NCBI RefSeq assembly: GCF_029688625.1
Contig: NZ_JARULC010000003.1
Coordinates: forward strand, 62,001-126,000
Length of the DNA: 64,000 nt
Source of the DNA: Qipengyuania marincola
Lineage (GTDB): Bacteria > Pseudomonadota > Alphaproteobacteria > Sphingomonadales > Sphingomonadaceae
Reading direction: 5' to 3'
Shown here piece by piece: positions 1 to 64,000 of this stretch (positions are counted from its first letter, which is position 1; each line of letters begins with the position of its first letter). The translations under genes and the position numbers were made by a program. The notes under the pieces were generated by a model, which was not told where the DNA came from, made no database searches, and saw only the letters and a list, made by a program, of their open reading frames with translations.

Positions 1-772
1 CCGCGTGATTGAGATAGAGATGCGTGTCCCCGCCCATCCACACGAGCTCGCCCGGCTCGAGATCGACCTGCTGGGCGATCATCCGTGTCAGAAGCGCCGC
101 CGACCAAAGATTGAACGGCAGGCCGAGGGCGACATCGCAACTTCGCTGGTAGAGCAGGCAATTGAGGCGACTTCCCGCCACATGGAACTGATAGGTCTTG
201 TGACACGGCGGCAGCGCCATGCGGTCGAGCTCGGCGACGTTCCAACCTTCGATGATATGACGCCGACTGCCCGGGTTATTCCTGAGCGAGGCGACGACTT
301 CCGCAACCTGATTGACCCCAGGACCCTTCCGATAAAGGCCGCCCTTGACCGGCTGGTAGGTAGGCCAATCGACCCATTGCTTGCCATAGACCGGCCCCAG
401 GTCACCCCATTTCGCGGCGAAGGCCGGATCGTCGGCAATCCGCGCAATGAAATCGTTGAGTGCGATTTCGTCGCCCGTTTCATCGACATAGCGAGCGTGC
501 GGCCACTCGTTCCAGATCTTCACGTCTTGCAGCACCAGCGGGCGAATGTTCGTGTCGCCGGTGAGAAACCATAAGAGCTCACGCGTCGCGGTCTTCCAGT
601 AGACGCGCTTGGTCGTCACCAGCGGCATTGCCCCTTCGGCGAGGTCGAAGCGCAGCGTCGCCCCGAACACCGACCGCGTCCCGATACCGGTACGATCGCG
701 CCGTTCATCGCCCTGCGTCCAGGTGCGGCGCATGAGGTCGAGATATTGGTCTTCGTAATGCTGCTTCGACAC
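1..772 (-). CDS. thyA: thymidylate synthase, 3' end outside window
   Basis: Makes dTMP from dUMP using methylene-tetrahydrofolate, in the cytoplasm. The reading frame runs leftward off the window edge. The N-terminus (SKQHYEDQYLDLMRRTW), the arginine segment DRTGIGTRSVFGA, the loop LVTTKRVYWKTATRELLWFL, the catalytic cysteine segment PPCHKTYQF and the dUMP-binding RSCDVALGLPFNLWS are all present in order, as in standard ThyA. About 257 codons are visible, so only a short C-terminal part is missing. The start is taken as GTG at 772 because the conserved sequence begins there and no ATG lies nearby in frame. Family assignment is firm; the start is less certain. Confidence 0.95.
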   Translation of the reverse strand, partial: MSKQHYEDQYLDLMRRTWTQGDERRDRTGIGTRSVFGATLRFDLAEGAMPLVTTKRVYWKTATRELLWFLTGDTNIRPLVLQDVKIWNEWPHARYVDETGDEIALNDFIARIADDPAFAAKWGDLGPVYGKQWVDWPTYQPVKGGLYRKGPGVNQVAEVVASLRNNPGSRRHIIEGWNVAELDRMALPPCHKTYQFHVAGSRLNCLLYQRSCDVALGLPFNLWSAALLTRMIAQQVDLEPGELVWMGGDTHLYLNHA

Positions 773-880
773 GCGTGCAGCCCTAGCCGGAAATTGCGCG
801 AATTGCCCGCTTGCTCTCGCAGCAATCCACACCTATAGGGCCGCCTCTGCCTCGCGGGGTCCGCCCCGCAAGCATCCGGT

Positions 881-957
881 CGGGGAGTAGCTCAGCCTGG
901 TAGAGCACTGTCTTCGGGAGGCAGGGGCCGGAGGTTCGAATCCTCTCTCCCCGACCA
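881..957 (+). tRNA. tRNA-Pro (anticodon CGG)
   Basis: The strand folds into a full cloverleaf: acceptor CGGGGAG pairs with CTCCCCG, the D stem is GCTC/GAGC, the anticodon stem CTGTC/GGCAG encloses loop TTCGGGA with anticodon CGG, and the T arm GGAGG-TTCGAAT-CCTCT follows. Discriminator A and an encoded CCA end the gene. No flanking repeat of its 3' end was seen nearby, so it does not look used as an integration site here. Confidence 0.97.
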
Positions 958-1044
958 TTTCATTCATCTGCGGGCAAGCCGGGTGTGGCGATGGTGCCGG
1001 ACCGTATTGCTTAACCCCTGCGCGGGCACGAAGGATGTATTCTG

Positions 1045-1173
1045 ATGATTCGTAAATCGCTCGCTATCGCCCTTGTGCTCGCTGGCGCGGCATCGCTCTC
1101 GGCCTGCAATACCGTGCGCGGGCTAGGCGAGGATATCAAATCCGTGGCCGATGCTGGCGATCGCGTGACCTGA
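1045..1173 (+). CDS. entericidin-like small lipoprotein
   Basis: A 42-residue protein beginning MIRKSLAIALVLAGAASLSA with a lipobox (L-S-A-C, Cys21) directly followed by NTVRGLGEDIKSVADAGDRV. The signal peptide, the Cys-N-T-V-x-G-x-G-x-D core and the size match the entericidin A/B family of tiny outer- or inner-membrane lipoproteins. AAGGA lies 10 bases before the ATG. Entericidins were described in E. coli as an antidote/toxin pair, but in alphaproteobacteria single copies like this are common and their role is not settled. It stands alone between tRNA-Pro and the diguanylate cyclase. Confidence 0.85.
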   Translation: MIRKSLAIALVLAGAASLSACNTVRGLGEDIKSVADAGDRVT

Positions 1174-1266
1174 GAGGCGCGTCGCGCGGTGGTTTCGCCT
1201 CGCATGCTTATCAAGCCGTTAACCAATGCGGCTTAGGCGTGCTGCAATGAGAGCGACACTTCCATC

Positions 1267-2466
1267 ATGTGGCTGATCAATTCCGTCGCGCGGCGATCGC
1301 GAGGGTCGGGTTGGCGCGCCTATTTCCTGATTGCCTGCGTCGCGCTGCTGGCCGTCCTCCTCGGTGGTGCAAGCTGGAGTGCGTACCGGTCCTCCGTCGA
1401 GCGGAATGTTGCGGAGGCCTGGCAGGTTCATACACTTGAGGTCTTGCTCGAGACCGATCGCCTGCGCACTTCGACATTGCAACAGATACGCGGTGAACGG
1501 GGATACCTTCTCACTGGTGACGCGAATTTCTTGCGGCCTTACGAATCCGGGCGCCAAGCGTCGATCGAGGCCCGCGAAAAGCTCGCTGCCCTGATCGCCG
1601 ACAATGCCGAGCAAACGGCCCGCCTACGTGCCATGGACGACGAATTCTCCCGGCTGGGAGAAGTCCTGGAAGCGATGATCGAGCAACAGCAGGACGGGCG
1701 CGGCGCTGAGGCTATTGCCTATGTCCGGCGCGGCGCCGATCGCGAAGCTATCGAGGCGATCCTGAGCGGGCTGGAGCAGATCGAAGCAACCGAGCGGCAA
1801 CTGCTGGCCGATCGGACCGAGGCAGCCCAGCAGAGGGCGCGCGAGAATGAGCTCTACCAATATGGTCTTGCGCTTGTGGGCCTCTCGTTGCTCGTCCTTG
1901 CCATGGTCACGAGTTTTCATGTGCGTCGCGCTCTTGACGCAGAAGCCGAAATACGTCGCGAGTTGCTGCGATCTGCCGCCACCGATCCGATGACCGGCCT
2001 GCCGAACCGGCGCAGTTTCATGGAGGCGCTGGCGCGGTCGCTGGCGCGGGCAGACGCCGATCCTTCGCGCGATCTATGCATCGCCATCTTCGACATCGAT
2101 CATTTCAAGCGCATCAACGATCGGTTCGGCCATCCCGCCGGTGACGCGGTGATATGCGAAGTCGGGGCAAGAGCGCATGATGCCTTGCGCAAGCGCGATC
2201 TGGTCGCGCGCATCGGCGGCGAGGAATTCGCCATCATCCTGCCCAAAGCCAATCTCGATGGCGCGCTGGCCGTTTGCGAACGCCTGCGCATGACCATCGA
2301 TGGCCAGCCTGTCCGCCACGGCGATGCCATCATCCCCTTCACGATCAGCATCGGTGTGGCCGAATTTCAGCGCGGGGACGATATGGATCACATCATGGCA
2401 CGTGCCGATGGCGCGCTATACGAAGCCAAGACCGGCGGGCGAAACCAGGTGCGCATCGCCGCGTGA
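1267..2466 (+). CDS. membrane diguanylate cyclase (CHASE3-GGDEF)
   Basis: Predicted inner-membrane sensor that makes cyclic di-GMP from two GTP. A transmembrane helix at about 20-40 is followed by a periplasmic CHASE3-type helical domain (about 45-190, with the signature RGERGYLLTGD). A second membrane helix lies near 197-215 and a cytoplasmic GGDEF domain at about 230-395. The active-site loop is GGEEF (residues 317-321), and RxxD (RKRD, 308-311) sits exactly five residues before it, as in the product-inhibition I-site, so the enzyme should be active and feedback-inhibited. It stands alone with its own leader. The signal sensed cannot be told from sequence. An EAL phosphodiesterase at 11.2 kb could be an opposing activity, but nothing links the two directly. 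Confidence 0.93.
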   Translation: MWLINSVARRSRGSGWRAYFLIACVALLAVLLGGASWSAYRSSVERNVAEAWQVHTLEVLLETDRLRTSTLQQIRGERGYLLTGDANFLRPYESGRQASIEAREKLAALIADNAEQTARLRAMDDEFSRLGEVLEAMIEQQQDGRGAEAIAYVRRGADREAIEAILSGLEQIEATERQLLADRTEAAQQRARENELYQYGLALVGLSLLVLAMVTSFHVRRALDAEAEIRRELLRSAATDPMTGLPNRRSFMEALARSLARADADPSRDLCIAIFDIDHFKRINDRFGHPAGDAVICEVGARAHDALRKRDLVARIGGEEFAIILPKANLDGALAVCERLRMTIDGQPVRHGDAIIPFTISIGVAEFQRGDDMDHIMARADGALYEAKTGGRNQVRIAA

Positions 2467-2505
2467 GCCCTTGCGCCGGGCTGCGTGCGCGCCCAAGTCT
2501 GCGGC

Positions 2506-2979
2506 ATGGCCCATACCAAAGTCCTGTTCGTCTGCCTCGGCAATATCTGCCGTTCCCCTCTCGCCGAAGCCGCTTTTCGTCAGGCAGCCGATAGCGCCGG
2601 TCTCGACGTGGCGGTCGATAGCGCCGGGACGGCCGATTATCATGTCGGCCAGCCCCCCGATCCCCGCAGCATCGAGGAGGCAGAGCGCAATGCAATCGAC
2701 ATCCGCCACTACCGCGGGCGCCAATTGAGCGAAGATGATTTCCATGAATTCGACTTTATTCTCGGCATGGACAAATCGAACATGCGCGACATTGCGCGGC
2801 GCGATCCCGGCAATGGCAAGGCGCATGTCGCCATGCTGCTCGACATCGTCCCTGGCCACGAAGGCCGCGAAGTCGGCGATCCCTATTACGGCGGGGCCGA
2901 CGGCTTCCGCCGCACTTGGGCAGAGGTTGAGGCGGGAGCCAATGCGCTGGTCGCGGTGTTGATCGACCGGAATGGCTGA
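2506..2979 (+). CDS. low-molecular-weight protein tyrosine phosphatase
   Basis: Cytoplasmic phosphatase of the LMW-PTP/arsenate-reductase fold. The P-loop C10-L-G-N-I-C-R16-S is the CX5R nucleophile motif at the usual N-terminal place, and DPYYGG near the C-terminus provides the general-acid Asp. The 157-residue length is typical. The ATG at 2506 was chosen because conserved sequence (AHTKVLFVCLGNICRSP) begins there; an upstream in-frame start at 2485 would add seven unmatched residues. The stop overlaps the next gene (AarF-like kinase) by 8 bases, suggesting translational coupling. Whether it acts on phosphotyrosine, phosphoarginine or another substrate is unknown. Confidence 0.93.
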   Translation: MAHTKVLFVCLGNICRSPLAEAAFRQAADSAGLDVAVDSAGTADYHVGQPPDPRSIEEAERNAIDIRHYRGRQLSEDDFHEFDFILGMDKSNMRDIARRDPGNGKAHVAMLLDIVPGHEGREVGDPYYGGADGFRRTWAEVEAGANALVAVLIDRNG

Positions 2980-4312
2980 CGACCCGAACGAGAAACGCGA
3001 CCGCCATCGCGCGGTGCCATCGTCGCGCGCCGGCCGCTTTGCCGGATTCAGCCGGCTAGCCGGCGGTGTCGCCGGCGGCATGCTGAGCGAGGGCGCACGA
3101 CGCCTGGCCGCCGGCGAGCGCCCGCGAATGGACCAGCTTTTGCTGACGCCCGGAAATGCAAAACGACTGGCTGACCGGCTCGCACACCTGCGCGGCGCAG
3201 CCATGAAGCTTGGCCAGATGATTTCGATGGATGCAGGCGATTTCCTGCCGCCCGAACTGGCCGATATCCTCGCCCGGTTGCGTGACCGGGCGGACTTCAT
3301 GCCCCCGCGCCAGCTTGACCAGGTTCTCAGCGGTGAGTGGGGCAAGGACTGGCGCCGCCAGTTCCGTCGGTTCGAACCGCGGCCGATCGCTGCTGCCTCC
3401 ATCGGGCAGGTCCACCGCGCCCTGACGCGGGACGACCGAATGCTCGCCATCAAGGTCCAATATCCCGGGATTGCGCAAAGCATTGATTCTGATGTCGATA
3501 ATGTCGCTTCGCTGCTCAGGATCGCCGGGCTCCTGCCGAAGGAGCTGGACATCGCTTCGCTGCTCGCGGCCGCAAAACAGCAATTGCACGAGGAGGCCGA
3601 TTACGACCGCGAAGGCCGGATGATGCAGGCCTATGCCGAATTGCTCGAAGGCGACAGCCGCTATGTCGTGCCGCGGCTCGACCAGGAGCTTACGCGGGAA
3701 CGGGTGCTGGCGATGAGTTTCGAGGAGGGGCGCCCGATCGAAAGTCTCGCCGAGGAGCCGCAGGATGTGCGCGATCGCGTATTCACAAACCTCATAGAAC
3801 TGGTCGCGCGCGAGTTGTTCGAATTCGGCTTCATGCAGACCGATCCGAATTTCGCGAATTATCGCTACCGTGCGGACGGAGAGCAGATCGTGTTGCTCGA
3901 CTTCGGAGCCGCACGGCCGATCGATCCGGTGATCGGCCAATCCTACCGCCGCCTGCTCGAAGCCGGACTCGACGAGGACCGCGACCGGGTACGCGGCGAG
4001 GCGATCGTCGCCGGTTTTGTAAATCAGCGTGCGGTCGAACGGCATCCCGAGCACATGGCGCGGGCAATCGACATCATCGTCACCGAGATGTCGCGTGGCG
4101 AGCTTCTCGACTTCGGAGACCGCGCCTTTGTGCCCGAAATCCGCGAAGCCGTGATGCCGATCGCACAGGACCGGGAAAGCTGGCACCTGCCGCCGGCTGA
4201 GACGCTGTTCGTGCAACGCAAGGTTAGCGGCACAGCCCTGCTCGGCGCACGGCTGGGCGCACGGGTCGACGTCCGCGGGATCGTGCAAGACACGCTGGCG
4301 CGCACGGCCTGA
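2972..4312 (+). CDS. ABC1/AarF (UbiB-like) atypical kinase family protein
   Basis: Member of the ABC1/AarF/COQ8/UbiB protein-kinase-like family, whose members support quinone biosynthesis or lipid handling. The family-specific KxGQ segment (AAMKLGQMIS), the alanine-rich loop AAASIGQVHRA, the ATP-binding lysine in LAIKVQYPGI, the metal and catalytic segment QTDPNFANYRY and the DFG-like LLDFGAA are all seen. The usual HADxHPGN is written QTDPNFANY, a variant of alphaproteobacterial AarF-type paralogs rather than of the dedicated UbiB. No C-terminal membrane helices are obvious, unlike classic UbiB. It overlaps the phosphatase upstream by 8 bases and the kinase downstream by 1 base (TGATG), so the three genes form an operon. 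Its exact substrate is not known. Confidence 0.88.
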   Translation: MADDPNEKRDRHRAVPSSRAGRFAGFSRLAGGVAGGMLSEGARRLAAGERPRMDQLLLTPGNAKRLADRLAHLRGAAMKLGQMISMDAGDFLPPELADILARLRDRADFMPPRQLDQVLSGEWGKDWRRQFRRFEPRPIAAASIGQVHRALTRDDRMLAIKVQYPGIAQSIDSDVDNVASLLRIAGLLPKELDIASLLAAAKQQLHEEADYDREGRMMQAYAELLEGDSRYVVPRLDQELTRERVLAMSFEEGRPIESLAEEPQDVRDRVFTNLIELVARELFEFGFMQTDPNFANYRYRADGEQIVLLDFGAARPIDPVIGQSYRRLLEAGLDEDRDRVRGEAIVAGFVNQRAVERHPEHMARAIDIIVTEMSRGELLDFGDRAFVPEIREAVMPIAQDRESWHLPPAETLFVQRKVSGTALLGARLGARVDVRGIVQDTLARTA

Positions 4313-5115
4313 TGGGCGAGGCTGCCGCCATCGGACGGCTGTGCGGCAGTCCGGTTACAGCCACCCATGCCCTGCCGGGAGGCGACATATCCGGAGCCAG
4401 CAAGATCACTCTTGCCGACGGTCGGATTGTCGTCGCCAAACATGGCCCGATGGTCGAAACGGAAGGCCGCATGCTTGCGGCCCTCGCCGAATGCGGCGCG
4501 CCTGTTCCCAAAGTCATCGGCATCGAGCGTGGAACGCTCATCATTGACTATGTCGGACCATCTGCGGCGATGCGCGCCGACCATTGGTCGGCTGTTGCCG
4601 CCGCGCTCGACACCCTGCGGGACTGCAGCGCGACGGACTATGGCTGGAGCGAAGACTACGCCCTGCGGAATGTGGTCGTCAGCAACATGCGCACGGACAA
4701 TTGGGTCGAGTTCTGGCGGGACAATCGCCTGTTGTGTGGTTTGGACGAACTGCCCGCGCCGCTTGCGCAACGGGTCGAACGCCTGGCCGGAAAGTTGCGC
4801 GACTTGATTCCGTCGCAACCTCCTGCATCGCTAGTCCACGGAGACCTTTGGGGCGGTAACATCGTCGCCAATCCCGACGGACGGATCTGGCTGATCGACC
4901 CCTGCGCTTATCATGGTGATCGCGAAGTCGATGTTGCCGCGATGACGGTATTCGACAACCCGCCCAGCGAATTGTTCAATAGTCTGGCGCTGGAACCGGG
5001 ATGGCGTGAGCGCCTGCCAGTGTATCGCCTCTGGATGTGGCTGACCCATGTCCGGCTGTTTGGAGAAGGCTATCGTCCGGCAGCAGAGAGCGATCTTGAA
5101 CGCCTTGGGTTTTGA
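4312..5115 (+). CDS. fructosamine kinase family protein
   Basis: Aminoglycoside-phosphotransferase-fold kinase of the fructosamine/ketosamine-3-kinase family, which phosphorylates sugars attached to protein amines and so triggers deglycation. The catalytic loop SLVHGDLWGGNIV and the metal-binding IDPCAYHGDREVDVAAM are diagnostic. The N-terminal GGDISGASKITLADGR segment fits the nucleotide-binding sheet. At 267 residues it is slightly shorter than typical FN3K. Its ATG overlaps the stop of the AarF-like gene by one base. A genuine glycated-protein substrate is an inference from the family only. Confidence 0.88.
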   Translation: MGEAAAIGRLCGSPVTATHALPGGDISGASKITLADGRIVVAKHGPMVETEGRMLAALAECGAPVPKVIGIERGTLIIDYVGPSAAMRADHWSAVAAALDTLRDCSATDYGWSEDYALRNVVVSNMRTDNWVEFWRDNRLLCGLDELPAPLAQRVERLAGKLRDLIPSQPPASLVHGDLWGGNIVANPDGRIWLIDPCAYHGDREVDVAAMTVFDNPPSELFNSLALEPGWRERLPVYRLWMWLTHVRLFGEGYRPAAESDLERLGF

Positions 5116-5134
5116 GGGACCACCATACGTCAAC

Positions 5135-5171
5135 CGGGTGACAACAGGTCGGTCGATTGGCCGATCACCCG
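5135..5171. terminator. possible hairpin between convergent genes
   Basis: CGGGTGA at 5135-5141 pairs with TCACCCG at 5165-5171, and the enclosed sequence contains a second imperfect dyad (TCGG...CCGA). It lies exactly where the kinase operon and recG converge and overlaps the recG stop codon. No T-tract follows on either strand, so an intrinsic terminator is not proven. Confidence 0.3.
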
Positions 5172-7258
5172 CCCCTTAGCGTCTTGACGCCATAATCGCG
5201 CTCGAAGAGGTAGAGCAGCACGCGCGCCGCCTCCCCTCTTTTGCCGCCCAGCCCGCCATCATGCTCGACGAGCAGACGAGCATCGTCATGGGCCCGCGGC
5301 AACAGTGCAGATATCTGTTCGAGGCTGGCAATCGTGAAAGGTGTGTCGCCCGACTGGCGCGTGCCGAGCAATTCACCGCCGCCCCGCAGGCGCAAATCTT
5401 CTTCAGCCAGCAGGAAACCATCCTGTGTCTGGCGCATCAGTTTCAGGCGTTCCTGGGCCGTCTCCGAAAGGTTCTCGCCATGCAGCAGCACACAGAAACT
5501 CTTCTCGCTTCCCCGGCCCACACGACCGCGCAACTGGTGCAATTGTGCCAAGCCGAAGCGTTCGGCCTGTTCGATCACCATCAGCGTCGCATTCGGAACA
5601 TCGACACCGACTTCGATCACCGTCGTCGCGACGAGCAGCTTGGTCCGGCCCGACGCGAAGCTCTCCATTGCGGCGTCTTTGGCCTCGGGCGCAAGCTGGC
5701 CATGGACCAGCACGACATCCTCACCGAAACGTTCCTTCAGCGAGGCATATCGGGCCTCGGCTGCGGCGATGTCCTCAGGTCCATCCAGTTCACGCACCAT
5801 GGGGCAGACCCAATAGGCCTGCCGCCCTTCGGCCATCTGCGTTTCGAGCCGGTCGACGAGCGCGCCGATCCTGTCCTGGCCCATCACCACCGTGTCGATC
5901 GCCTGACGGCCCGGGGGCAACTCGTCCAGCTTACTGACGTCGAGTTCGCCATATTGCGCAAGTGTTAGCGTGCGGGGGATCGGCGTTGCAGTCATGGCGA
6001 GGACGTGCGGCGCTCGCTTGCCCTTGCTCGCCAGCATCAGCCGCTGACCCACTCCGAACCGGTGCTGTTCGTCGATCACCACCATGGCGAGGTTGCGATA
6101 AACGACCTTGTCCTGAAAGATCGCATGGGTGCCCACGACGATGTCGATGCTGCCATCGATCAAGCCCATTAACGTGGCTTCGCGAGCTTTCCCCTTGTCC
6201 CGTCCAGTGAGCAGCGCGACCCGCGCGCCGGTCGGCTCGGCCATGCGGCGCAGGCTTTCATAATGCTGCCGGGCGAGAATCTCCGTTGGGGCCAGCAGGG
6301 CCGCTTGTGCCCCTGCCTCCACCGCGATCAACATGGCTTCGAGCGCCACGACGGTCTTGCCCGCGCCCACATCCCCCTGCAGCAGCCGAAGCATGGGGGC
6401 CTCCTGCGCCATGTCACCTTCGACTTCCGCGATCGAGCGCTGCTGCGCGCCGGTCAGCGGGAAAGGCAACGCCAGTTTCCCGCGAAGGCTCCCGTCCCCT
6501 TTGAGCGATTGCCCCTTTCGCCTGCGATTGTCCGCCCGCACCAGCATCAGGGCGAGGCTGTTTGCCAACAATTCATCATAGGCAAGCCGGTCGCGCGCCT
6601 TCGCATGCTCGCCCTTGTGCGCCAGAACCAGCGCATCCCGCCAGGCAGGCCACCCTTCCTTGTCGAGCTGCGAGCGTTCGATCCACTCGGGTAGTTCAGG
6701 CGTGCGCGACAGCGCCTGCTGGATCAGCCCGGCGATCCGAGGCTGGGTTAGCCCTTCCGATAGGCGATAAACCGGCTCGCACAATCGCTGGAGGGACGCG
6801 CCGCCCTCTTCGATCACATGATCGGGATGGACCATCTGCAACATGTCGCCGAAACGTTCGAGCTTGCCGGCAACCCAGCGGGTCGCGCCTACCGGCAGCT
6901 GTTTCTTCGCAGTGTAGGATGCGCGCCCGAAATAGGTCAGTGCCAGCACATTGCCGATACTGTCCTGCGCCAGAACGCGATAGGGTGCGCGCGGGGAGCG
7001 GCTGCTGCGATGTTCAGTAATGGTCAGCTTGACAACGATCTGCTCGCCTTCGCCTGCCTCGTCCACAGTCTCGACAGCGCGCCGGGTCACGAACCGTTCG
7101 GGCAGGTGATAATCGAGGTCGCGGACGCGCGTGAGCCCGAGGCGAGTCAGCGGCTTCGTCATTTTCGGCCCGACGCCGTCGAGTGTTTCAGTCTCGGCGA
7201 ACAGCGGGTTGAGGACATCCGGGCGCATGCCGCCCGCTATAGCCGCTTGCGCGCTCAT
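5165..7258 (-). CDS. recG: ATP-dependent DNA helicase RecG
   Basis: Remodels stalled replication forks and Holliday junctions. The 697 residues show an N-terminal wedge/OB domain (about 30-160), then a superfamily 2 helicase core. Walker A GDVGAGKT is at 295-302, followed by DEQHRFG (motif II, DEQH type of RecG/Mfd), TATPIPRT (motif III) and QLRGRVGRG (motif VI). Length is normal for RecG. An alternative start ten codons in (MRPDVLNPLF) is equally plausible. The gene is divergent from sdhE and convergent with the kinase operon. It shares its helicase core with Mfd, encoded just beyond sdhE. Confidence 0.97.
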   Translation of the reverse strand: MSAQAAIAGGMRPDVLNPLFAETETLDGVGPKMTKPLTRLGLTRVRDLDYHLPERFVTRRAVETVDEAGEGEQIVVKLTITEHRSSRSPRAPYRVLAQDSIGNVLALTYFGRASYTAKKQLPVGATRWVAGKLERFGDMLQMVHPDHVIEEGGASLQRLCEPVYRLSEGLTQPRIAGLIQQALSRTPELPEWIERSQLDKEGWPAWRDALVLAHKGEHAKARDRLAYDELLANSLALMLVRADNRRRKGQSLKGDGSLRGKLALPFPLTGAQQRSIAEVEGDMAQEAPMLRLLQGDVGAGKTVVALEAMLIAVEAGAQAALLAPTEILARQHYESLRRMAEPTGARVALLTGRDKGKAREATLMGLIDGSIDIVVGTHAIFQDKVVYRNLAMVVIDEQHRFGVGQRLMLASKGKRAPHVLAMTATPIPRTLTLAQYGELDVSKLDELPPGRQAIDTVVMGQDRIGALVDRLETQMAEGRQAYWVCPMVRELDGPEDIAAAEARYASLKERFGEDVVLVHGQLAPEAKDAAMESFASGRTKLLVATTVIEVGVDVPNATLMVIEQAERFGLAQLHQLRGRVGRGSEKSFCVLLHGENLSETAQERLKLMRQTQDGFLLAEEDLRLRGGGELLGTRQSGDTPFTIASLEQISALLPRAHDDARLLVEHDGGLGGKRGEAARVLLYLFERDYGVKTLRGG

Positions 7259-7281
7259 GGCGAGTGCCCTACCCGCAGCCC

Positions 7282-7560
7282 ATGCCCGAAATGCTCACCT
7301 TCGATGGCCGCAGACAGCGCGCGAAGTTCCGCGCATGGCACCGCGGCACGCGCGAGGCCGATTTCATGATCGGCGGTTTCTTCGACCGCTATCACGCCGG
7401 ATGGGGCGAAGACGAGCTCGCCTGGTTCGAGGCGCTGCTCGAAGAAGACGATGTGGACGTCATGGCCTGGGCTCTCAAGACCCAACCGACCCCGCCGCGC
7501 TTCGAAGGCGATCTCATGCGCGCGATGCAGGAACTGGACTACGTCGACATTCCGCGTTGA
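7282..7560 (+). CDS. sdhE: succinate dehydrogenase flavin assembly factor SdhE
   Basis: Small soluble chaperone that helps attach FAD covalently to the SdhA subunit of succinate dehydrogenase. The conserved core RGTREAD (family motif RGxxExD) is followed by FMIGGFFDRY, then WFEALLEEDDVDVMAWAL and the C-terminal tryptophan/leucine helices, all typical. About 92 residues is the normal size. Three closely spaced starts are possible (GTG 7264, ATG 7282, ATG 7291); 7282 is chosen to leave room for a promoter shared with divergent recG. Confidence 0.92.
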   Translation: MPEMLTFDGRRQRAKFRAWHRGTREADFMIGGFFDRYHAGWGEDELAWFEALLEEDDVDVMAWALKTQPTPPRFEGDLMRAMQELDYVDIPR

Positions 7561-7676
7561 CGGGCCGCTTACGGGCACTATCTCGCCGCTGACGTATTAT
7601 CGAAGCACCCCCTTCCTCAGCGGACAGGGGGCAATTTGGCGTGAGCAATCCGCAGCGCGCCGAAGCAAGGAACACG

Positions 7677-10600
7677 ATGCCTGACCTCTCCCGCATTCTC
7701 AAGGCAAGCCAGCCTCTCACCCTGGCGCAGGTGGCGCGCGGAGCACAGCCGCTGGTCATGGCCGACCTCGCGCGTGCGAGCGAGGGACGCGCCGTCTTCA
7801 TCGCGCCGGACGATGCGGCCATGCGCAACGTCGCCGATGCTGCAGCATTCTTCGCGCCCGAACTGGAGGTCATCGAATTCCCTGCATGGGACTCGCTTCC
7901 CTACGACCGAGCCAGCCCGGCTCTTGCGATAAGCGCCCGTCGTCTGGCGGCGTTGCATCGATTGCAATCGGGCAAGGGGTCGCGGCAATTGCTGGTCACG
8001 ACGGCCAACGCCATCCTCCAGCGTGTGCTCACCCCGTTCCGCATTCGCGAGAGCGTCCGCGAATTCAAGCCCGGCACCGAGATCGGCCGCGAGAGCCTGT
8101 CCGCCCTGCTCCAGCGCCAGGGCTACAGCCGCACCGATACGGTCATCGACAAGGGCGAATACGCGATCCGCGGTTCGATCGTAGACGTCTTCCCCAGCGG
8201 CATGGACGAGGCACTGCGACTGGATTTCTTCGGCGACGAACTGGAAAGCCTGCGCAGCTTCGATCCGAACACGCAGATGAGCACTGGGCGGCTCGACAAC
8301 CACCTGCTACTTCCCGCGAGCGAAGCCTTGCTCGACGAGGACAGCATCAAGCGTTTCCGCACCCGCTATCGCGAGATGTTTGGCGCAAACGCCACGCAAG
8401 ATCCGCTATATGAGGCTGTGAGCGAAGGCCGTCGCCTCGCCGGCATGGAGCACTGGCTACCTCTGTTCGAGGACAAGCTGGTCACCTTGTTCGACCATCT
8501 TGGCAAGGACGATGTCGTGGTGATCGACAATGCCTCGCTCGCCGCGGCGGAAGAACGGCTGAAGGACATCGGCGACTATCACGAGCAGCGCACCGCAATC
8601 ACCGGACAGGCGAAGGGTAATTACCGGCCGCTGAGGCCTGATGCGCTCTATCTTACCGACGACGAGTTCAGATCGGCGCTCAAGGATGCCCCGGCGCATC
8701 GCGCAACCGCTTTTGACGAGCCGGATGGCGAGAAGGTGATCGATTTCGCCTTCCGCTCGGGCCGCGACTTCGCCCCGGAACGTGCACGAGGCGACAATGT
8801 TTATCCGGTCCTCGCCGACTACCTGAAGGCGCTGGCAAAGGCCGGCAAACGCCCGCTTCTTGCAGCATATTCCAAGGGCAGCCGCTCGCGCATCGCCTCG
8901 ATCCTTGGGGAAGCTGGCGTCAACGTGCAGCTGGCCGATAGCTGGCAGGAAGCGCTCGGCCAGTCGGCAAAAGGCAAACCTTCGGCAATGATCCTGCCGG
9001 TCGAGGCGAGTTTCGCCAATGACGAGATGGAGCTGTTAACCGAGCAGGATATCCTTGGCGACCGGCTCGTACGCCGCAAGCGAAAGCGGAAAGATGCCGA
9101 CGCCTTCCTCGCCGAACTGCAGGCCCTGAGTGTTGGCGACCTGATCGTCCATACCGAGCATGGCATCGGGAAGTACCTCGGCCTCGAACCCATCCCGGTC
9201 GGCAAGTCCAAGCACGATTGCGTGCAGCTGGAATACAAGGGTGGCGACAAGCTGTTCATACCAGTCGAGAATATCGACGTGCTCAGCCGGTATGGCTCGT
9301 CGGAAGAGGCCGTCCAGCTTGACCGGCTTGGCGGCGAAGCTTGGCAAAAACGCCGCGCCCGCCTGAAGGAGCGCATTCGCGAAATCGCCGGCGAGCTCAT
9401 GCAGGTGGCTGCCCAGCGCGCCTTGAAGAAAGCGCCCGTTCTGGAAGTGGAGGACGGCAGCTACAACCAGTTCCTCGACCGCTTCCAGTACGAGGAAACC
9501 GACGATCAGGAACGCGCGATCGAGGACGTACTACGCGATCTTGAAAGCGGCAAGCCGATGGACCGGCTCGTCTGCGGCGATGTCGGCTTCGGCAAGACGG
9601 AGGTCGCCCTGCGCGCAGCTTTCGTCGCGGCGATGAACGGCCAGCAGGTTGCCGTCGTCGCGCCCACCACCCTCCTCGCCCGCCAGCATTTCGAGAACTT
9701 CTCGCAACGCTTCAACGGCTTCCCTCTCAAGGTCGGGCGGCTTTCCCGCCTCGTCCCGGCAAAAGAAATGAAGGAGACGCGCGAAGGTCTGGAAAAGGGC
9801 GATGTCGACATCGTTGTCGGCACGCACGCGATCCTGTCCAAGCAGACGAAGTTCAAGAACCTCGGCCTCGTGATCGTGGACGAGGAGCAGCGGTTCGGCG
9901 TGACGCACAAGGAGAAGCTCAAGCAGCTGCGCGCCGATGTGCACATGCTCACGCTCACCGCCACGCCGATCCCGCGCACGCTGCAGATGGCGATGACGGG
10001 CCTGCGCGAGCTCTCGACCATCCAGACCCCGCCGATCGATCGCCTTGCCGTCCGTACCTATGTGATGGAGTGGGACGACATGGTGATGCGCGAAGCCCTG
10101 CTTCGCGAACATCATCGCGGCGGGCAGAGCTTCATCGTGGTGCCGCGCATCTCCGACATGGAACAGGTCTCGGACTGGCTCCACGAGAACGTCCCCGAGG
10201 TGAAATTCGTGGCCGCCCACGGCCAGATGGGCGCAGGCGAGATCGAAGAGCGGATGAGTGCCTTCTACGAGGGCAAATATGACGTGCTGCTCGCAACCAC
10301 GATCGTCGAGAGCGGCCTCGACCTTCCGAGCGCGAACACCATCATCATCCACCGCGCAGATATTTTCGGCCTCGCCCAGCTCTACCAGCTGCGCGGGCGA
10401 GTGGGCCGCGCGAAGCTGCGCGCCTATGCCTATCTCACCTATGCTGCCGACACGCAGCTGAGCGAAGTCGCGGAAAAGCGTCTGAAGGTGTTGGGCGACC
10501 TCGACAGCCTCGGCGCGGGCTTCCAGCTTGCCAGTCACGATCTCGACATTCGCGGCGCAGGCAATCTGCTGGGCGACGAACAGTCCGGCCACATCCGCGA

Positions 10601-11168
10601 AGTCGGTTTCGAACTTTACCAGTCGATGCTGGAAGATGCGATCCTGGCCGCCAAGGCGGGCGAGCTGGGTCTCGAGGCCAAGCCCGAGCGCGTCAGTCCG
10701 CAGATCACGGTCGATGCACCGATCATGATCCCGGAGGATTATGTGCCGGACCTAGCCGTTCGCATGGCGCTCTATCGCCGCCTCAACGATGCGCAGGACA
10801 AGGCCGAGATCGAAGCGCTCGCTGCCGAGATGATCGACCGCTTCGGCGAACTGCCGGCCGCGACGGCCAACCTCGTGCGCCTCATCGAGATCAAGCATCA
10901 GGCGATGGAGGCCAATATCGCCAAGATCGACGTGGGCGCGCAGGGCACACTGGTGACCTTCCACAACGACGACTTCCCCGATGGCCCCGGCCTGATCGCC
11001 TACGTCGATCGTCTTCAGGGAACCGCGCGGCTGCGGCCGGACATGAAGCTTGTCATCAGCCGTGCATGGAACTCGCCGGAAAGCAGGCTCAACGGCCTGT
11101 TCCAGCTGACCAAGGGACTATCGGGCATCGTGCGCAAGGCACGCAAGCAGGAGAAACAGGCGGCCTAG
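7677..11168 (+). CDS. mfd: transcription-repair coupling factor Mfd
   Basis: Removes RNA polymerase stalled at DNA lesions and recruits UvrA. About 1163 residues, as usual. An N-terminal UvrB-like region (about 1-450) is followed by the RNA-polymerase-interacting domain (DLIVHTEHGIGKYLGLEPI). The RecG-like translocase has Walker A GDVGFGKT, DEEQRFGV, TATPIPRTL and QLRGRVGRA, and a C-terminal TRCF domain ends the protein. ATG 7677 is preceded by AAGGA at good spacing, which favours it over GTG 7641. Its last 4 bases overlap the convergent EAL gene. Confidence 0.97.
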   Translation: MPDLSRILKASQPLTLAQVARGAQPLVMADLARASEGRAVFIAPDDAAMRNVADAAAFFAPELEVIEFPAWDSLPYDRASPALAISARRLAALHRLQSGKGSRQLLVTTANAILQRVLTPFRIRESVREFKPGTEIGRESLSALLQRQGYSRTDTVIDKGEYAIRGSIVDVFPSGMDEALRLDFFGDELESLRSFDPNTQMSTGRLDNHLLLPASEALLDEDSIKRFRTRYREMFGANATQDPLYEAVSEGRRLAGMEHWLPLFEDKLVTLFDHLGKDDVVVIDNASLAAAEERLKDIGDYHEQRTAITGQAKGNYRPLRPDALYLTDDEFRSALKDAPAHRATAFDEPDGEKVIDFAFRSGRDFAPERARGDNVYPVLADYLKALAKAGKRPLLAAYSKGSRSRIASILGEAGVNVQLADSWQEALGQSAKGKPSAMILPVEASFANDEMELLTEQDILGDRLVRRKRKRKDADAFLAELQALSVGDLIVHTEHGIGKYLGLEPIPVGKSKHDCVQLEYKGGDKLFIPVENIDVLSRYGSSEEAVQLDRLGGEAWQKRRARLKERIREIAGELMQVAAQRALKKAPVLEVEDGSYNQFLDRFQYEETDDQERAIEDVLRDLESGKPMDRLVCGDVGFGKTEVALRAAFVAAMNGQQVAVVAPTTLLARQHFENFSQRFNGFPLKVGRLSRLVPAKEMKETREGLEKGDVDIVVGTHAILSKQTKFKNLGLVIVDEEQRFGVTHKEKLKQLRADVHMLTLTATPIPRTLQMAMTGLRELSTIQTPPIDRLAVRTYVMEWDDMVMREALLREHHRGGQSFIVVPRISDMEQVSDWLHENVPEVKFVAAHGQMGAGEIEERMSAFYEGKYDVLLATTIVESGLDLPSANTIIIHRADIFGLAQLYQLRGRVGRAKLRAYAYLTYAADTQLSEVAEKRLKVLGDLDSLGAGFQLASHDLDIRGAGNLLGDEQSGHIREVGFELYQSMLEDAILAAKAGELGLEAKPERVSPQITVDAPIMIPEDYVPDLAVRMALYRRLNDAQDKAEIEALAAEMIDRFGELPAATANLVRLIEIKHQAMEANIAKIDVGAQGTLVTFHNDDFPDGPGLIAYVDRLQGTARLRPDMKLVISRAWNSPESRLNGLFQLTKGLSGIVRKARKQEKQAA

Positions 11169-12499
11169 CCTTCAACCAGACGCAGGAAGGCTTCCGCGCT
11201 CATCGGCTCGGCGCGCAGAAAACCCTGATAATATTCGCAACCCTCCGCTGCGACCAGCGCGCGCTGTGCTTCGGTTTCGACGCCCTCCACGACCACGGCG
11301 AGATCCAGCGCGTTGGCCATGGCGATGATCGCGCGAAATACTGCGAGATCGCGCTCGTCCTCCAGCACGCCGTCGATCATCGAGCGGTCGAGCTTGATAC
11401 AATCGATCGGCAGCACCTTGAGATAGCGGAAATTGCAGAATCCCGCCCCGAAATCGTCCAGCGCAAGCCTGATATCGAGCACCTTGAGCTGGTCGAGCAC
11501 GTGCCCGACACGGTCGAGGTCGGCCAGCAGGACCTGCTCGATGATCTCAAGCGTGATCCGGGCAAGCGAGAAGCCGGTGCGCTCTGCGAGTCGCGCAAAT
11601 TCCATAGCGAAGCTGTCCGCCGCCAGATCGGCCGGCGTGATGTTGAGCGAGAGCCGCAGATGGTCTGGCCAATGCACCGCCTGTTCCAGCGCGCGCTGCG
11701 CGATGTGGCGCGATAGATGCGCGACATGGTCGGCGCGCTCGGCAATCTGGAACAGCGATCCCGCTCCGACGCGGCCAATCGTAGGATGGTGCCAGCGGGC
11801 CAGCGCCTCCGCCCCGATCATCCGCTCGTCGTCCAGGGCGTATTGCGGCTGGAAGAGAATCTCGATCTCGTCATTGTCGATTGCCGCCAGAAGGTCCGCC
11901 TCCAGCGCGCGGAACGAGCGGCCCGAAACCTCCATCTCGCCGGTCGACCAGTCGATCCGCCGCCCCTGCCCTTGCCGCATTCGGTTCGCAAGCTCGGCCA
12001 GGCGGTCGAATACCCGGTCTGCATCGTCCTTTTCGGTGACCCGCAACAAAGCGAGGCGCGGCCACAGGCGCAGGTGCGCCGCATCTTCCTGCGGGCTGGC
12101 GATCGGCATGGCAATCGCATCCGCCAGGGCTTCCGCCAGCCACTGCCAACGTTCGCGACTGCATTGCTGGCGGGAAAGGAGGAGGAAGGTACCGCCGCCC
12201 ACGCGCGCGGCGAGCCAGGCCGTGCTGTCGAGCTCGTCCGAAGCAAAATGCTTGATCCGCTGCGCCACTTCGACCAGCGCGCCATCGCCGGCGCTCTCTC
12301 CGAAAGCGACATTGACGTTGTCGATCCGGCCGAGCGTGATCATCATCGCGTGGATCGGGCAGGATATGACCTCCCGCGGCCAATCGTGCTGCCAGCGCGC
12401 AATCGTGGCCTTCGCCGCACCGAGGTCGGCGAGCCCGGTAAGGCTGTCGCGCGTATCAACGGACATGTCGTAGGGCATAGTGGCCATCGTCATTCCCAT
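11165..12499 (-). CDS. cyclic-di-GMP phosphodiesterase (degenerate GGDEF + EAL)
   Basis: Cytoplasmic protein of 444 residues with no membrane segment. An N-terminal GGDEF-like domain has GGGTF (residues 101-105) in place of GGDEF, so it cannot be a cyclase; such domains often bind GTP and tune the partner domain. The C-terminal EAL domain begins EALARW (231-236). It keeps the residues that bind metal and act in catalysis: the Asn of LSLNITP, the Glu of LEIIEQ, LALDDFGAGF, the Lys of CIKLDRS, VVVEGVE and the Gln of YYQGFL. An active phosphodiesterase degrading cyclic di-GMP to pGpG is therefore likely. Several Met codons at the N-terminus make the start uncertain. It converges on mfd with a 4-base overlap. 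Confidence 0.92.
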   Translation of the reverse strand: MGMTMATMPYDMSVDTRDSLTGLADLGAAKATIARWQHDWPREVISCPIHAMMITLGRIDNVNVAFGESAGDGALVEVAQRIKHFASDELDSTAWLAARVGGGTFLLLSRQQCSRERWQWLAEALADAIAMPIASPQEDAAHLRLWPRLALLRVTEKDDADRVFDRLAELANRMRQGQGRRIDWSTGEMEVSGRSFRALEADLLAAIDNDEIEILFQPQYALDDERMIGAEALARWHHPTIGRVGAGSLFQIAERADHVAHLSRHIAQRALEQAVHWPDHLRLSLNITPADLAADSFAMEFARLAERTGFSLARITLEIIEQVLLADLDRVGHVLDQLKVLDIRLALDDFGAGFCNFRYLKVLPIDCIKLDRSMIDGVLEDERDLAVFRAIIAMANALDLAVVVEGVETEAQRALVAAEGCEYYQGFLRAEPMSAEAFLRLVEG

Positions 12500-12616
12500 A
12501 TCGTGTTAACGTTCCATCGCGCCACCCATTTCGTTCATGTTGCCAAATGGGACGCGCGGCCATAGGGACCTCGCATGCCGGGACGCCCGGACAAGGGAGC
12601 GGAGGAACGCGCAGTC

Positions 12617-13396
12617 ATGGCCGAATTTACCCGCCTCGCCCTGCTCGTTTCCGATGCCGATCTTGCCCAGCAGGCCGCGCCCGCCTTTCAGGATATCGCT
12701 CCCTGGGTCCCGCTGGAGGATGCAGAAGCCGTGGTCGTTTTGGGCGGCGACGGCTTCATGTTGCAGACACTGCATGCCATGCTCGATGCGGAGCGAATCT
12801 TGCCCGTCTACGGCGTCAACATGGGCACGGTCGGCTTCCTGATGAACCGCAACCGGAATCCTGACACGCTGCTGACCCGGATCGGCCGGGCAAAGCCCGT
12901 CACCATCTCGCCGCTCAGCATGCAGGCAACGACCCAGGACGGCGCGCAGCATCGCTTCTGCGCCATCAACGAAGTCTCGCTCCTGCGTGAAACCCGCCAG
13001 ACTGCCAAGATCGAGGTCGACGTCGATGGCAAGGCGCGAATCAAGGAACTGGTATGCGACGGCGTCCTGCTGGCCACGCCAGCCGGATCGACAGCGTACA
13101 ACCTTTCCGCAGACGGGCCCATCCTGCCGCTGGATTCGCACCTGCTGGCACTGACGCCCATATCCGCCTTCCGGCCCCGCCGCTGGAAGGGCGCTGTCCT
13201 GCCCGACCGCAGCCGGGTGACCTTCCGCGTGAATGAACCGGCCAAGCGCCCGGTCAGCGCAGTCGCCGACCAGAAGGAATTGCGCGACGTGGCCGAGGTC
13301 AGCATCGAGATCGCGCGCGACAGCGAGCTGACGCTGCTGTTCGATCCCGGCCATGCGCTCGATGAACGCATCGTCGCGGAGCAATTCGTGGTGTGA
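12617..13396 (+). CDS. nadK: NAD kinase
   Basis: Phosphorylates NAD to NADP in the cytoplasm. GGDGFMLQTLH is the catalytic glycine-rich loop (GGDG with the catalytic Asp), GVNMGTVGFL follows, and LLATPAGSTAYNLSADGP is the NAD-binding segment. 259 residues is normal for alphaproteobacteria. ATG 12617 is preceded by GGAGGAA, a strong ribosome site, and is chosen over the in-frame ATG at 12575. The gene is single and lies just left of tRNA-Asn. Confidence 0.96.
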   Translation: MAEFTRLALLVSDADLAQQAAPAFQDIAPWVPLEDAEAVVVLGGDGFMLQTLHAMLDAERILPVYGVNMGTVGFLMNRNRNPDTLLTRIGRAKPVTISPLSMQATTQDGAQHRFCAINEVSLLRETRQTAKIEVDVDGKARIKELVCDGVLLATPAGSTAYNLSADGPILPLDSHLLALTPISAFRPRRWKGAVLPDRSRVTFRVNEPAKRPVSAVADQKELRDVAEVSIEIARDSELTLLFDPGHALDERIVAEQFVV

Positions 13397-13491
13397 ATCC
13401 AACATCGGTGCTGCACGCGGGATTTTTCCGATTTGCCCGCTTGCCAAACCGAAATCGCGCCCATATACGCGCGGCCTGCCTAACGGGCTGC

Positions 13492-13566
13492 TCCCCGATA
13501 GCTCAGCGGTAGAGTAGGTGACTGTTAATCACTTGGTCGTTGGTTCGAATCCAACTCGGGGAGCCA
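13492..13566 (+). tRNA. tRNA-Asn (anticodon GTT), island integration target
   Basis: Cloverleaf with acceptor TCCCCGA/TCGGGGA, D stem GCTC/GAGT, anticodon stem GGTGA/TCACT around loop CTGTTAA (anticodon GTT), T arm GTTGG-TTCGAAT-CCAAC, discriminator G and encoded CCA. From the anticodon loop to one base past the CCA it is repeated at 30623-30669. The gene is thus the attachment site of the 17-kb island to its right and remains intact. Confidence 0.97.
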
Positions 13567-13567
13567 C
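13521..13567 (+). repeat. attL: 47-bp repeat within tRNA-Asn
   Basis: Begins ACTGTTAATCACTTGGTCGT in the anticodon arm and ends GGGGAGCCAC just past the tRNA CCA. It is identical over 47 bases to 30623-30669; the bases flanking each copy differ, which fixes the repeat length. Confidence 0.95.
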
Positions 13568-13631
13568 ACTTTTCTGCGGTTTTCGAGGAAATCGCGAAAG
13601 GCGGAAAATCGCTTAAGCAATCACCGAGTAA

Positions 13632-13970
13632 TCACCGTCTTGCGCGCGGGGGCCTCCCCTTGCGCTTACTGCCAGCGCCGTGACGGATACGGTATAAGCG
13701 AGCGTAGGCCGACCATGGCGAGATACAGTGTCGATCGGCGAAGCGCTTAATGCCGCCATTCGAACTGCTGGCCACCATCAGCTGCACATCAAGGCGCGGG
13801 TTCCAACGGAACTCCTTATTCTCCCGGGGCACGACCTCTTCGACGATCCCGCTTTCCACTTCGGTAAGCGGCCGGACCTTCCCCAGGTCTTCGAGGATCG
13901 CCAGCATCACGTCGTAATCGAGCGTTATCTCTCTAGAGCCGCCCGCGTCGATCGGTGATTGCTGATCCAT
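13632..13970 (-). CDS. hypothetical island protein
   Basis: 112 residues, not recognised. The N-terminal half is acidic (SREITLDYDVMLAILEDL) and includes PLTEVESGIVEEVVP. The C-terminal half is basic (WSAYARLYRIRHGAGSKRKG) and ends RPPRARR, so nucleic-acid contact is possible but not shown. FADRHCISPWSAYARLYR could form a helix-turn-helix-like pair. ATG 13970 is chosen; the only longer start is a TTG at 13988. It is the first gene inside attL, divergent from the PIN-domain gene across 125 bases. Confidence 0.6.
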   Translation of the reverse strand: MDQQSPIDAGGSREITLDYDVMLAILEDLGKVRPLTEVESGIVEEVVPRENKEFRWNPRLDVQLMVASSSNGGIKRFADRHCISPWSAYARLYRIRHGAGSKRKGRPPRARR

Positions 13971-14021
13971 ACCCCTGATATAGGGCAAACTTATATCAAT
14001 GCCTACAGAGACTTACCCTAA

Positions 14022-14048
14022 GGGACGAAAGGGACAATAGGGACGAAA
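14022..14048. repeat. three tandem 9-base repeats in divergent promoter region
   Basis: GGGACGAAA, GGGACAATA and GGGACGAAA follow one another without gaps, about 50 bases upstream of the PIN-domain gene and between it and the divergent 112-residue gene. Short tandem repeats in this place could be an operator, but no regulator can be assigned. Confidence 0.4.
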
Positions 14049-14095
14049 GGCTGGCGGCGTCTTCCGCGTAGGTCTGGATAAGCTATACGAATCTG

Positions 14096-15373
14096 ATGAC
14101 CGAATCCAATATCGTCATCGATGCGAATGTCGTCCTTCACTATCAGCGTATAGACCAGATTGACTGGGTTTCCCTGACGGGGGCGAACCATTGCTCCGTC
14201 ATCGTCGTGCCGGCGCTTATGAGAGAGCTTGAGCGCAAGAAAGCGACGGGAAGTTCGGCTGTCATCAAAAAGCGCGCAGGTAAGGCAGTCGATTTCCTTG
14301 CGAAAAGAATGGACGAACCTGACCCGATCGCGCTGCGTCCAGGCTGCACCTTGTCTTTCCGCGACAATGAACCGCTGATCGATTTTCCGTCCAACCGCTT
14401 GTCGGTCTCGGTTGACGACGACCACTACATCGCGAGCGCGCTTGAAGTGGCGCAAGAGAGCAGACAGCCCACATTTATCGCGTCAGCGGACAGCGGGCTC
14501 AAGCTGAAGCTAAGAGCTCGACCGATTTCGATCCTTGTCCCACCCGAGGCGTATCGCTTGCAAGACGAAGTAGACAGCGAAACCAAAGAACTTCGAGAAG
14601 CGAAGCGTGAGCTCGAGAAGATCAAGAATGCTCGGCCGCGGCTGACCCTTCAGTTCAACGACTGTGAGGGAAAGCTCGAACTGCTATTCCCAGAGAAAAT
14701 TGCGCCGAATATCAGGACGCTTGAAGAGGTGATGCGTGATCACCCATTGAACGAAGTCGGAACCGGAGAGATCACCGCCAGCCCGCTGGGTAAAACTACC
14801 GATCTGTCCTTGCTTGGACAGGCGACGTCGCTGGCTTGGCGCGAACGAGAAAACGAGCGAATTCGTGCGTACTACGATGCCTATGATCAATATTTCTCGG
14901 AATATGAGGCATGGCTTTCGGAGCTCTGCCAGATCGATTGGATCGCCTTCCGGATAGAGAATCTCGGTGGAGCTGCGGCAACCAACGTGGGGATCACTGT
15001 AGCCGCGCCTGAAGGAACTGTTTGGATCGACGAGGATGACATTCCAGATCGGCCTAAAGAGCCTGACAAGCCATCTGCTTTCGCAATCACCAGGATTGAG
15101 CCACTGGCCTATCCCCGCAACCTAAATCCACCAAGGGATGGTGACGTCTATGTGCGAGAAGACGGCAGATCGATTTTCGCGAAATGCGGTCAACTCAATC
15201 CGGGTTGTGGACTCTCGCTCGAGAAGGCCGTCTTAAGGCTTAGCGACAGCGCAATGATCGGAACCAGTTCAAGTTTTCGCACGCGAATATCGTTTACGGA
15301 AGGCGAGCCGATCGAAGGCCAACTACCGTTTGCAATGGTCTCGGGGGGCGTAATCGAAAGAGGCGACACCTAG
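14096..15373 (+). CDS. PIN-domain protein with coiled coil and C-terminal beta-rich region
   Basis: 425 residues. Residues 1-145 look like a PIN nuclease domain of the PhoH-N-terminal type: D9 in VIDANVVLHY, E44 in VVPALMRELERKK, D107-D109 in SVDDDHYIASALE and D132 in FIASADSGLKLK give the acidic metal-binding set. A charged helix (about 152-180, ETKELREAKRELEKIK) follows as a probable coiled coil. The rest (about 180-425) has many beta-type stretches, including FRIENLGGAAATNVGITV, which resembles Ig/CARDB-like folds. No membrane segment or signal peptide is seen. PIN domains usually cut RNA. It sits next to attL, a common place for cargo genes, and converges end to end with the mini-protein operon. 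A defence or toxin role is an inference only. Confidence 0.75.
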   Translation: MTESNIVIDANVVLHYQRIDQIDWVSLTGANHCSVIVVPALMRELERKKATGSSAVIKKRAGKAVDFLAKRMDEPDPIALRPGCTLSFRDNEPLIDFPSNRLSVSVDDDHYIASALEVAQESRQPTFIASADSGLKLKLRARPISILVPPEAYRLQDEVDSETKELREAKRELEKIKNARPRLTLQFNDCEGKLELLFPEKIAPNIRTLEEVMRDHPLNEVGTGEITASPLGKTTDLSLLGQATSLAWRERENERIRAYYDAYDQYFSEYEAWLSELCQIDWIAFRIENLGGAAATNVGITVAAPEGTVWIDEDDIPDRPKEPDKPSAFAITRIEPLAYPRNLNPPRDGDVYVREDGRSIFAKCGQLNPGCGLSLEKAVLRLSDSAMIGTSSSFRTRISFTEGEPIEGQLPFAMVSGGVIERGDT

Positions 15374-15577
15374 TTAAATTCGCTCGTCCAACTCGGAAAG
15401 CACTACGACCGAGCAGGGCGTTCCTGCAAGGGCCAGCCGCTCCAAGGTATTTTTTCGAGCCTCTCCATCCTCCGCTATCACGCAAACGAGCCCGCTCGGC
15501 CGTTCCCGTTCTTCCAGGGCACCGACACGCCGCTGCAGATACCGGCCGTTCACGTTACCTGCTCCACCGGTGTCCAT
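15374..15577 (-). CDS. small coiled-coil-start protein, third of three similar mini-proteins
   Basis: 67 residues, function unknown. After a short lead the pattern YLQRRVGALEER is followed by a hydrophobic strand (GLVCVIAEDGE) and a helix (NTLERLALAG). The layout, a heptad-like RRxxxLE start followed by a short strand, is shared with the next two upstream genes. It is the last gene of the leftward operon and its coding region overlaps the preceding gene by 28 bases, so a later start is possible. The stop abuts that of the convergent PIN-domain gene. Confidence 0.5.
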   Translation of the reverse strand: MDTGGAGNVNGRYLQRRVGALEERERPSGLVCVIAEDGEARKNTLERLALAGTPCSVVVLSELDERI

Positions 15578-15777
15578 TCGATGCGCTGGATCAGCCGAAG
15601 GTCTTCATCGGTCAGGCTTTGTGCACCCTCCCCCTCCAGCTGCCTCATCGCCGCTTCCAGCTGATCAAGTTCGTCATCGGAAAGGCCGACAAGGTTCGGG
15701 CGAAGAAGGCAATTTCCCATCGGTGCGCCGCTCTCGAGAGCAGTCACCCTCGCATCAAGACTTTTCAGGTTACGCAT
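15550..15777 (-). CDS. small coiled-coil-start protein, second of three mini-proteins
   Basis: 75 residues, function unknown. MRNLKSLDARVTALESG matches the RxxxLE start of its neighbours, followed by an acidic helical stretch (LSDDELDQLEAAMRQLEGEG) and LTDEDLRLIQRIEW. It overlaps the upstream mini-protein gene by 8 bases, so translation is probably coupled. Similar small proteins are found beside DUF5681 genes in sphingomonad prophages, which is recalled knowledge and was not checked by search. Confidence 0.6.
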   Translation of the reverse strand: MRNLKSLDARVTALESGAPMGNCLLRPNLVGLSDDELDQLEAAMRQLEGEGAQSLTDEDLRLIQRIEWTPVEQVT

Positions 15778-15979
15778 TCGGCTGGCCTTTCGAAGACGGT
15801 ATCAAGTTGACAATCCACGGCTCACGATTGGCTAGATCTCCGTTGTCAGTTTCCCAGTCCTCCACCGCCTGGGCGACTGGCTGACCCTCGCGTCGAAGGA
15901 TGCAGGCAATCGACAGCGATGGCACTGCGACTCCTTCCAGTCTTTCGATCCGTCGGGACAATGCGGTCTCGCCTTTCAT
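15770..15979 (-). CDS. small coiled-coil-start protein, first of three mini-proteins
   Basis: 69 residues, function unknown. The start MKGETALSRRIERLEG is an amphipathic helix; a hydrophobic strand (SLSIACILRREGQ) and an acidic region (AVEDWETDNGDL) follow. Its ATG overlaps the stop of the DUF5681 gene by 4 bases (ATGA), so the two are co-translated. The shared plan of the three mini-proteins suggests descent from one another by tandem duplication. Confidence 0.6.
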   Translation of the reverse strand: MKGETALSRRIERLEGVAVPSLSIACILRREGQPVAQAVEDWETDNGDLANREPWIVNLIPSSKGQPNA

Positions 15980-16428
15980 GACTTCGTGTCCTCCAGCGCC
16001 TGAATGCGCTCTTCCAGTTCGCTCATGGTCACCATGGACTTATGAGCCGAAAGCACAGCCATCACGCGGCTGGCCTCGTCCGGCGTTATCTCGCCTGCTG
16101 CCATCGCATCCAGAACCGCTGATCCAGCCGCGACGGCGTCCGTTGCAGAGCGAACCTGAGGCAGTGGAAACGAGATCGGCGCATCGCGGCGTGGGGGTGC
16201 CAGCCTATCGAGACAGAGACGTAGAGCTCGCCCATCACCCGCAAGTGCGAGTTCGACAGCCTTTCGGGTCAGCTTCTCGTGCTCGCCTTCCAGTAACGCC
16301 TCGATTGCCAAGGTCACCTTGTGCCGGCTTCCTTTCTTGCTTCCGCCCAATCTATTTCCTGGCGCGAACTTCCCGTCCGTTTTTCGGCCGTCATTGTTCG
16401 GTGTTTTTCGCATAGCTAGCTTCGCCAC
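15976..16428 (-). CDS. DUF5681-type phage protein
   Basis: 150 residues. The N-terminus has the DUF5681 pattern: KTDGKFAPGNRLGGSKKGSR, then KVTLAIEALLEGEHEKLTRK, ALAGDGRALRLCLDRLAPPR and RRDAPISFPLP. Proteins of this family lie near terminase genes in prophages and have been considered small-terminase-like, but a function has not been shown. Here the gene is followed only by three mini-proteins and then a foreign gene on the other strand, so the expected large terminase is absent. The C-terminal EITPDEASRVMAVL and SELEERIQALEDTKS may form a coiled coil. ATGA overlap with the next gene. Confidence 0.7.
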   Translation of the reverse strand: MAKLAMRKTPNNDGRKTDGKFAPGNRLGGSKKGSRHKVTLAIEALLEGEHEKLTRKAVELALAGDGRALRLCLDRLAPPRRDAPISFPLPQVRSATDAVAAGSAVLDAMAAGEITPDEASRVMAVLSAHKSMVTMSELEERIQALEDTKS

Positions 16429-16504
16429 ATCCCTTCACCATTTGCCGATGCACAGCGGGGGCGATATGCTTCCCGCATGCGCAGCTTATGGCGGTTCAGA
16501 TGGG

Positions 16505-19411
16505 TCATTGCGTTCCCAATCCTTTGGTGGCTGAACCCCCATCTGGATTTTTCGCAGGTTCAGCCGCCATTCTGGTGGCCCCAACGTTGAGCGCATCCGA
16601 AATGGCTTTATGCAGGCCAAGCACCTCGGTCGCGATCGCGGGCTCTGCCCGGGCGATCTTCTCGAGCCCATTCATTGCGGACTGAGGGCTAGGCGCCTTT
16701 GCCAGAAGGCGCGCCACCTTCGGCGAGGAGAGGAGCAGTCCGCCGATAACGTCGAGAGCAGATAGACCCAGCCACCACGGATTAGTCGCCGCGCCGACAA
16801 GGGCGCCGCCGCTAGCGAGCGCGCCAATCGTCGACCCGGTATTCGGGAAGTTGACAAACTTGCGCGCTTCTTTCCGTCCGCTGGCCACGGTCGCGAGATC
16901 GTCCAAGGCCTTGCGCAGCTCGCCGCCGAACATTGCACCCTTCGCTCGGTCGGTCATACCCTGCCACTGGGTGAGGAAGCGATCGAGGCTAAAGGTGCTC
17001 TCTGCTGTCTCCGTCCCAGCCGTGGGCTTGCCGAGTCGATCGATGATCGTGGCCCTGACCGTGGCAGCGTCCTCCTTCGGAAGAGCAGCCATGAACTTGC
17101 CCAACTTGGCGCTACGGCGCTTGGTTGCTGCCTCCAGCGCCATCACTACCTCTTCACCCGACTTCGGGTCAGCACCCTTCCGACCGATGAAAGGGACGAG
17201 AACAGTCTCGATAACCTCGAGCCGCTCTTTGTGTGCATCTGCAGCCTGACGATAAGCCCGCGCGGCCCCCTCGCTGCCTGCAGCCACCAGGCTGTCTGTG
17301 ATGTCATCGTCCGCGGCATCCGTGACCATTTTCATCCGGCGTTCCAGATCCGAGCCGGTGAGCCCGTCGTTCAGGAATTCGTCGTTCAACGAGGTACGCA
17401 TGCGCTTGACGCCCTCGACCGGATACGGCTGGTCCAGTTCGGCCCGAAGCTTGCGCATTCTTTCGAGGCCCTTGGCTCCGCCTGGAGTCTGCGCAAGTTC
17501 CGCAATGTGTTCATCCAGAACGGCGCGCGCATTGATGAGGTCGACAGGCCGATCACCGCCCAGCTTGCGGGCCCTTTCGTAAAGCGTGTTCACCTTGGCA
17601 CGACTGCGCTTGATGTAGGACTGCGCGCCCTTCAATGCCGTCTCGCCAGCCGCTTCGACTTCCTGCGAGGTTCCGGCGATCGATGCGATTGCATCCTTGG
17701 CCTTCTCAGCTTCTTCGCTGGTCCGGTTGGCTTGCCGCACAATCATGCCGGCAGAGATCGGCATCTTACCCATGCCACCCGATGCGTTGCGTATGCCCGG
17801 CCCCGCTACGTCCGCAGGCAGTGGGCGGATATTCGAACCGGTGAGGTCGTTCAGGCGGTCTGCAGCCTCGATCATCTCACCACCTTGGCTTCGTGAGGAG
17901 TTTGCCCGACGAGCAGCTAGTTTCTCACCAGCCCGCGAGATTCCGTAACCCAAAGCGCCGCCCGCCGCGGCACCAACGCCAGCCCTGACCGTGCTATCGG
18001 CAAGACCCTCACCGCTACCATAGCCATACAGCGCGCCTTCTGCGGCCGCGACCTTGGCCGCGGCGCGTGCATTGCGAAGGTAGGAACCCGGTATCAATGC
18101 CCCGGTGGGCAATGCACCACCCAACTCGGAAACGGCTGAAGTGATCGGTCTCGCCGCGCGAGCGCGTTCCTGATTGCGACGCACGACATCGCGCTCGGCC
18201 TGGTATGCCGCGCCGACATCATTGCCGGTTGCCAGCGCGCGGACGCCGCCCGCGACGCCCGCAATCTCGTCGCCGAGGTTGAACGTCAGGCCCTGCGCGG
18301 CGTTGATGCCGACCGCGCCGGAGAAACTTTCGGGATCGGCACCGCGCTGGTCGAGCACCTGGTCGAGCGTTGCCTCGTATGCCGCCTGCGCATCCGATGT
18401 GTCGAAACCGGCGTAACGTTGGCCTTGGCGAAGGCTTTCAGCCATTGTGCCAAGCTCTTCTTCGGGTGGCAGCGGAATGTCGAGTTGACCATACAGCGCC
18501 GCGATTTGTGTCGGCGTCACCTGCTGGCCGGAAAGCTGGTTCAGCGAGGCCGTAAGCCGTGCTTCCTTGCTTCCCGAAATGCCGTAGGTTTCTTCGAGAT
18601 AGGCCGCGCGATCAAATACGCTGTCGCTATCGGTGCCGTCCATGCCGAAACGGATGTCGGCCCCGGCGCGGATTGCGTCTTCGGTGGTGGCGGCCCGTGG
18701 GGGCGCCGGCTGCGTGGGCACCTCAAAGAGGCTGATACCATTGGACGCGGGATCCACACCCTCTGCCTCAAGAAGGCCGCTATAAGTGCGCACCAGTTCG
18801 TTGTAGCCTGCCGACCGCGCAATGAGGTTAGATTGCGCGATGCTCGCCATGTCCGCGCGCTGCTTCTGGTTCAGCCGTTCGCCGCTGACGAGGCTGTTAT
18901 AGGCGTTCCGGATTTGCCCTGGCACACCCGCCGCGTTCTGCGCGGTGGCCTGCTCGCCCGCCATGACGGTAGAACCCGGGTCGAGCGACTTCATGAACGA
19001 AAAGACGAGGCCGAGGTCGCCCATCGCCGAACCTTCACGGTTGGCAAGAGCGTTGATTTGCTCGGAGATATTGCGGACTTCGCGAAACTGGCGGACTTCG
19101 GGGTTCGACAGGAATTCTGTGCGAAGTTTTGATGCCCGGTCGAATGCCTGCTCGTCGATTTCGCGCCGCTCGCCGCGTTCTGCACGCCCTTCGGCGGCAA
19201 TGTCCCGACCTTCCGCCCGGTTGTCCCGAGCGCGCTCGTATTCACCTTGCGGATCGGGCACGGTAAACACCGGCTCTGGTCTTGCCTGCGTGGGTCGTTC
19301 GATGAGTTCGTCATTTTCCCAGAACTTGCCCGACGATTTCGTGGCAGGTTCTATTTCGGTGAACTCTGACCATGGGTCACGACTGGTCGGCTGGCTGGTC
19401 GACGTTGCCAT
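16505..19411 (-). CDS. large glycine/alanine-rich phage protein, DNA-ejection/internal-virion-like
   Basis: 968 residues. A disordered start (about 1-40) is followed by a very charged Arg/Glu/Ala region (about 60-110). Long helical stretches come next, then a glycine-zipper hydrophobic segment (about 480-510, VRAGVGAAAGGALGYGISRAG) and more helices. A second hydrophobic stretch (WWLGLSALDVIGGLLLS) lies close to the C-terminus. Size, helix content and glycine zippers resemble internal virion or ejectosome proteins of podovirus-like phages, which form a channel through the envelope. This is an architecture-based assignment, as no catalytic motif (for example a transglycosylase) was found. The start is fixed by TAATG coupling with the upstream ribbon-helix-helix gene. 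It is the only clear particle-type gene in the island. Confidence 0.6.
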   Translation of the reverse strand: MATSTSQPTSRDPWSEFTEIEPATKSSGKFWENDELIERPTQARPEPVFTVPDPQGEYERARDNRAEGRDIAAEGRAERGERREIDEQAFDRASKLRTEFLSNPEVRQFREVRNISEQINALANREGSAMGDLGLVFSFMKSLDPGSTVMAGEQATAQNAAGVPGQIRNAYNSLVSGERLNQKQRADMASIAQSNLIARSAGYNELVRTYSGLLEAEGVDPASNGISLFEVPTQPAPPRAATTEDAIRAGADIRFGMDGTDSDSVFDRAAYLEETYGISGSKEARLTASLNQLSGQQVTPTQIAALYGQLDIPLPPEEELGTMAESLRQGQRYAGFDTSDAQAAYEATLDQVLDQRGADPESFSGAVGINAAQGLTFNLGDEIAGVAGGVRALATGNDVGAAYQAERDVVRRNQERARAARPITSAVSELGGALPTGALIPGSYLRNARAAAKVAAAEGALYGYGSGEGLADSTVRAGVGAAAGGALGYGISRAGEKLAARRANSSRSQGGEMIEAADRLNDLTGSNIRPLPADVAGPGIRNASGGMGKMPISAGMIVRQANRTSEEAEKAKDAIASIAGTSQEVEAAGETALKGAQSYIKRSRAKVNTLYERARKLGGDRPVDLINARAVLDEHIAELAQTPGGAKGLERMRKLRAELDQPYPVEGVKRMRTSLNDEFLNDGLTGSDLERRMKMVTDAADDDITDSLVAAGSEGAARAYRQAADAHKERLEVIETVLVPFIGRKGADPKSGEEVVMALEAATKRRSAKLGKFMAALPKEDAATVRATIIDRLGKPTAGTETAESTFSLDRFLTQWQGMTDRAKGAMFGGELRKALDDLATVASGRKEARKFVNFPNTGSTIGALASGGALVGAATNPWWLGLSALDVIGGLLLSSPKVARLLAKAPSPQSAMNGLEKIARAEPAIATEVLGLHKAISDALNVGATRMAAEPAKNPDGGSATKGLGTQ

Positions 19412-19557
19412 TAGCTTAGCCCCACCTTTTCGCGCACCGCCGTGCGGAGGAATTCGGACAGGTTCATCCCTCGCTCTTCGGCAGCTCGAGCGGCTGCACT
19501 GCGCAGCATGGGAGTAGCGCGAAAGCGGATCAGTTCGTCATGGGTAACACGTTGCAT
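19411..19557 (-). CDS. small ribbon-helix-helix (CopG/Arc-like) protein
   Basis: 48 residues. DELIRFRATPMLRSAAARAA followed by EERGMNLSEFLRTAVREKVG is the strand-helix-turn-helix pattern of CopG-type DNA-binding proteins, which bind as dimers to short direct or inverted repeats. Its TAA overlaps the ATG of the 968-residue gene by one base (TAATG), so it starts that operon. No toxin partner gene is adjacent. It may regulate its own operon; TTTACGG repeats at 19616-19649, just upstream, are candidate sites. The ATG at 19557 is the only good start. Confidence 0.75.
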   Translation of the reverse strand: MQRVTHDELIRFRATPMLRSAAARAAEERGMNLSEFLRTAVREKVGLS

Positions 19558-19615
19558 CGGTTAATCCTTTCGCCTCAATTGTGGGGCAACTGTTGCTACC
19601 GGCCAACTTAACGGC

Positions 19616-19649
19616 TTTACGGATCGAACCTACTTTACGGGTTTTACGC
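19616..19649. promoter_or_regulatory. candidate operator: repeated TTTACGG in divergent promoter region
   Basis: TTTACGG occurs at 19616-19622 and 19634-19640 and TTTACGC at 19643-19649, so the spacing is 18 and 9 bases. They lie in the 120-base gap between the ribbon-helix-helix operon and the divergent SNase-like operon. Multiple short direct repeats suit a CopG-type repressor, but the pairing is inferred. Confidence 0.35.
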
Positions 19650-19677
19650 GATCGATTGGCAGAAGGGTTCACGTCCA

Positions 19678-20109
19678 ATGAGTGTTCTTCTTTTTCTTGC
19701 AGCCGCTGTCGTTCCCGCCGGGGTATCGTTCGAATGCACGCCTACCCACGTGTGGGATGGCGACGGCCCCATTTGGTGCGCCGAAGGCCCGCGCGTCCGC
19801 GTCTCCGGCATAGCAGCGCGCGAGACGGACGGAACCTGCCGCCCGGGTCATCCATGTCCCGACGCTTCGCCAGAGGCATCCAAGGCTGCGCTAGTGCGAT
19901 TGCTCGGCACTCCGATAGGGACAGGGCCGCACGGGCACACTCTGGTGCGTGGTCCATCCATGAGATGCGTCTCGACCGGATCGGCTGGCGGGGACAGAAC
20001 GGGCGCCTGGTGCGTATCGCCCAAGGTCGGGGATATATCGTGCGCTATGGTACGAGGTGGCTATGCGGCGCGGTGGGACCGGTACTGGCAAGGAAATCGC
20101 TGCTCATGA
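19678..20109 (+). CDS. secreted SNase-like (thermonuclease family) protein
   Basis: 143 residues with a hydrophobic leader (MSVLLFLAAAVVPAGVSF), so probably exported. Staphylococcal-nuclease-like signals follow: VWDGDGPIWC, RVRVSGIAARET, and RCVSTGSAGGDRTGAWC late in the protein. In classical nuclease the second segment reads R-x-R-L-x-G-I-D-A-P-E; here the calcium-binding Asp is Ala (GIAARE) while the Glu and first Arg remain. Activity is therefore doubtful or uses altered metal binding. Six cysteines suggest disulfides in the periplasm. It overlaps the downstream Excalibur gene by 4 bases (ATGA). Close relatives are common in sphingomonad mobile regions as far as recalled. Confidence 0.75.
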   Translation: MSVLLFLAAAVVPAGVSFECTPTHVWDGDGPIWCAEGPRVRVSGIAARETDGTCRPGHPCPDASPEASKAALVRLLGTPIGTGPHGHTLVRGPSMRCVSTGSAGGDRTGAWCVSPKVGDISCAMVRGGYAARWDRYWQGNRCS

Positions 20110-20477
20110 GGGTGTGGCCGCACCCGGGCGATCGTCGTGAACCAGAATGGCGCATCAAAGCTGAATTTTCAATTCTGGCAGCACTGCACCTATTTATAGC
20201 AGCGCTATTTCTCGCATCGCTATTCGATTCCGCTCCAGCCCAAGGGCACCCTGGCGGGCTCGCGGCGGACGGCTGTCACAATGATCGGAAAAACGGCGGA
20301 CGCCATTGCCACCGCGGACCGAACGCAGGCAAGTCGGCGCAGCCCGCGCGTTCCGGCGACATCTATTTTCCCAATTGTTCTGCTGCCCGCGCGGCTGGCG
20401 CCGCTCCAGTTCGGCGCGGCCAGCCGGGATATGGAAAGCACCTTGATCGCGATGGAGATGGTGTCGGGTGTGAGTAA
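20106..20477 (+). CDS. membrane or secreted protein with Excalibur domain
   Basis: 123 residues. A hydrophobic segment (about 20-38, FSILAALHLFIAALFLASLF) would act as signal or anchor. Then come a His/Cys-rich stretch (GCHNDRKNGGRHCHRGP) and a C-terminal Excalibur motif: FPNCSAARAAG, GQPGYGKHLDRDGDGVGCE. Excalibur is an extracellular calcium-binding motif (DxDxDGxxCE) often found with SNase-like nucleases, and here it directly follows one, translationally coupled by ATGA. A longer in-frame reading upstream exists but has no domain logic, so the ATG at 20106 is used. Confidence 0.75.
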   Translation: MRVWPHPGDRREPEWRIKAEFSILAALHLFIAALFLASLFDSAPAQGHPGGLAADGCHNDRKNGGRHCHRGPNAGKSAQPARSGDIYFPNCSAARAAGAAPVRRGQPGYGKHLDRDGDGVGCE

Positions 20478-21399
20478 AGATGGGCGAGGCAAAATGAAGT
20501 GCCCTCCCATAGAGGGACCTGAGTTCGAGAGGCTGATGGGGGAAATCGACCTTAAGCTTTCGAAGGAAGGCGTCGAGATACCCTCGCGACCTATCTTTGC
20601 GGTGAGGGAGATCGCCATTCAATACGATCTCAGCATACCGATAGGCACTCCCACGGTCAGGGCTCCGGCAGACCTGAGAGAAAATGCGGTGATCGGCGAG
20701 GCCATCAATCGATGGTACCAGAACAATTATGGTGAACGCCTCAAAGAGGATCCCAGCCCCGGTGGCGTAGTCGTCATGCTCGACGGCGATCTGTACCTTC
20801 TAATGGTCCCGAGGATATTCGGTAGCGTCGAATTCATCCTGACGCGGGAGTGGTTGCCCCATCCTGGCATTTCGCGCGGTCCTGCCACGGTCAATGCAGC
20901 CCAGCTCGTTAAGGATATGACCGCCGGCAAGCTAGCCATGCTCTCGGACGATGCATTGATTGCCATCGCGAGAGCTTTCGAGACGGTTTTGCCAGCCGCT
21001 CACACACTGGAATCGACCGACCACAAGTTGATGTATCACGCCCGCGGTGACGTGAAAGTGGCGGTGTCCAACTTGATGGATCGCGGCGGACGATACGGGG
21101 AGTCGAAGTGGGCATCGCTTCAGGCTGGAGAAAAGGTTCTGAAGGCAGCGATTAGCTTGTCCGGCGCAACGTATGGGCATACCCATGACCTCGATAAACT
21201 GTGTCGAGCGCTAACCGATACCGGGATTCAATTCGACGCTGCTCGCCAGATCGCAGCAATTCAATGCACCCCAGGTATCCGATATGGGGATGAGGCCTGC
21301 AGCCGAGAAGAAGCGCTTGCTGCTCATCACGCCTCACTGGAACTGGTCAACATCCTCAGCGCGGCTGGCGCTAGATTCACACCCGGGATGGGTGGGTGA
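20470..21399 (+). CDS. unknown protein with HEPN-like C-terminal helical region
   Basis: About 309 residues from GTG 20470, which overlaps the Excalibur gene by 8 bases; ATG 20494 (MKCPPIEGPEF) is an equal alternative. The N-terminal part (about 20-160) is mixed and includes a strand-rich patch (GGVVVMLDGDLYLLMVP). The C-terminal 110 residues are helical: KWASLQAGEKVLKAAI, GHTHDLDKLCRALTDTG and SREEALAAHHASLELVNIL. This is the helix-HDL-helix order of HEPN-type domains, which occur in RNases and in abortive-infection proteins. A clear RxxxxH catalytic motif was not found, so it may be a non-catalytic HEPN. No membrane segment is seen. Function unknown. Confidence 0.55.
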   Translation: MSKDGRGKMKCPPIEGPEFERLMGEIDLKLSKEGVEIPSRPIFAVREIAIQYDLSIPIGTPTVRAPADLRENAVIGEAINRWYQNNYGERLKEDPSPGGVVVMLDGDLYLLMVPRIFGSVEFILTREWLPHPGISRGPATVNAAQLVKDMTAGKLAMLSDDALIAIARAFETVLPAAHTLESTDHKLMYHARGDVKVAVSNLMDRGGRYGESKWASLQAGEKVLKAAISLSGATYGHTHDLDKLCRALTDTGIQFDAARQIAAIQCTPGIRYGDEACSREEALAAHHASLELVNILSAAGARFTPGMGG

Positions 21400-21467
21400 A
21401 AGAGCACGATCGGGACTATGCGGGAGCACGTCCCCTTTAGGGCCTGACAAAACTCATCACCATTATA

Positions 21468-22085
21468 TTATCCAAGCAGAGCCACCAATCCGGCAATGAT
21501 GGTCACCGCGGCGGCGGTAAACTGAACCCATTGAGGAATGCGAGACCAGAACGGCGGTGTCCTGACAGACGCTGACGCAGTCGGCTGGCTCGCTTTCAGG
21601 CTTTCCAGCATCCCACTAGCCTGCCGGATTACAGCATTCCGATCCGCGCCATCCCATCTTCCTTCATCAGACGCTGGCGCACGCACACCATTGCGACTTC
21701 GGAGAATTGAATCTTTAGCAATTGCGTCCCGCCGAATGCGCTCGGCGAAGGTGACCAGCTTCCCGGCGCAGACATCGATTATCTGTTCCGCCTGCGCGAG
21801 TGGCTTGCCCGCGACTTGCTGTTCGAGCCACTCGAATTGCGCAACGATCTCCTTGCGTAGACCTCGAACAATCGCGTCCCAATAGACGTGCACAATGGTT
21901 CCGGAATATTCGAGTCCGCCAGTTCTGATTGGCTCGCCGCCGAAGCTGTCGATTTCAACGATTTCTTGGCCACTGATCAACTGCCATCGTGACAACCAAC
22001 GCTCGAACCAACGGCGACGATCATCCAGCCGCTCTGCAAATCGCGAACTTATGGGAAGGTCCGGACGTAAACGCCGTTCGCTCAT
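21468..22085 (-). CDS. tail-anchored hypothetical protein, coupled to XRE regulator
   Basis: 205 residues. A soluble basic/aromatic N-terminus (DDRRRWFERWLSRWQLISG) leads to long helices (RGLRKEIVAQFEWLEQQVAG, QIIDVCAGKLVTFAERIRRD). One C-terminal membrane helix (WVQFTAAAVTIIAGLVALLG) ends the protein, so it should be tail-anchored with the bulk in the cytoplasm. No known domain was recognised. The ATG overlaps the stop of the XRE gene by 4 bases, so regulator and effector are made together. Membrane-anchored partners of small repressors occur in toxin and defence modules; that role is inferred. Confidence 0.65.
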   Translation of the reverse strand: MSERRLRPDLPISSRFAERLDDRRRWFERWLSRWQLISGQEIVEIDSFGGEPIRTGGLEYSGTIVHVYWDAIVRGLRKEIVAQFEWLEQQVAGKPLAQAEQIIDVCAGKLVTFAERIRRDAIAKDSILRSRNGVRAPASDEGRWDGADRNAVIRQASGMLESLKASQPTASASVRTPPFWSRIPQWVQFTAAAVTIIAGLVALLG

Positions 22086-22309
22086 CCAGCCGTCATCCTG
22101 ACCACAGCCCCGGCTAAGTCGCCATCATCGACGAAGCGCACGCGCTTCTTCTCCAGCGCTTTTCGCATCGCATGAACGCTCTCGTCATTCACTGATTTAC
22201 CGCCCTCGAAGCGGGCCACGGTCATGCGGCCTACGCCCGCAGCTTCCTGCAGGTCGTTGATCGACCATTTGAGCGCGGCGCGAGCCATCCTGCATTGTTC
22301 CGGCGTCAT
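22082..22309 (-). CDS. XRE-family helix-turn-helix regulator
   Basis: 75 residues. MTPEQCRMARAALKWSINDL, then EAAGVGRMTVARFEGG and SVHAMRKALEKKRVRFVDDG are a complete Cro/C1-type helix-turn-helix with the typical late strand. ATG 22309 is used because the longer start at 22330 would place an apparent operator within the coding region. A 19-base element (GTGGTAACGATAGTCCCAC) sits directly upstream of the ATG, with a second copy 46 bases farther up toward the divergent operon. That fits an autoregulated switch. It precedes the tail-anchored protein in one operon. Confidence 0.88.
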   Translation of the reverse strand: MTPEQCRMARAALKWSINDLQEAAGVGRMTVARFEGGKSVNDESVHAMRKALEKKRVRFVDDGDLAGAVVRMTAG

Positions 22310-22374
22310 GTGGTAACGATAGTCCCACAAATAACTTGACGCAAGCTTGTGAGGGGTGGTAACAATAGTCCCAC
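22310..22374. promoter_or_regulatory. duplicated 19-bp operator in the XRE / early-operon divergent promoter
   Basis: GTGGTAACGATAGTCCCAC at 22310-22328 and GTGGTAACAATAGTCCCAC at 22356-22374 differ by one base. Each has GTGG/CCAC ends in dyad. One copy abuts the XRE start codon and the other faces the rightward operon. TTGACG at 22335-22340 lies between them and could be a -35 box for rightward transcription, with the second copy over the -10 region. Confidence 0.65.
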
Positions 22375-22456
22375 TTGGCGAGCGCCAGGGCGGACCGAGA
22401 GGAAGCTGGAACCTTCCGCCCCGGTCCTATCGCAACCCTACCGAGAGGGCACGACT

Positions 22457-23299
22457 ATGAACGCACCTACCAATATATCCGCACGTGAGCAAAGCGCCTT
22501 CGATCGCGCGCTGGCTGAATATCTGCGAGCACGAAACAGTCTCAACGCCATGCCGGTGGAGACCACCAACCAGGAAGACGAACTCATTGCCATGGATGCC
22601 ATGGCGGCCGCTGAAGAGCGCCTCTTCAAGGCTGACGCGAAATCGATCGAGGACGTTCGCGCTTTGGCCGAAATCGCATGGCAGGAACCGGCGAGTACAC
22701 CCTCGGACGACATGGTCGCAGCCGTGCTTGTCGCCCTTCGCAAGTTGGCGCCGGGACAGTCCCGGACCTTCGACGCCAAGACATGGCTCAGGTATTTCGT
22801 CGAGCATGGCGGCGGCTGGATCAACCAGGACGGCAAGGTGGCGCTGGTATCCCCCGTGCCGGCGGGCGAAACCCTGCAAGGCTTGCTGTGGGAGCTTCGC
22901 ACGCGAGGCGAGGATGATCAGGTGAAAGCACTGATCATTGCCAAGGGCGAGCCGTTGTCGTCAGATGCCCTCCATGTGCCGGCGCAAGAAGAATGGAAAC
23001 GGCTCCGCCGCGACTATGGAACCGCCAAGGCAGCCTTGAACGCACACACCGAACCGAAGGGCTATGCTTTCGGATCGGCAGAGAATGATGCGCACGAGGC
23101 GGAAACAGAGCGGCTCGCGAACGCCCAGGCGGATGCCTTCGACGCCTTGATGCTGCATCCCGCCCCGGACCTGCCTGCCCTCGCCGACAAGCTCGCAGTG
23201 CATTCGAGCTTCCTGCAGGGCGACAACTGGCACAAGGGCGCCGAGATCGCGGAGCAGCTTGCTGCTGACGCTGCACGCCTTCTTGCAGAGGAAGCTTGA
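22457..23299 (+). CDS. hypothetical phage-type protein, first gene of rightward island operon
   Basis: 280 residues, mostly helical and acidic, not recognised. Stretches such as QSAFDRALAEYLRARNSLNA, ALVSPVPAGETLQGLLWELR and ETERLANAQADAFDALMLHP suggest a helical scaffold without catalytic motifs. AKTWLRYFVEHGGGWINQDG is its most distinctive part. GAGAGGG precedes ATG 22457; an upstream in-frame start would read through the operator. It is followed after 3 bases by the S24-like gene, so it belongs to a rightward operon of four genes under the duplicated operator. Confidence 0.65.
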   Translation: MNAPTNISAREQSAFDRALAEYLRARNSLNAMPVETTNQEDELIAMDAMAAAEERLFKADAKSIEDVRALAEIAWQEPASTPSDDMVAAVLVALRKLAPGQSRTFDAKTWLRYFVEHGGGWINQDGKVALVSPVPAGETLQGLLWELRTRGEDDQVKALIIAKGEPLSSDALHVPAQEEWKRLRRDYGTAKAALNAHTEPKGYAFGSAENDAHEAETERLANAQADAFDALMLHPAPDLPALADKLAVHSSFLQGDNWHKGAEIAEQLAADAARLLAEEA

Positions 23300-23302
23300 G
23301 CC

Positions 23303-23725
23303 ATGGCTACCGCTCCCGATTACGAGGCGCTCGATCGCCCCTTCATCCATCCCAACGACATGCCGGACCTGCACGCCCTGCGCGCCTATGGAACCTGCAT
23401 GGAGCCGCTTCTATCCGACGGCTGCGTGCTGGCCTTCGACAAGCGCGAGACGCCCGAGATCGGGGACATCGTCAGCCTGATCTTTACGCGAGAAGCGGCA
23501 CAGCGCTGGAAGCTGCCGGGGCTGGTGAAGAAGCTCGCGATGCCTCTGCCCGCTCTGGATGGCCAAGGTGAAGCTGTCGGCCTGGTCGTGGTGGACCAGA
23601 TCAATCCGCCGCGGCGCTATTGCATCCCGACCACCGATGTCCTGGCCGTTCACAAGTTCGTGGGCGTAGCCGAGAGCACAGGTCCGGGAATGGCCCGCTA
23701 TCGGCCGCAAGCGAAGGAGGCGTGA
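23303..23725 (+). CDS. S24 (LexA/UmuD)-like peptidase domain protein with Cys at the nucleophile
   Basis: 140 residues. YGTCMEPLLSDGCVLAFDKR and PEIGDIVSL match the S24 core (G-x-S-M-x-P then GD-x-V), but Cys32 occupies the position of the catalytic Ser. K76 in LPGLVKKLAMPL lies about where the general-base Lys of LexA/UmuD is found, and VLAVHKFVGV closes the fold. There is no N-terminal helix-turn-helix, so it resembles UmuD more than LexA in layout. It may be a cysteine-using variant, an inactive protease, or a structural copy. It lies 3 bases after the previous gene and 2 bases before the next. Confidence 0.65.
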   Translation: MATAPDYEALDRPFIHPNDMPDLHALRAYGTCMEPLLSDGCVLAFDKRETPEIGDIVSLIFTREAAQRWKLPGLVKKLAMPLPALDGQGEAVGLVVVDQINPPRRYCIPTTDVLAVHKFVGVAESTGPGMARYRPQAKEA

Positions 23726-23727
23726 TC

Positions 23728-24015
23728 ATGGCGACCCGCTATCATCAATCCGGGGGCGCGACGGCGCTTCCGCTCGGCCTTATCGCGCAAGCGATACCAA
23801 AGCTTCGTCGGAACGATCTGGTTGCACTGACCGAGCGTCTGATCGATCGGCTGGACGAGCTCGACGGCGATCCAGACGAGGAAGACGACGACCCAGCCGG
23901 CCAGTGCGACGAGGATGGCATCAATACCATCGGTCACGCGTCCTATGGCATGCGCGGGCCAACATTTGGCGGGCCGGGGTGCCCTATAAGCGATGATGAC
24001 CATAGCTATTACTGA
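23728..24015 (+). CDS. small acidic hypothetical protein
   Basis: 95 residues. A helical first half (LRRNDLVALTERLIDRLDEL) is followed by a very acidic run (DGDPDEEDDDPAGQCDED) and a low-complexity tail (GPTFGGPGCPISDDDHSYY). AAGGAGG is well spaced before ATG 23728. It lies 2 bases after the S24-like stop, so the genes are co-transcribed. No family recognised; the acidity could indicate DNA mimicry, but that is only a thought. Confidence 0.65.
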   Translation: MATRYHQSGGATALPLGLIAQAIPKLRRNDLVALTERLIDRLDELDGDPDEEDDDPAGQCDEDGINTIGHASYGMRGPTFGGPGCPISDDDHSYY

Positions 24016-24033
24016 CGGCGGTTCGGCGGCGGA

Positions 24034-24603
24034 TTGACCGACCCACAAGCCTCCCTTCCCTTCCTGAGCGCTCCGGTTTCACCACCGGGGCGCTTTGGCG
24101 TGCCGAAGACCCACAAGTTTCAGGCCAGCCTTGCGATGTCCGAAGGGTTCACCGACGCCCCTTGGTGGCAGGCTCTTTACCGGCGGGCCTTCCCCAGCAT
24201 GGTGAGCGCCGTCAGTGTCCGACAGGACGGCTGGGCCCAGCGGGGCGGTATCGATCGCGTGATCACACTCGCTTCCGGTCGGGTCTACACCGTCGACGAG
24301 AAGGTGCGCTCGAACGACTGGCCTGACATCCTGCTCGAGCGTTGGAGCGACGAACAACGAGGCACGCCCGGGTGGATCCAGAAGCCACTGGCCTGCGACT
24401 TCATCGCCTATGCCTTCGCTCCCAGCCGTCGATGCTATCTGTTGCCGGTGGTGCCGTTGCAGCGCGCCTGGCGCCTGAACGGAAGGCAATGGATCGACCA
24501 CTATGGGGAGCGGTTCGCGATGAACCCGGGCTATCGGTCGAGCAACGTGCCGGTGCCGATTGGGACGCTCATGGGCGCGATCGCCGCGGCTATGGTGCTT
24601 TGA
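24034..24603 (+). CDS. hypothetical protein, possible PD-(D/E)xK nuclease
   Basis: About 189 residues from a TTG at 24034; ATG 24136 is the next good start and would shorten it. GGIDRVITLASGRVYTVDEK places D74 in a strand and D88-E89-K90 fourteen residues on. That is the D...(D/E)xK arrangement of the restriction-endonuclease-like fold, and a helix with acidic residues (DILLERWSDEQ) follows. RRCYLLPVVPLQRAW fits a late core strand. Phage islands often encode such nucleases for replication or recombination. The prediction rests on motif spacing only. Confidence 0.55.
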   Translation: MTDPQASLPFLSAPVSPPGRFGVPKTHKFQASLAMSEGFTDAPWWQALYRRAFPSMVSAVSVRQDGWAQRGGIDRVITLASGRVYTVDEKVRSNDWPDILLERWSDEQRGTPGWIQKPLACDFIAYAFAPSRRCYLLPVVPLQRAWRLNGRQWIDHYGERFAMNPGYRSSNVPVPIGTLMGAIAAAMVL

Positions 24604-24606
24604 TTT

Positions 24607-25632
24607 CTACGCACCAATCTGGTCGAGATCGTCGAAAGCCATACTAAGGGTGGTAGCAGGCTTCGGATACGCTCGACGCACCATCTCCTTGAATTGGTGC
24701 CAATTGGTTGCAGCCTTCATCAAGGCAACGACGCCAGCCAGATGGTTTTGCAGTTCGGGCAACCCGTGGCTGGACGTAAGGTGTCGATGTAAATGGTGCT
24801 TTAGTCGCCCCTCTTCATCACGCCCCGCGTAGTCTTCTAGCTCTTCCTTCAATCCAGGACCAAGCCGATCATAGACAAGATCATTCGTCCACGTTCCTAT
24901 AACACCCGGCCGCTTGACCGATGTCGGATCGAATTCCCATCCATTTAGCTCGAAGATGCGCCGATAATAATCATCTGGGAATTGCTTGCGCCAGGGTTGC
25001 AGCTCCTTCGTGAGCCATTGGTTCAAGATTTGCTCGAGAGCATTCCGAGCACGAACTTTTTGGTATCCTGTTGCTTCGTCGACGAGCCCGACGATGCCGA
25101 CGCGGGCCAGCCCCCTGGTGAGAGCTTCGCACTGCTGCGCGATCCGCATCTGCTGCTTTTGCAACGCCCCTGCTTCGCGAGCGGCTAGGACTGCTTCGCA
25201 CAGCTCGACCAATACCTCAGCGTCATAGCCATAGGCCTTGCCCCCAGTAGGGGTGAGAAAGACAAGGGGTGACTGGATTCGCTCGGTCAACTTGTTGCTT
25301 ATAAAAGGATTTATCTTCTTTCGGGATGCAAATAGCTCCAGTCGATTCATGCCAGCGACCATCGAGCCACCTCGAGCCAATCCGAGCCCCTCACTCAGAC
25401 CGCTAGCCGTTAGGACCCGCGTCTCATCCTCAAGAACATAGCAGGGGATCAAGGTATCACCGATCTTCAACGGCTTATCGTGTGATCCGCAGATTGCTCG
25501 GGGCAATGTCGCACGAGAAGGATCAGCTTTTGCCCAACGAGCCTGGGCACCTGCAGCGGCTCGCGCCGACCTCTCTTCCGGCGACAATCTGCTTGCGGAC
25601 GCTTTTCCTGCTTTACTCTGCGGCGAAACCAT
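24607..25632 (-). CDS. P63C domain-containing protein
   Basis: 341 residues. The C-terminal half carries the P63C domain signature GLVDEATGYQ and continues through WTNDLVYDRLGPGLKEELED to a conserved helical end. Before it, GDTLIPCYVLEDETRVLTAS and GGKAYGYDAEVLVELCEAVL fit the N-terminal region of the same family. The N-terminus is basic and Ala-rich. P63C proteins occur on mobile elements and their function is not established. ATG 25632 is chosen for its AGGAG ribosome site; a dyad operator abuts that site. The gene opposes its neighbours on both sides, so it looks like an independent cargo gene. Confidence 0.85.
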   Translation of the reverse strand: MVSPQSKAGKASASRLSPEERSARAAAGAQARWAKADPSRATLPRAICGSHDKPLKIGDTLIPCYVLEDETRVLTASGLSEGLGLARGGSMVAGMNRLELFASRKKINPFISNKLTERIQSPLVFLTPTGGKAYGYDAEVLVELCEAVLAAREAGALQKQQMRIAQQCEALTRGLARVGIVGLVDEATGYQKVRARNALEQILNQWLTKELQPWRKQFPDDYYRRIFELNGWEFDPTSVKRPGVIGTWTNDLVYDRLGPGLKEELEDYAGRDEEGRLKHHLHRHLTSSHGLPELQNHLAGVVALMKAATNWHQFKEMVRRAYPKPATTLSMAFDDLDQIGA

Positions 25633-25643
25633 TGCGCGACTCC

Positions 25644-25690
25644 TGCTAACGGGCGTAAGCATGGCTTATCGATGCTAACGCCCGTTAGCA
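25644..25690. promoter_or_regulatory. long inverted repeat upstream of the P63C gene
   Basis: TGCTAACGGGCG (25644-25655) and CGCCCGTTAGCA (25679-25690) are exact inverted copies of 12 bases. The right half also belongs to an 18-base palindrome, TGCTAACGCCCGTTAGCA (25673-25690). The left arm touches the ribosome site of the P63C gene. The layout suits a dimeric repressor, or an RNA hairpin blocking translation. Confidence 0.6.
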
Positions 25691-25773
25691 CAAGCGGTAC
25701 TCATCAACTTATCCCCGCACGCATCTCGAAGGCTATCATTGACCACCGTTCCTGATCCGTTCCAATTGAGGGA

Positions 25774-26004
25774 ATGGCCCGCCTTAAACTCGATTCGGTT
25801 AATGAGTGCGCCCGCCGGGGCTACAACCTGCGCATCACCTGCAGCGGTTGCGGCCGCGCGATCGAAGCGAACGCTGTCCTGTTGACGCAGGAGCTAGGAC
25901 GCCGCGGGGAAAGCATGGCGCTGGAGAAGCTGGAAGAGCGAGCCAAGTGCCGGGAGTGCGGCCACCGGGGCGCTACCGTGATGCCATGCGAGGTAAATTT
26001 CTAG
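25774..26004 (+). CDS. small zinc-ribbon protein
   Basis: 76 residues. CSGCG and CRECG form a pair of CxxC knuckles, so a structural zinc is expected. The N-terminus (LDSVNECARRGYNLRITC) has the plan of short phage zinc-ribbon proteins. ATG 25774 is used. It lies 9 bases upstream of the next gene and is probably co-transcribed with it. Possibly binds nucleic acid or protein; no specific role can be given. Confidence 0.7.
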   Translation: MARLKLDSVNECARRGYNLRITCSGCGRAIEANAVLLTQELGRRGESMALEKLEERAKCRECGHRGATVMPCEVNF

Positions 26005-26013
26005 GGGATGGCT

Positions 26014-26598
26014 ATGGACATAAATTGGGACGCGGTCGCGGCGCTGGGGCAAGTAGCAGGTGCAGTCGCTACCTTCGCAGCGGTAGTGGTTTCACTGCAT
26101 TTGGCTCGCCGATCCGGACGGCCGATCCTTAGGGTCAGTGCGCGAGCGCATATGATTCTGACTGGCGAACATACCGACCATGTCATCACGTTCAGCGTAC
26201 AGAACCTTGGGGATCGCCCAGCCGAAGTGCGTTCGCTCGGCTGGCGGACCGGGTGGTTAAAATGGGGCCCAGACTGGCTCCGATTTAAGTACGCTACGCA
26301 AATGTTTGATGCGCGGCATATGGTACTCTGTCCGCCATACCCGATAGCGCCTGGTAGTGAGGTTTCGAGCTACATTGGCCGCGACAATATGCTCGAACAC
26401 GCTAAGCGATTTGGAAGGACCGGCCCGATATTTACTCGGAAGTCCCCTTGGGGGGTGATTGCGGCAAAGACGATTGTCCTGGCTTACACAGCCGACGGAT
26501 ATACCTTCAAGGGTGAGGTGGATCGACGAACAATTGGCAAGATTGCTGCTGCAGAAAAAGAAGGGCGACTGCTGGGAGACATGGAGAATGGTGGCTAA
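26014..26598 (+). CDS. membrane-anchored hypothetical protein
   Basis: 194 residues. One N-terminal membrane helix (ALGQVAGAVATFAAVVVSLH) is followed by RRSGRPILRVSARA and a beta-rich domain (VITFSVQNLGDRPAEVRSLG). This is the plan of small anchored proteins found widely in bacterial accessory regions, with no assigned function. ATG 26014 has AGGGG at suitable spacing; ATG 26008 is an alternative. It converges on a lipoprotein gene, the stops touching. Confidence 0.65.
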   Translation: MDINWDAVAALGQVAGAVATFAAVVVSLHLARRSGRPILRVSARAHMILTGEHTDHVITFSVQNLGDRPAEVRSLGWRTGWLKWGPDWLRFKYATQMFDARHMVLCPPYPIAPGSEVSSYIGRDNMLEHAKRFGRTGPIFTRKSPWGVIAAKTIVLAYTADGYTFKGEVDRRTIGKIAAAEKEGRLLGDMENGG

Positions 26599-26991
26599 CT
26601 AGTCCAGCCTCACGCATGTCCGTTGGTAGGGGACGCACAGGACCGCCCTCGGATCGCACGCCTCTTCATCATGCTTCGCCAAGGCTACCTTGGCTTTCTC
26701 GCATGCTTCGACGGACGTGAATTCCCTCCCTGGCGCATCCTGCCCCGCAACCACCAGTTCAACCCGTTCGGTCGGATTTACCTCAGGTGCGGTCACGACC
26801 GGCTCTGGTGTCAGGCCAATGCGTTCTTGCTCCTGCTCGAGGAACTGCTGCTCCACGGTCTTTGCTCCAGGCCTCGGCTCGTTCTCCTCGGCCACCGCAC
26901 TTTCCGCTTCTTCGCTACGGAGTTCCCCACACGCGGAAAGGAATAAGGGGGCTGCGCTTGCAAGCGCGAGCAGCTTCCGCCGGTCAATCAT
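26599..26991 (-). CDS. hypothetical lipoprotein
   Basis: 130 residues. MIDRRKLLALASAAPLFLSA leads to a lipobox Cys at 21. An acidic, Pro-rich linker (about 25-85) and a C-terminal part with four cysteines (VEACEKAK, EEACDPRAVLCVP, RTCVRLD) suggest a small disulfide-bonded head. The twin arginine in the leader could allow Tat export, but the context is short. GGAGG precedes ATG 26991. No family recognised; lipoproteins on phages sometimes block superinfection, which is only a possibility here. Confidence 0.65.
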   Translation of the reverse strand: MIDRRKLLALASAAPLFLSACGELRSEEAESAVAEENEPRPGAKTVEQQFLEQEQERIGLTPEPVVTAPEVNPTERVELVVAGQDAPGREFTSVEACEKAKVALAKHDEEACDPRAVLCVPYQRTCVRLD

Positions 26992-27041
26992 ACACCCCTC
27001 CGATACGTGCCTTGCATTAGAGGCAGCACCCGGCGCGTTGG

Positions 27042-28628
27042 TCAAGACCGCGTCCAGAACAGATGGTCCGGTTCACCTAGTCCGTCCCAGAATGGCTGCA
27101 TCTTCGGCATGCTTCCACGCCGGTAACGATCCGGCACCCCCCACGATATCCATTCGGCCCGATCCCCGTGCATATCGATGCGTCGGACCTCGCCCAGTCG
27201 ATCGATCAGACCAAGGTGCTCAATGGCCGCATCCAAGGCCTCAGCCTTCCGCATGTCCGGAAGGGCGGACTTGTGTGGCGACCGCTTGAGTTCGCGCTTG
27301 TTGATGGTCTTCATCCCCGTCTTGAGAATGTAACGGGCAAGGACAGCAGCGTTGCGTTCCGAGCGAGGCAGAGCAGCATCACCATAGACCCGCAACGCCA
27401 TCGGCTTCGCATAGTCTTCCACCCATTCGGCTGCTGCAGCCACAGAGCGCGCCGAGACTTCGCGCGGCTCCGATCCGCCGTTAATTGCCCAGCTGATCAA
27501 TTCCGCGACCAGCGACAGGCGCAGGACTGCACCGTCCATCTTGCCAACGAACGACTTGAAGAGCGCACTGGCATCGCTATCGAGTTCCGCGTTCTCCTTT
27601 GCCCATGCTTCGAAGAGATCGGCGGCCTGGGCGGTCAGAGGCAGAACGACTGGCGCAGCCTTGCCATCAGCGTCGACGGCCCAGCCGAGACTGTCGAGGC
27701 GGCGATAGATGTGCTCGAGCTTTCCTGGGTCGGCTGGTCTCGTCGGGCGAGCGAAGCCTTGCTTCTCCGGCCAGGCCCAGAGGAAACGGGCCACAAGGCC
27801 GTCGTCCGGCCCGTTGAGCAATGCATCGGCCAGTTTGGCCGGCTGGATGCCTCCAAGGACCGAGACGCCATTGAACGGGATGGAAAGCGGTCCAGCGAGG
27901 TTCTTGCGGTCGATAACGAACGGGCGCCCGCCGTAGGCTTCCAGCCAGAACGCACGTCCGCCTTCCGCATAGCGATCAAAGCTGGTCAGCCATCCCGCGA
28001 GCTCGTCCCGGAAGTGCAGCGTTCCCATCGGGTTTGCGGCGAGGATTGCGCCAAGTGCTTCGGGCGTGGCGTCCATGACGATTGGCCGCCGCCTACCGGG
28101 TTTCTCTGGCTCCGCTGCTTGCTCGGGCATCGGCGGGGGTTCCCGCCCATCCTTTACCGCGGCCTTAACCTCCTTCTCCCATTCCGCGCGGCTGGCCTTC
28201 GCCCACTCGCGCGCGCCTTCATAGGCGTGCAAGTCCTCCTTATGCGAATCGGCATGGTCTTGCTCGATTGCACGCATCGGATCGGAAATCGAGTCGAGGG
28301 ACGGCGACTTGCGAGAGCTGGGATCTCCGACGGCCCCGAACCAGAGGATGCACGGCTCACTCCATGCGGCCGTATCGAATGGGCGCACCTTTCGCTTCCC
28401 ACCGACGAGGCTGGCGGCGCATGCAAGAAAGCTGATACCCGAGTAATCAATCGGGGTGGACGTGCCTGCAGCGAAGTCCTGAAGCATCGGCCAAGCGTCC
28501 CCGAAGAGACCGGCTGGCATCGGCACCGGGGGCCGGCGTCCGGCATCGAGGATGGATTTGTCCGGTGCGGACCAGACGGTGCGGTCTTCAGCTTTCTCGA
28601 AGCTGGTATGAAGAGGGGACACGCTCAT
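27042..28628 (-). CDS. DUF3987-type replication protein
   Basis: 528 residues of the DUF3987 family, associated with phage and integrative-element replication (primase/helicase-like). A Walker-A-like loop GAVGDPSSRKS lies at 98-108, close to SLVGGKRKVRPFD. Later family sequence includes GTLHFRDELAGWLTSFDRYA, RPFVIDRKNL and SVLGGIQPAKL. Its start overlaps the stop of the broken Toprim gene by 4 bases (ATGA), the usual order being Toprim-primase then DUF3987 ATPase. It would open DNA for island replication or copying. With the Toprim gene truncated, autonomous replication is doubtful. Confidence 0.8.
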   Translation of the reverse strand: MSVSPLHTSFEKAEDRTVWSAPDKSILDAGRRPPVPMPAGLFGDAWPMLQDFAAGTSTPIDYSGISFLACAASLVGGKRKVRPFDTAAWSEPCILWFGAVGDPSSRKSPSLDSISDPMRAIEQDHADSHKEDLHAYEGAREWAKASRAEWEKEVKAAVKDGREPPPMPEQAAEPEKPGRRRPIVMDATPEALGAILAANPMGTLHFRDELAGWLTSFDRYAEGGRAFWLEAYGGRPFVIDRKNLAGPLSIPFNGVSVLGGIQPAKLADALLNGPDDGLVARFLWAWPEKQGFARPTRPADPGKLEHIYRRLDSLGWAVDADGKAAPVVLPLTAQAADLFEAWAKENAELDSDASALFKSFVGKMDGAVLRLSLVAELISWAINGGSEPREVSARSVAAAAEWVEDYAKPMALRVYGDAALPRSERNAAVLARYILKTGMKTINKRELKRSPHKSALPDMRKAEALDAAIEHLGLIDRLGEVRRIDMHGDRAEWISWGVPDRYRRGSMPKMQPFWDGLGEPDHLFWTRS

Positions 28629-28855
28629 GCGCGGCCTCCTTTCTGGAGTTGTTCGTTGAAATCTTTGAAGCGAGGATCCGGAAAGACGGTCTTCACCGAG
28701 AGACCCAGACCCGAATATCGATCGGCTGCCCGGTTCGCCGCATTCTGGCCGGCAGGGTCATTGTCTCCCGCGATCCAGATACGGCTGACGCTCTCCGGCA
28801 AATCCACCTTGCCGAGATTGGACGTGCCGGTCCTCTGACGACCAATTCTCTGCGT
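28625..28855 (-). pseudogene. 5'-truncated Toprim-domain primase fragment
   Basis: The open frame covers only the C-terminal part of a Toprim primase: GTSNLGKVDLPESVSRIWIA, GDNDPAGQNAANRAADRY and KDFNEQLQKGG. In such proteins an N-terminal zinc-finger and catalytic region precede it. Here an in-frame TGA at 28856-28858 and an unrelated upstream gene replace them. A GTG at 28807 could start a 60-residue remnant. The D-x-D of GDNDPAG is intact but the rest of the active site is missing. Confidence 0.7.
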
Positions 28856-29111
28856 TCAGATCAGTCGAAACGGTAAACCGATCGTCCTTTAGCGACAGCG
28901 TGCCGCCCAGAGCCCAGACCTCGACAGGCACCGACCAGTTGCGGACGGTCTTCGGCTCGTCTTTCTGGAAAAGAGCAAAGCGGGCGATACACCGGAACCC
29001 ACCTACCACTAGCGCCGATATGACGCTTCCATTCATTCGGTCCAAGTTCTCGCCATACTTCGGCGTCAGAAGCTCAATCGCCCTCTCGGTTCTGATTAAA
29101 ACGTCACTCAC
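28758..29111 (-). CDS. hypothetical protein, 3' part overlaps the Toprim remnant out of frame
   Basis: 117 residues from GTG 29111, which has GGAGG five bases upstream; ATG 29135 is an alternative. The first 90 residues look like a real protein (VSDVLIRTERAIELLTPKYG, SALVVGGFRCIARFALFQ). From about 28855 downward the sequence is the Toprim gene read in another frame, so the last 30 or so residues are probably not original. A deletion joining two genes would explain this. Function unknown. Confidence 0.5.
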   Translation of the reverse strand: MSDVLIRTERAIELLTPKYGENLDRMNGSVISALVVGGFRCIARFALFQKDEPKTVRNWSVPVEVWALGGTLSLKDDRFTVSTDLNAENWSSEDRHVQSRQGGFAGERQPYLDRGRQ

Positions 29112-29201
29112 ATTCGCCTCCGCTGGCGACCGCATTTAGAAGGTGACGCGACAGGCGGTGCGGTTCCGCCGTTCGGGAGCTACCCTAGCCGCGTCACCAG
29201 C

Positions 29202-30476
29202 TCATGCGCGGCGCAAAGGCACCACGTTGTCGTCCTCGCCCTCGCCCGAGACCAGCGCAGCGATATGCGCCGACCATGCGGACAGAGCTGCGATCTTTTC
29301 GGTCTTCCATTCATGGCGCTGGTAGACGCCAGCAACCCCTGACTTGGAAGCGCCGACGTGATTGAGAATCGCTTCGGTCACTTCGAACCGTACATCGAGG
29401 CGCTGCATGCCTGTCGCGAGGGTCCTGCGAAGATCGTGAAATGTCCAGTGGTCGATGACGATCGGCTCATCTTGTGCCTGGTTGAGTTCATCGACGAACT
29501 TGTCGAGACGCGCCTTGATCTTGGAGAACCCGTTGATCGGCTTGTCGCCTGTAGTGGTGAATACCGGTCCGCGTTTCGGCCACTCTGCTTCATCCTTCCC
29601 GTGCTGCTCTTCGGCAATCTGGTCGAGTTCCTCGAGCATGAGACCGACTAGCGGGACCGTATGCGGCTTCCCATTTTTCGTCTGCACCCCCTTCAGCGTC
29701 CACATGCCATCCCCACGATTAAGTGCGGACCAAGCCACTCTCCCGGTTTCGCCCAATCGCTGTCCGGTCAGGATCAGGCTTCGAATATAGGGCCCGTACG
29801 GGTACCCCAGCTTGAACGTCGCCTGCCATACAAGCTTGAGCTCTTCGTCGCTCAGCACGCGATCGCGCTCGATCGGGCCGGCGGGCGCCTTCATTCCAGC
29901 AATCGGGCTTACCTCGACATCCCCTTCGTTGACCGCCCAGTTGAAGAGCTTCCGCAGGGTCGCGAATGTGTTCTTCTCGGTCGCAGGCATAGCCTTTAGC
30001 GGGCGCAGCACGTCCCCGATGTCCTTCTTCGTGATCTGGGTGAGCGGCTTGTCTTTCAGTTCCGGTACAGCGTGTCGCTCGAGCGCGGCCAGAGCCTCAC
30101 TGTGCGTGCTCTTCCAATTGTGACGCAGGTATTCGTCGTGAAAGCGCTGACAATAGGCATCAAAGGCAAGTGTGCGCGCTTCCTCCCTGCCCTGCATCTT
30201 CAAGGATTGCGGATCCTCGCCCTGAGCAACCTTTGCTGCCAGCTGCTCTGCGATCTTCCGCGCCTGGTCAGGCGTGAACTTCCCATGCTTCCCGATTGTG
30301 TATCGACGAACTTTCGATCCGCGGCCACCCATGCGGTACTGATAGACGTAGCTTTTGCTTCCGGTCGGCGTGATCTTGAGGCCGAAGCCGCTCACCCGGT
30401 CGTCCCACAGATAGGCATCTTTCTCGCCGGCATTAGCGCCATCGACCGCCGCCTTCGTGATCCTCTTATTAGCCAT
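29202..30476 (-). CDS. tyrosine recombinase / integrase of the island
   Basis: 424 residues. An N-terminal DUF4102-type arm-binding domain (about 1-95, with ITPTGSKSYVYQYRMGGRGS) is followed by a SAM-like core-binding domain (about 105-190). The catalytic domain has R240 (TGQRLGE), H347-x-x-R350 (FHDLRRT), H373 and the nucleophile Y385 (VYQRHEW). All catalytic residues are present. Such integrases recombine within tRNA genes, matching the tRNA-Asn repeat. ATG 30476 is chosen because conserved sequence (ANKRITKAAVDG) begins there. It reads away from attR, 146 bases inside it. Confidence 0.95.
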   Translation of the reverse strand: MANKRITKAAVDGANAGEKDAYLWDDRVSGFGLKITPTGSKSYVYQYRMGGRGSKVRRYTIGKHGKFTPDQARKIAEQLAAKVAQGEDPQSLKMQGREEARTLAFDAYCQRFHDEYLRHNWKSTHSEALAALERHAVPELKDKPLTQITKKDIGDVLRPLKAMPATEKNTFATLRKLFNWAVNEGDVEVSPIAGMKAPAGPIERDRVLSDEELKLVWQATFKLGYPYGPYIRSLILTGQRLGETGRVAWSALNRGDGMWTLKGVQTKNGKPHTVPLVGLMLEELDQIAEEQHGKDEAEWPKRGPVFTTTGDKPINGFSKIKARLDKFVDELNQAQDEPIVIDHWTFHDLRRTLATGMQRLDVRFEVTEAILNHVGASKSGVAGVYQRHEWKTEKIAALSAWSAHIAALVSGEGEDDNVVPLRRA

Positions 30477-30520
30477 GTGATTACTAGACACCTTCCCAGC
30501 TATCACCCGAACGCCGAATG

Positions 30521-30607
30521 CAGGAACGGGCAGGAACAGCTACGCAGGTAACCTTATCGGAAAACGTAGGATTTTAGCAATAGCGGAACGAGTAGGAAAA
30601 CGACGGA
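30521..30607. repeat. short repeats between integrase and attR, candidate arm sites
   Basis: CAGGAAC occurs at 30521 and 30531, and three related 14-mers at 30558 (CGGAAAACGTAGGA), 30584 (CGGAACGAGTAGGA) and 30594 (AGGAAAACGACGGA) match one another at 11 of 14 positions in the pairings checked. Spacings of 10 and 26 bases suit sites for an integrase or excisionase beside attR. Weak evidence. Confidence 0.3.
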
Positions 30608-30622
30608 CGGTCCGACCATAGA

Positions 30623-30669
30623 ACTGTTAATCACTTGGTCGTTGGTTCGAATCCAACTCGGGGAGCCAC
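30623..30669 (+). repeat. attR: 47-bp copy of the tRNA-Asn 3' half
   Basis: Identical over 47 bases to 13521-13567, including the T arm and CCA. It lacks the tRNA 5' half, so it is not a gene. It marks the right end of the island. Confidence 0.95.
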
Positions 30670-30674
30670 TTTCC

Positions 30675-31412
30675 TTACAATGAGTGCATCAGGCGCGCGC
30701 CGACATAGAGTGTCAGGGCCCCCGTCCCGATCCGGATCCAGCGCAACGGCAGGTATCTGACCGCCAGCAGGCTGCCGATCTGGCCGCCGATCGCAACTGC
30801 GATCAACAATGGCAGCCCGGTTTCGACCGCTGTGACCAAGCGCGTTTCTCCGCCCTTCAGCAGCTGGCCCAACAGACCGGCAATCGAATTGACCAGGATG
30901 AACAGGCTCGCCGTGGCCGCAATCTGGCGCGCCGCGTTCCAGCGGGTGAGGTGCAGCAGCGGCGCAAGGAAAATACCCCCACCGATGCCGACCATGCCCG
31001 CCAGAAACCCGAGCGGGACTGCCGCCACGGGTATGAGCCTGGACAGGCGGGTCGGCCCTGTGTCCTCCTTGGCCGTCGGGAGGAACAGCAGCGCCCCCGC
31101 GACCATAAGCGACAGGCCGAGCAGGATCAGGAACTGCCGCTCAGCAATCGGCAGGAGACCACCGACAAATGCGGCTGGCGCGGCCAGCACGGTGAGCGAC
31201 AGCGCTCCCTTCCATGGCACAAGGCCCGCTCGGGCAAAGCGCACGGTACCACCCGTCACCACGACGATGTTGCACGCCAAGGCCAGCAGCGGGAGGATGC
31301 GATAGTCTATACCCGATAGCGCCAGCAGAGCGGTGTAGGTCGAACCGCCGCCAAAACCCACACTGGCGTAAAACACTGCGATGAAGAAAAAGGCGGCGAC
31401 AAGCGCTGGCAT
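30675..31412 (-). CDS. sulfite exporter TauE/SafE family membrane protein
   Basis: 245 residues, about eight hydrophobic helices. Two family repeats are visible, each starting with a glycine-rich motif: FYASVGFGGGSTYTALL near residue 14 and GMVGIGGGIFLAPLLHL near 138. Members export sulfite, sulfoacetate or other small organic anions across the inner membrane; the substrate here is unknown. It is the first core gene right of attR, its stop only a few bases from the repeat. Confidence 0.9.
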   Translation of the reverse strand: MPALVAAFFFIAVFYASVGFGGGSTYTALLALSGIDYRILPLLALACNIVVVTGGTVRFARAGLVPWKGALSLTVLAAPAAFVGGLLPIAERQFLILLGLSLMVAGALLFLPTAKEDTGPTRLSRLIPVAAVPLGFLAGMVGIGGGIFLAPLLHLTRWNAARQIAATASLFILVNSIAGLLGQLLKGGETRLVTAVETGLPLLIAVAIGGQIGSLLAVRYLPLRWIRIGTGALTLYVGARLMHSL

Positions 31413-31474
31413 GGCTTGGGCCTAGACCGCCGGTCGGCCTCGGGCTAGTCGGCTACGCATCTTGGGGGCAATTC

Positions 31475-32092
31475 ATGAACGAAAGCGACATCGACCTTGG
31501 ACCGCGTCTGGAGCGCGCTGGCCCGCGCAATGCACTGCGCCTCGGCTCCGTCACGGCCGACGCGTTTCGCGACGACCCCTTCAACGCATGGCTGTTCGGC
31601 AATTTCGCCGGCATCGAGCACCTGTTTCACCTTCAGGCGCGCCGCATCTATTCGCGACGCGGCTACTGCTACACTGCGGGTGACGATGGCGCGTGTATGT
31701 GGATGATGCCAGGAGGTGACGGCAGCTTTTCCCGCCTCGACTATCTCGCGTTCGCTCTCCCGACCCTGTTCAAGTCAGGACGCGATGCGGTGAAACGCGG
31801 TATTCTGACCGGCAAGGCCATGGAGGCGCGGCATCCGACCTTTGAACACGCCTATCTCTTCAGCATCGGTGTCAGGCAGTCTGCGCGAGGCAGGGGTCTT
31901 GGCCGCCGGCTCATCCAGCCTGTACTCGATGCCTGTGACAGGACCGGCACCGCCGCCTATCTCGAGAACTCCAATGTGGCGAACGAGGGCTTCTATCGGT
32001 CGTGCGGCTTCGAACAGCTCGGAGAGCCGATCTATCCCGAGCCGGACAGTCCGCCTCTGGTGCCGATGGTCAGGAAGCCCCGCAGCGCCTGA
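31475..32092 (+). CDS. GNAT family N-acetyltransferase
   Basis: 205 residues. The acetyl-CoA pyrophosphate loop is seen as QSARGRGLGRRLIQ (R/Q-x-x-G-x-G/A type), preceded by a strand (AYLFSIGVR). TAAYLENSNVANEGFYRSCG is the late motif B with the Asn and Tyr. The N-terminal region (DAFRDDPFNAWLFG) is typical of GNATs acting on small molecules. Substrate unknown. It is single, divergent from the TauE gene and convergent with secA across a terminator. Confidence 0.9.
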   Translation: MNESDIDLGPRLERAGPRNALRLGSVTADAFRDDPFNAWLFGNFAGIEHLFHLQARRIYSRRGYCYTAGDDGACMWMMPGGDGSFSRLDYLAFALPTLFKSGRDAVKRGILTGKAMEARHPTFEHAYLFSIGVRQSARGRGLGRRLIQPVLDACDRTGTAAYLENSNVANEGFYRSCGFEQLGEPIYPEPDSPPLVPMVRKPRSA

Positions 32093-32104
32093 CTGCGGGG
32101 CTTT
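32074..32104 (+). terminator. rho-independent terminator of the GNAT gene
   Basis: AAGCCCCGCAG (32075-32085) and CTGCGGGGCTT (32093-32103) form an 11-bp perfect stem around a 7-base loop, followed by T. The loop contains the GNAT stop codon. It may also stop leftward transcripts after secA. Confidence 0.75.
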
Positions 32105-32110
32105 GCCAGA

Positions 32111-34876
<2,766 letters not shown>

Positions 34877-34971
34877 CTGGAAGGGGTGCCCCTTGATAAA
34901 TTGGTCTTGAAAATTGGCGATTGCACCCGCGCATCACGATGCGCAGGTCGGAATGTCAGCAGCGGAAGCAG

Positions 34972-35244
34972 CTATTCCAGCGCGCGATCGGGACCCAGCA
35001 TGACGGTCGGAATGACGACCCGGATGGCGAGTGCGCGGCGACATGTCCGAGATTTGCCGCGCACGGCACGTGGCGCTTGCTGGCGCTGGACGCACAAGGC
35101 CGCCTCGCCCTGACCGAGTTGCTCGGCCTGCTGGCTCAGTTCCAGCGTCGCGTCGAGACCAACGGTCATGCCCGCATGCGCAGGTGCGCCAACCGCCGTA
35201 AGGCCGGTCAGAATGGCAAGCAGGGTGATCAGACGGCGAAGCAT
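34972..35244 (-). CDS. small secreted hypothetical protein
   Basis: 90 residues with a clear signal peptide (MLRRLITLLAILTGLTAVGA, cleaved after AHA). The mature part holds GMTVGLDATLELSQQAEQLG, a two-cysteine region (AALCVQRQQ, SRTCRRA) and LAIRVVIPTVMLGPDR. No family recognised. It lies 95 bases upstream of secA on the same strand and 52 bases downstream of the TonB-C gene. Confidence 0.6.
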   Translation of the reverse strand: MLRRLITLLAILTGLTAVGAPAHAGMTVGLDATLELSQQAEQLGQGEAALCVQRQQAPRAVRGKSRTCRRALAIRVVIPTVMLGPDRALE

Positions 35245-35296
35245 CGCACCGATCAGATAGGCTCTCCGCCCCCAAGCGTCCAGTATTTGCTGACGT

Positions 35297-35728
35297 CTAA
35301 TCCAGTGTCCAGACCACGGTATTGGAATAGGTCCCCTCGGTCGGGCGGTCATCGGCATCCAGTGCCGGGTGGAACTTCGCCCGCGTCGAGATGGCACTGC
35401 ACACACGATTATCCAGTTCAGGATACCCGCTCGGCCTGGTGATGGTGCATTCGTCCACCTCGCCGAATGGCGAGACGGAGACGGTAAAACGCGTCTTGCC
35501 AGTAATTCCGCCATCGAGCGCGACGCGCGGATAGTCTTTGGGCAGCACCCAGCTTTGCGGAGCCGTCGCGGGCACGGCGCCGCGCGGACCGTCCATCAAG
35601 GGCGGCTGCATCTCCAGACTATATTCCCCGCCATCATAGGCGGTCGAGGACGAATAGGCGAGAAACATGAGGTACATCGCCGCCCCGACGACCGCGCAGA
35701 GCACGACCATTTTATGCGCTGATTTCAT
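35297..35728 (-). CDS. anchored TonB C-terminal-domain protein
   Basis: 143 residues. One N-terminal membrane helix (MVVLCAVVGAAMYLMFLAYS) is followed by a Pro-rich linker and a TonB-C type domain: FTVSVSPFGEVDECTITRPS, then GYPELDNRVCSAI and AKFHPALDADDRPTEGTYSN. The domain has two cysteines likely to form a disulfide. No ExbB/ExbD genes adjoin, so it may be a stand-alone periplasmic protein rather than a classic energiser. ATG 35728 is used. It is divergent from argJ. Confidence 0.82.
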   Translation of the reverse strand: MKSAHKMVVLCAVVGAAMYLMFLAYSSSTAYDGGEYSLEMQPPLMDGPRGAVPATAPQSWVLPKDYPRVALDGGITGKTRFTVSVSPFGEVDECTITRPSGYPELDNRVCSAISTRAKFHPALDADDRPTEGTYSNTVVWTLD

Positions 35729-35865
35729 TTCGACCCGATCGCAAGCGCTGCGTGGCTGACACCGCGCCTTATGGCAAAGCCCGATGCCCTGCGGCAATGA
35801 TTTACAGCCCCCCCCGGGCCGCACAAGCATTGCCGAGCGCTATTGCGCGTTTTAGGGGCCGAGGC

Positions 35866-37092
35866 ATGGAACTCGTCCGCTCCCCGCTCGCCCGACCATT
35901 CCCGGAAATGCCCCCGATCGAGGGCGTGACGCTTCGCGTGGCGCGGGCTCGTTACAAGAACTGGGACCGCTGCGACCTGACCTTGGCAGAGCTTGCCAAG
36001 GGGACCGCGGTAGCGGGCGTGTTTACGAAAAGCGCCTGCGCCTCGAGCGAGGTCGAGTTGGGCCGCGAGCAGGCGAAACTCGGAACTGCGCGGGCACTGG
36101 TGGTGAATGCCGGCAATTCTAACGCCTTTACGGGCTATCGCGGGCGCGAGGCGGTCGAGGCGATCATGGCGCAGGTCGCGAGCGCGCTGGAGTGCGAGCC
36201 GAGCGAAGTATTCGTCTGCTCCACCGGCGTGATCGGCGTTCCGCTCCCCACGGACAAGGCGAAGGCAGGGATCGAAGCAGCGCTGGTTGCCGATCCCTGC
36301 AGCTGGGAAGAAGCGGCCACGGCAATCGGCACGACGGACACTTTCACCAAGGGCGCGGGCGCCTCAGCCTTGCTGGGCGAAACACGCATCAAACTGGCTG
36401 GCTTCATCAAGGGTAGCGGCATGATCGCGCCCGACATGGCGACCATGCTTGGCTATATCTTTACCGATGCAGCGGTGGAGCCGGCTTTCCTGCAGGAAAT
36501 GTTGAGCAAGGCCAACGAAGCGACCTTCTCCTGCATCACGGTCGATGGGGATACGTCGACCAGCGACACAGTCCTGCTGTTCGCAACAGGCAAGGCCGGA
36601 AACACGCCCCTAACCTCGTGGGACAGCGAGGGCGCGGATGCGTTCTATGCTGCCTTGCTCGACACGTGCCGCGAGCTCGCCCAGCTCGTCGTGCGGGACG
36701 GAGAAGGCGCGCAAAAGTTTATCGAAATTGGGGTTTCCGGTGCCGAAAGCGATGCCAGCGCCCGCCGCGTCGGCCTCGCCATTGCCAATTCGCCACTGGT
36801 GAAGACCGCCATCGCCGGAGGTGACGCCAATTGGGGGCGTGTCGTCATGGCCGTGGGCAAGGCGGGCGAACCGGCTCACCGCGACAAATTGTCGATCGGG
36901 TTTGGCGGGGTATGGGCGGCCAAGGACGGACAGCCCCTCCCCGATTACGACGAGGCTCCGGTGGCGAAGCATCTCGCGGGCGAGGACATCAGGATCGATG
37001 TCGACCTCGGCGTCGGCAGCGGCCGAGCGACGGTATGGACATGCGATCTGACGCATGGCTACATCTCGATCAACGCGGACTACCGTTCGTGA
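35866..37092 (+). CDS. argJ: bifunctional glutamate N-acetyltransferase / amino-acid acetyltransferase
   Basis: Recycles the acetyl group from N-acetylornithine to glutamate in arginine synthesis. 408 residues. The self-cleavage site is visible in GMIAPDMATMLGYIFTDA, whose Thr becomes the new N-terminal nucleophile of the beta chain. NAGNSNAFTG, CSTGVIGVPL and ITVDGDTSTSDTVLL are conserved family segments. Before the ATG at 35866 lies GAGG. The inositol-monophosphatase-like gene follows after 10 bases, likely co-transcribed. Confidence 0.96.
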   Translation: MELVRSPLARPFPEMPPIEGVTLRVARARYKNWDRCDLTLAELAKGTAVAGVFTKSACASSEVELGREQAKLGTARALVVNAGNSNAFTGYRGREAVEAIMAQVASALECEPSEVFVCSTGVIGVPLPTDKAKAGIEAALVADPCSWEEAATAIGTTDTFTKGAGASALLGETRIKLAGFIKGSGMIAPDMATMLGYIFTDAAVEPAFLQEMLSKANEATFSCITVDGDTSTSDTVLLFATGKAGNTPLTSWDSEGADAFYAALLDTCRELAQLVVRDGEGAQKFIEIGVSGAESDASARRVGLAIANSPLVKTAIAGGDANWGRVVMAVGKAGEPAHRDKLSIGFGGVWAAKDGQPLPDYDEAPVAKHLAGEDIRIDVDLGVGSGRATVWTCDLTHGYISINADYRS

Positions 37093-37102
37093 GAGTCTGC
37101 GC

Positions 37103-37912
37103 ATGAGCGATGTGACAGCCGTTCATTCCGAGGTCGGGGCCTTGCTGCGAAAGGTCAGCGAAGAAGCGATCCTCCCACACTACCGCTCGCTTTCGAGCCA
37201 TGAAGTGCACGCGAAGGCTGCCGACGATGTGGTTACAATCGCGGATCACAAATCCGAAGAAATGCTGGCTGAGGGGCTAGCGAGTATCGTCCCCGGATTA
37301 CCCATCGTCGGAGAAGAGGCTGCGCATGACGATCCCTCCGTGCTCGATCGCCTGAAGGGCGATTGCTGGATTGTCGACCCGCTGGACGGCACGCGCAACT
37401 TTGCCTCGGGCAAGCCGCCCTTCGGTATTCTCATTGCGATGGCGTCAGGGGGCGAGGCGCACACAGGATGGATTTACGATTGTCTCACTCGCCGGTTATG
37501 CGTTGCCGCTAAGGGGCGCGGGGCTTTTATCGACGAGGAGAGGCTCACGGCTCGTGCGACAGGATCCACGCCGCCGGTGGCCGCGATTTCACTTGTCTTC
37601 ATGGAGGAGGCTCGCCGCGAGGCGGTCAAAACGCATATCGCGCCGCGTTACGAGCTGACGGACATTCCGTACTGCGCAGCCGAACAATATCCGCGTCTTG
37701 CGCTTGGCGTGAACGACGCCTCGATTTTCGAGCGCACGCTGGCATGGGACCATGCGGCAGGCGTGCTATGGCTGAACGAGGCAGGCGGCAAGGTCGCCCG
37801 ACCCGACGGCTCACCCTACCGGGTCGACGAGTGGGACCGCCTTGGCCTCATCGGTGCGGCGAGCCCGGCCCTGTGGGACGAGCTCGCCGAACTCTATGCG
37901 AAACTGGATTAA
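37103..37912 (+). CDS. inositol monophosphatase family phosphatase
   Basis: 269 residues. The metal-binding motifs GEEAAH, DPLDGTRNF and WDHAAGVLWLNEAGG are in order, as in lithium-sensitive phosphatases (inositol monophosphatase, CysQ, histidinol phosphatase HisN). ADHKSEEML is the first motif. Its place just after argJ suggests amino-acid metabolism (a HisN-like role), but sequence alone does not settle the substrate. The 3' end overlaps trxA on the other strand by 4 bases. Confidence 0.9.
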   Translation: MSDVTAVHSEVGALLRKVSEEAILPHYRSLSSHEVHAKAADDVVTIADHKSEEMLAEGLASIVPGLPIVGEEAAHDDPSVLDRLKGDCWIVDPLDGTRNFASGKPPFGILIAMASGGEAHTGWIYDCLTRRLCVAAKGRGAFIDEERLTARATGSTPPVAAISLVFMEEARREAVKTHIAPRYELTDIPYCAAEQYPRLALGVNDASIFERTLAWDHAAGVLWLNEAGGKVARPDGSPYRVDEWDRLGLIGAASPALWDELAELYAKLD

Positions 37913-38229
37913 AGCTCGCCTTCAAGCCATTGCTTGAGCTGGCCTTTCGGCGCCGCGCCGCGCATGTGGGCTGTCGCCTCGCCATTCTTGAACAGGACGA
38001 GGTAGGGAATCGACTGGACGCCCATGCCGCCCGGCACCTCGGGGTTCTCCATGATGTCCATCTTGGCTATCTTGACCTGGTCGCCCATTTCCTCGCTCAA
38101 TTCCTCAAGCGCAGGTGCGATCATCTTGCAGGGGCCGCACCAGTCAGCCCAGAAATCGACCAGCACAGGCTTGTCGCTTTCGAGGACATCTGTCTTGAAG
38201 CTGGCATCGGTTACGGCGGTGGTGGCCAT
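37909..38229 (-). CDS. trxA: thioredoxin
   Basis: 106 residues. WADWCGPCKM holds the redox pair Cys31/Cys34, and cis-proline is in SIPYLVLFKNGE. Cytoplasmic disulfide reductase and electron donor. It lies 53 bases after addA on the same strand and is the last gene of the long leftward series. ATG 38229 is chosen for the usual N-terminus (MATTAVTDASF). Confidence 0.96.
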   Translation of the reverse strand: MATTAVTDASFKTDVLESDKPVLVDFWADWCGPCKMIAPALEELSEEMGDQVKIAKMDIMENPEVPGGMGVQSIPYLVLFKNGEATAHMRGAAPKGQLKQWLEGEL

Positions 38230-38282
38230 GGGGAATCTCCTGCTGTTTCGCGTCTGGGTTCTATGTGGGAACAATCCGCAGA

Positions 38283-41200
38283 TTACTCAACGGGCGGCGG
38301 GGCAAAGCTTTCCTCCCGAGCGGCAAATGCGCCCTTGAAAGCTGCCAATCGATCGGTCGGCAAGGCGATCAGCTGCGGGGTCTGGGTGTAGAGCACGGCC
38401 GCTTCCACCGTGCGGTCCGGATAGATAATCTCGAGCGCAGCGACATAGGCAGCCATCTGCCGCATCGTCGCTTCGGGAACCGTGTCGAGCGATGCGGGCG
38501 GGCGGCGCGCAGTCTTGAAGTCGACCACGACAATCCGGTCCTCGGAAATCAGCAAGCGGTCTGCCGTGCCCAGGACTACCTGGCCCTCCACCGTCGCCGC
38601 GAGCGGGATTTCAGCCAGGGCGGTCGGGCCGAACACTGTTGCGAACCGTGGATCGTCGAGAACCGCGAGCGCGCTTGCCAGGATGTCCTCTCGCGCGTCC
38701 TCGTCCAGGTCGTGCGCCTGCCTCGCCAGCCACTCGCGCGCCTTTTCCTCGCGGGCGTCGACCGGCACCTCCGGCAGGCGTTCGAGCAGCGCGTGGATCA
38801 GCGTACCACGGCGTGCTGCTTCCACGGCATGCGCGGGCGGAAGCGGGGGATCGCTGCCCTCGATTTCGCCCAGACCCGAGGGTGCGAGCGGGCGCGGCGG
38901 GCGTGGCTCCGGGCCAACCGGCGTTGCCGCCCATTTCGGCAAGTCGGGTATCGCTTGGCTATCGGATTGCGGTGCGGCGGGCACGGATGGCGCCAGCGCG
39001 CCGATCTCCCATCGTGCGCCCCAGATCTCGTCCTCGAGTCCGTCATCGGCATCGAAGAGCGCCGCAAGACGTGCATACCAGCTATCGGGGTGCGGGCCGT
39101 TCCGCGCATCGCGCGGCCCGAGAGAACCGCCGATGAAGAGAGCTTCCTCGGCGCGCGTCATGGCGACGTAGAGAAGCCGCCAGTGCTCCTCCATCGCCTT
39201 CGCCGTTTCGCGCATCTCGGCAAGCGCAACCGGTCCGACTTTCTCGTCCTTCGTCAGAGAGGGTAAGGGAACCTCGCGTGTCGGCTGCGTGCCGATGACC
39301 GGCTCGGCCAGGGTCAAATCTCCCGCGCCATCCGGCCTGATCGCGGCATCGGCCAGGATGACGATGGGGGCCTGCAATCCCTTGGAGCCGTGCACGGTCA
39401 TCACGCGGACCTGGTCACCGCCCTCGCCCGCCTCACGCTTCAGCTCGCCATCGCCGGCATCGAACCAGCGGATGAAACCTTGCAGGCTGGCGACATGCGT
39501 GCTGGCATAAGCATTGGCCGCGTTGAGCAATTCGTCGATCGGATCGTTCGCCTCGCGGCCGAGCCGCGCGACCAGCCGGCGGCGGCCATCCAGCGGACCG
39601 ACGAGCATCCAGTGCAACAATTGCTGGGGGCTGTCGTAATCCGCGCGGCGCAGTATTTCGCGCAGGTTTTCTACGGTTTCGGCAACCAACGGAGCATCGC
39701 CCTTGCGCAGGTGCTCCCACAGACGCGTACCCTTGTCCCGGTAACCATGAGCGAGCAGATCGTCCTGCGACCAACCAAACAGTGGCGAGACCAGCAGTGC
39801 TGCGAGCGTCAGGTCATCCAGCGGCTGCGCGGCGAAGCGGATTGCCGCCATCAGGTCCTTGACCGCCAGTGGATTGCCGAGCCGCAAGCGGTCCACTCCG
39901 GCAACCGGAACACCGTAGCGATACAGACGGGCGACGATTAGCGATGCCAGCTCGCGCCGCTTCTGCACCAGGATCATGATGTCGCCCGCTCCAGCCCGGC
40001 GTGGGGACTGGCCCTTGGACAGGGTGAAGCCAGCTCCGTCGGTGTCGAGCCAGCGCTTGATCTGCCGGGCTATCCGGTCGGCGAGCAGGCGATCGTGACG
40101 CGCGAGCCAGCCCTTTCCCTCGCTGTCGCTCTCGTCCTCACCCTCGGCGACGCGGATTTCCTTCCAGAGGGTGACAAGGCCCGGCTCGTCGCTCCCGGCG
40201 TGGCGCTCGTCGCGCTTGTCTAGGCCGAGGCCGTCATGCCCGATCGCATCGATCGCCCGGTCGACGAAATCCAGTACCACGGCATTGGTGCGATAGCTTC
40301 GCTCGAGGCCGTATTCCTCAAGCCGACGCGGTCGCGGTCCGCCCCTGAGTGCTTCCGCTGCCGCAGCCGTTGCGTCCATCCGATCGCGGAACCAGTTTCG
40401 TGCGTCGCGGAAATTCTCCGGGCTCGTGCCCTGAAAACCGAAAATCGCCTGCTTGTAATCGCCGACCGTGAAGATCGTGCGCACCGCATTGCCGCGCGCG
40501 CCCTCGCCCGAAAAGAAATCGTCGGCCAGCGCCTTGATGATGTCCCACTGCGCCTGATTGGTGTCCTGCGCCTCGTCGACGAGGATATGATCGAAACTGC
40601 GATCGAGCTTGTACCGCACCCAAGCGGCCATCTCGCTGTCGGAAAGCAGCTGCGCGGCGCGGGCGATGAGATCGTCGAAATCGACCAGCCCCTCACGTTG
40701 CTTCGCCGTCTGCCATGCGAGCGCAAAGGCGCGCCCGGCTTCCAGTTGCGGGGCGAGGAATTCAGCAAGGTCGAGCAGGGCGCGGCGTTCGGTGGCCGTC
40801 TTCACACCATCGATGACACTGCCGATGTGCGACGGGTAGGAGGGATCGATCTTCTCCAGATTAGCGAGGCGGCTCGGCTCGCCCTTCTTGGTCACGAGTG
40901 TTCCGAAGAAACCATCGATGGCAGCCAGGCGCTGCTGAGGGCTGCCGGCAAGCCATGACGCTGCGAAACCGGCATTGCCGAGCCCGATCTTGGTGCCCCA
41001 TTCCGCATTGATACGGCTGCAGGCCAGCATGGCCTCGACAGGAAACCGCTCGTCGCTGCACGCCTCGGCAACCCATATCTCGTCGGCGTCGGACGGCATG
41101 CCGAGAAGCTGGCGTACCCGATTCGCCATGGGTGAAAGCCAGGCAGTGGGTCCTTCCCACAAATCCATGTGCCTCGCGCAGCGCATCAGCCAGCTGCGCA

Positions 41201-41765
41201 CCGCGTCGGGCCCCTTGCGACGGCTCATCTCGCCAACGGCATCGAGAATGCGTGGGTCGCCGCTTTCCAGCAGCTGGTGCAGCACTTCCCGGCTCAGCAG
41301 ATCGCGTTCGCGGTCCTCCATCGGCCGCGCTCCCGGCAGGAGTCCCGCCTCACCTGGAAAGGCCGCGAGGAGATATTGCGCGAAAGCATGGATGGTATCG
41401 ATGCGGAGGCCGCCGCCAGGGCAATCGAGCACGCGCGCGAACAGGGCGCGGGCACGTGACCGGGTCTCGGGATCGCCGGGCGCGCCGAGGAAACCGAGTT
41501 CGGTAGCAAGCTCTGCCTCGTCCATCCGGACCCAGCGCGCGAGCACCGAATTGACGCGAACCGCCATTTCCGCCGCACCAGCTTTGGTGAAAGTCAGGCA
41601 CAGGATCTGCGAGGGGTCTGCGCCGGGCTCCAGCAGAAGGCGCAGGACGCGCGCCGACAGCACCTGGGTCTTGCCGGTCCCGGCACTGGCGGAAAGCCAG
41701 ACACTATCCTTCGGCTCGACCGCAGGCCGTTGCTTGCCTTGCAGGGGGTACACTTTCCCGCTCAT
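38283..41765 (-). CDS. addA: double-strand break repair helicase-nuclease AddA
   Basis: About 1160 residues. Works with AddB to resect double-strand breaks for RecA. Walker A SASAGTGKT is at 25-33, followed by LCLTFTKAGAAEM (motif Ia), VDEAQDTNQAQW (motif II) and SYRTN (motif IV region). VMTVHGSKGLQAPIVIL (motif V) and YVAMTRAEE (motif VI) complete the helicase. The C-terminus has the RecB-type nuclease motif VVDFKTAR. ATG 41765 overlaps the addB stop by 4 bases. Confidence 0.95.
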   Translation of the reverse strand: MSGKVYPLQGKQRPAVEPKDSVWLSASAGTGKTQVLSARVLRLLLEPGADPSQILCLTFTKAGAAEMAVRVNSVLARWVRMDEAELATELGFLGAPGDPETRSRARALFARVLDCPGGGLRIDTIHAFAQYLLAAFPGEAGLLPGARPMEDRERDLLSREVLHQLLESGDPRILDAVGEMSRRKGPDAVRSWLMRCARHMDLWEGPTAWLSPMANRVRQLLGMPSDADEIWVAEACSDERFPVEAMLACSRINAEWGTKIGLGNAGFAASWLAGSPQQRLAAIDGFFGTLVTKKGEPSRLANLEKIDPSYPSHIGSVIDGVKTATERRALLDLAEFLAPQLEAGRAFALAWQTAKQREGLVDFDDLIARAAQLLSDSEMAAWVRYKLDRSFDHILVDEAQDTNQAQWDIIKALADDFFSGEGARGNAVRTIFTVGDYKQAIFGFQGTSPENFRDARNWFRDRMDATAAAAEALRGGPRPRRLEEYGLERSYRTNAVVLDFVDRAIDAIGHDGLGLDKRDERHAGSDEPGLVTLWKEIRVAEGEDESDSEGKGWLARHDRLLADRIARQIKRWLDTDGAGFTLSKGQSPRRAGAGDIMILVQKRRELASLIVARLYRYGVPVAGVDRLRLGNPLAVKDLMAAIRFAAQPLDDLTLAALLVSPLFGWSQDDLLAHGYRDKGTRLWEHLRKGDAPLVAETVENLREILRRADYDSPQQLLHWMLVGPLDGRRRLVARLGREANDPIDELLNAANAYASTHVASLQGFIRWFDAGDGELKREAGEGGDQVRVMTVHGSKGLQAPIVILADAAIRPDGAGDLTLAEPVIGTQPTREVPLPSLTKDEKVGPVALAEMRETAKAMEEHWRLLYVAMTRAEEALFIGGSLGPRDARNGPHPDSWYARLAALFDADDGLEDEIWGARWEIGALAPSVPAAPQSDSQAIPDLPKWAATPVGPEPRPPRPLAPSGLGEIEGSDPPLPPAHAVEAARRGTLIHALLERLPEVPVDAREEKAREWLARQAHDLDEDAREDILASALAVLDDPRFATVFGPTALAEIPLAATVEGQVVLGTADRLLISEDRIVVVDFKTARRPPASLDTVPEATMRQMAAYVAALEIIYPDRTVEAAVLYTQTPQLIALPTDRLAAFKGAFAAREESFAPPPVE

Positions 41766-44700
41766 GCGGCACCCTCGCCATCCTGCGTGGCGATCCATTC
41801 CTCCAGGCGCATCAGCTGGTCGAACGTGTCATAGGCCGGATAATCGGGATTCTCGCGCGCAAGGAATGGCGCGTCGCCCTTGATGTACCGCGAGATCGCA
41901 AGCGACAGTTTCTGGGCTGTGAGCGGCAGGAACTCCTCCGGCTCCACTCCGCTGCGCCTGTTGCCGATCTTCAGCGGTACGTCGACGTATCCGAAGCTGA
42001 AGGGATTTTCATCGCTCTTGGCCTTGGCCAGTGACCAGTATTCATAGGCTTCCGGTTCACCCACAATCCCTTCGAACCCGTCGCGCTCCGCGATCAAACC
42101 GAGAATGCCGAGCTGCAGCGCGAAGCCCTGCTCAACCATCGCCGCGCTTGGGGGGCTGCCAGTCTTGTAGTCGACAATGGCGAGGCCGCCATCGGCCAGG
42201 CGGTCGATCCTGTCCGCGCGGCCATGCACGCGCACTCCGTCGAACCGCATTGCGCCCTGCTTCTCGACTGCAAGCACAGCCCGGTCGGGCGCGGCGTCGA
42301 CCGTCGCCTCGATCCACTTGAGCGCCGCTTCGAGCCGCGGTTGCCACAGGCCGCGGGTCAGCGCATCGACGCCTTCCTCTTCGAGCACGGCCGCCATAAT
42401 CGGGGCAAGCTTTGCATCGGGATCGACATCGCGCGCCTCGTGCCAGCGCTGCAGGATCAGATGCGCGGCGTTGCCCTGCCACAGCGGTCCCGGCTCCGCA
42501 TCCAGCGCATCGAGGTCGGACAGCTGGAGGATCTTTCCGGCATAGAACTGGTATGGGTCCCCCAGCAGCCGGTCTAGCGCCGTCGCGGAAATGTCGACGT
42601 TTCGCTGTTCGCTTGAAGGTTGCGGTGCCGGTCGCGGATGGGGCTCCACCGGGGCGGCCCTGCTCATGGCGCGAGCCAAGGCAGCGGTCCGTTCATCTCT
42701 ATGGTTTTCCGCCATGCTACCCAGCAAGGCCTCGACACGCAGCAGAAAACGCGATGGGATGGCAGGGCCACTTTCGTCGCGTTCGGCCCGGCTCAGCACC
42801 ACTTCGGGTGCCCCGAGTGCGCCCGCAAGGTCATGGGCGGACAAGCCGATCCGGAAGTCGCCTCCCGGTACGCCCAGCGACCGTAGCAGCGGCGGCGCAA
42901 GCAGGGCATCGACCGTTCCCCGCTGCGGCCAGGTGCCTTCATTCAGGCCGGCGCAGACGACGAGGTCCGCCCGGTTCATCCGGCTTTCGAGAAGGCCGAG
43001 AACCTGCACCCGCGCATGTCCGCCATACGGTGGCCGCACTGCGACCTGCTCCATCGCATCGCGCAGCGCGATATCGACCTCGTCCCGTGACAAGGCAAAT
43101 GCGGTCTCGCAAGCGTTGGCGCGCATTTCCTCGACGAATTGCGCCAGCATGCGCCCGTCCTCACGTGCCCACAAATCCTCGCCGCATAGCTGCTCTCCGG
43201 CCGTTGCGAGAATGTCGAAGAGGTCGGCAAGCGCGACCCGATCCGGCATATCGAGCAGGGGCGACAGGATGCGATTGACCTGTGCGAACCACGCGCCGAC
43301 CTTCGGCTGCCGCGACTCCAGTCGTGTTGCGATCGCGCGCACGACTGCAAGACCACCAGCTTTTCGGGGACCACGCAATTCGCGCTCGACCCGACGCAGC
43401 TGGCGCAACCATTCGCCACGTTCCATTTCGCCGTGCACCAGCGGATGGCCGAGCAAGGCCATCAGCGATACCGGAGCCGCATCCTTGGCGACAACCTCTG
43501 CCAGCAGCAGAAGCAACCGTCCGGCCGCGGATTGCGACAGCGGACGGCCGGCGGAATCGTCCGCGGTGATGTTCCACCGTGCGAGATGATGGACGATTCT
43601 TCGGGCAAGCGCGCGATCCGGAGTGACAACCGCGACCCGCTTCTCCGGCTCTGCGAGCGCCTCTCGGACCAGCAGGGCAATCGCCTGCGCCTCCTCTTCT
43701 GGGTTCGCTGTGGTCAGAATGCGCACGCCAGCCAAGCGCCGCTTCTCGGCAGGCAGGTCGATCCAGCTCTTGCTCGCTTCGGGCGGCAGGAACAGCGAAG
43801 CGATCGCGTGGCTGCGCTCGGGCGGAGCGGCGGCGGCACCCTTGCGATGCCATGGCCGCACCTCCTCCCGGCGGACCGCCATGCGATTGAGCAAGAGCTT
43901 GAGGTGATACTGCGGATGCGTGACGGCATCCTCGCCCGCAAAGGGCGTCTGGTCCGGTTCGGGTGCCGCTCCCGCTCTGCCCAATTCCTCCCAGACCGCT
44001 TCCTGCATGGTCAGGTCGAAGTCCGGCAGGATCACCGCGCCTTGCGGCAGGTATGCTATCGTGCGGAGCAGACGCGCAAGCGCGGGCGCCGCACTGGTGA
44101 CCCCCGCCGCGACGATCGGCGTTGCGGGCGGCTGCGCCTTCCACATCGCGCTCGCATGATCGAACAAGCGGTTGCGACGGGCCGCTGCATCGAGCATCCC
44201 GTGTTCTGCAAGTTCCGCCAGCCATCGCATCTGGACCCGGGCAAACAGCCGGATGCTGGCCTGCCAATGCACCGAAAGCGATCCGAAAAGGTCGAGCACG
44301 GTGTCGCCAAGCAAGTCCTCGGGGCCGACCTCCTCGACCAGCAGGCGATCCATCGTCGCAGCCATTTCCCGCGCAAGGCGCAACAGGGTCGCGCCGCCGT
44401 GGGCTGCATCACCCATTTCCTGTTCGATGATCTGGGTGAGGCGAAACAATCGGCGCTGCGGATCGATAGCAGGCGGGATGTCGCTTGCGCCCAGCGGATC
44501 GAGCAGCGTTCCGAGTGTCTCGTCAAGATCCAGATCGCCGATCACCGCCATGCGCGGCATCAGCAGGCCGGATCGCCCGGTTTCACCTGCAAGACGAACG
44601 AAGGCCTCGGAGATCGTGCGTCGGGCGCGGCTGCTGGGCAGCAGCAAGGTCAGCCGCGCCAGGCCAAACGTCTCGTCGCCGTATCGCGGGACAAGACCTG

Positions 44701-44770
44701 CAACGAGCGCATCCGCGAAGCCGCGGTGGGCGGCAATCGAATAAATGCTGGGCGCTGGGCGGTCAGCCAC
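41762..44770 (-). CDS. addB: double-strand break repair protein AddB
   Basis: 1002 residues; partner of AddA. The degenerate UvrD-like region starts LLLPSSRARRTISEAFVRLA, and the C-terminal nuclease domain has RADRIDRLADGGLAIVDYKT with the catalytic D-x-K. The cysteines that hold an iron-sulfur cluster in Bacillus AddB are absent: no Cys occurs after about residue 740. This agrees with an alphaproteobacterial type without the cluster. Starts 8 bases inside the preceding murU gene. Confidence 0.93.
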   Translation of the reverse strand: MADRPAPSIYSIAAHRGFADALVAGLVPRYGDETFGLARLTLLLPSSRARRTISEAFVRLAGETGRSGLLMPRMAVIGDLDLDETLGTLLDPLGASDIPPAIDPQRRLFRLTQIIEQEMGDAAHGGATLLRLAREMAATMDRLLVEEVGPEDLLGDTVLDLFGSLSVHWQASIRLFARVQMRWLAELAEHGMLDAAARRNRLFDHASAMWKAQPPATPIVAAGVTSAAPALARLLRTIAYLPQGAVILPDFDLTMQEAVWEELGRAGAAPEPDQTPFAGEDAVTHPQYHLKLLLNRMAVRREEVRPWHRKGAAAAPPERSHAIASLFLPPEASKSWIDLPAEKRRLAGVRILTTANPEEEAQAIALLVREALAEPEKRVAVVTPDRALARRIVHHLARWNITADDSAGRPLSQSAAGRLLLLLAEVVAKDAAPVSLMALLGHPLVHGEMERGEWLRQLRRVERELRGPRKAGGLAVVRAIATRLESRQPKVGAWFAQVNRILSPLLDMPDRVALADLFDILATAGEQLCGEDLWAREDGRMLAQFVEEMRANACETAFALSRDEVDIALRDAMEQVAVRPPYGGHARVQVLGLLESRMNRADLVVCAGLNEGTWPQRGTVDALLAPPLLRSLGVPGGDFRIGLSAHDLAGALGAPEVVLSRAERDESGPAIPSRFLLRVEALLGSMAENHRDERTAALARAMSRAAPVEPHPRPAPQPSSEQRNVDISATALDRLLGDPYQFYAGKILQLSDLDALDAEPGPLWQGNAAHLILQRWHEARDVDPDAKLAPIMAAVLEEEGVDALTRGLWQPRLEAALKWIEATVDAAPDRAVLAVEKQGAMRFDGVRVHGRADRIDRLADGGLAIVDYKTGSPPSAAMVEQGFALQLGILGLIAERDGFEGIVGEPEAYEYWSLAKAKSDENPFSFGYVDVPLKIGNRRSGVEPEEFLPLTAQKLSLAISRYIKGDAPFLARENPDYPAYDTFDQLMRLEEWIATQDGEGAA

Positions 44771-45482
44771 CCCTCAGCGCTTCCTCGGTCGGGCGGATGT
44801 GCTGCGGCGTACCGACTTCGTACCACTGGCCGGTGAAGGCCAGTCCGAACAGGCGCCCTTCCCCGATCGCACGATCCCACAGTATGTTGGTCGAAAATTT
44901 ACCCTCGGGCGCGTCGCGCATCAGGCGGTGCGAGACGATCTGGATGCCGGTGTAGATAAAGGGCGCGATCCGCCCGGCAATCTTGCGCGACAATCGACCA
45001 TTGCCTTCCATGTAGAAATCGCCCGTCCCGTCAAAATTGAACGCGCGCGCGTGCGGGACCACCAGCAGCAGGGCGTCCATGATCTCGGGATCCCAGCGCT
45101 GGGACAGATCGACGAAGGCGTTCTGCGGCCCATCAAGCCAGATGCTGTCGGCATTGCAGGCAAAGAACGGGTCGGGCAGCTGACCGGCATCGCGTGCCTT
45201 CACCATGCCGCCCCCGGTTTCGAGCAATTGCTCGCGTTCGTCGGAGAAGCTGATCTTCGGTGCGGCACGCCCCCCAATATGCGCCTCGATCGCGTCGGCG
45301 AGGTAGTGCACGTTCACCAGCGCTTTCTCGATCCCCGCATCCTGCAACCGGTCCAGCGCGCGGTCGATCAGCGGCTTGCCGGCCACGCGGACGAGCGGCT
45401 TGGGCGTGGTGGCGGTCAGTGGACGCATCCGTTTGCCCAGACCCGCGGCCATGAGCATCGCAGTGTCGGAAACCAGGGTCAT
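44763..45482 (-). CDS. murU: N-acetylmuramate-1-phosphate uridylyltransferase
   Basis: 239 residues. AMLMAAGLGKRMRPLTATTP is the nucleotide-binding loop of sugar-1-phosphate nucleotidyltransferases. ETGGGMVKARD, FACNADSIW and WYEVGTPQHI complete the active site. The upstream gene is an AmgK-type sugar kinase; AmgK and MurU turn recycled MurNAc into UDP-MurNAc in peptidoglycan recycling, which is why this name is preferred to a mannose-1-phosphate enzyme. Its ATG overlaps the amgK stop by one base (TGATG). Confidence 0.87.
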   Translation of the reverse strand: MTLVSDTAMLMAAGLGKRMRPLTATTPKPLVRVAGKPLIDRALDRLQDAGIEKALVNVHYLADAIEAHIGGRAAPKISFSDEREQLLETGGGMVKARDAGQLPDPFFACNADSIWLDGPQNAFVDLSQRWDPEIMDALLLVVPHARAFNFDGTGDFYMEGNGRLSRKIAGRIAPFIYTGIQIVSHRLMRDAPEGKFSTNILWDRAIGEGRLFGLAFTGQWYEVGTPQHIRPTEEALRGG

Positions 45483-46471
45483 CAGTCCAGCTCGCCCCCG
45501 CCGCTATCGCGCAATTCCTGCGGGACGTTCGCCGCGAACCACGCCGCGACAGGCGCCATGGCGGGATGGGCAAGGTCACGCTCCATGGCGCGCCAGACCC
45601 GCGGGATCATCGAAAGATACCGCGCCTTCCCGTCACGCCTGTGCAACCGCGTGAAGATGCCGACGATCTTGGCATTTCGCTGCGCCCCGAGACGGGCGTA
45701 ATCGGCTTCGAAATTCTCATCCGGCCCGATGGTGTCACGATACCGCGCCAGCATCGCGGCTTCGAGATCCTGGCCGACATCGCGCCGGGCATCCTGAAGC
45801 AGGCTGACGAGGTCATAGGCCGGATGCCCGACCAGCGCGTCCTGAAAGTCGATCAGCCCCTGCGCGCCGTGCCGGGTTTCCGGCTCGAGCAACATGATAT
45901 TCTCGGCATGGTAATCGCGCAGCACGGTTACGCCCGGGTCCTGACGATCGAGCAGCGGAGCAAGCGCTTCGTCCCAGGCGCCGCGCCAGCTTTCGAGGTC
46001 GACATCCAGCCCCGCTGCCGGGCAATACCATTCGGTGAACAGGTCAACCTCGCGGCGATATACCGACATGTCGTAGGAGTCGAACGGCCCCGGCGGCAGC
46101 TTGTGCAAGGCCACCAGCGCGTCGATCGCGGTTTGATAGATGGCAGTCTCGTCGGCCGGATGCGCGTCGATCCATTCGCGCATCCGCTGGTCACCGAAAT
46201 CCTCTGTCAGCACCCATCCCGCCTGGCGATCCTGCGCGTAGATTTCCGGAGCGCGCATGTCGTGATCCGCCAGCCATCGGGCGACATGCAGGAACGGCTC
46301 CGGATCTTCGTGCGGTGGCGGCGCGTGCATCAGCATGGCTGTCCGCCCATTTTGGCGGAGGCGGAAATAACGCCGGAAACTCGCATCACCGGCGAGCGGC
46401 GCGATCTCAGCGCCCACCCATGAGGTGCTATCGAGAAATCCGTGTATGCCGTCGGGCAGGGTTGCGCTCAT
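45482..46471 (-). CDS. amgK: N-acetylmuramate/N-acetylglucosamine kinase AmgK
   Basis: 329 residues of the aminoglycoside-phosphotransferase fold. LAGDASFRRYFRLR is the ATP-binding start, VLRDYHAENIMLL the catalytic loop (HxxN) and LIDFQDALVGHPAYDLVSLL the metal site. This is the anomeric sugar kinase of peptidoglycan recycling, working with MurU, the next gene. ATG 46471 overlaps the tsaE stop by 4 bases. Confidence 0.88.
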   Translation of the reverse strand: MSATLPDGIHGFLDSTSWVGAEIAPLAGDASFRRYFRLRQNGRTAMLMHAPPPHEDPEPFLHVARWLADHDMRAPEIYAQDRQAGWVLTEDFGDQRMREWIDAHPADETAIYQTAIDALVALHKLPPGPFDSYDMSVYRREVDLFTEWYCPAAGLDVDLESWRGAWDEALAPLLDRQDPGVTVLRDYHAENIMLLEPETRHGAQGLIDFQDALVGHPAYDLVSLLQDARRDVGQDLEAAMLARYRDTIGPDENFEADYARLGAQRNAKIVGIFTRLHRRDGKARYLSMIPRVWRAMERDLAHPAMAPVAAWFAANVPQELRDSGGGELD

Positions 46472-46905
46472 CGCCAGCGGCCTTGCCAAGTCTCGCCCGC
46501 GGTTACAACGGCTTCGCGCCCGTCGCCCACTTTTTTGAGTGTGATGGCGAGGCAAGCCGGCTCATGCGCGAAACCGCCGGCGTGATCCGGCCATTCCGCA
46601 ATGAGCGCTGCGCCCGCGCGATAATCCTCCAGGCCCAGTTCATTCACTTCGGCCGGGTCTTCAAGGCGGTAGAAGTCGGCGTGAACCAGTGGCGGGGAAA
46701 CATCGTCATAGGTCTCGATGATCGTATAGGTCGGTGAGGGAACCTCGCCCGTGTGGCCAAGCGCACCGATGATAGCCCGGGCGAGCGTGGTCTTTCCGGT
46801 GCCAAGGTCCCCGGACAGGGCGACGACGTCGCCCGCCTGCAAGGCGGCAGCGATGCGTGCGCCGAAGGCATCCATGGCCGCGAGGTCGGGCAGGTCGACG
46901 GTCAC
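46468..46905 (-). CDS. tsaE: tRNA threonylcarbamoyladenosine biosynthesis ATPase TsaE
   Basis: 145 residues. Walker A LSGDLGTGKTTLAR near residue 31, SPTYTIIETYDDV, the family HADFYRLED and a late tryptophan-containing C-terminus identify TsaE, which helps TsaD/TsaB make t6A37 on tRNAs. It overlaps both neighbours by 4 bases. Its place between divL and amgK is conserved in alphaproteobacteria as recalled. Confidence 0.95.
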   Translation of the reverse strand: MTVDLPDLAAMDAFGARIAAALQAGDVVALSGDLGTGKTTLARAIIGALGHTGEVPSPTYTIIETYDDVSPPLVHADFYRLEDPAEVNELGLEDYRAGAALIAEWPDHAGGFAHEPACLAITLKKVGDGREAVVTAGETWQGRWR

Positions 46906-49244
46906 GGGAGCGTGATCGTCGCAACGGTCCCGGAGCCCGACCGGCTCTGGATATCGAGCCGGCCCTCATGCGCTTCGATCAGCTGGCGCGCGAGCGGAAT
47001 GCCGAGCCCGTGGCGCCGTTCGATCCCCTTGCCGTCGGCTGCCATGCGAATTCCCTCAAGCGCACGGGCAAGCTCGTGCTGGTTCATCCCCTTGCCGTTG
47101 TCCGAGATCACGATTTTCGTTTCCCCGCGCACCTTGCCGATCTCGACCAATATGCGCCCGCCTTCGGGCGTGCCGTTGATCGCATTGTCGAGCAGGTTTC
47201 CGATGGCACGACGCAACTGCTGGGCATCAGCATCGACGACCTTGCCCGCGCCGCCTTTCAAATCGAGGGTAAGGCCGCCCTTTACGATGCGCTCTTCCCG
47301 GCTGCGGACGATCTGCGTGATGAACGGCAGCAATTCGACCTTCGACAGGTTGAGGGGCATCAGACCCGCCTCGCTCTGCGACAGGTCGAGCACGTTCTCG
47401 ACCTGCTCGGTCAGCTTGCCGACCGACAGCGAGATCGCCTGTACATATTCCAGCGCCTGCGGGCTCAAATCGCCCGCCATCCCACTCGACAACAATTCGG
47501 CAAACCCGCCGATCGACGTCAGCGGAGTGCGGAATTCATAGCTCATATTGGCGAGGAAGCGGGTCATCACCGCATCGGCTTCTTCCAGCACCCGGTTGCG
47601 TTCACGCAGGGCTTCCTCCGCCTGTTGCGACGCAGTGACATCGAGCACTGTCAGCAAACCGTTGCCATCGGGCAACGGGACGCCTTCGAGGTCGAGCGTG
47701 CGGCCATCGGCGAGCTCGACGCGCGCGGTGCGCTTCTTGCGATCCAGCGTGGCAGACCGGATGATATTGCCGACCACGCTGACGGCATCGGCATCGGCAA
47801 GGTTCTTTGCGATCGCGGCGAGCAGGTCCTCCGCCTGGGGATGGCCCTCAAGCACTTCGGGGTCGAGCCCCCAGGCGCCTGGAAAACTGCGGTTCCACAG
47901 TTCGAGATGGCCATCAGGTGCGAATACGGCCAGCGCTTCGAACAGGCTGTCGAAGGTCGCCGTGCGCGTCCGCAACAGGGTATCTCGGGTAGCCGACAGG
48001 GCGAGCTGTTCGGTGCGATCCTCGGCGATGACCACCAACCCGCCATCGGGCAATGGCTGCGCGACAATGCGCAGATGGGTGCTGTCGGACAGCGGCCAGG
48101 CTTCCTCGTGCGGCTCGTCGCGGCGGAACCAGCCTACCAGCTCGTTGCGCCACGAGGGGAAATCGCGAACCTCGGGGATCCGGCCCGCCTCGCGCGCAAT
48201 CAGCAGCATATGCTCGAAGGTAGTACGATCGTTCACCACGCCCGGCGGCAATGCGAAGACACGGTGGAAGGGCTGGTTGGCGAAGGTCATCCGATGGCGC
48301 GCATCGAACTGGGCGACGCCGATCGACAGTTGGTCGAGCATGGATCGCTGCGCTTCGCGGAAGGCGCGAAATTCGCGGGCCTGCTCTTCCATTTCCTCGA
48401 TATCGACCGCGTAGCCGGCGATGCCCTCGCCCGACAGCGGCAGATCGGTCACGCGGATCGTGCGACGGGCCTCGTTGATGGTCGCAGACACGATCCGCTC
48501 GATCGGCTGCCGCCGATCCGCCGCCTGTTGCGCCACCTGGGCCGCGGTGCGTCCGCCAACGGTTTCAACAAGTTCGACCTGTTCCGCCACGACTTCGTCG
48601 GCGCTGTCCGCTTCCACCGCCTCGACATAGGCACGGTTCACGAGCCGCAGCTTCATGTCGGACCCGCGGAACCACATCGGCATGGGCGCAGCCTCGATCA
48701 GGCCGACCAGTGCACCGAAATCGTCGCGTGCCCGTGCCGCTTCCTCACGCAGCTGGCTTAGCTCGGACTGGCTTTCGCTGTAATCGAACACCCAGACGAG
48801 CGCGGCGCCGTTGGGCGATACGGAGGGATCTGCCAATGTGCCGTTCAACGTCAGTGCCCGCTGCGACCCCGGGACGGTCAGCGAGATACGAAACGGCTTG
48901 GCTGTTTTCTGGGTGCGACGAACCTTGCTGGTCAGCTCTTCCAGCTGCTCTTCGGCGAGGCCGTTGCCATGCTGGTCGGAAAGCTCGCTGAGGAAATCCG
49001 GCACCTTGGGAAGGCCCAGCCACCGCGCCAGCCGGTCCGGTGCCTCGATTCGCCCGTCTGCGCGAACCAGCAGCGGAACCGCGGGCGATTCCTCGAGCAT
49101 GCGCGCCATGCGCAGAGCCGATTTGCGTGCGGCGGCGAATTTCTGTTCGCGCCCGCTCGCGCGCAGCATCACCCAGACCGCTGCGGCAGTCCAGAAAGCG
49201 AGCAATACGCCGATGATGGCAAGCAATGCAGGCGAGAATTCCAT
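46902..49244 (-). CDS. divL: DivL-like sensor kinase with tyrosine at the phospho-acceptor
   Basis: 780 residues. One N-terminal membrane helix (FSPALLAIIGVLLAFWTAAA) is followed by several PAS-like domains (about 60-540) and a dimerisation/H-box. Where kinases have S-H-E-L-R-T-P, this reads NMSYEFRTPL, with Tyr569 in place of His. That is the known signature of Caulobacter DivL, which acts mainly as a regulator of the CckA cell-cycle kinase. The ATPase domain keeps its N box (GNLLDNAINGTPEGG) and G1 (ISDNGKGM). The length matches DivL. Heads the long operon and overlaps tsaE by 4 bases. Confidence 0.9.
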   Translation of the reverse strand: MEFSPALLAIIGVLLAFWTAAAVWVMLRASGREQKFAAARKSALRMARMLEESPAVPLLVRADGRIEAPDRLARWLGLPKVPDFLSELSDQHGNGLAEEQLEELTSKVRRTQKTAKPFRISLTVPGSQRALTLNGTLADPSVSPNGAALVWVFDYSESQSELSQLREEAARARDDFGALVGLIEAAPMPMWFRGSDMKLRLVNRAYVEAVEADSADEVVAEQVELVETVGGRTAAQVAQQAADRRQPIERIVSATINEARRTIRVTDLPLSGEGIAGYAVDIEEMEEQAREFRAFREAQRSMLDQLSIGVAQFDARHRMTFANQPFHRVFALPPGVVNDRTTFEHMLLIAREAGRIPEVRDFPSWRNELVGWFRRDEPHEEAWPLSDSTHLRIVAQPLPDGGLVVIAEDRTEQLALSATRDTLLRTRTATFDSLFEALAVFAPDGHLELWNRSFPGAWGLDPEVLEGHPQAEDLLAAIAKNLADADAVSVVGNIIRSATLDRKKRTARVELADGRTLDLEGVPLPDGNGLLTVLDVTASQQAEEALRERNRVLEEADAVMTRFLANMSYEFRTPLTSIGGFAELLSSGMAGDLSPQALEYVQAISLSVGKLTEQVENVLDLSQSEAGLMPLNLSKVELLPFITQIVRSREERIVKGGLTLDLKGGAGKVVDADAQQLRRAIGNLLDNAINGTPEGGRILVEIGKVRGETKIVISDNGKGMNQHELARALEGIRMAADGKGIERRHGLGIPLARQLIEAHEGRLDIQSRSGSGTVATITLP

Positions 49245-49266
49245 TACCCGCCAGCTATGCCGCCTG

Positions 49267-49306
49267 TTGCGGGGATGCAATGGCGCGGCACTGCAACTCC
49301 CCGCAA
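49267..49306. terminator. hairpin between ahcY and divL
   Basis: TTGCGGGGA (49267-49275) pairs with TCCCCGCAA (49298-49306), with an inner TGCA/TGCA dyad. It lies after the ahcY stop and before the divL start. No T-tract is present, so it may be a weak or factor-aided terminator or a site for divL control. Confidence 0.35.
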
Positions 49307-49317
49307 AGGATCACCGA

Positions 49318-50727
49318 TCAATAGCGATAGTGTTCGGGCTTGAACGGCCCTTCGACCGGCACGCCGATGTAATCCGCCTGCTTCTGGCTGAGCTCCGTGA
49401 GGCGGACACCCAGCTTGTCGAGATGCAGAGCGGCGACCTTCTCGTCCAGCCGCTTGGGCAGGACATAGACGTCGTTCTTGTAGTCGCCGGCATTCTTCCA
49501 CAGTTCCATCTGCGCCAGCGTCTGGTTGGTGAAGCTGAAGCTCATCACGAAGCTAGGGTGGCCGGTAGCACAGGCGAGATTGACCAGGCGGCCCTTGCCG
49601 AGGACGATGATTTCCTTGTCGTCGGGGAACTTCACCACGTCGGTGCCCGGCTTGAGCTCGTTCCACTCGTAATTGTCGAGCGCCGAAATCTGGATCTCGC
49701 TGTCGAAGTGGCCGATGTTGCAGACGATCGCCTTGTCCTTCATCGCTTTCATATGTTCGGCGGTGATGACATGCTCGTTGCCGGTCGCGGTCACGAAGAT
49801 GTCCGCCTTGCCTACGACGTCTTCCATGGTCACGACCTCGAAACCGTCCATCGCCGCTTGAAGCGCGCAGATCGGGTCGATTTCCGTCACCAGCACGCGC
49901 GCGCCGCCATTGCGGAGCGACTGGGCGCTGCCCTTGCCGACATCACCGAAGCCGGCGACGACCGCGACCTTGCCTGAGAGCATGACGTCGGTTGCGCGGC
50001 GAATGGCATCGACCAGCGACTCACGACAGCCATAGAGGTTGTCGAACTTGGACTTGGTGACGCTGTCGTTCACGTTGATCGCCGGGAACGGCAGCTTGCC
50101 GCCCTTGGCGATGTGGTAGAGGCGGTGGACACCGGTAGTGGTTTCTTCCGAGACGCCCTTGATATTCTTCACCGAGGCGCTGAGGTAGCCCGGCTTCGCC
50201 TTGACAAAAGCCTTGAGCGCGCGCTGGAATTCGATTTCCTCGGCGTTCTGCGGCTCGGGCAGTTCGTCGCCCGCCTCGATGCGCGCGCCCCACAGCGCGA
50301 ACATGGTCGCGTCGCCGCCATCGTCGAGGATGAGGTTGGCGGTCTGGTCCGGGTTATCGTCGGTCGACCAGTCGAAAATCTTGCCGACATAATCCCAATA
50401 GTCGGACAGGCTTTCGCCCTTCACCGCGAACACGGGAATGTCCTGGGCCGCGATGGCCGCCGCGGCATGGTCCTGCGTCGAGAAAATGTTGCAGGTCGCC
50501 CAGCGCACCTCGGCGCCCAGCGCGACCAGGGTCTCGATCAGCACGGCGGTCTGGATCGTCATGTGGAGCGATCCGGTGATCCGCGCACCCTTCAGCGGCT
50601 GTTCCTCGCCATATTCCTGGCGCAGGGCCATGAGGCCCGGCATTTCGGTTTCGGCGATGTTGATTTCTGCACGGCCATAGTCGGCCAGCGCAATGTCCTT
50701 GATGACGTAATCGGAAAAAGCGGTCAC
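49318..50727 (-). CDS. ahcY: adenosylhomocysteinase
   Basis: Hydrolyses S-adenosylhomocysteine to homocysteine and adenosine, using bound NAD. 469 residues, the bacterial size. [54 protein letters not shown] (NAD loop) and GHFDSEIQI are diagnostic. GTG 50727 is preferred because GAGGA precedes it and conserved sequence ([15 protein letters not shown]) begins there; other starts farther up lack a ribosome site. No riboswitch-like structure was recognised upstream. Confidence 0.95.
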
Positions 50728-50852
50728 GTGATAGTCCTCGGCAAGTTCGGGGGAAGTCTGCGCCACACACGAAAAGGGCGACGCCTGGTTGGCGCCGCCC
50801 CTAGCCCCTCCGCCGGACGAGCGCAATGCCCGCGCCCGGACGACCCCGAGGC

Positions 50853-51317
50853 CTATCGCGAAGCGAAGCGGCCGCCGCTGACCGGCGACGCGGCCAGCAG
50901 CTCATCGGCCGCGATGGTCAGGTCCGCCGGATCCTTCGACAGCGACAGATTGTGCGTGATGGACTTCAGCTGGGCGCATTCGAGCCAGGGATGGCCCTGG
51001 CCATACTGGTTCGCCATGCCGACGCTGATACGATCGAGTGCACGCTTTGCGCCTTTCGCACCATGTCGCTTGACCAGGCCGCCTTCCAGCGTCTTCGCGG
51101 CGCCGTTCAGCGTGGACAGGTGCTTGGCGGAAAACTTGCGGTAATGCGGCTGAAAATCGTCCGACCCCATGCGGCACCGCAAGGACGTGACCATCAGCAT
51201 GATGTCGAGCTTGCGAATTTGCTCGGCTTCGCGCGGCGAAGCGGCGCTGGCTGTGATCGGAGTGAAAAGAACCGCCGCTGCCGCTGCGCCGGTGACGAAT
51301 GTCTTCAAGATGTGCAT
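50853..51317 (-). CDS. secreted hypothetical protein upstream of ahcY
   Basis: 154 residues with a signal peptide ([20 protein letters not shown], cleaved after ASA). The mature part, [20 protein letters not shown] then [20 protein letters not shown], is helical with two cysteines, CRMG and the later ECAQ. It is conserved beside ahcY in related genera as recalled and is sometimes given that enzyme's name in databases, which the sequence does not support: no NAD or substrate motif is present. Confidence 0.75.
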
Positions 51318-51490
51318 GTCCCTGTCTCCCTGCGGGGCGTCCCGATGGCCCGCGTAAGGAGAAGGTGACGGCAAGGGTTTACTCGAATTTAAAGCGCCGC
51401 GGTAAAGCGAAATTAATCATCGGGGGCAGTTGCAAGCGCGACTGGCCAAGACTACCCCACCCCTGGACGGGACAGACGAGGATTTTTGCA

Positions 51491-51970
51491 ATGACGATTT
51501 CGGTGGGCGACAAGCTGCCCGATGTGACGCTGGTCAAGGCGACCGAGGACGGCCCCGAACAGGTCCAGTCGAGCGAATACTTCAAGGGCAAGACCGTGGC
51601 GCTCTTCTCCGTTCCCGGCGCCTTCACGCCGACCTGTTCGGCGCGACACCTGCCCGGCTATGTCGACAAGGCAGACGAGCTTAAAGCCAAGGGCGTCGAC
51701 GAGATCGTCGCGACAGCCGTGAACGACGCTTTCGTGATGAGTGCGTGGAAATCCGCCAACAATGCCGAACCCGTGACCATGCTGGCCGATGGCAATGGCG
51801 ATTTCGCCGAGGCTATCGGGCTGACCATGGACGGTTCGGGCTTTGGAATGGGCAAGCGTGGCCAACGCTATTCGATGATTGTCGAAGATGGCGTGGTGAA
51901 GCAGTTGAATGTCGAGGCCCCCGGCGACTTTTCCGTCTCCAGCGCCGAACACATGCTCGGCCAGCTTTAG
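51491..51970 (+). CDS. peroxiredoxin (Prx5 type)
   Basis: 159 residues. FSVPGAFTPTCSARHLPGYV holds the peroxidatic Cys49 in the PxxxTxxC active site of the Prx5/AhpE-like class, and the late ADGNGDFAEAIGL and GQRYSMIVEDGVV are typical. Reduces hydroperoxides using thioredoxin or glutaredoxin. GAGG is spaced 9 bases before ATG 51491. Single gene, divergent from the secreted protein. Confidence 0.94.
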   Translation: MTISVGDKLPDVTLVKATEDGPEQVQSSEYFKGKTVALFSVPGAFTPTCSARHLPGYVDKADELKAKGVDEIVATAVNDAFVMSAWKSANNAEPVTMLADGNGDFAEAIGLTMDGSGFGMGKRGQRYSMIVEDGVVKQLNVEAPGDFSVSSAEHMLGQL

Positions 51971-52004
51971 ACTTCTCTAAGGCTTTGCGATTTATGGGGA
52001 TGGC

Positions 52005-52934
52005 GTGTCCGATATAGCCATCCCCTATTCACCCGCGATCGCAGAGCACGGCCGCGCACAGCCTGATCCCGTTAGTCTTGCCATTGTCACTGCGCTTGTG
52101 GCGGGGCTTGCTGCCGCTTCGATGATCGTCGCAATCGGCGCGATTACAGTAGACTACCTCGATTTTCTGCCATTCGTGATCGTAGCCGCAGCCCTTCTTT
52201 TGCTTGCGCGGTATGCAGAGTGGCGCCGTCTCCATTATCTGACTTACGACGCGGCCCGGATGAGCGCTTACGCCACGCTGGGGCTGTTGGCGTGCGGTTT
52301 CGTCGCCAATGCGGGCCTGCGTCTGGGGTTTCCACTGATTGATGCCGACCTTGCGACAATCGACGCAGCGATAGGCTTGGACGTTGCTGCTGCCACACGT
52401 GCTGCAGCCGAGCATACAGCCGCAATTCAATTTCTTGCAGCAGTTTACAATGCCTCGCATATCGCTGTTGCGGCCCTGATCGTCGGACTTCTTTTTTGCG
52501 GACAGAGGGTCATTGCCTGGGAAATGGTGGCAACCGCCATCATAACGATGCAGGCCGTCGCCATCCTGTCCGTTTTCATGCCTGCTATCGGAGCGATGGC
52601 CCATTTCAACTTGCTTGACTTGCAGGGGAACGGATTGCCCGTGGGGGCCGGCGTCTATCATCTTGCCGCCTTCGAAGCCGCTTATTCGGGTTCAGATCAG
52701 GTGTTCGAGCTTGCCGATATGGAAGGCCTCGTGACATTCCCATCGTTTCATACGGTCCTGGCACTGCTCTTGACCCAAGGCTTGGCTCACACGCGTCTGC
52801 GTTTACTCGGCGTGGCCGCTACGTGCGCGGTGATTGTCTCAACCGTTCCGATCGGTGGGCACTACGTCATCGACCTGGTGGCGGGGTTCGCAATCTGGGC
52901 TCTTACCGTCACTGTCATCCGAAGAGTTCAATAG
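52005..52934 (+). CDS. PAP2-superfamily membrane phosphatase/transferase
   Basis: 309 residues with about six membrane helices. The C-terminal part has the lipid-phosphatase signatures TFPSFHTVLALLL (C2, with S-x-H) and PIGGHYVIDLVAG (C3, G-x-H-Y-x-x-D). The layout is of the inositol-phosphotransferase-like subgroup, with active site facing the periplasm. Substrate unknown; dephosphorylation of undecaprenyl or phosphatidic lipids is possible. GTG 52005 has GGGGA upstream. Overlaps convergent folE by 7 bases. Confidence 0.88.
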   Translation: MSDIAIPYSPAIAEHGRAQPDPVSLAIVTALVAGLAAASMIVAIGAITVDYLDFLPFVIVAAALLLLARYAEWRRLHYLTYDAARMSAYATLGLLACGFVANAGLRLGFPLIDADLATIDAAIGLDVAAATRAAAEHTAAIQFLAAVYNASHIAVAALIVGLLFCGQRVIAWEMVATAIITMQAVAILSVFMPAIGAMAHFNLLDLQGNGLPVGAGVYHLAAFEAAYSGSDQVFELADMEGLVTFPSFHTVLALLLTQGLAHTRLRLLGVAATCAVIVSTVPIGGHYVIDLVAGFAIWALTVTVIRRVQ

Positions 52935-53536
52935 CCCATCAGGCTTAGCACTTCCTTGCGGCTGCGCTGGTCCTTCAGGAACGTGCCCATCATCCGGCTG
53001 GTAATCATGCCAACACCAGGCGTGCGGACGCCGCGCGCGGTCATGCAGCTATGCGCGGCTTCGATAACCACCGCGACGCCCTGGGGCTCAAGGTTCTGCC
53101 AGATACAGTCGGCAACTTCCGCCGTCAGCCTCTCCTGCACCTGCAGCCGCCGCGCGAAACCATGCAGCACGCGGGCGAGTTTCGATATTCCGACCACCCG
53201 ATCCTTCGGCAGATAGGCGATTGCCGCCTTCCCGATGATCGGCGCCATGTGATGTTCGCAATGCGACTGGAACGGGATATCCTTCAGCAGGACGATCTCG
53301 TTGTAACCGCCGACCTCCTCGAACACCCGATCGAGGTGCACTGCGGGATCCTCGTCATAGCCGAGGCAGTATTCCTTCCATGCCCGAGCCACACGCGCCG
53401 GCGTGTCGAGCAAGCCTTCGCGCGAGGGATCGTCGCCCGCCCATTCGATCAGCGTGCGGACCGCGTCCTGTACATTCTCCGGAACTGGCGGCTTTCCCCG
53501 CGGATCGTCTTCGTCTGGTCCGACCAGGCTACTCAT
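52928..53536 (-). CDS. folE: GTP cyclohydrolase I
   Basis: First step of tetrahydrofolate synthesis, turning GTP into dihydroneopterin triphosphate. 202 residues. HCEHHMAPIIGKAAIAYLP has the zinc-binding Cys and His; GISKLARVLHGFARRLQVQE and SCMTARGVRTPG supply the other Cys ligand and the substrate site. Its ATG overlaps the stop of the upstream phospholipase-D gene by 4 bases, so they share a transcript. Confidence 0.96.
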   Translation of the reverse strand: MSSLVGPDEDDPRGKPPVPENVQDAVRTLIEWAGDDPSREGLLDTPARVARAWKEYCLGYDEDPAVHLDRVFEEVGGYNEIVLLKDIPFQSHCEHHMAPIIGKAAIAYLPKDRVVGISKLARVLHGFARRLQVQERLTAEVADCIWQNLEPQGVAVVIEAAHSCMTARGVRTPGVGMITSRMMGTFLKDQRSRKEVLSLMGY

Positions 53537-55074
53537 TTACCCCAGATCCTTTTCACTTTCCTGCGGATACGACCCAGGCGGCTTCCATTGCTGAACGGCC
53601 CGTCTTTTGCAAACGGCTCGAAGAGATCCTCGGGATCTTCGGGGTCGAGTATCCCGCTTTGCGCGATCGTTTCCTCAACCTCGTTAAGGTCGGGTGGATG
53701 ATACCGGCATAGCCTGCGCCCGTCCGTTTTCGCCAGCTGGTCGATCGTCGCGGCCATCGTCTCGTGAACGTCGAGCATTTGCGCGATCGCATCAATGTCC
53801 AGACCGGTGTGTTCAGCCAGAAGCGTCAATCGGATGCGCCGTATCGCCTCTGCGGCATGCTCGTTTCCTTCGCGCGTCGCATCGATGAAGATGTCACATT
53901 CACTGTCGAGGCCCATGGAACGGTTGTTCATATTGGCCGACCCGATGCGAAGGACCTCGTCGTCCACGATCATAATTTTTGCATGAACATAGATGTCCGT
54001 ATCCCCATTGCGAGGACACCAGATGGAAAAGCAGTGCTGCTCGTCCACCTCCTCGATGCAGCGGACGATTTCCGCGCGTGTGTGGTCCATCGCCTGCGAT
54101 TCAAGCCAGCCGTCGGCCGAAGCGGGATGGACGATCAGCACTTCGGGCGGATCGTCTTCTTCCATCCGCTCGATGATGGCTTCGGCAATTGCCTGAGATG
54201 CGAAGTACTGACTTTCCGCGTAGATGAACTTCTTTGCCCGCTTGATATGCTGGACAAACAACGTCTCGATTTCGCGCACCGCTTCCCAGTCGCGGTATTT
54301 CGCGCGTGTGCGCGCAATACCTACCTCGACATTCTCGAAATCAGGCTCGAGCTCATCGGGCCACAGGCTCTCGTCCGGCGCTTTCAAGGGAACGAGTGGC
54401 TTGCCGCCAGCCCTGATCCAGCGATCCCGCGCGAGGTCGCTGATGGCATCGGAGACGTCCCCCTCCATCATCATCGAGGCATCGTGCCAAGGCATGTATT
54501 CGAAACCCGATGGCGTCTTGCGCCTCGGGTCATTCTCGCGGTGCTCGCTCGTGTCCCAGCGCCTGGCGGTCATGTCGATGCCGCCACACACTGCCAACGA
54601 ATTGTCGAGCACAGCGATCTTCTGGTGATGGCTGCACCCCACGGGATGGGCCGTATCGAACTTGAAATCGATCCGTCGGTGCCGGAACCAGCGCAGCAGA
54701 TCCCACCACATCGAACCGCGGAACGTGAACTTGAAGACGCCAAAACTCCATTTGAGAATCCGGATTTCGAGCGTCTTGTTGTGCCGCACCATCCACGCGA
54801 AGAAGGCGCCCAGTCTGCGCGGGTAGCCTTTCTTGAAGGGCCGTTCGTACCAGCGACGCCCCTGATCGAGGTGGATGCGGGTGTCGAAATCCCACCCGAC
54901 CAGGAAAATACGATAGCGGGCATTCAACATGGCGCGCTGCATCGCCGCGAAATAATCTTCGGCGTCGATCAGAACCTTGGCGCGCTTGGCTTGCACGTAG
55001 CGCCAAACCCCCGGTTCGACGCCATCGTCGAGCCGGGAGACCGTTTTCGGATCGGGTTCCTCGTCTTTTGTCAC
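53533..55074 (-). CDS. phospholipase D family protein (cardiolipin-synthase-like)
   Basis: 513 residues with two HKD motifs: GCSHHQKIAVLDNSLAVCGG near residue 148 and VHAKIMIVDDEVLRIGSANM near 373, each H-x-K-x4-D. The N-terminus has no long membrane helix, so the protein is probably cytoplasmic or peripheral. It may hydrolyse or transfer phosphatidyl groups; closest by plan to the PLD subgroup with a long insertion (EHRENDPRRKTPSGFEYMPW). It starts the transcript that includes folE. Confidence 0.92.
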   Translation of the reverse strand: MTKDEEPDPKTVSRLDDGVEPGVWRYVQAKRAKVLIDAEDYFAAMQRAMLNARYRIFLVGWDFDTRIHLDQGRRWYERPFKKGYPRRLGAFFAWMVRHNKTLEIRILKWSFGVFKFTFRGSMWWDLLRWFRHRRIDFKFDTAHPVGCSHHQKIAVLDNSLAVCGGIDMTARRWDTSEHRENDPRRKTPSGFEYMPWHDASMMMEGDVSDAISDLARDRWIRAGGKPLVPLKAPDESLWPDELEPDFENVEVGIARTRAKYRDWEAVREIETLFVQHIKRAKKFIYAESQYFASQAIAEAIIERMEEDDPPEVLIVHPASADGWLESQAMDHTRAEIVRCIEEVDEQHCFSIWCPRNGDTDIYVHAKIMIVDDEVLRIGSANMNNRSMGLDSECDIFIDATREGNEHAAEAIRRIRLTLLAEHTGLDIDAIAQMLDVHETMAATIDQLAKTDGRRLCRYHPPDLNEVEETIAQSGILDPEDPEDLFEPFAKDGPFSNGSRLGRIRRKVKRIWGK

Positions 55075-55099
55075 ACCCCTCCAGCGAACGCGCGAGCGC

Positions 55100-55591
55100 C
55101 TATTCCTTCGCCTCTTCCTTCTTCTCTGGCGTCACTTCGGCTTCCGCCTTTTCCTCTTCTTTGCGACGATCGAAGACACTGCGCATGTGGTCCATGTCCT
55201 TGTCGTCGAGGTAGTTTTCGAAGTCGGGGAAGTGATCTTCCTCTTCCTCGTTGATGTGGTGGCGGTACCGGTGGTCGAATTCCTTGAATTTCGTGAGCCA
55301 GGCCCCCGAAGCCATGTCGGTCGCGGCCAGATCGTTTAGCGCTTCGTCGATCTCATGGTGCTCGGCAACCGAGTGACGTGTCTCGTCGGTGGTAGGTGGC
55401 TTGCGCAGCATCGTCGAATACAAGGCCTGCTCCTCAGCTGCTGCGTGACTTTTCAGTTCCTTCGTCAGCTCGGTGAACAGCTTTTCGCGCTCATCTGTTT
55501 CGCCGCTGGTTTCAAGCAGCTTGTCGAGCAACTCGCGGTGGCGATCGTGATCCTGCTTGAGGCGATCGAAAATTTCGGTGGTGTCAGCCAT
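55100..55591 (-). CDS. hemerythrin-domain protein
   Basis: 163 residues. The di-iron ligand pattern is HDRHRELLDK, KSHAAAEEQALY, AEHHEIDEAL and HRYRHHINEEEEDHFPDF in order, as in hemerythrin HHE domains. The C-terminus is highly charged (about 125-163, many Lys/Glu). Such proteins bind oxygen or handle iron and oxidative stress. ATG 55591 is used, since upstream codons are unlike the family. Divergent from the zincin-like gene. Confidence 0.9.
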   Translation of the reverse strand: MADTTEIFDRLKQDHDRHRELLDKLLETSGETDEREKLFTELTKELKSHAAAEEQALYSTMLRKPPTTDETRHSVAEHHEIDEALNDLAATDMASGAWLTKFKEFDHRYRHHINEEEEDHFPDFENYLDDKDMDHMRSVFDRRKEEEKAEAEVTPEKKEEAKE

Positions 55592-55679
55592 GACTGCTCT
55601 CCTTTGCAACACTAACAGGCAAACCCAACGCCGGTTCCGCCAGCTTGCACACGAACGGAAGGCGTCCCATCTCTTCACG

Positions 55680-56075
55680 ATGATGCACGACCGCCAGGGC
55701 CCGAGCGCCGTTCAGATGCAACAGATGGCAGAAGCGGTCGTCCGCTCTTTGCCCGAGGAATTCCGCGACCAGATGGGCGAGATCGTCCTGCAGGTGGAAG
55801 ACTTCGCGACACCGGAACAGCTCGCATCGGTGGACCTGACTGACAAATGGACGCTGACCGGGCTGTACGAAGGGGAAGCCCTGCCCGATCGCTCGATCTG
55901 GACCAGTGGCCGAATGCCAGCGCGTATCTGGCTCTTCCGCGAGCCGCTCATCGCCGAATGGCGGGCGACCGGGGTTCAGATGGACGATCTGGTGCGCCAT
56001 GTCGTGGTTCACGAAGCCGGCCATCACTTCGGCTTCAGCGACGATGACATGCACCGGCTGGAGGATGAAGCCTAG
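55680..56075 (+). CDS. zincin-like metallopeptidase family protein
   Basis: 131 residues. VVVHEAGHHFGFSDDDMHRL carries HExxH plus the downstream acidic/His motif of the family of small, possibly minimal, metallopeptidases (DUF1025-like). The start segment (RSLPEEFRDQMGEIVLQVED) is typical. A target is not known. Two adjacent Met codons (55680 and 55683) make the exact start ambiguous. A strong terminator follows. Confidence 0.87.
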   Translation: MMHDRQGPSAVQMQQMAEAVVRSLPEEFRDQMGEIVLQVEDFATPEQLASVDLTDKWTLTGLYEGEALPDRSIWTSGRMPARIWLFREPLIAEWRATGVQMDDLVRHVVVHEAGHHFGFSDDDMHRLEDEA

Positions 56076-56120
56076 TAAGGCGCTCCGACTGCGGTTTCGC
56101 ATTCGTTATAACGACCCACC

Positions 56121-56159
56121 AAAAAAGCCCACGACCCTAAGCGGGTCATGGGCTTTTTT
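56121..56159. terminator. bidirectional rho-independent terminator
   Basis: GCCCACGACCC (56127-56137) pairs, with one mismatch, with GGGTCATGGGC (56143-56153), flanked by A6 on the left and T6 on the right. It ends the zincin-like gene going right and tRNA-Arg going left. Confidence 0.85.
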
Positions 56160-56235
56160 GGCGCGCCAGGAAGGATTCGAACCTCCGACCGCCTGATTCG
56201 TAGTCAGGTACTCTATCCAGCTGAGCTACTGGCGC
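56159..56235 (-). tRNA. tRNA-Arg (anticodon ACG)
   Basis: Acceptor GCGCCAG/CTGGCGC, D stem GCTC/GAGT, anticodon stem CCTGA/TCAGG around CTACGAA (anticodon ACG, A34 read as inosine), T arm GGAGG-TTCGAAT-CCTTC, discriminator G and encoded CCA. It lies on the minus strand; its CCA end touches the terminator T-run. Confidence 0.97.
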
Positions 56236-56279
56236 GTTGGAGGGCGCCACATAGGGGGGGCTTGCAAACTTGGCAATCC

Positions 56280-56711
56280 CTAAACCTCCACTTTTTCGAA
56301 CAGACTGCGCGCCAAAGCAACATCCAGCGGTGGCTTGGCGAGAAGGCATATTTCAGCCGGCTCGAACCACCTGACCATCCCTCCCTCGCACGCACGGAGT
56401 TCGCCCCCGGTCCATCGGGAGGTGTAAAGAAGTATGACAATCGGCCGCGCACCGGCTTCCTGCGCAAATGCTGCTGGCACAAGCGTTTCAGGGTCAAGCC
56501 GGTAGTCGAGCTCTTCCTTGATCTCGCGGACCAGCGCAGCCACGGGCGTTTCGCCCGACTCGACTTTACCCCCAGGAAATTCCCACAGGCCCGCATGCGC
56601 CTTGCCCGGAGGGCGTTGATGCATCAGCCAGCGACCGCTCGCGTCGGAAAGCGCAAGGGCGACAACCGGTATCCATGTCGGAATATTTTCCAGGTTCTCT
56701 GCTCCCTTCAA
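56280..56711 (-). CDS. mutT: NUDIX hydrolase, MutT type
   Basis: 143 residues. GLWEFPGGKVESGETPVAAL then VREIKEELDY is the Nudix box (GX5EX7REUXEEXGU). RWLMHQRPPGKAHAGLWEFP precedes it as in 8-oxo-dGTP diphosphatase MutT, which cleans oxidised nucleotides. YTSRWTGGELRACEGGMVRW is also MutT-like. Single gene; divergent from the first Flp pilin. Confidence 0.9.
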   Translation of the reverse strand: MKGAENLENIPTWIPVVALALSDASGRWLMHQRPPGKAHAGLWEFPGGKVESGETPVAALVREIKEELDYRLDPETLVPAAFAQEAGARPIVILLYTSRWTGGELRACEGGMVRWFEPAEICLLAKPPLDVALARSLFEKVEV

Positions 56712-56784
56712 CTTTTTCTTAACGGACTGCCCCGTATCCAGCCGATGTCAGCTTCGACAAAGTGACAATTGGGGCAACGGAAAA

Positions 56785-56964
56785 ATGGTCAAATTCCTGA
56801 ATAAACTGGGACGCGACGAAAGCGGTGCCACGGCTGTCGAATATGGGCTGATTGTCGCTCTTATCTTCATCGCAATGCTTGGAGCAGTGACATCCTTCAG
56901 CAATGCGAACATCGCAACATACACCGCAATTGAAACCGCGGTAACCAGCGTGACTGGAGCATAG
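56785..56964 (+). CDS. Flp/Fap pilin component, divergent copy
   Basis: 59 residues. DESGATAVEYGLIVALIFIA has the prepilin cleavage site (after G of SG-ATAVEY, E5/Y6 rule) and the hydrophobic helix of Flp pilins. The helix differs from its neighbour's, and the tail (ATYTAIETAVTSVTGA) is unlike it. Weak ribosome site (CGGAAAA). No Tad secretion genes adjoin. Too short for most gene finders. Confidence 0.88.
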   Translation: MVKFLNKLGRDESGATAVEYGLIVALIFIAMLGAVTSFSNANIATYTAIETAVTSVTGA

Positions 56965-56981
56965 GGGCAGTTTTGTTGCGC

Positions 56982-57006
56982 AGGTGTTAGGAAATTCTCA
57001 ACACCT
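56982..57006. promoter_or_regulatory. inverted repeat between the two pilin genes
   Basis: AGGTGTT (56982-56988) and AACACCT (57000-57006) form a 7-bp dyad, 17 bases after the first pilin stop and 76 before the second start. It could be an operator or a weak transcript end. No T-tract follows. Confidence 0.35.
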
Positions 57007-57082
57007 CGGCTGCAAAACGGAAAACAGCTCGAACCGTATGTCGGAGCGAGCCGGGAATGAAGACTGAACCAGGAGACATATT

Positions 57083-57262
57083 ATGAAGTTCATCAAGCAG
57101 CTGCGTCGCAACGAAGAAGGCGCCACCGCTATCGAATACGGCCTGATCGCCGCTCTCATCGCTGTCGCGGCCATTTCGGCGCTGACCGGCCTCGGTACCA
57201 AGGTTTCGGGCACCTTCAAGGCTGCCGGCGACGCAATGCCGGCGGCTGCTGCTAACGCCTAA
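57083..57262 (+). CDS. Flp/Fap pilin component
   Basis: 59 residues. NEEGATAIEYGLIAALIAVA is a canonical Flp leader plus pilin helix, cleaved after EEG. AAISALTGLGTKVSGTFKAA follows. AGGAG is well placed before ATG 57083, so it is probably made in larger amounts than the first copy. Flp pilins form the Tad pilus used in surface attachment; the secretion machinery must be elsewhere in the genome. A strong terminator follows. Confidence 0.95.
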   Translation: MKFIKQLRRNEEGATAIEYGLIAALIAVAAISALTGLGTKVSGTFKAAGDAMPAAAANA

Positions 57263-57285
57263 GCCAAAGCAGCAACGCAAAAAAG

Positions 57286-57317
57286 GGCGGCGGGGAGCAA
57301 TCCCCGCCGCCTTTTTT
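57286..57317 (+). terminator. strong rho-independent terminator of the pilin gene
   Basis: GGCGGCGGGGA (57286-57296) pairs exactly with TCCCCGCCGCC (57301-57311) around a GCAA tetraloop, followed by T6; A6 lies on the left. It probably also works for leftward transcription of the M48 protease gene. Confidence 0.92.
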
Positions 57318-57337
57318 GTTTATCGACGCGATTTATC

Positions 57338-58810
57338 TCAACGCCCCCGAACCACGACCTTGACCTTCTGGCCCGGCGTCACGTTTTCGTTCGACGAAAG
57401 GCCGTTGAGAACCCGGAAGCGCGCCACCTGATTGTCGTCATAGGCCATGTTTCGCGCCAGCGAGGCGACGGAGTCTCCGCTGCGTACTGTGACGACGTCG
57501 ATCTGCCGGGGAATTACGCGGGCCGCTTGTTGCGCGCCGATGCGACGCATTGACGAGAACATCGGATTGAACGCGCTCGCCTGTCCGGCCGGGGTGATGG
57601 CGAGAAAGTGGTAGGCCCGGTCGTTCGCGAACTCATAGGCGAAGACCGTCACATCCACATTGCCATTGCCCGACTGGACGCGCGTGGTGCCATAGGCGGC
57701 GGGCAGACCGTTCACAGTCGTGCGCTGGATCGAATCGGGCCGCAGATTGCGCTCTTCGGTCATACTGGCAAAGACCGTCCCGACATAATTGCCGAGATCG
57801 CCATTATAGGGTGCCAGCGTAAGCTGAGCGCGCCCACTCTGCCCGTTGATCGTGACCGCACGGGTGCCGTTGACCATGTAGAATCCTTGCGGTGCCGTGA
57901 AGGCGAGACGCAGATCGGGATGAATGAACTCCCGCCCCTCGATGACGCCCTGCGCCGGGTCATCGCCATACAGCAAGCCATCGATGCGGCTGAGGAAAGT
58001 GTCGCGATTCGTCACGCCGGTCATGCCCTGCGCCTTGGACAGCGCTGTCTGCACGCGACTTGCCGGATCCGGGTGAGTCGACGCCCATTCCGGCACGGTC
58101 GCATTATCGCGCCCCTGCACGCGCGCATCCAGCGCGTTCTGCGCGGCAAGGCTCGACAGCACGGTCGCCATGGCCCGCGGATCGTACCCCGCCTGATTGA
58201 GATAGCGGATGCCCAGCTCGTCAGCCTCCAGTTCCTGCTCGCGCGAGAAGCGCAATGTCAGGAGCTGCGAGCCCTGCAACAGGGTCTGGCCGACCTGCTG
58301 GCCGAGGCCCGAATTGCCGAGCAGAATGCCCGACAGGATTGCCCCGGCGGCGCCCAGCAATGTGTTGCGCTGAGCGGCCTGCTGGCGGCGTTGCGAGTGC
58401 CGTGCGGCCACGTGGCCGACTTCGTGACCGAGTACCCCGGCCAATTCCGCCTCATTATTCATCAGCGCGACGAGCTGCCGGGTCGTGTAAACGTAGCCAC
58501 CGGGCACGGCGAATGCATTGTTGACCGAGCTGTTCAGCAGCGAAACGGTGAAAGCCGAGCGCGCATTCCCAAGCCCCGATTGAACAGCGATGTTCTGGCC
58601 CACCTGCTCGACATATTGCGCCTGGCTGCCGGTCATCGCGCCACCGAATTCCGCCAGCAATTGCGGATGGGCCTCCGCGCCAATCTGCGCCTCGCTTTGC
58701 GTGATGGGTGCGGAGGAATCGGGGATCGGTCCCCCAACCGCAGCGCAGCCTGCCAGCGAGAGCGATAGCGATGCAGTTGTTGCGGCGAGTAAGGTCTTGG
58801 TGCGCGACAT
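57338..58810 (-). CDS. M48-family lipoprotein metalloprotease with LysM
   Basis: 490 residues. A lipoprotein signal with Cys22 (LSLSLAGCAA) anchors it in the envelope. The zinc site HEVGH (129-133, GVLGHEVGHVAARHS) and the later QELEADELGIRYL motif match M48 proteases such as BepA/LoiP, which keep outer-membrane proteins in order. The C-terminus is a LysM fold (VRSGDSVASLARNMAYDDNQ), expected to hold peptidoglycan. GGGGAG precedes ATG 58810. Single gene. Confidence 0.92.
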   Translation of the reverse strand: MSRTKTLLAATTASLSLSLAGCAAVGGPIPDSSAPITQSEAQIGAEAHPQLLAEFGGAMTGSQAQYVEQVGQNIAVQSGLGNARSAFTVSLLNSSVNNAFAVPGGYVYTTRQLVALMNNEAELAGVLGHEVGHVAARHSQRRQQAAQRNTLLGAAGAILSGILLGNSGLGQQVGQTLLQGSQLLTLRFSREQELEADELGIRYLNQAGYDPRAMATVLSSLAAQNALDARVQGRDNATVPEWASTHPDPASRVQTALSKAQGMTGVTNRDTFLSRIDGLLYGDDPAQGVIEGREFIHPDLRLAFTAPQGFYMVNGTRAVTINGQSGRAQLTLAPYNGDLGNYVGTVFASMTEERNLRPDSIQRTTVNGLPAAYGTTRVQSGNGNVDVTVFAYEFANDRAYHFLAITPAGQASAFNPMFSSMRRIGAQQAARVIPRQIDVVTVRSGDSVASLARNMAYDDNQVARFRVLNGLSSNENVTPGQKVKVVVRGR

Positions 58811-58918
58811 TGAAGGGCTCCCCATGCGTCCGGGCGGCCACCAATGGCGCCCTTGGTTCAGTCTCTGGGTTGGAAAACCGGACTGTGGGGTGCTTTGTTC
58901 CCGCGCTGTTGCAAGGGC

Positions 58919-59863
58919 TTACCCGGCGATGCGCAGAAAGCGTTCCTCGCGCATGCGACGCAGTTCAGGGCCGGATTGGCGCGTGAGTTTGTCCAACTCC
59001 TCGGCGATGGCCCCGCCCAGCGAGATCGCCGCAGCGCGCGGATCGCGATGCGCGCCGCCGACAGGTTCCGGCACGATCCTGTCGATCACACCCAGTTCGG
59101 CGAGATCCTGCGCCGTTACTTTCATCGCCTCGGCCGCATCGGGCGCCTTTTCCGCCGTCCGCCACAAGATCGACGCGCATCCTTCGGGAGAGATGACGGA
59201 ATAGACCGCATGCTCCATCATCAGCACGCGTTCCGCGCTGGCAAGCGCCACGGCGCCGCCCGAACCGCCCTCGCCCACGATCGCGGCGACCATCGGAACC
59301 GGAAGTGCCAGGCACGCCTCGGTAGAGCGGGCGATCGCTTCTGCCTGCCCGCGTTCCTCGGCCTCCACACCTGGAAAAGCACCCGACGTATCGACCAGCG
59401 TCACGACCGGCAGGCCAAACCGCCCAGCCAGTTCCATCAGCCGGATTGCCTTGCGATAGCCTTCGGGCTTGCCCATCCCGAAATTGTGCCGCAACCGGCT
59501 CGCGGTATCATTGCCCTTTTCATGGCCGATGAGGACGATCTTGCGCCCGTCGAGCTTGGCGAACCCGCCGAGGATCGCTTCATCCTCGCCGAAGGAACGG
59601 TCCCCGCCCAGCGGCACGAATTCGTCGAATGCGTGCTCCACATAGTCGCGAAAGTGCGGGCGCGAAGGGTGGCGCGCAACCTGCGTTTTCTGCCACGGGG
59701 TCAGCGCCGCATAGGCGGTTTCGAGCAGAGCGGCGCTTTTCAGTTCGAGGCGCTGCAATTCGTTCGAGATATCAACCTCGTCGCCTTCGGCAGCGGCACG
59801 AAGCTCGGCTATCCGCTGTTCGAGTTCGGCGACCGGTTTTTCAAATTCGAGGTAGGAAATCAT
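58919..59863 (-). CDS. accA: acetyl-CoA carboxylase carboxyltransferase subunit alpha
   Basis: 314 residues. Moves carboxyl from biotin to acetyl-CoA with AccD, in fatty-acid synthesis. RHPSRPHFRDYVEHAFDEFV, LIGHEKGNDTASRLRHNFGM, VDTSGAFPGVEAEERGQAEA and SVISPEGCASILWR are conserved. ATG 59863 begins the family sequence (ISYLEFEKPVAELEQRI). It follows xerD by 10 bases on the same strand, so they share a transcript. Confidence 0.97.
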   Translation of the reverse strand: MISYLEFEKPVAELEQRIAELRAAAEGDEVDISNELQRLELKSAALLETAYAALTPWQKTQVARHPSRPHFRDYVEHAFDEFVPLGGDRSFGEDEAILGGFAKLDGRKIVLIGHEKGNDTASRLRHNFGMGKPEGYRKAIRLMELAGRFGLPVVTLVDTSGAFPGVEAEERGQAEAIARSTEACLALPVPMVAAIVGEGGSGGAVALASAERVLMMEHAVYSVISPEGCASILWRTAEKAPDAAEAMKVTAQDLAELGVIDRIVPEPVGGAHRDPRAAAISLGGAIAEELDKLTRQSGPELRRMREERFLRIAG

Positions 59864-59873
59864 CGCGCCGTCG

Positions 59874-60761
59874 CTAGTCCGATGTGCCCCGTTGCGCAAG
59901 CGGATGACGCTCGTTCACCAGCTTCACCAGGCGGGCCGCATCGACGTGCGTGTAAATCTGGGTCGTGGAAATGTCGGCATGGCCCAGCAATGTCTGAAGC
60001 GCGCGCAGATCCGCCCCACCCTCCAGCAGGTGCGTCGCGAAGGCGTGGCGCAGGACATGCGGGCTGAGTTTTTCGGGCGGCAGCCCGGCGCGAACCGCCA
60101 GAGCCTTGACCAGCTGGAACAGGCGGACGCGGGTCAGGTGGCTTTTGCGCGAAGGGAACAGCCACGGCGATTCGCTGTCTCGCTGTTCCAGCCAGCGCGA
60201 CAGGGCGACCCGCGCGCGCCGGCTGACCGGAACGATGCGCGCCTGCCCGCCCTTTCCGGTGACAGTCAGGAAAGGCTCATCACGCGGCACGGCCGACAGC
60301 GGAAGCGAAACCAGTTCGGTTGCCCGCAAGCCCGATCCATAGAGCAGTTCGAGCAGAACCAGCATGCGAATGCCCGCAGCAGACCCGCCCGCTGCATCCT
60401 CCTCTGCCTGCGCAAACAATTCCGCGATTTGGTCGTGCGAAAGAATCTTCGGCAATGGACGCCGCGCCGCCGGTCGTGCCAGCGCGCTCGTCGGGTCGTC
60501 GCTGCGCAGTCCCTCGTCTGCCAGGAAACCGAAGAACTGCCGAAGCGCGGATAGCTTGCGGGCGACTGTCGATGGAGCCAGCGCAGACCAGCGTTGGGCC
60601 AGCTGGCCCAGTTGCGCGGAACTTGCGGCATCGAGCCGACCGACCTGCTCCTGCGCCAATTCGAGATCGCGACGATAGGCAAGGATCGTGTTGCGCGCGG
60701 CACCGCGCTCGGCAGCCAGCATTGCCAGAAAATCGTCGATCGATGCTCCCGAGGCGCTCAT
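59874..60761 (-). CDS. xerD: site-specific tyrosine recombinase XerD
   Basis: 295 residues, chromosomal type. R in YGSGLRATELVSL, H-x-x-R in HVLRHAFATHLLEGG, H in LLGHADIS and the nucleophile Y in TTQIYTHVD are present. Resolves chromosome dimers at dif with XerC and FtsK. It is distinct from the island integrase, being shorter with no arm domain. Transcribed with accA. Confidence 0.94.
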   Translation of the reverse strand: MSASGASIDDFLAMLAAERGAARNTILAYRRDLELAQEQVGRLDAASSAQLGQLAQRWSALAPSTVARKLSALRQFFGFLADEGLRSDDPTSALARPAARRPLPKILSHDQIAELFAQAEEDAAGGSAAGIRMLVLLELLYGSGLRATELVSLPLSAVPRDEPFLTVTGKGGQARIVPVSRRARVALSRWLEQRDSESPWLFPSRKSHLTRVRLFQLVKALAVRAGLPPEKLSPHVLRHAFATHLLEGGADLRALQTLLGHADISTTQIYTHVDAARLVKLVNERHPLAQRGTSD

Positions 60762-60791
60762 TTCCAGCCTGGAACCAAGTCAGGCATCATC

Positions 60792-62654
60792 TCAGGCGCG
60801 CGCGACCGCCTCCGCGGCGATCATGCGCGCTTCCGCCTCCAGCCCGACACGGCGCAGGGCAGAGACGATATGATAGAGGTGACGCGGGGTCATCCTCTCC
60901 CAGCTGTCGCCCTGCATGCCGAGCCCTGCGAGGATGGCGACAAGCGCCGGATTTTCGACGTCAGCCGCCGCGCTGATCATGCGCGTCCAGCGTGTCTGCC
61001 CTCCAAGGCTCATTGAAAGTCGCCGGCTGTATTCGCCGATCTCGTCCGAACCGGCCCGGTCGAGTCCGGCAAGCCCCGCCACGAGCATACGCGACTTCCG
61101 CTGCCCCGCAGATTGGTCGGCGTCCACGAAGCTGTCGAGTTCGCCATCGCTTATTGCGGACGCGTGACCTGGGGCAGCCAGCGCGAGCAGCGCCCAGCCA
61201 AGCGAGCCTTCTTCGACCACGCCCGACCAGCGCATGGCATCGCGATCGAGGCCGGCAGTCAGCATCGAAGCGATCAGTTCCCCGGCATCACTATCAAGCG
61301 CGTCGGAGGCGGGAAGCCGGGCGGCAGCGTAGGCGGTAAGGACCTTGCGACCGTAGGCGGTTTCACCGGCATCGTTCCAGAGGTCGCGAATGGCAGCGAA
61401 GCGGGCAGCAGGGTCGGCTCCGACATAGGCTTCGCGCAGACGCGAGGCGCGACGATAGGCGTCGCTATCATCCCCGCCCGCAGCATATATCTGGCTGTAG
61501 AGATCGACCATCGCATTCGCGGAATAGAGGCCGCTCTGGGCAGCAAGATCCGCGGCATCAACGCGCTCTGCCGGTGCGAGCGCGGGTGTGAGTGCCGCGC
61601 TCTTCAAGAGGTTGGCGCCGAGGTCTTCGGTGAGCCCCTCGGGCACCGGCTCGCCCAGCGCATTGGCCAGCGCAAAGCGCCACGGTGTCAGGTCCTCGAC
61701 CCCGTCCCACTCGATCGTCACGGCCCGGCGACCGGTTCCAGCCGCTCCTGCAAATCGCTGTGCAAAGAGAATATCGATCGCCTCGCCCTCGCCACGAGAC
61801 TGGAGGCGACGCAGATCGTTCTGGGCGCGCGTCTCCTCCCCCGCATAGGCGGCGCAGATGCCGGCCAGCATCTGCCACTGCGGAGTGTCGCGACCGCTCT
61901 GTGCGAGACGCACGGCCGGGCATGCTCCCACGATGTCCGCCGTGCCGATATAGGCATCGATCGCCGCATCGGTGAGTTCGGGCGAGTAATTCGCTGTGTC
62001 GATATCCTGCACCAGCGCGCGGGCAACCGCATGTTCGCCCATGGCATTGAGTGCCCGCACGCGCAGCGTGGCGAACTCGGCCGGGTCCATGCCGTCGGGC
62101 GCGGCAAGACGGCTGGCGAGCGCGCGGCGCAAGAGAATGTGGCCCCAGCGCGACACCACCGGCCCGGTCATCCCCGCTAGCGCCGCACGCACCAGGGCTG
62201 AAGGCTGTCGGCCCAGCGATCCGGCGGGCATGCCGCCTTCCGCGGGCGCCAGCAGACCGGCTTGCGCCATCGACCGTTGGGCAGCCGGTGGAATGTCGAA
62301 CTTCGGCTTCAGCCCGAGCAACTCGTCAAGCTCGTCGGTGGACATGCGCTCGAGTTCCTCGAGCGTTGGAAGATTTGCCAGATCGAAGCCGTCGGCACTC
62401 GGAGTGGGTCCACCGTCCGATCGATCCGGAAGCGGCTGGACGATCTCGCCCGGGGTCCGGTTCACGCCGTCGGCTCCAGGCGTGGCGGTCGGCGTCGCCG
62501 ATGGCGTTGCCGGGGATTGTCGCGGCGTCGGGCTCGGGCTGGGCGAAGGTTGGTCGAAGCCCGGCGGCAGAAGGTCCGCCGGCGCGGATTGTGCCCATAC
62601 TATCGAGGAACACAGAGCCAGGGCGCCGCCGCCGATCAGCCAGCCGGTCTTCAT
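60792..62654 (-). CDS. large secreted hypothetical protein
   Basis: 620 residues. Signal peptide (MKTGWLIGGGALALCSSIVW, cleaved after AQ) is followed by a Pro/Ser/Thr-rich linker (about 25-60, PSPSPSPTPRQSPATPSA). A long Ala-rich, all-helical domain without catalytic motifs follows, of a type built from repeated helix pairs (TPR/SEL1-like feel, no exact repeat seen). Likely periplasmic. It shares a 4-base overlap with the tiny membrane gene upstream. Close homologs are known in related genera as hypothetical proteins, as recalled. Confidence 0.8.
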   Translation of the reverse strand: MKTGWLIGGGALALCSSIVWAQSAPADLLPPGFDQPSPSPSPTPRQSPATPSATPTATPGADGVNRTPGEIVQPLPDRSDGGPTPSADGFDLANLPTLEELERMSTDELDELLGLKPKFDIPPAAQRSMAQAGLLAPAEGGMPAGSLGRQPSALVRAALAGMTGPVVSRWGHILLRRALASRLAAPDGMDPAEFATLRVRALNAMGEHAVARALVQDIDTANYSPELTDAAIDAYIGTADIVGACPAVRLAQSGRDTPQWQMLAGICAAYAGEETRAQNDLRRLQSRGEGEAIDILFAQRFAGAAGTGRRAVTIEWDGVEDLTPWRFALANALGEPVPEGLTEDLGANLLKSAALTPALAPAERVDAADLAAQSGLYSANAMVDLYSQIYAAGGDDSDAYRRASRLREAYVGADPAARFAAIRDLWNDAGETAYGRKVLTAYAAARLPASDALDSDAGELIASMLTAGLDRDAMRWSGVVEEGSLGWALLALAAPGHASAISDGELDSFVDADQSAGQRKSRMLVAGLAGLDRAGSDEIGEYSRRLSMSLGGQTRWTRMISAAADVENPALVAILAGLGMQGDSWERMTPRHLYHIVSALRRVGLEAEARMIAAEAVARA

Positions 62655-62785
62655 CGCGCGGCTCCCGGCGTCGCAATCTCCTGCTCGATCGGGTGGAGCG
62701 GCTCCTGCCCGCCATCGATCCATGCAACGACCAGCAATACACCGATGATCGTCGCCACGACGCCCATGATACGCTTCGAGTTCAT
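62651..62785 (-). CDS. small membrane hypothetical protein
   Basis: 44 residues. One membrane helix (RIMGVVATIIGVLLVVAWID) is followed by a short periplasmic or cytoplasmic tail (GGQEPLHPIEQEIATPGAAR). Its TGA overlaps the next ATG by 4 bases (ATGA), so it is co-translated with the large secreted protein. Divergent from aroK across 75 bases. Too short to give a function. Confidence 0.7.
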   Translation of the reverse strand: MNSKRIMGVVATIIGVLLVVAWIDGGQEPLHPIEQEIATPGAAR

Positions 62786-62860
62786 CGCCAAGATTTTCGC
62801 GTCCCGCCTGAAGTGCTGATACCTTGCCCGCGCCCTAGCGCATCTCTAGGCACGGCGGCA

Positions 62861-63427
62861 ATGACCCACGCGCACGCCCTGCCCCTCGACCGTGTCGCCG
62901 CGATTGCCGGACGGATAGATCGCCCGATCGTGCTGGTCGGCCTGATGGGCGTGGGCAAATCGACCGTGGGGCGAAGGCTTGCCGCGCTTCTGGAGACCGG
63001 TTTCGTCGACGCGGATGAGGAGATCGAGCGCGCTGCCGACCGAAGCGTCGCCGAAATATTCGATGCGCATGGCGAAACCTATTTTCGCGAGGGCGAACGC
63101 CGCGTGATCGCGCGGCTGATGGAAGAAGACCATGGCGTGATCGCCACCGGGGGCGGCGCCTTCGTCAATGCCGAAACGCGGCGCCTGATCCTCGACACCG
63201 CGATTGCCGTTTGGCTCGATTGCGACATCGACACGCTGGTCGAGCGGACCGGTCGGCGCAACACCCGGCCGCTGTTGCAGAAGGGCGACCCCCGCGAAAT
63301 CCTGACCGGGCTTAAGGATCAGCGCAGCGCCGCCTATGCCGAGGCGCAGATTCACGTCGTGACCGACGACGGTCCGCACCAGCAGACGGTGCTACGCATT
63401 CTGGAGGCGATCGACGCATGGCTATAA
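62861..63427 (+). CDS. aroK: shikimate kinase
   Basis: 188 residues. Phosphorylates shikimate in aromatic amino-acid synthesis. Walker [19 protein letters not shown] near residue 33, the shikimate-binding [15 protein letters not shown] and ATGGGAFV, and the lid arginines (GRRNTRPLL) are present. ATG 62861 starts the gene; long upstream open frames are ignored. aroB starts 10 bases before its stop, so the two are co-translated. Confidence 0.96.
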
Positions 63428-64000
63428 TCCCGGTCGAACTGGCAGGCCGGAGCTACGACGTGCATGTCGGTCATGGCCTGCTGGACAATGCGTTGGTTAA
63501 GGCCCGCAAATTCGTGGAGCCCTTTTCCGGGCGCAAGGTGCCGGTCGTGGCCGACCGTAAAGCCATGGATCACCACGGCGAACGCCTGGCGCAGTCGCTG
63601 GCTGTGGACGGCTACGCAATCGAATGGTTCGTGGTCGAGCCGGGAGAGACGGCCAAGAGCTGGGCCGGCCTCGAAAAGCTCGTCGACTGGCTACTGGCAC
63701 TCGGCATAACGCGCAGCGACCATGTTTTCGCCCTCGGTGGCGGCGTGGTCGGCGACCTCACCGGCTTTGCCTGCGCGATCGTGAAGCGCGGATGCGGGTT
63801 CGTGCAATTGCCGACCACCTTGCTGGCGCAAGTCGACAGCTCGGTCGGGGGCAAGACCGCGATCAATACCGCGGCGGGCAAGAATCTCGTCGGCGCGTTC
63901 CACCAGCCGTCGCTCGTACTCGCCGATCTCGATACGCTGGCCACCCTCCCGCCGCGCGAGTTGCGCGCAGGCTACGCCGAGGTGCTCAAATATGGCGTGC
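63418..64000 (+). CDS. aroB: 3-dehydroquinate synthase, 3' end outside window
   Basis: 194 codons are visible. Converts DAHP to 3-dehydroquinate, NAD- and zinc-dependent. [19 protein letters not shown] (NAD loop), [20 protein letters not shown] (substrate Lys and metal region), [12 protein letters not shown] and [12 protein letters not shown] are all seen. It overlaps aroK by 10 bases; the reading frame continues past base 64000. Confidence 0.96.

Follow-up and report, generated by a model that had tools for sequence, protein, structure and literature searches.

The 17.1-kb island that interrupts a tRNA-Asn gene in the analysed window, a stretch of 64,000 nucleotides from Qipengyuania marincola, is probably a partly decayed member of a satellite-like integrative family of sphingomonads, which may spread as satellites of podophages. 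The initial annotation had left the choice between a phage satellite and a worn-down prophage, and membership of this family is the better reading; the PHROG matches listed for its relatives include no terminase, portal or major capsid, although the window copy is itself worn.

The borders of the island were defined by a direct repeat formed by the 3' part of tRNA-Asn. The two copies are identical at 47 of 47 positions, with a mismatch directly beyond both ends, and a search of the 2,988,443-bp genome with the 47-mer, allowing up to three mismatches, returned just two places, the island ends, confirming the exact repeats of the initial annotation as absent elsewhere in the 2.99-Mb genome. The insertion is real, since NAD kinase, tRNA-Asn and a TauE-like gene are contiguous and uninterrupted in 9 of the 19 congeneric loci recovered from 20 congeners searched. 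The GC content of the island is 59.8%, compared to 63.5% for the flanks. The tyrosine integrase at the inner right border proved to be complete, as had been proposed, with an open reading frame and the motifs TGQR, HDLRR, NH and VYQR, which are catalytic in this enzyme family; the island carries its own integrase for site-specific integration. The same tRNA-Asn in Qipengyuania citrea is occupied by a different element with the same layout. The features of the island are as follows.

13492..13566, + strand: tRNA-Asn (GTT), target of integration (ARAGORN)
13521..13567, + strand: left attachment repeat, the 3' part of tRNA-Asn
13632..13988, - strand: 118-aa protein with a 39% homologue in the complete prophage G251
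14020..14050, + strand: three 9-bp iterons (AAGGGACGA type) in an intergenic array
14096..15373, + strand: PIN-domain protein, 425 aa, cargo (Pfam PIN_4, E 2e-4)
15550..15777, - strand: small protein of 75 aa after the DUF5681 gene, 37% to the L180 gene at this position
15770..15979, - strand: small protein of 69 aa after the DUF5681 gene, 34% to a gene just after the L166 DUF5681 gene
15976..16428, - strand: DUF5681 protein, 150 aa, family marker
16505..19411, - strand: homologue of podophage ejection (pilot) proteins, P22/Pam1 type, 968 aa
19411..19557, - strand: RHH (ribbon-helix-helix)-like protein, 48 aa, similar to RHH proteins of G062 and G058
19678..20109, + strand: phrog_18798 protein, 143 aa
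20281..21399, + strand: HEPN-domain protein, cargo
21468..22085, - strand: 205-aa protein without family match
22082..22330, - strand: Cro/CI-type HTH regulator, 82 aa, common to relatives
22457..23299, + strand: protein of 280 aa, relatives present in elements G315, G249 and G248
23303..23725, + strand: S24/LexA-like protein, weak match under the Pfam cut-off
23728..24015, + strand: protein of 95 aa, relatives present in elements G248, G058 and G062
24034..24603, + strand: 189-aa protein, 71-82% identity to the G123 and G248 elements
24607..25662, - strand: P63C-domain protein, 75-80% identity in two IMG/VR contigs
25774..26004, + strand: 76-aa protein with zinc-ribbon-type matches, all weak
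26008..26598, + strand: 196-aa protein without family match
26599..27045, - strand: 148-aa protein, family matches unconvincing
27042..28628, - strand: DUF3987 protein (residues 1-472) joined to the C-terminal part of the relatives' next gene by an in-frame fusion near 27213
28628..28831, - strand: primase remnant, about residues 235-300 of the relatives' CHC2/Toprim primase
29202..30506, - strand: tyrosine integrase (phrog_1, E 5e-55; 53% to the L171 integrase)
30623..30669, + strand: right attachment repeat

Eight att-bounded relatives of the island were found. Including the window island, the nine elements span 17.0-28.9 kb and are located at five kinds of tRNA gene (Asn, Lys, Gln, Thr and Arg); all eight relatives contain ejection-type proteins and an integrase, the integrases differing among them. 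No terminase, portal or capsid family was found by a PHROGs scan of 20 of the 24 listed island ORFs (all but the primase fragment and the proteins of 48, 76 and 95 aa). The PHROG matches listed for the relatives, whose 101 genes outside the marker clusters were all scanned directly or through a cluster representative, likewise contained no family for a terminase, a portal or a major capsid protein; the families present were ejection, tail-fibre, endolysin and sigma-factor families and two unspecific virion structural ones. The complete prophage G251, run as a positive control, was recognised by its portal, its head protein and both its small and its large terminase. The phrog_2 terminase was detected in none of the nine elements compared to seven of the nine genomes, however this family also fails on a G089 prophage gene read by eye as a large terminase, and the phrog_2 count alone is therefore no proof of absence. 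The large terminase, portal and capsid of G089 are all by-eye readings, and the putative terminase matched no solved structure and showed no blastp similarity to that of G251. The lack of genes for a complete virion, by which satellites are recognised, thus holds for the relatives and for the 20 scanned ORFs of the window island.

The initial description of the island as phage-like without structural genes stood for terminase, portal and capsid in these 20 ORFs but not for the largest gene, which encodes the homologue of a virion protein, the podophage ejection protein, in a frame that remains open. The ejection gene is of the T7 internal-virion-protein (T7-gp16) type in six of the eight relatives, and G123 contains a gp7/gp20/gp16-like set; G295 encodes a 968-aa protein, and phrog_5880 is common to G295, the window protein and one other. 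The phrog_18798 family also makes up the N-terminal part of the T7-type ejection protein of G062, a part named SNase by Pfam. The stop codon of the RHH-like gene and the ejection start codon overlap (TAATG), and the RHH, ejection and DUF5681 genes are similarly ordered in several relatives. Purifying selection acts on the T7-type ejection gene in G248/G282, the single pair of relatives tested, with a dN/dS of 0.11 alongside 0.11 for primase and 0.09 for DUF3987; the window ejection gene gave 0.32, at high divergence only (dS about 2). A search of IMG/VR for close relatives of the 968-aa protein gave 23 pattern matches, none of them confirmed. Relatives of the T7-type ejection protein occurred in 70 IMG/VR loci, one of which (L086) had a capsid match.

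DUF5681 is present in five of the nine att-bounded elements. Of 23 GTDB loci encoding DUF5681 at 53-80% identity, 15 had an ejection-type match and none matched the TerL/portal/MCP set. The N-terminal part of DUF5681 from four relatives is 36-46% identical over 37-58 aa to a G089 gene directly preceding the by-eye large terminase, and a small-terminase-like role for DUF5681 is possible on this resemblance. Fold searches gave nothing in the PDB at E <= 0.001 and one BFVD match (6e-4), to an unnamed protein; at poor E-values BFVD also gave DUF5681 and a single viral protein of the homeodomain phBC6A51 type. Neither search returned a small terminase, and the role is kept as putative.

The replication genes of the window copy are damaged. 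DUF3987 is found in seven of the nine att-bounded elements, and in five of the six DUF3987-bearing relatives it is followed just 3' by facing 9-bp iteron arrays resembling a replication origin; the two iteron regions per element are reminiscent of the P4 ori and crr. Several relatives combine primase, DUF3987 and iteron pairs, while the window copy has a fused DUF3987 and the single array at 14020..14050, the sole place in the genome where AGGGACNNNAGGGAC occurs. The replication gene that the initial annotation considered kept is present over residues 1-472, but it is fused to the next gene and the iteron pair beside it is missing. Only the last 66 residues of the primase remain, about three-quarters being lost, and no alpA-like ORF was found in the window. 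With alpA and the origin-like iterons missing and the primase largely lost, the window copy probably cannot mobilise unaided.

The 9-bp-spaced iteron form occurred 16 times inside the elements, four of which have none, and not once in about 206 kb outside; one of the 16, at 13787 of G248, is a degenerate array that probably arose by chance. This form was defined after seeing the data, making the count partly post hoc, and the whole-genome search serves as an independent check. A strict first search for GGGAC clusters gave two of the nine elements and two places outside. Iterons were ruled out as a general marker, as the AGGGAC triplet was found in at least 120 viral stretches and none of the 80 viral triplet loci examined contained DUF3987 or primase relatives. 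Besides the window's own, nine strong DUF3987 relatives were obtained, four of which (G199, G120, G161 and G214) lacked an ejection relative across the stretches read; G161 contained tail-like genes by eye.

A worn-down P22-like podovirus prophage, stripped of head, packaging and tail genes but still with its ejection, integrase and replication genes, is an unlikely origin for the island. It would account for the truncated primase, the DUF3987 fusion and the homologues of the 968-aa and 118-aa proteins in the complete prophage G251, where the latter directly precedes the small and large terminase genes, making the 118-aa protein the nearest thing to a head or packaging remnant in the island. 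Relatives of two further proteins lie in phage contigs: a P63C relative beside small and large terminase and portal matches (L003), and relatives of the 189-aa protein, whose conserved D..DEK suggests a nuclease fold, in four IMG/VR contigs at 55-64% identity, with a relative beside a terminase match in L157. However, this origin is weakened by the eight bounded relatives, which repeat the head-less layout with differing integrases and tRNA sites, and the selection on the ejection gene of two relatives also argues against it. Tail genes follow the ejection gene of G251, which gave no DUF5681 match, and none of 63 DUF5681 pattern matches in IMG/VR was confirmed. Neither head or packaging remnants in the 20 scanned ORFs nor complete relatives with the same backbone were found; relatives with full structural genes in this island, which the initial annotation had named as the sign of a degraded prophage, were sought without success.

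Slightly less probable again is a resident anti-phage island, in which the ejection protein would disturb podophage virions instead of serving its own transfer and the PIN and HEPN proteins would be defence cargo. Both domains are present, and the ejection gene is open in a copy with damaged replication functions, but a PADLOC scan of 10 island proteins came back without any known defence family, and the integrase, primase and iterons retained by several relatives point to mobility. An ordinary integrative island that gained phage genes by recombination and has no helper relationship is the least probable origin. It would fit the highly variable gene content (85 unassigned protein clusters among the 175 genes of the eight relatives), but the similar RHH/ejection/DUF5681 order in several relatives, the element of like layout in the tRNA-Asn of a second species and the facing iteron arrays in five relatives speak against it.

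For the satellite-like family, the fuller members contain a tyrosine integrase directed at tRNA genes, most have DUF3987, and CHC2/Toprim primase and origin-like iterons are often present. When a short-tailed helper phage grows, such an element would excise and replicate, and its own ejection protein would join the helper assembly, perhaps together with DUF5681 as a small-terminase-like protein. Helper heads would then take up the satellite DNA, and the satellite-supplied pilot would serve its injection. The fuller proposal, with slightly less than even chances, is of a podophage-satellite family with its own exchangeable DNA-ejection proteins, where one slot holds a T7- or P22-type pilot, possibly matching the helper. 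The resulting chimeric virions would combine the head and motor of the helper with the injection machine and, in some members, the tail spikes of the satellite. No helper prophage was found in the window genome, where the sole phrog_2 terminase lies in a cluster read as GTA-like and the phrog_156 portal had no match.

Among known satellites, the phage-inducible chromosomal minimalist islands (PICMI) of Vibrionaceae are described in the excerpted text of PMC10803314 as having integrase, AlpA (PF12728 in the model) and DUF3987 primase as core genes and no capsid-remodelling genes, the prototype having six genes and being inserted at fis. All three core genes occur in four of the eight relatives, also without capsid-remodelling genes, however the relatives are 17-29 kb in size, use tRNA sites and encode ejection and sometimes tail-spike-like proteins. 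The window island has integrase and DUF3987 but no alpA was found, and its site is tRNA-Asn. Primase/helicase-based replication and AlpA are shared with P4-like satellites (PMC8628076, in excerpt), although no PHROGs match named psu, sid or delta was obtained in 20 of the 24 island ORFs and capsid-size redirection was not seen. Some SaPIs encode their own small terminase, a part that DUF5681 could play here by analogy, and cf-PICIs encode capsid and both terminase genes, whereas capsid, portal and terminase genes were not found here; the same excerpts (PMC10690885) make no mention of ejection proteins in SaPI, PICI or cf-PICI satellites. The 80alpha ejection protein gp44 is reported as dispensable for SaPI transduction (PMC7290940, in excerpt). 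The ejection genes described here are homologues of the P22/Pam1- and T7-type ejection proteins of podophages (PMC8954989, in excerpt), but are located in elements without a detected head, portal or large-terminase gene. In the accessible portions of the open-access literature searched, no satellite with ejection proteins was described, nor any satellite from Sphingomonadales.

Such elements seem to be scarce in virus catalogues, with no DUF5681 relative confirmed in IMG/VR, but IMG/VR contig L085 has a similar gene set including a T7-type ejection gene. In the excerpted literature, known satellites seize heads or packaging and none is described as bringing its own injection protein. If the proposal is correct, entry into the next cell would also be worth controlling for satellites, and a satellite could influence which cells receive its DNA. 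The naturally swappable ejection proteins would provide a test of podophage ejectosome assembly, and a recurring class of sphingomonad tRNA islands would be explained.

The window (G000:C3:62001-126000) lies in a genome of 2,988,443 bp, and the site of insertion is defined by two features:

13492-13566: tRNA-Asn gene
30623-30669: exact repeat of the 3' part of tRNA-Asn

The initial annotation had described a 17-kb island in tRNA-Asn with an exact repeat of the tRNA 3' half at its far end, and both points were borne out. The copy at 30623-30669 is identical, and no further copy was found in the 2,988,443 bp with up to three mismatches allowed. The NAD-kinase gene, tRNA-Asn and a TauE-like gene are contiguous in 9 of 19 congeneric loci, showing that the 17.1 kb between the repeats are an insertion. 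In this genus tRNA-Asn is a hotspot for integration, with inserts of about 5 to more than 20 kb 3' of it in eight congeners (L224-L231); the insert of genome G308 includes integrase and AlpA-like genes and gave no match to the ejection markers. A second low-GC stretch (58-60%, 51000-58000) surrounds tRNA-Arg (56159-56235) and is possibly another insertion.

The largest gene of the island (16505-19411) encodes a 968-aa product that matched 14 phage records: 26% identity at 89% query coverage for Pseudanabaena phage Pam1, 32.5% at 60% for Pan3, whose entry is annotated as ejection protein, 36% at 43% for Sphingopyxis phage VSN-002, and short stretches only for the others. Among sphingomonad genomes it matched a protein of prophage G251 at 38-39% identity. 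PHROGs show this prophage to be complete, with small and large terminase, portal, major head protein and DNA-ejection protein. By these matches the product is a predicted ejection protein. A gene that scored equally as ejection-type was seen in genome G061 on both a 38,127-bp contig (G061:C2) and the chromosome (G061:C1:2947823-2949304); this contig may be the extrachromosomal form of a prophage.

The 298 genomes of the family were searched for relatives of DUF3987 and of the ejection protein, which were found in 19 and 12 genomes respectively, G000 included in each. With these matches and the tRNA-Asn sites of congeners as starting points, eight further elements bounded by att repeats were delimited, a sample biased by selection through shared genes:

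G062 element: tRNA-Lys, 20.1 kb
G249 element: tRNA-Gln, 26.5 kb
G248 element: tRNA-Gln, 21.8 kb, repeats 17/18 matching, ends less certain
G282 element: tRNA-Gln, 28.9 kb, repeats 17/18 matching, ends less certain
G058 element: tRNA-Gln, 23.3 kb, repeats of 14 bp, ends less certain
G123 element: tRNA-Thr, 17.0 kb
G295 element: tRNA-Arg, 17.6 kb
G315 element: tRNA-Asn, 17.3 kb, also on Qipengyuania citrea contig NZ_WTYG01000002.1

The island is thus one of a family of elements. Its ejection protein is of the P22/Pam1 type, in place of a ~1600-aa protein present in six of the eight relatives (mutual identity 53-85%). The ~1600-aa protein matched 58 phage entries at low identity, the best 20 covering 30-46% of its length; of those 20, 11 carry the annotation internal virion protein D and another four that of internal virion protein. 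Among the six, that of G062 was scanned and showed an SNase domain at its N-terminus together with a match to an internal virion protein. G123 carries three ejection-type proteins and G295 a 968-aa protein, and phrog_5880 (no known function) is common to the proteins of G295, the window and G123.

The neighbours of the ejection gene are partly common to the elements. In the window a 48-aa RHH-like gene overlaps its start, and related RHH genes lie upstream, sometimes non-adjacent, in G248, G282, G062 and G058; DUF5681 and short proteins adjoin it in many loci, among them G062, G249 and G315. When GTDB genomes were scanned for DUF5681, 43 loci emerged, 23 of them at 53-80% identity: 21 under names of Sphingomonadales genera and two from one unclassified alphaproteobacterial MAG. 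Three of the 23 are the elements of G315, G062 and G249 once more. Within the ~10 kb inspected, a limit that cuts many elements, these 23 loci showed an ejection-type match at 15 (one a 93-aa fragment), an integrase at 12, a primase or DUF3987 gene at six, and a match to the TerL, portal and MCP set at none. Four assemblies hold two close loci each (L164/L176, L169/L170, L168/L174, L179/L181), suggesting that two of these elements may coexist in some cells. An IMG/VR contig of 51,436 bp (L085), with HTH, RHH, 347-aa and 1812-aa T7-type ejection genes ordered as in the sphingomonad elements, is probably a further member. In the stretches read around four other strong DUF3987 relatives (G199, G120, G161 and G214), tblastn found no ejection relative; G161 has tail-like genes by eye and no phrog_2 terminase match on that contig.

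The initial annotation had held that full structural genes in related islands would indicate a degraded prophage. The 175 called genes of the eight relatives comprised 74 in marker-matching clusters, 96 for which 85 cluster representatives stood, and five initially omitted (two crossing the edge of the fetched stretch, three below 50 aa). PHROG scans covered the representatives with three G123 ejection genes (88 proteins; best 25 of 44 families), 76 of these 88 (best 25 of 31 families, down to 3e-5, all but six weak ones), and the remaining 12 with the five omitted genes (17 proteins; all 15 families). Among the matches listed there was no terminase, portal or major head protein; named matches were to DNA ejection, endolysin and lytic tail, sigma-factor, primase and regulator families, together with two unspecific 'virion structural protein' families. 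Some relatives gave PHROG matches to tail-spike, fibre or virion structural proteins (L056:10251-12104, L051:5050-7737, L057:1342-4238). The terminase profile phrog_2 matched in seven of nine genomes, never within an element, and our own terminase HMM, built partly from by-eye labels, had no match inside the elements. The phrog_2 profile does not detect every candidate: a gene of prophage G089 read as large terminase escapes it, a limit that is offset by the completed PHROG scans. The sole phrog_2 match in G000 (L223, G000:C2:678000-688200) has two TGA codons in the matched stretch and lies in a cluster of terminase, portal, protease and capsid-like genes that, read by eye, is gene-transfer-agent-like.

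Between G248 and G282, the ejection protein and the primase each gave a dN/dS of 0.11; the neighbour upstream of the ejection protein gave 0.08, DUF3987 0.09, integrase 0.13 and a 300-aa protein 0.21. These values indicate that the genes are not debris. The window ejection gene gave 0.32 against G251, weak evidence at a dS of ~2, and the window DUF5681 gave a dN of 0.16 against locus L180 with dS saturated.

In five of the six DUF3987-bearing relatives (G248, G282, G058, G249, G062), two arrays of 9-bp units (AGGGACNWW type) face each other at the start of the gene 3' of DUF3987. Translated in different frames, the stretch reads R-D-I-R-D-K in G248 and G-T-I-G-T-K in G249, so the DNA is conserved and not the protein. 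In G062, GGCAC replaces GGGAC in both arrays, and mostly also in another array beyond the ejection gene, a pattern to be expected if a single putative protein binds them all. Several elements have single arrays near the ejection end; that of the window (14020-14050) is the sole site of AGGGACNNNAGGGAC in its whole genome, and G315, G062, G123 and G295 lack the exact spaced form. The window island lacks the facing pair because an in-frame fusion joins DUF3987 to the C-terminal part of the following gene. Its primase is cut down to about residues 235-300, and no AlpA-like ORF was found among 282, a type present in five of eight relatives. With the iteron pair, most of the primase and AlpA missing, the window copy is probably no longer capable of self-replication or controlled excision. 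Elements G315 and G123 likewise have neither primase nor DUF3987, so this module may be dispensable in some members.

Some results run counter to the satellite reading given below: relatives of three proteins occur in IMG/VR contigs, and a phage origin of the whole island is conceivable. The P63C protein (24607-25662) has relatives in seven, one (L003) beside terminase and portal matches; its identity to proteins of two contigs (57.7 and 42.7 kb) is 75-80%, which puts these with the closest matches found for any island gene. For the 189-aa protein there are four relatives, with a terminase match alongside in L157, and for the ~1600-aa protein 70, with a capsid match in L086. These relatives indicate that island genes have been exchanged with phages.

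P4, SaPI/PICI and cf-PICI each differ from the island. The nearest known system by gene core is PICMI, whose core comprises integrase, AlpA and DUF3987 primase (PMC10803314); in the window alpA was not found and the integration site is tRNA-Asn in place of fis, so it is not assigned to PICMI. No report of satellites carrying ejection proteins was found in the open-access literature searched. P22/Pam1- and T7-type ejection proteins act in virions of short-tailed phages (PMC8954989). An element that keeps an ejection gene by selection while head and motor genes are missing would therefore most simply borrow those of a helper. The likeliest reading of the island is a podophage satellite supplying its own pilot protein, and the tail-spike or fibre-type proteins of some relatives could alter the host range of the particles.
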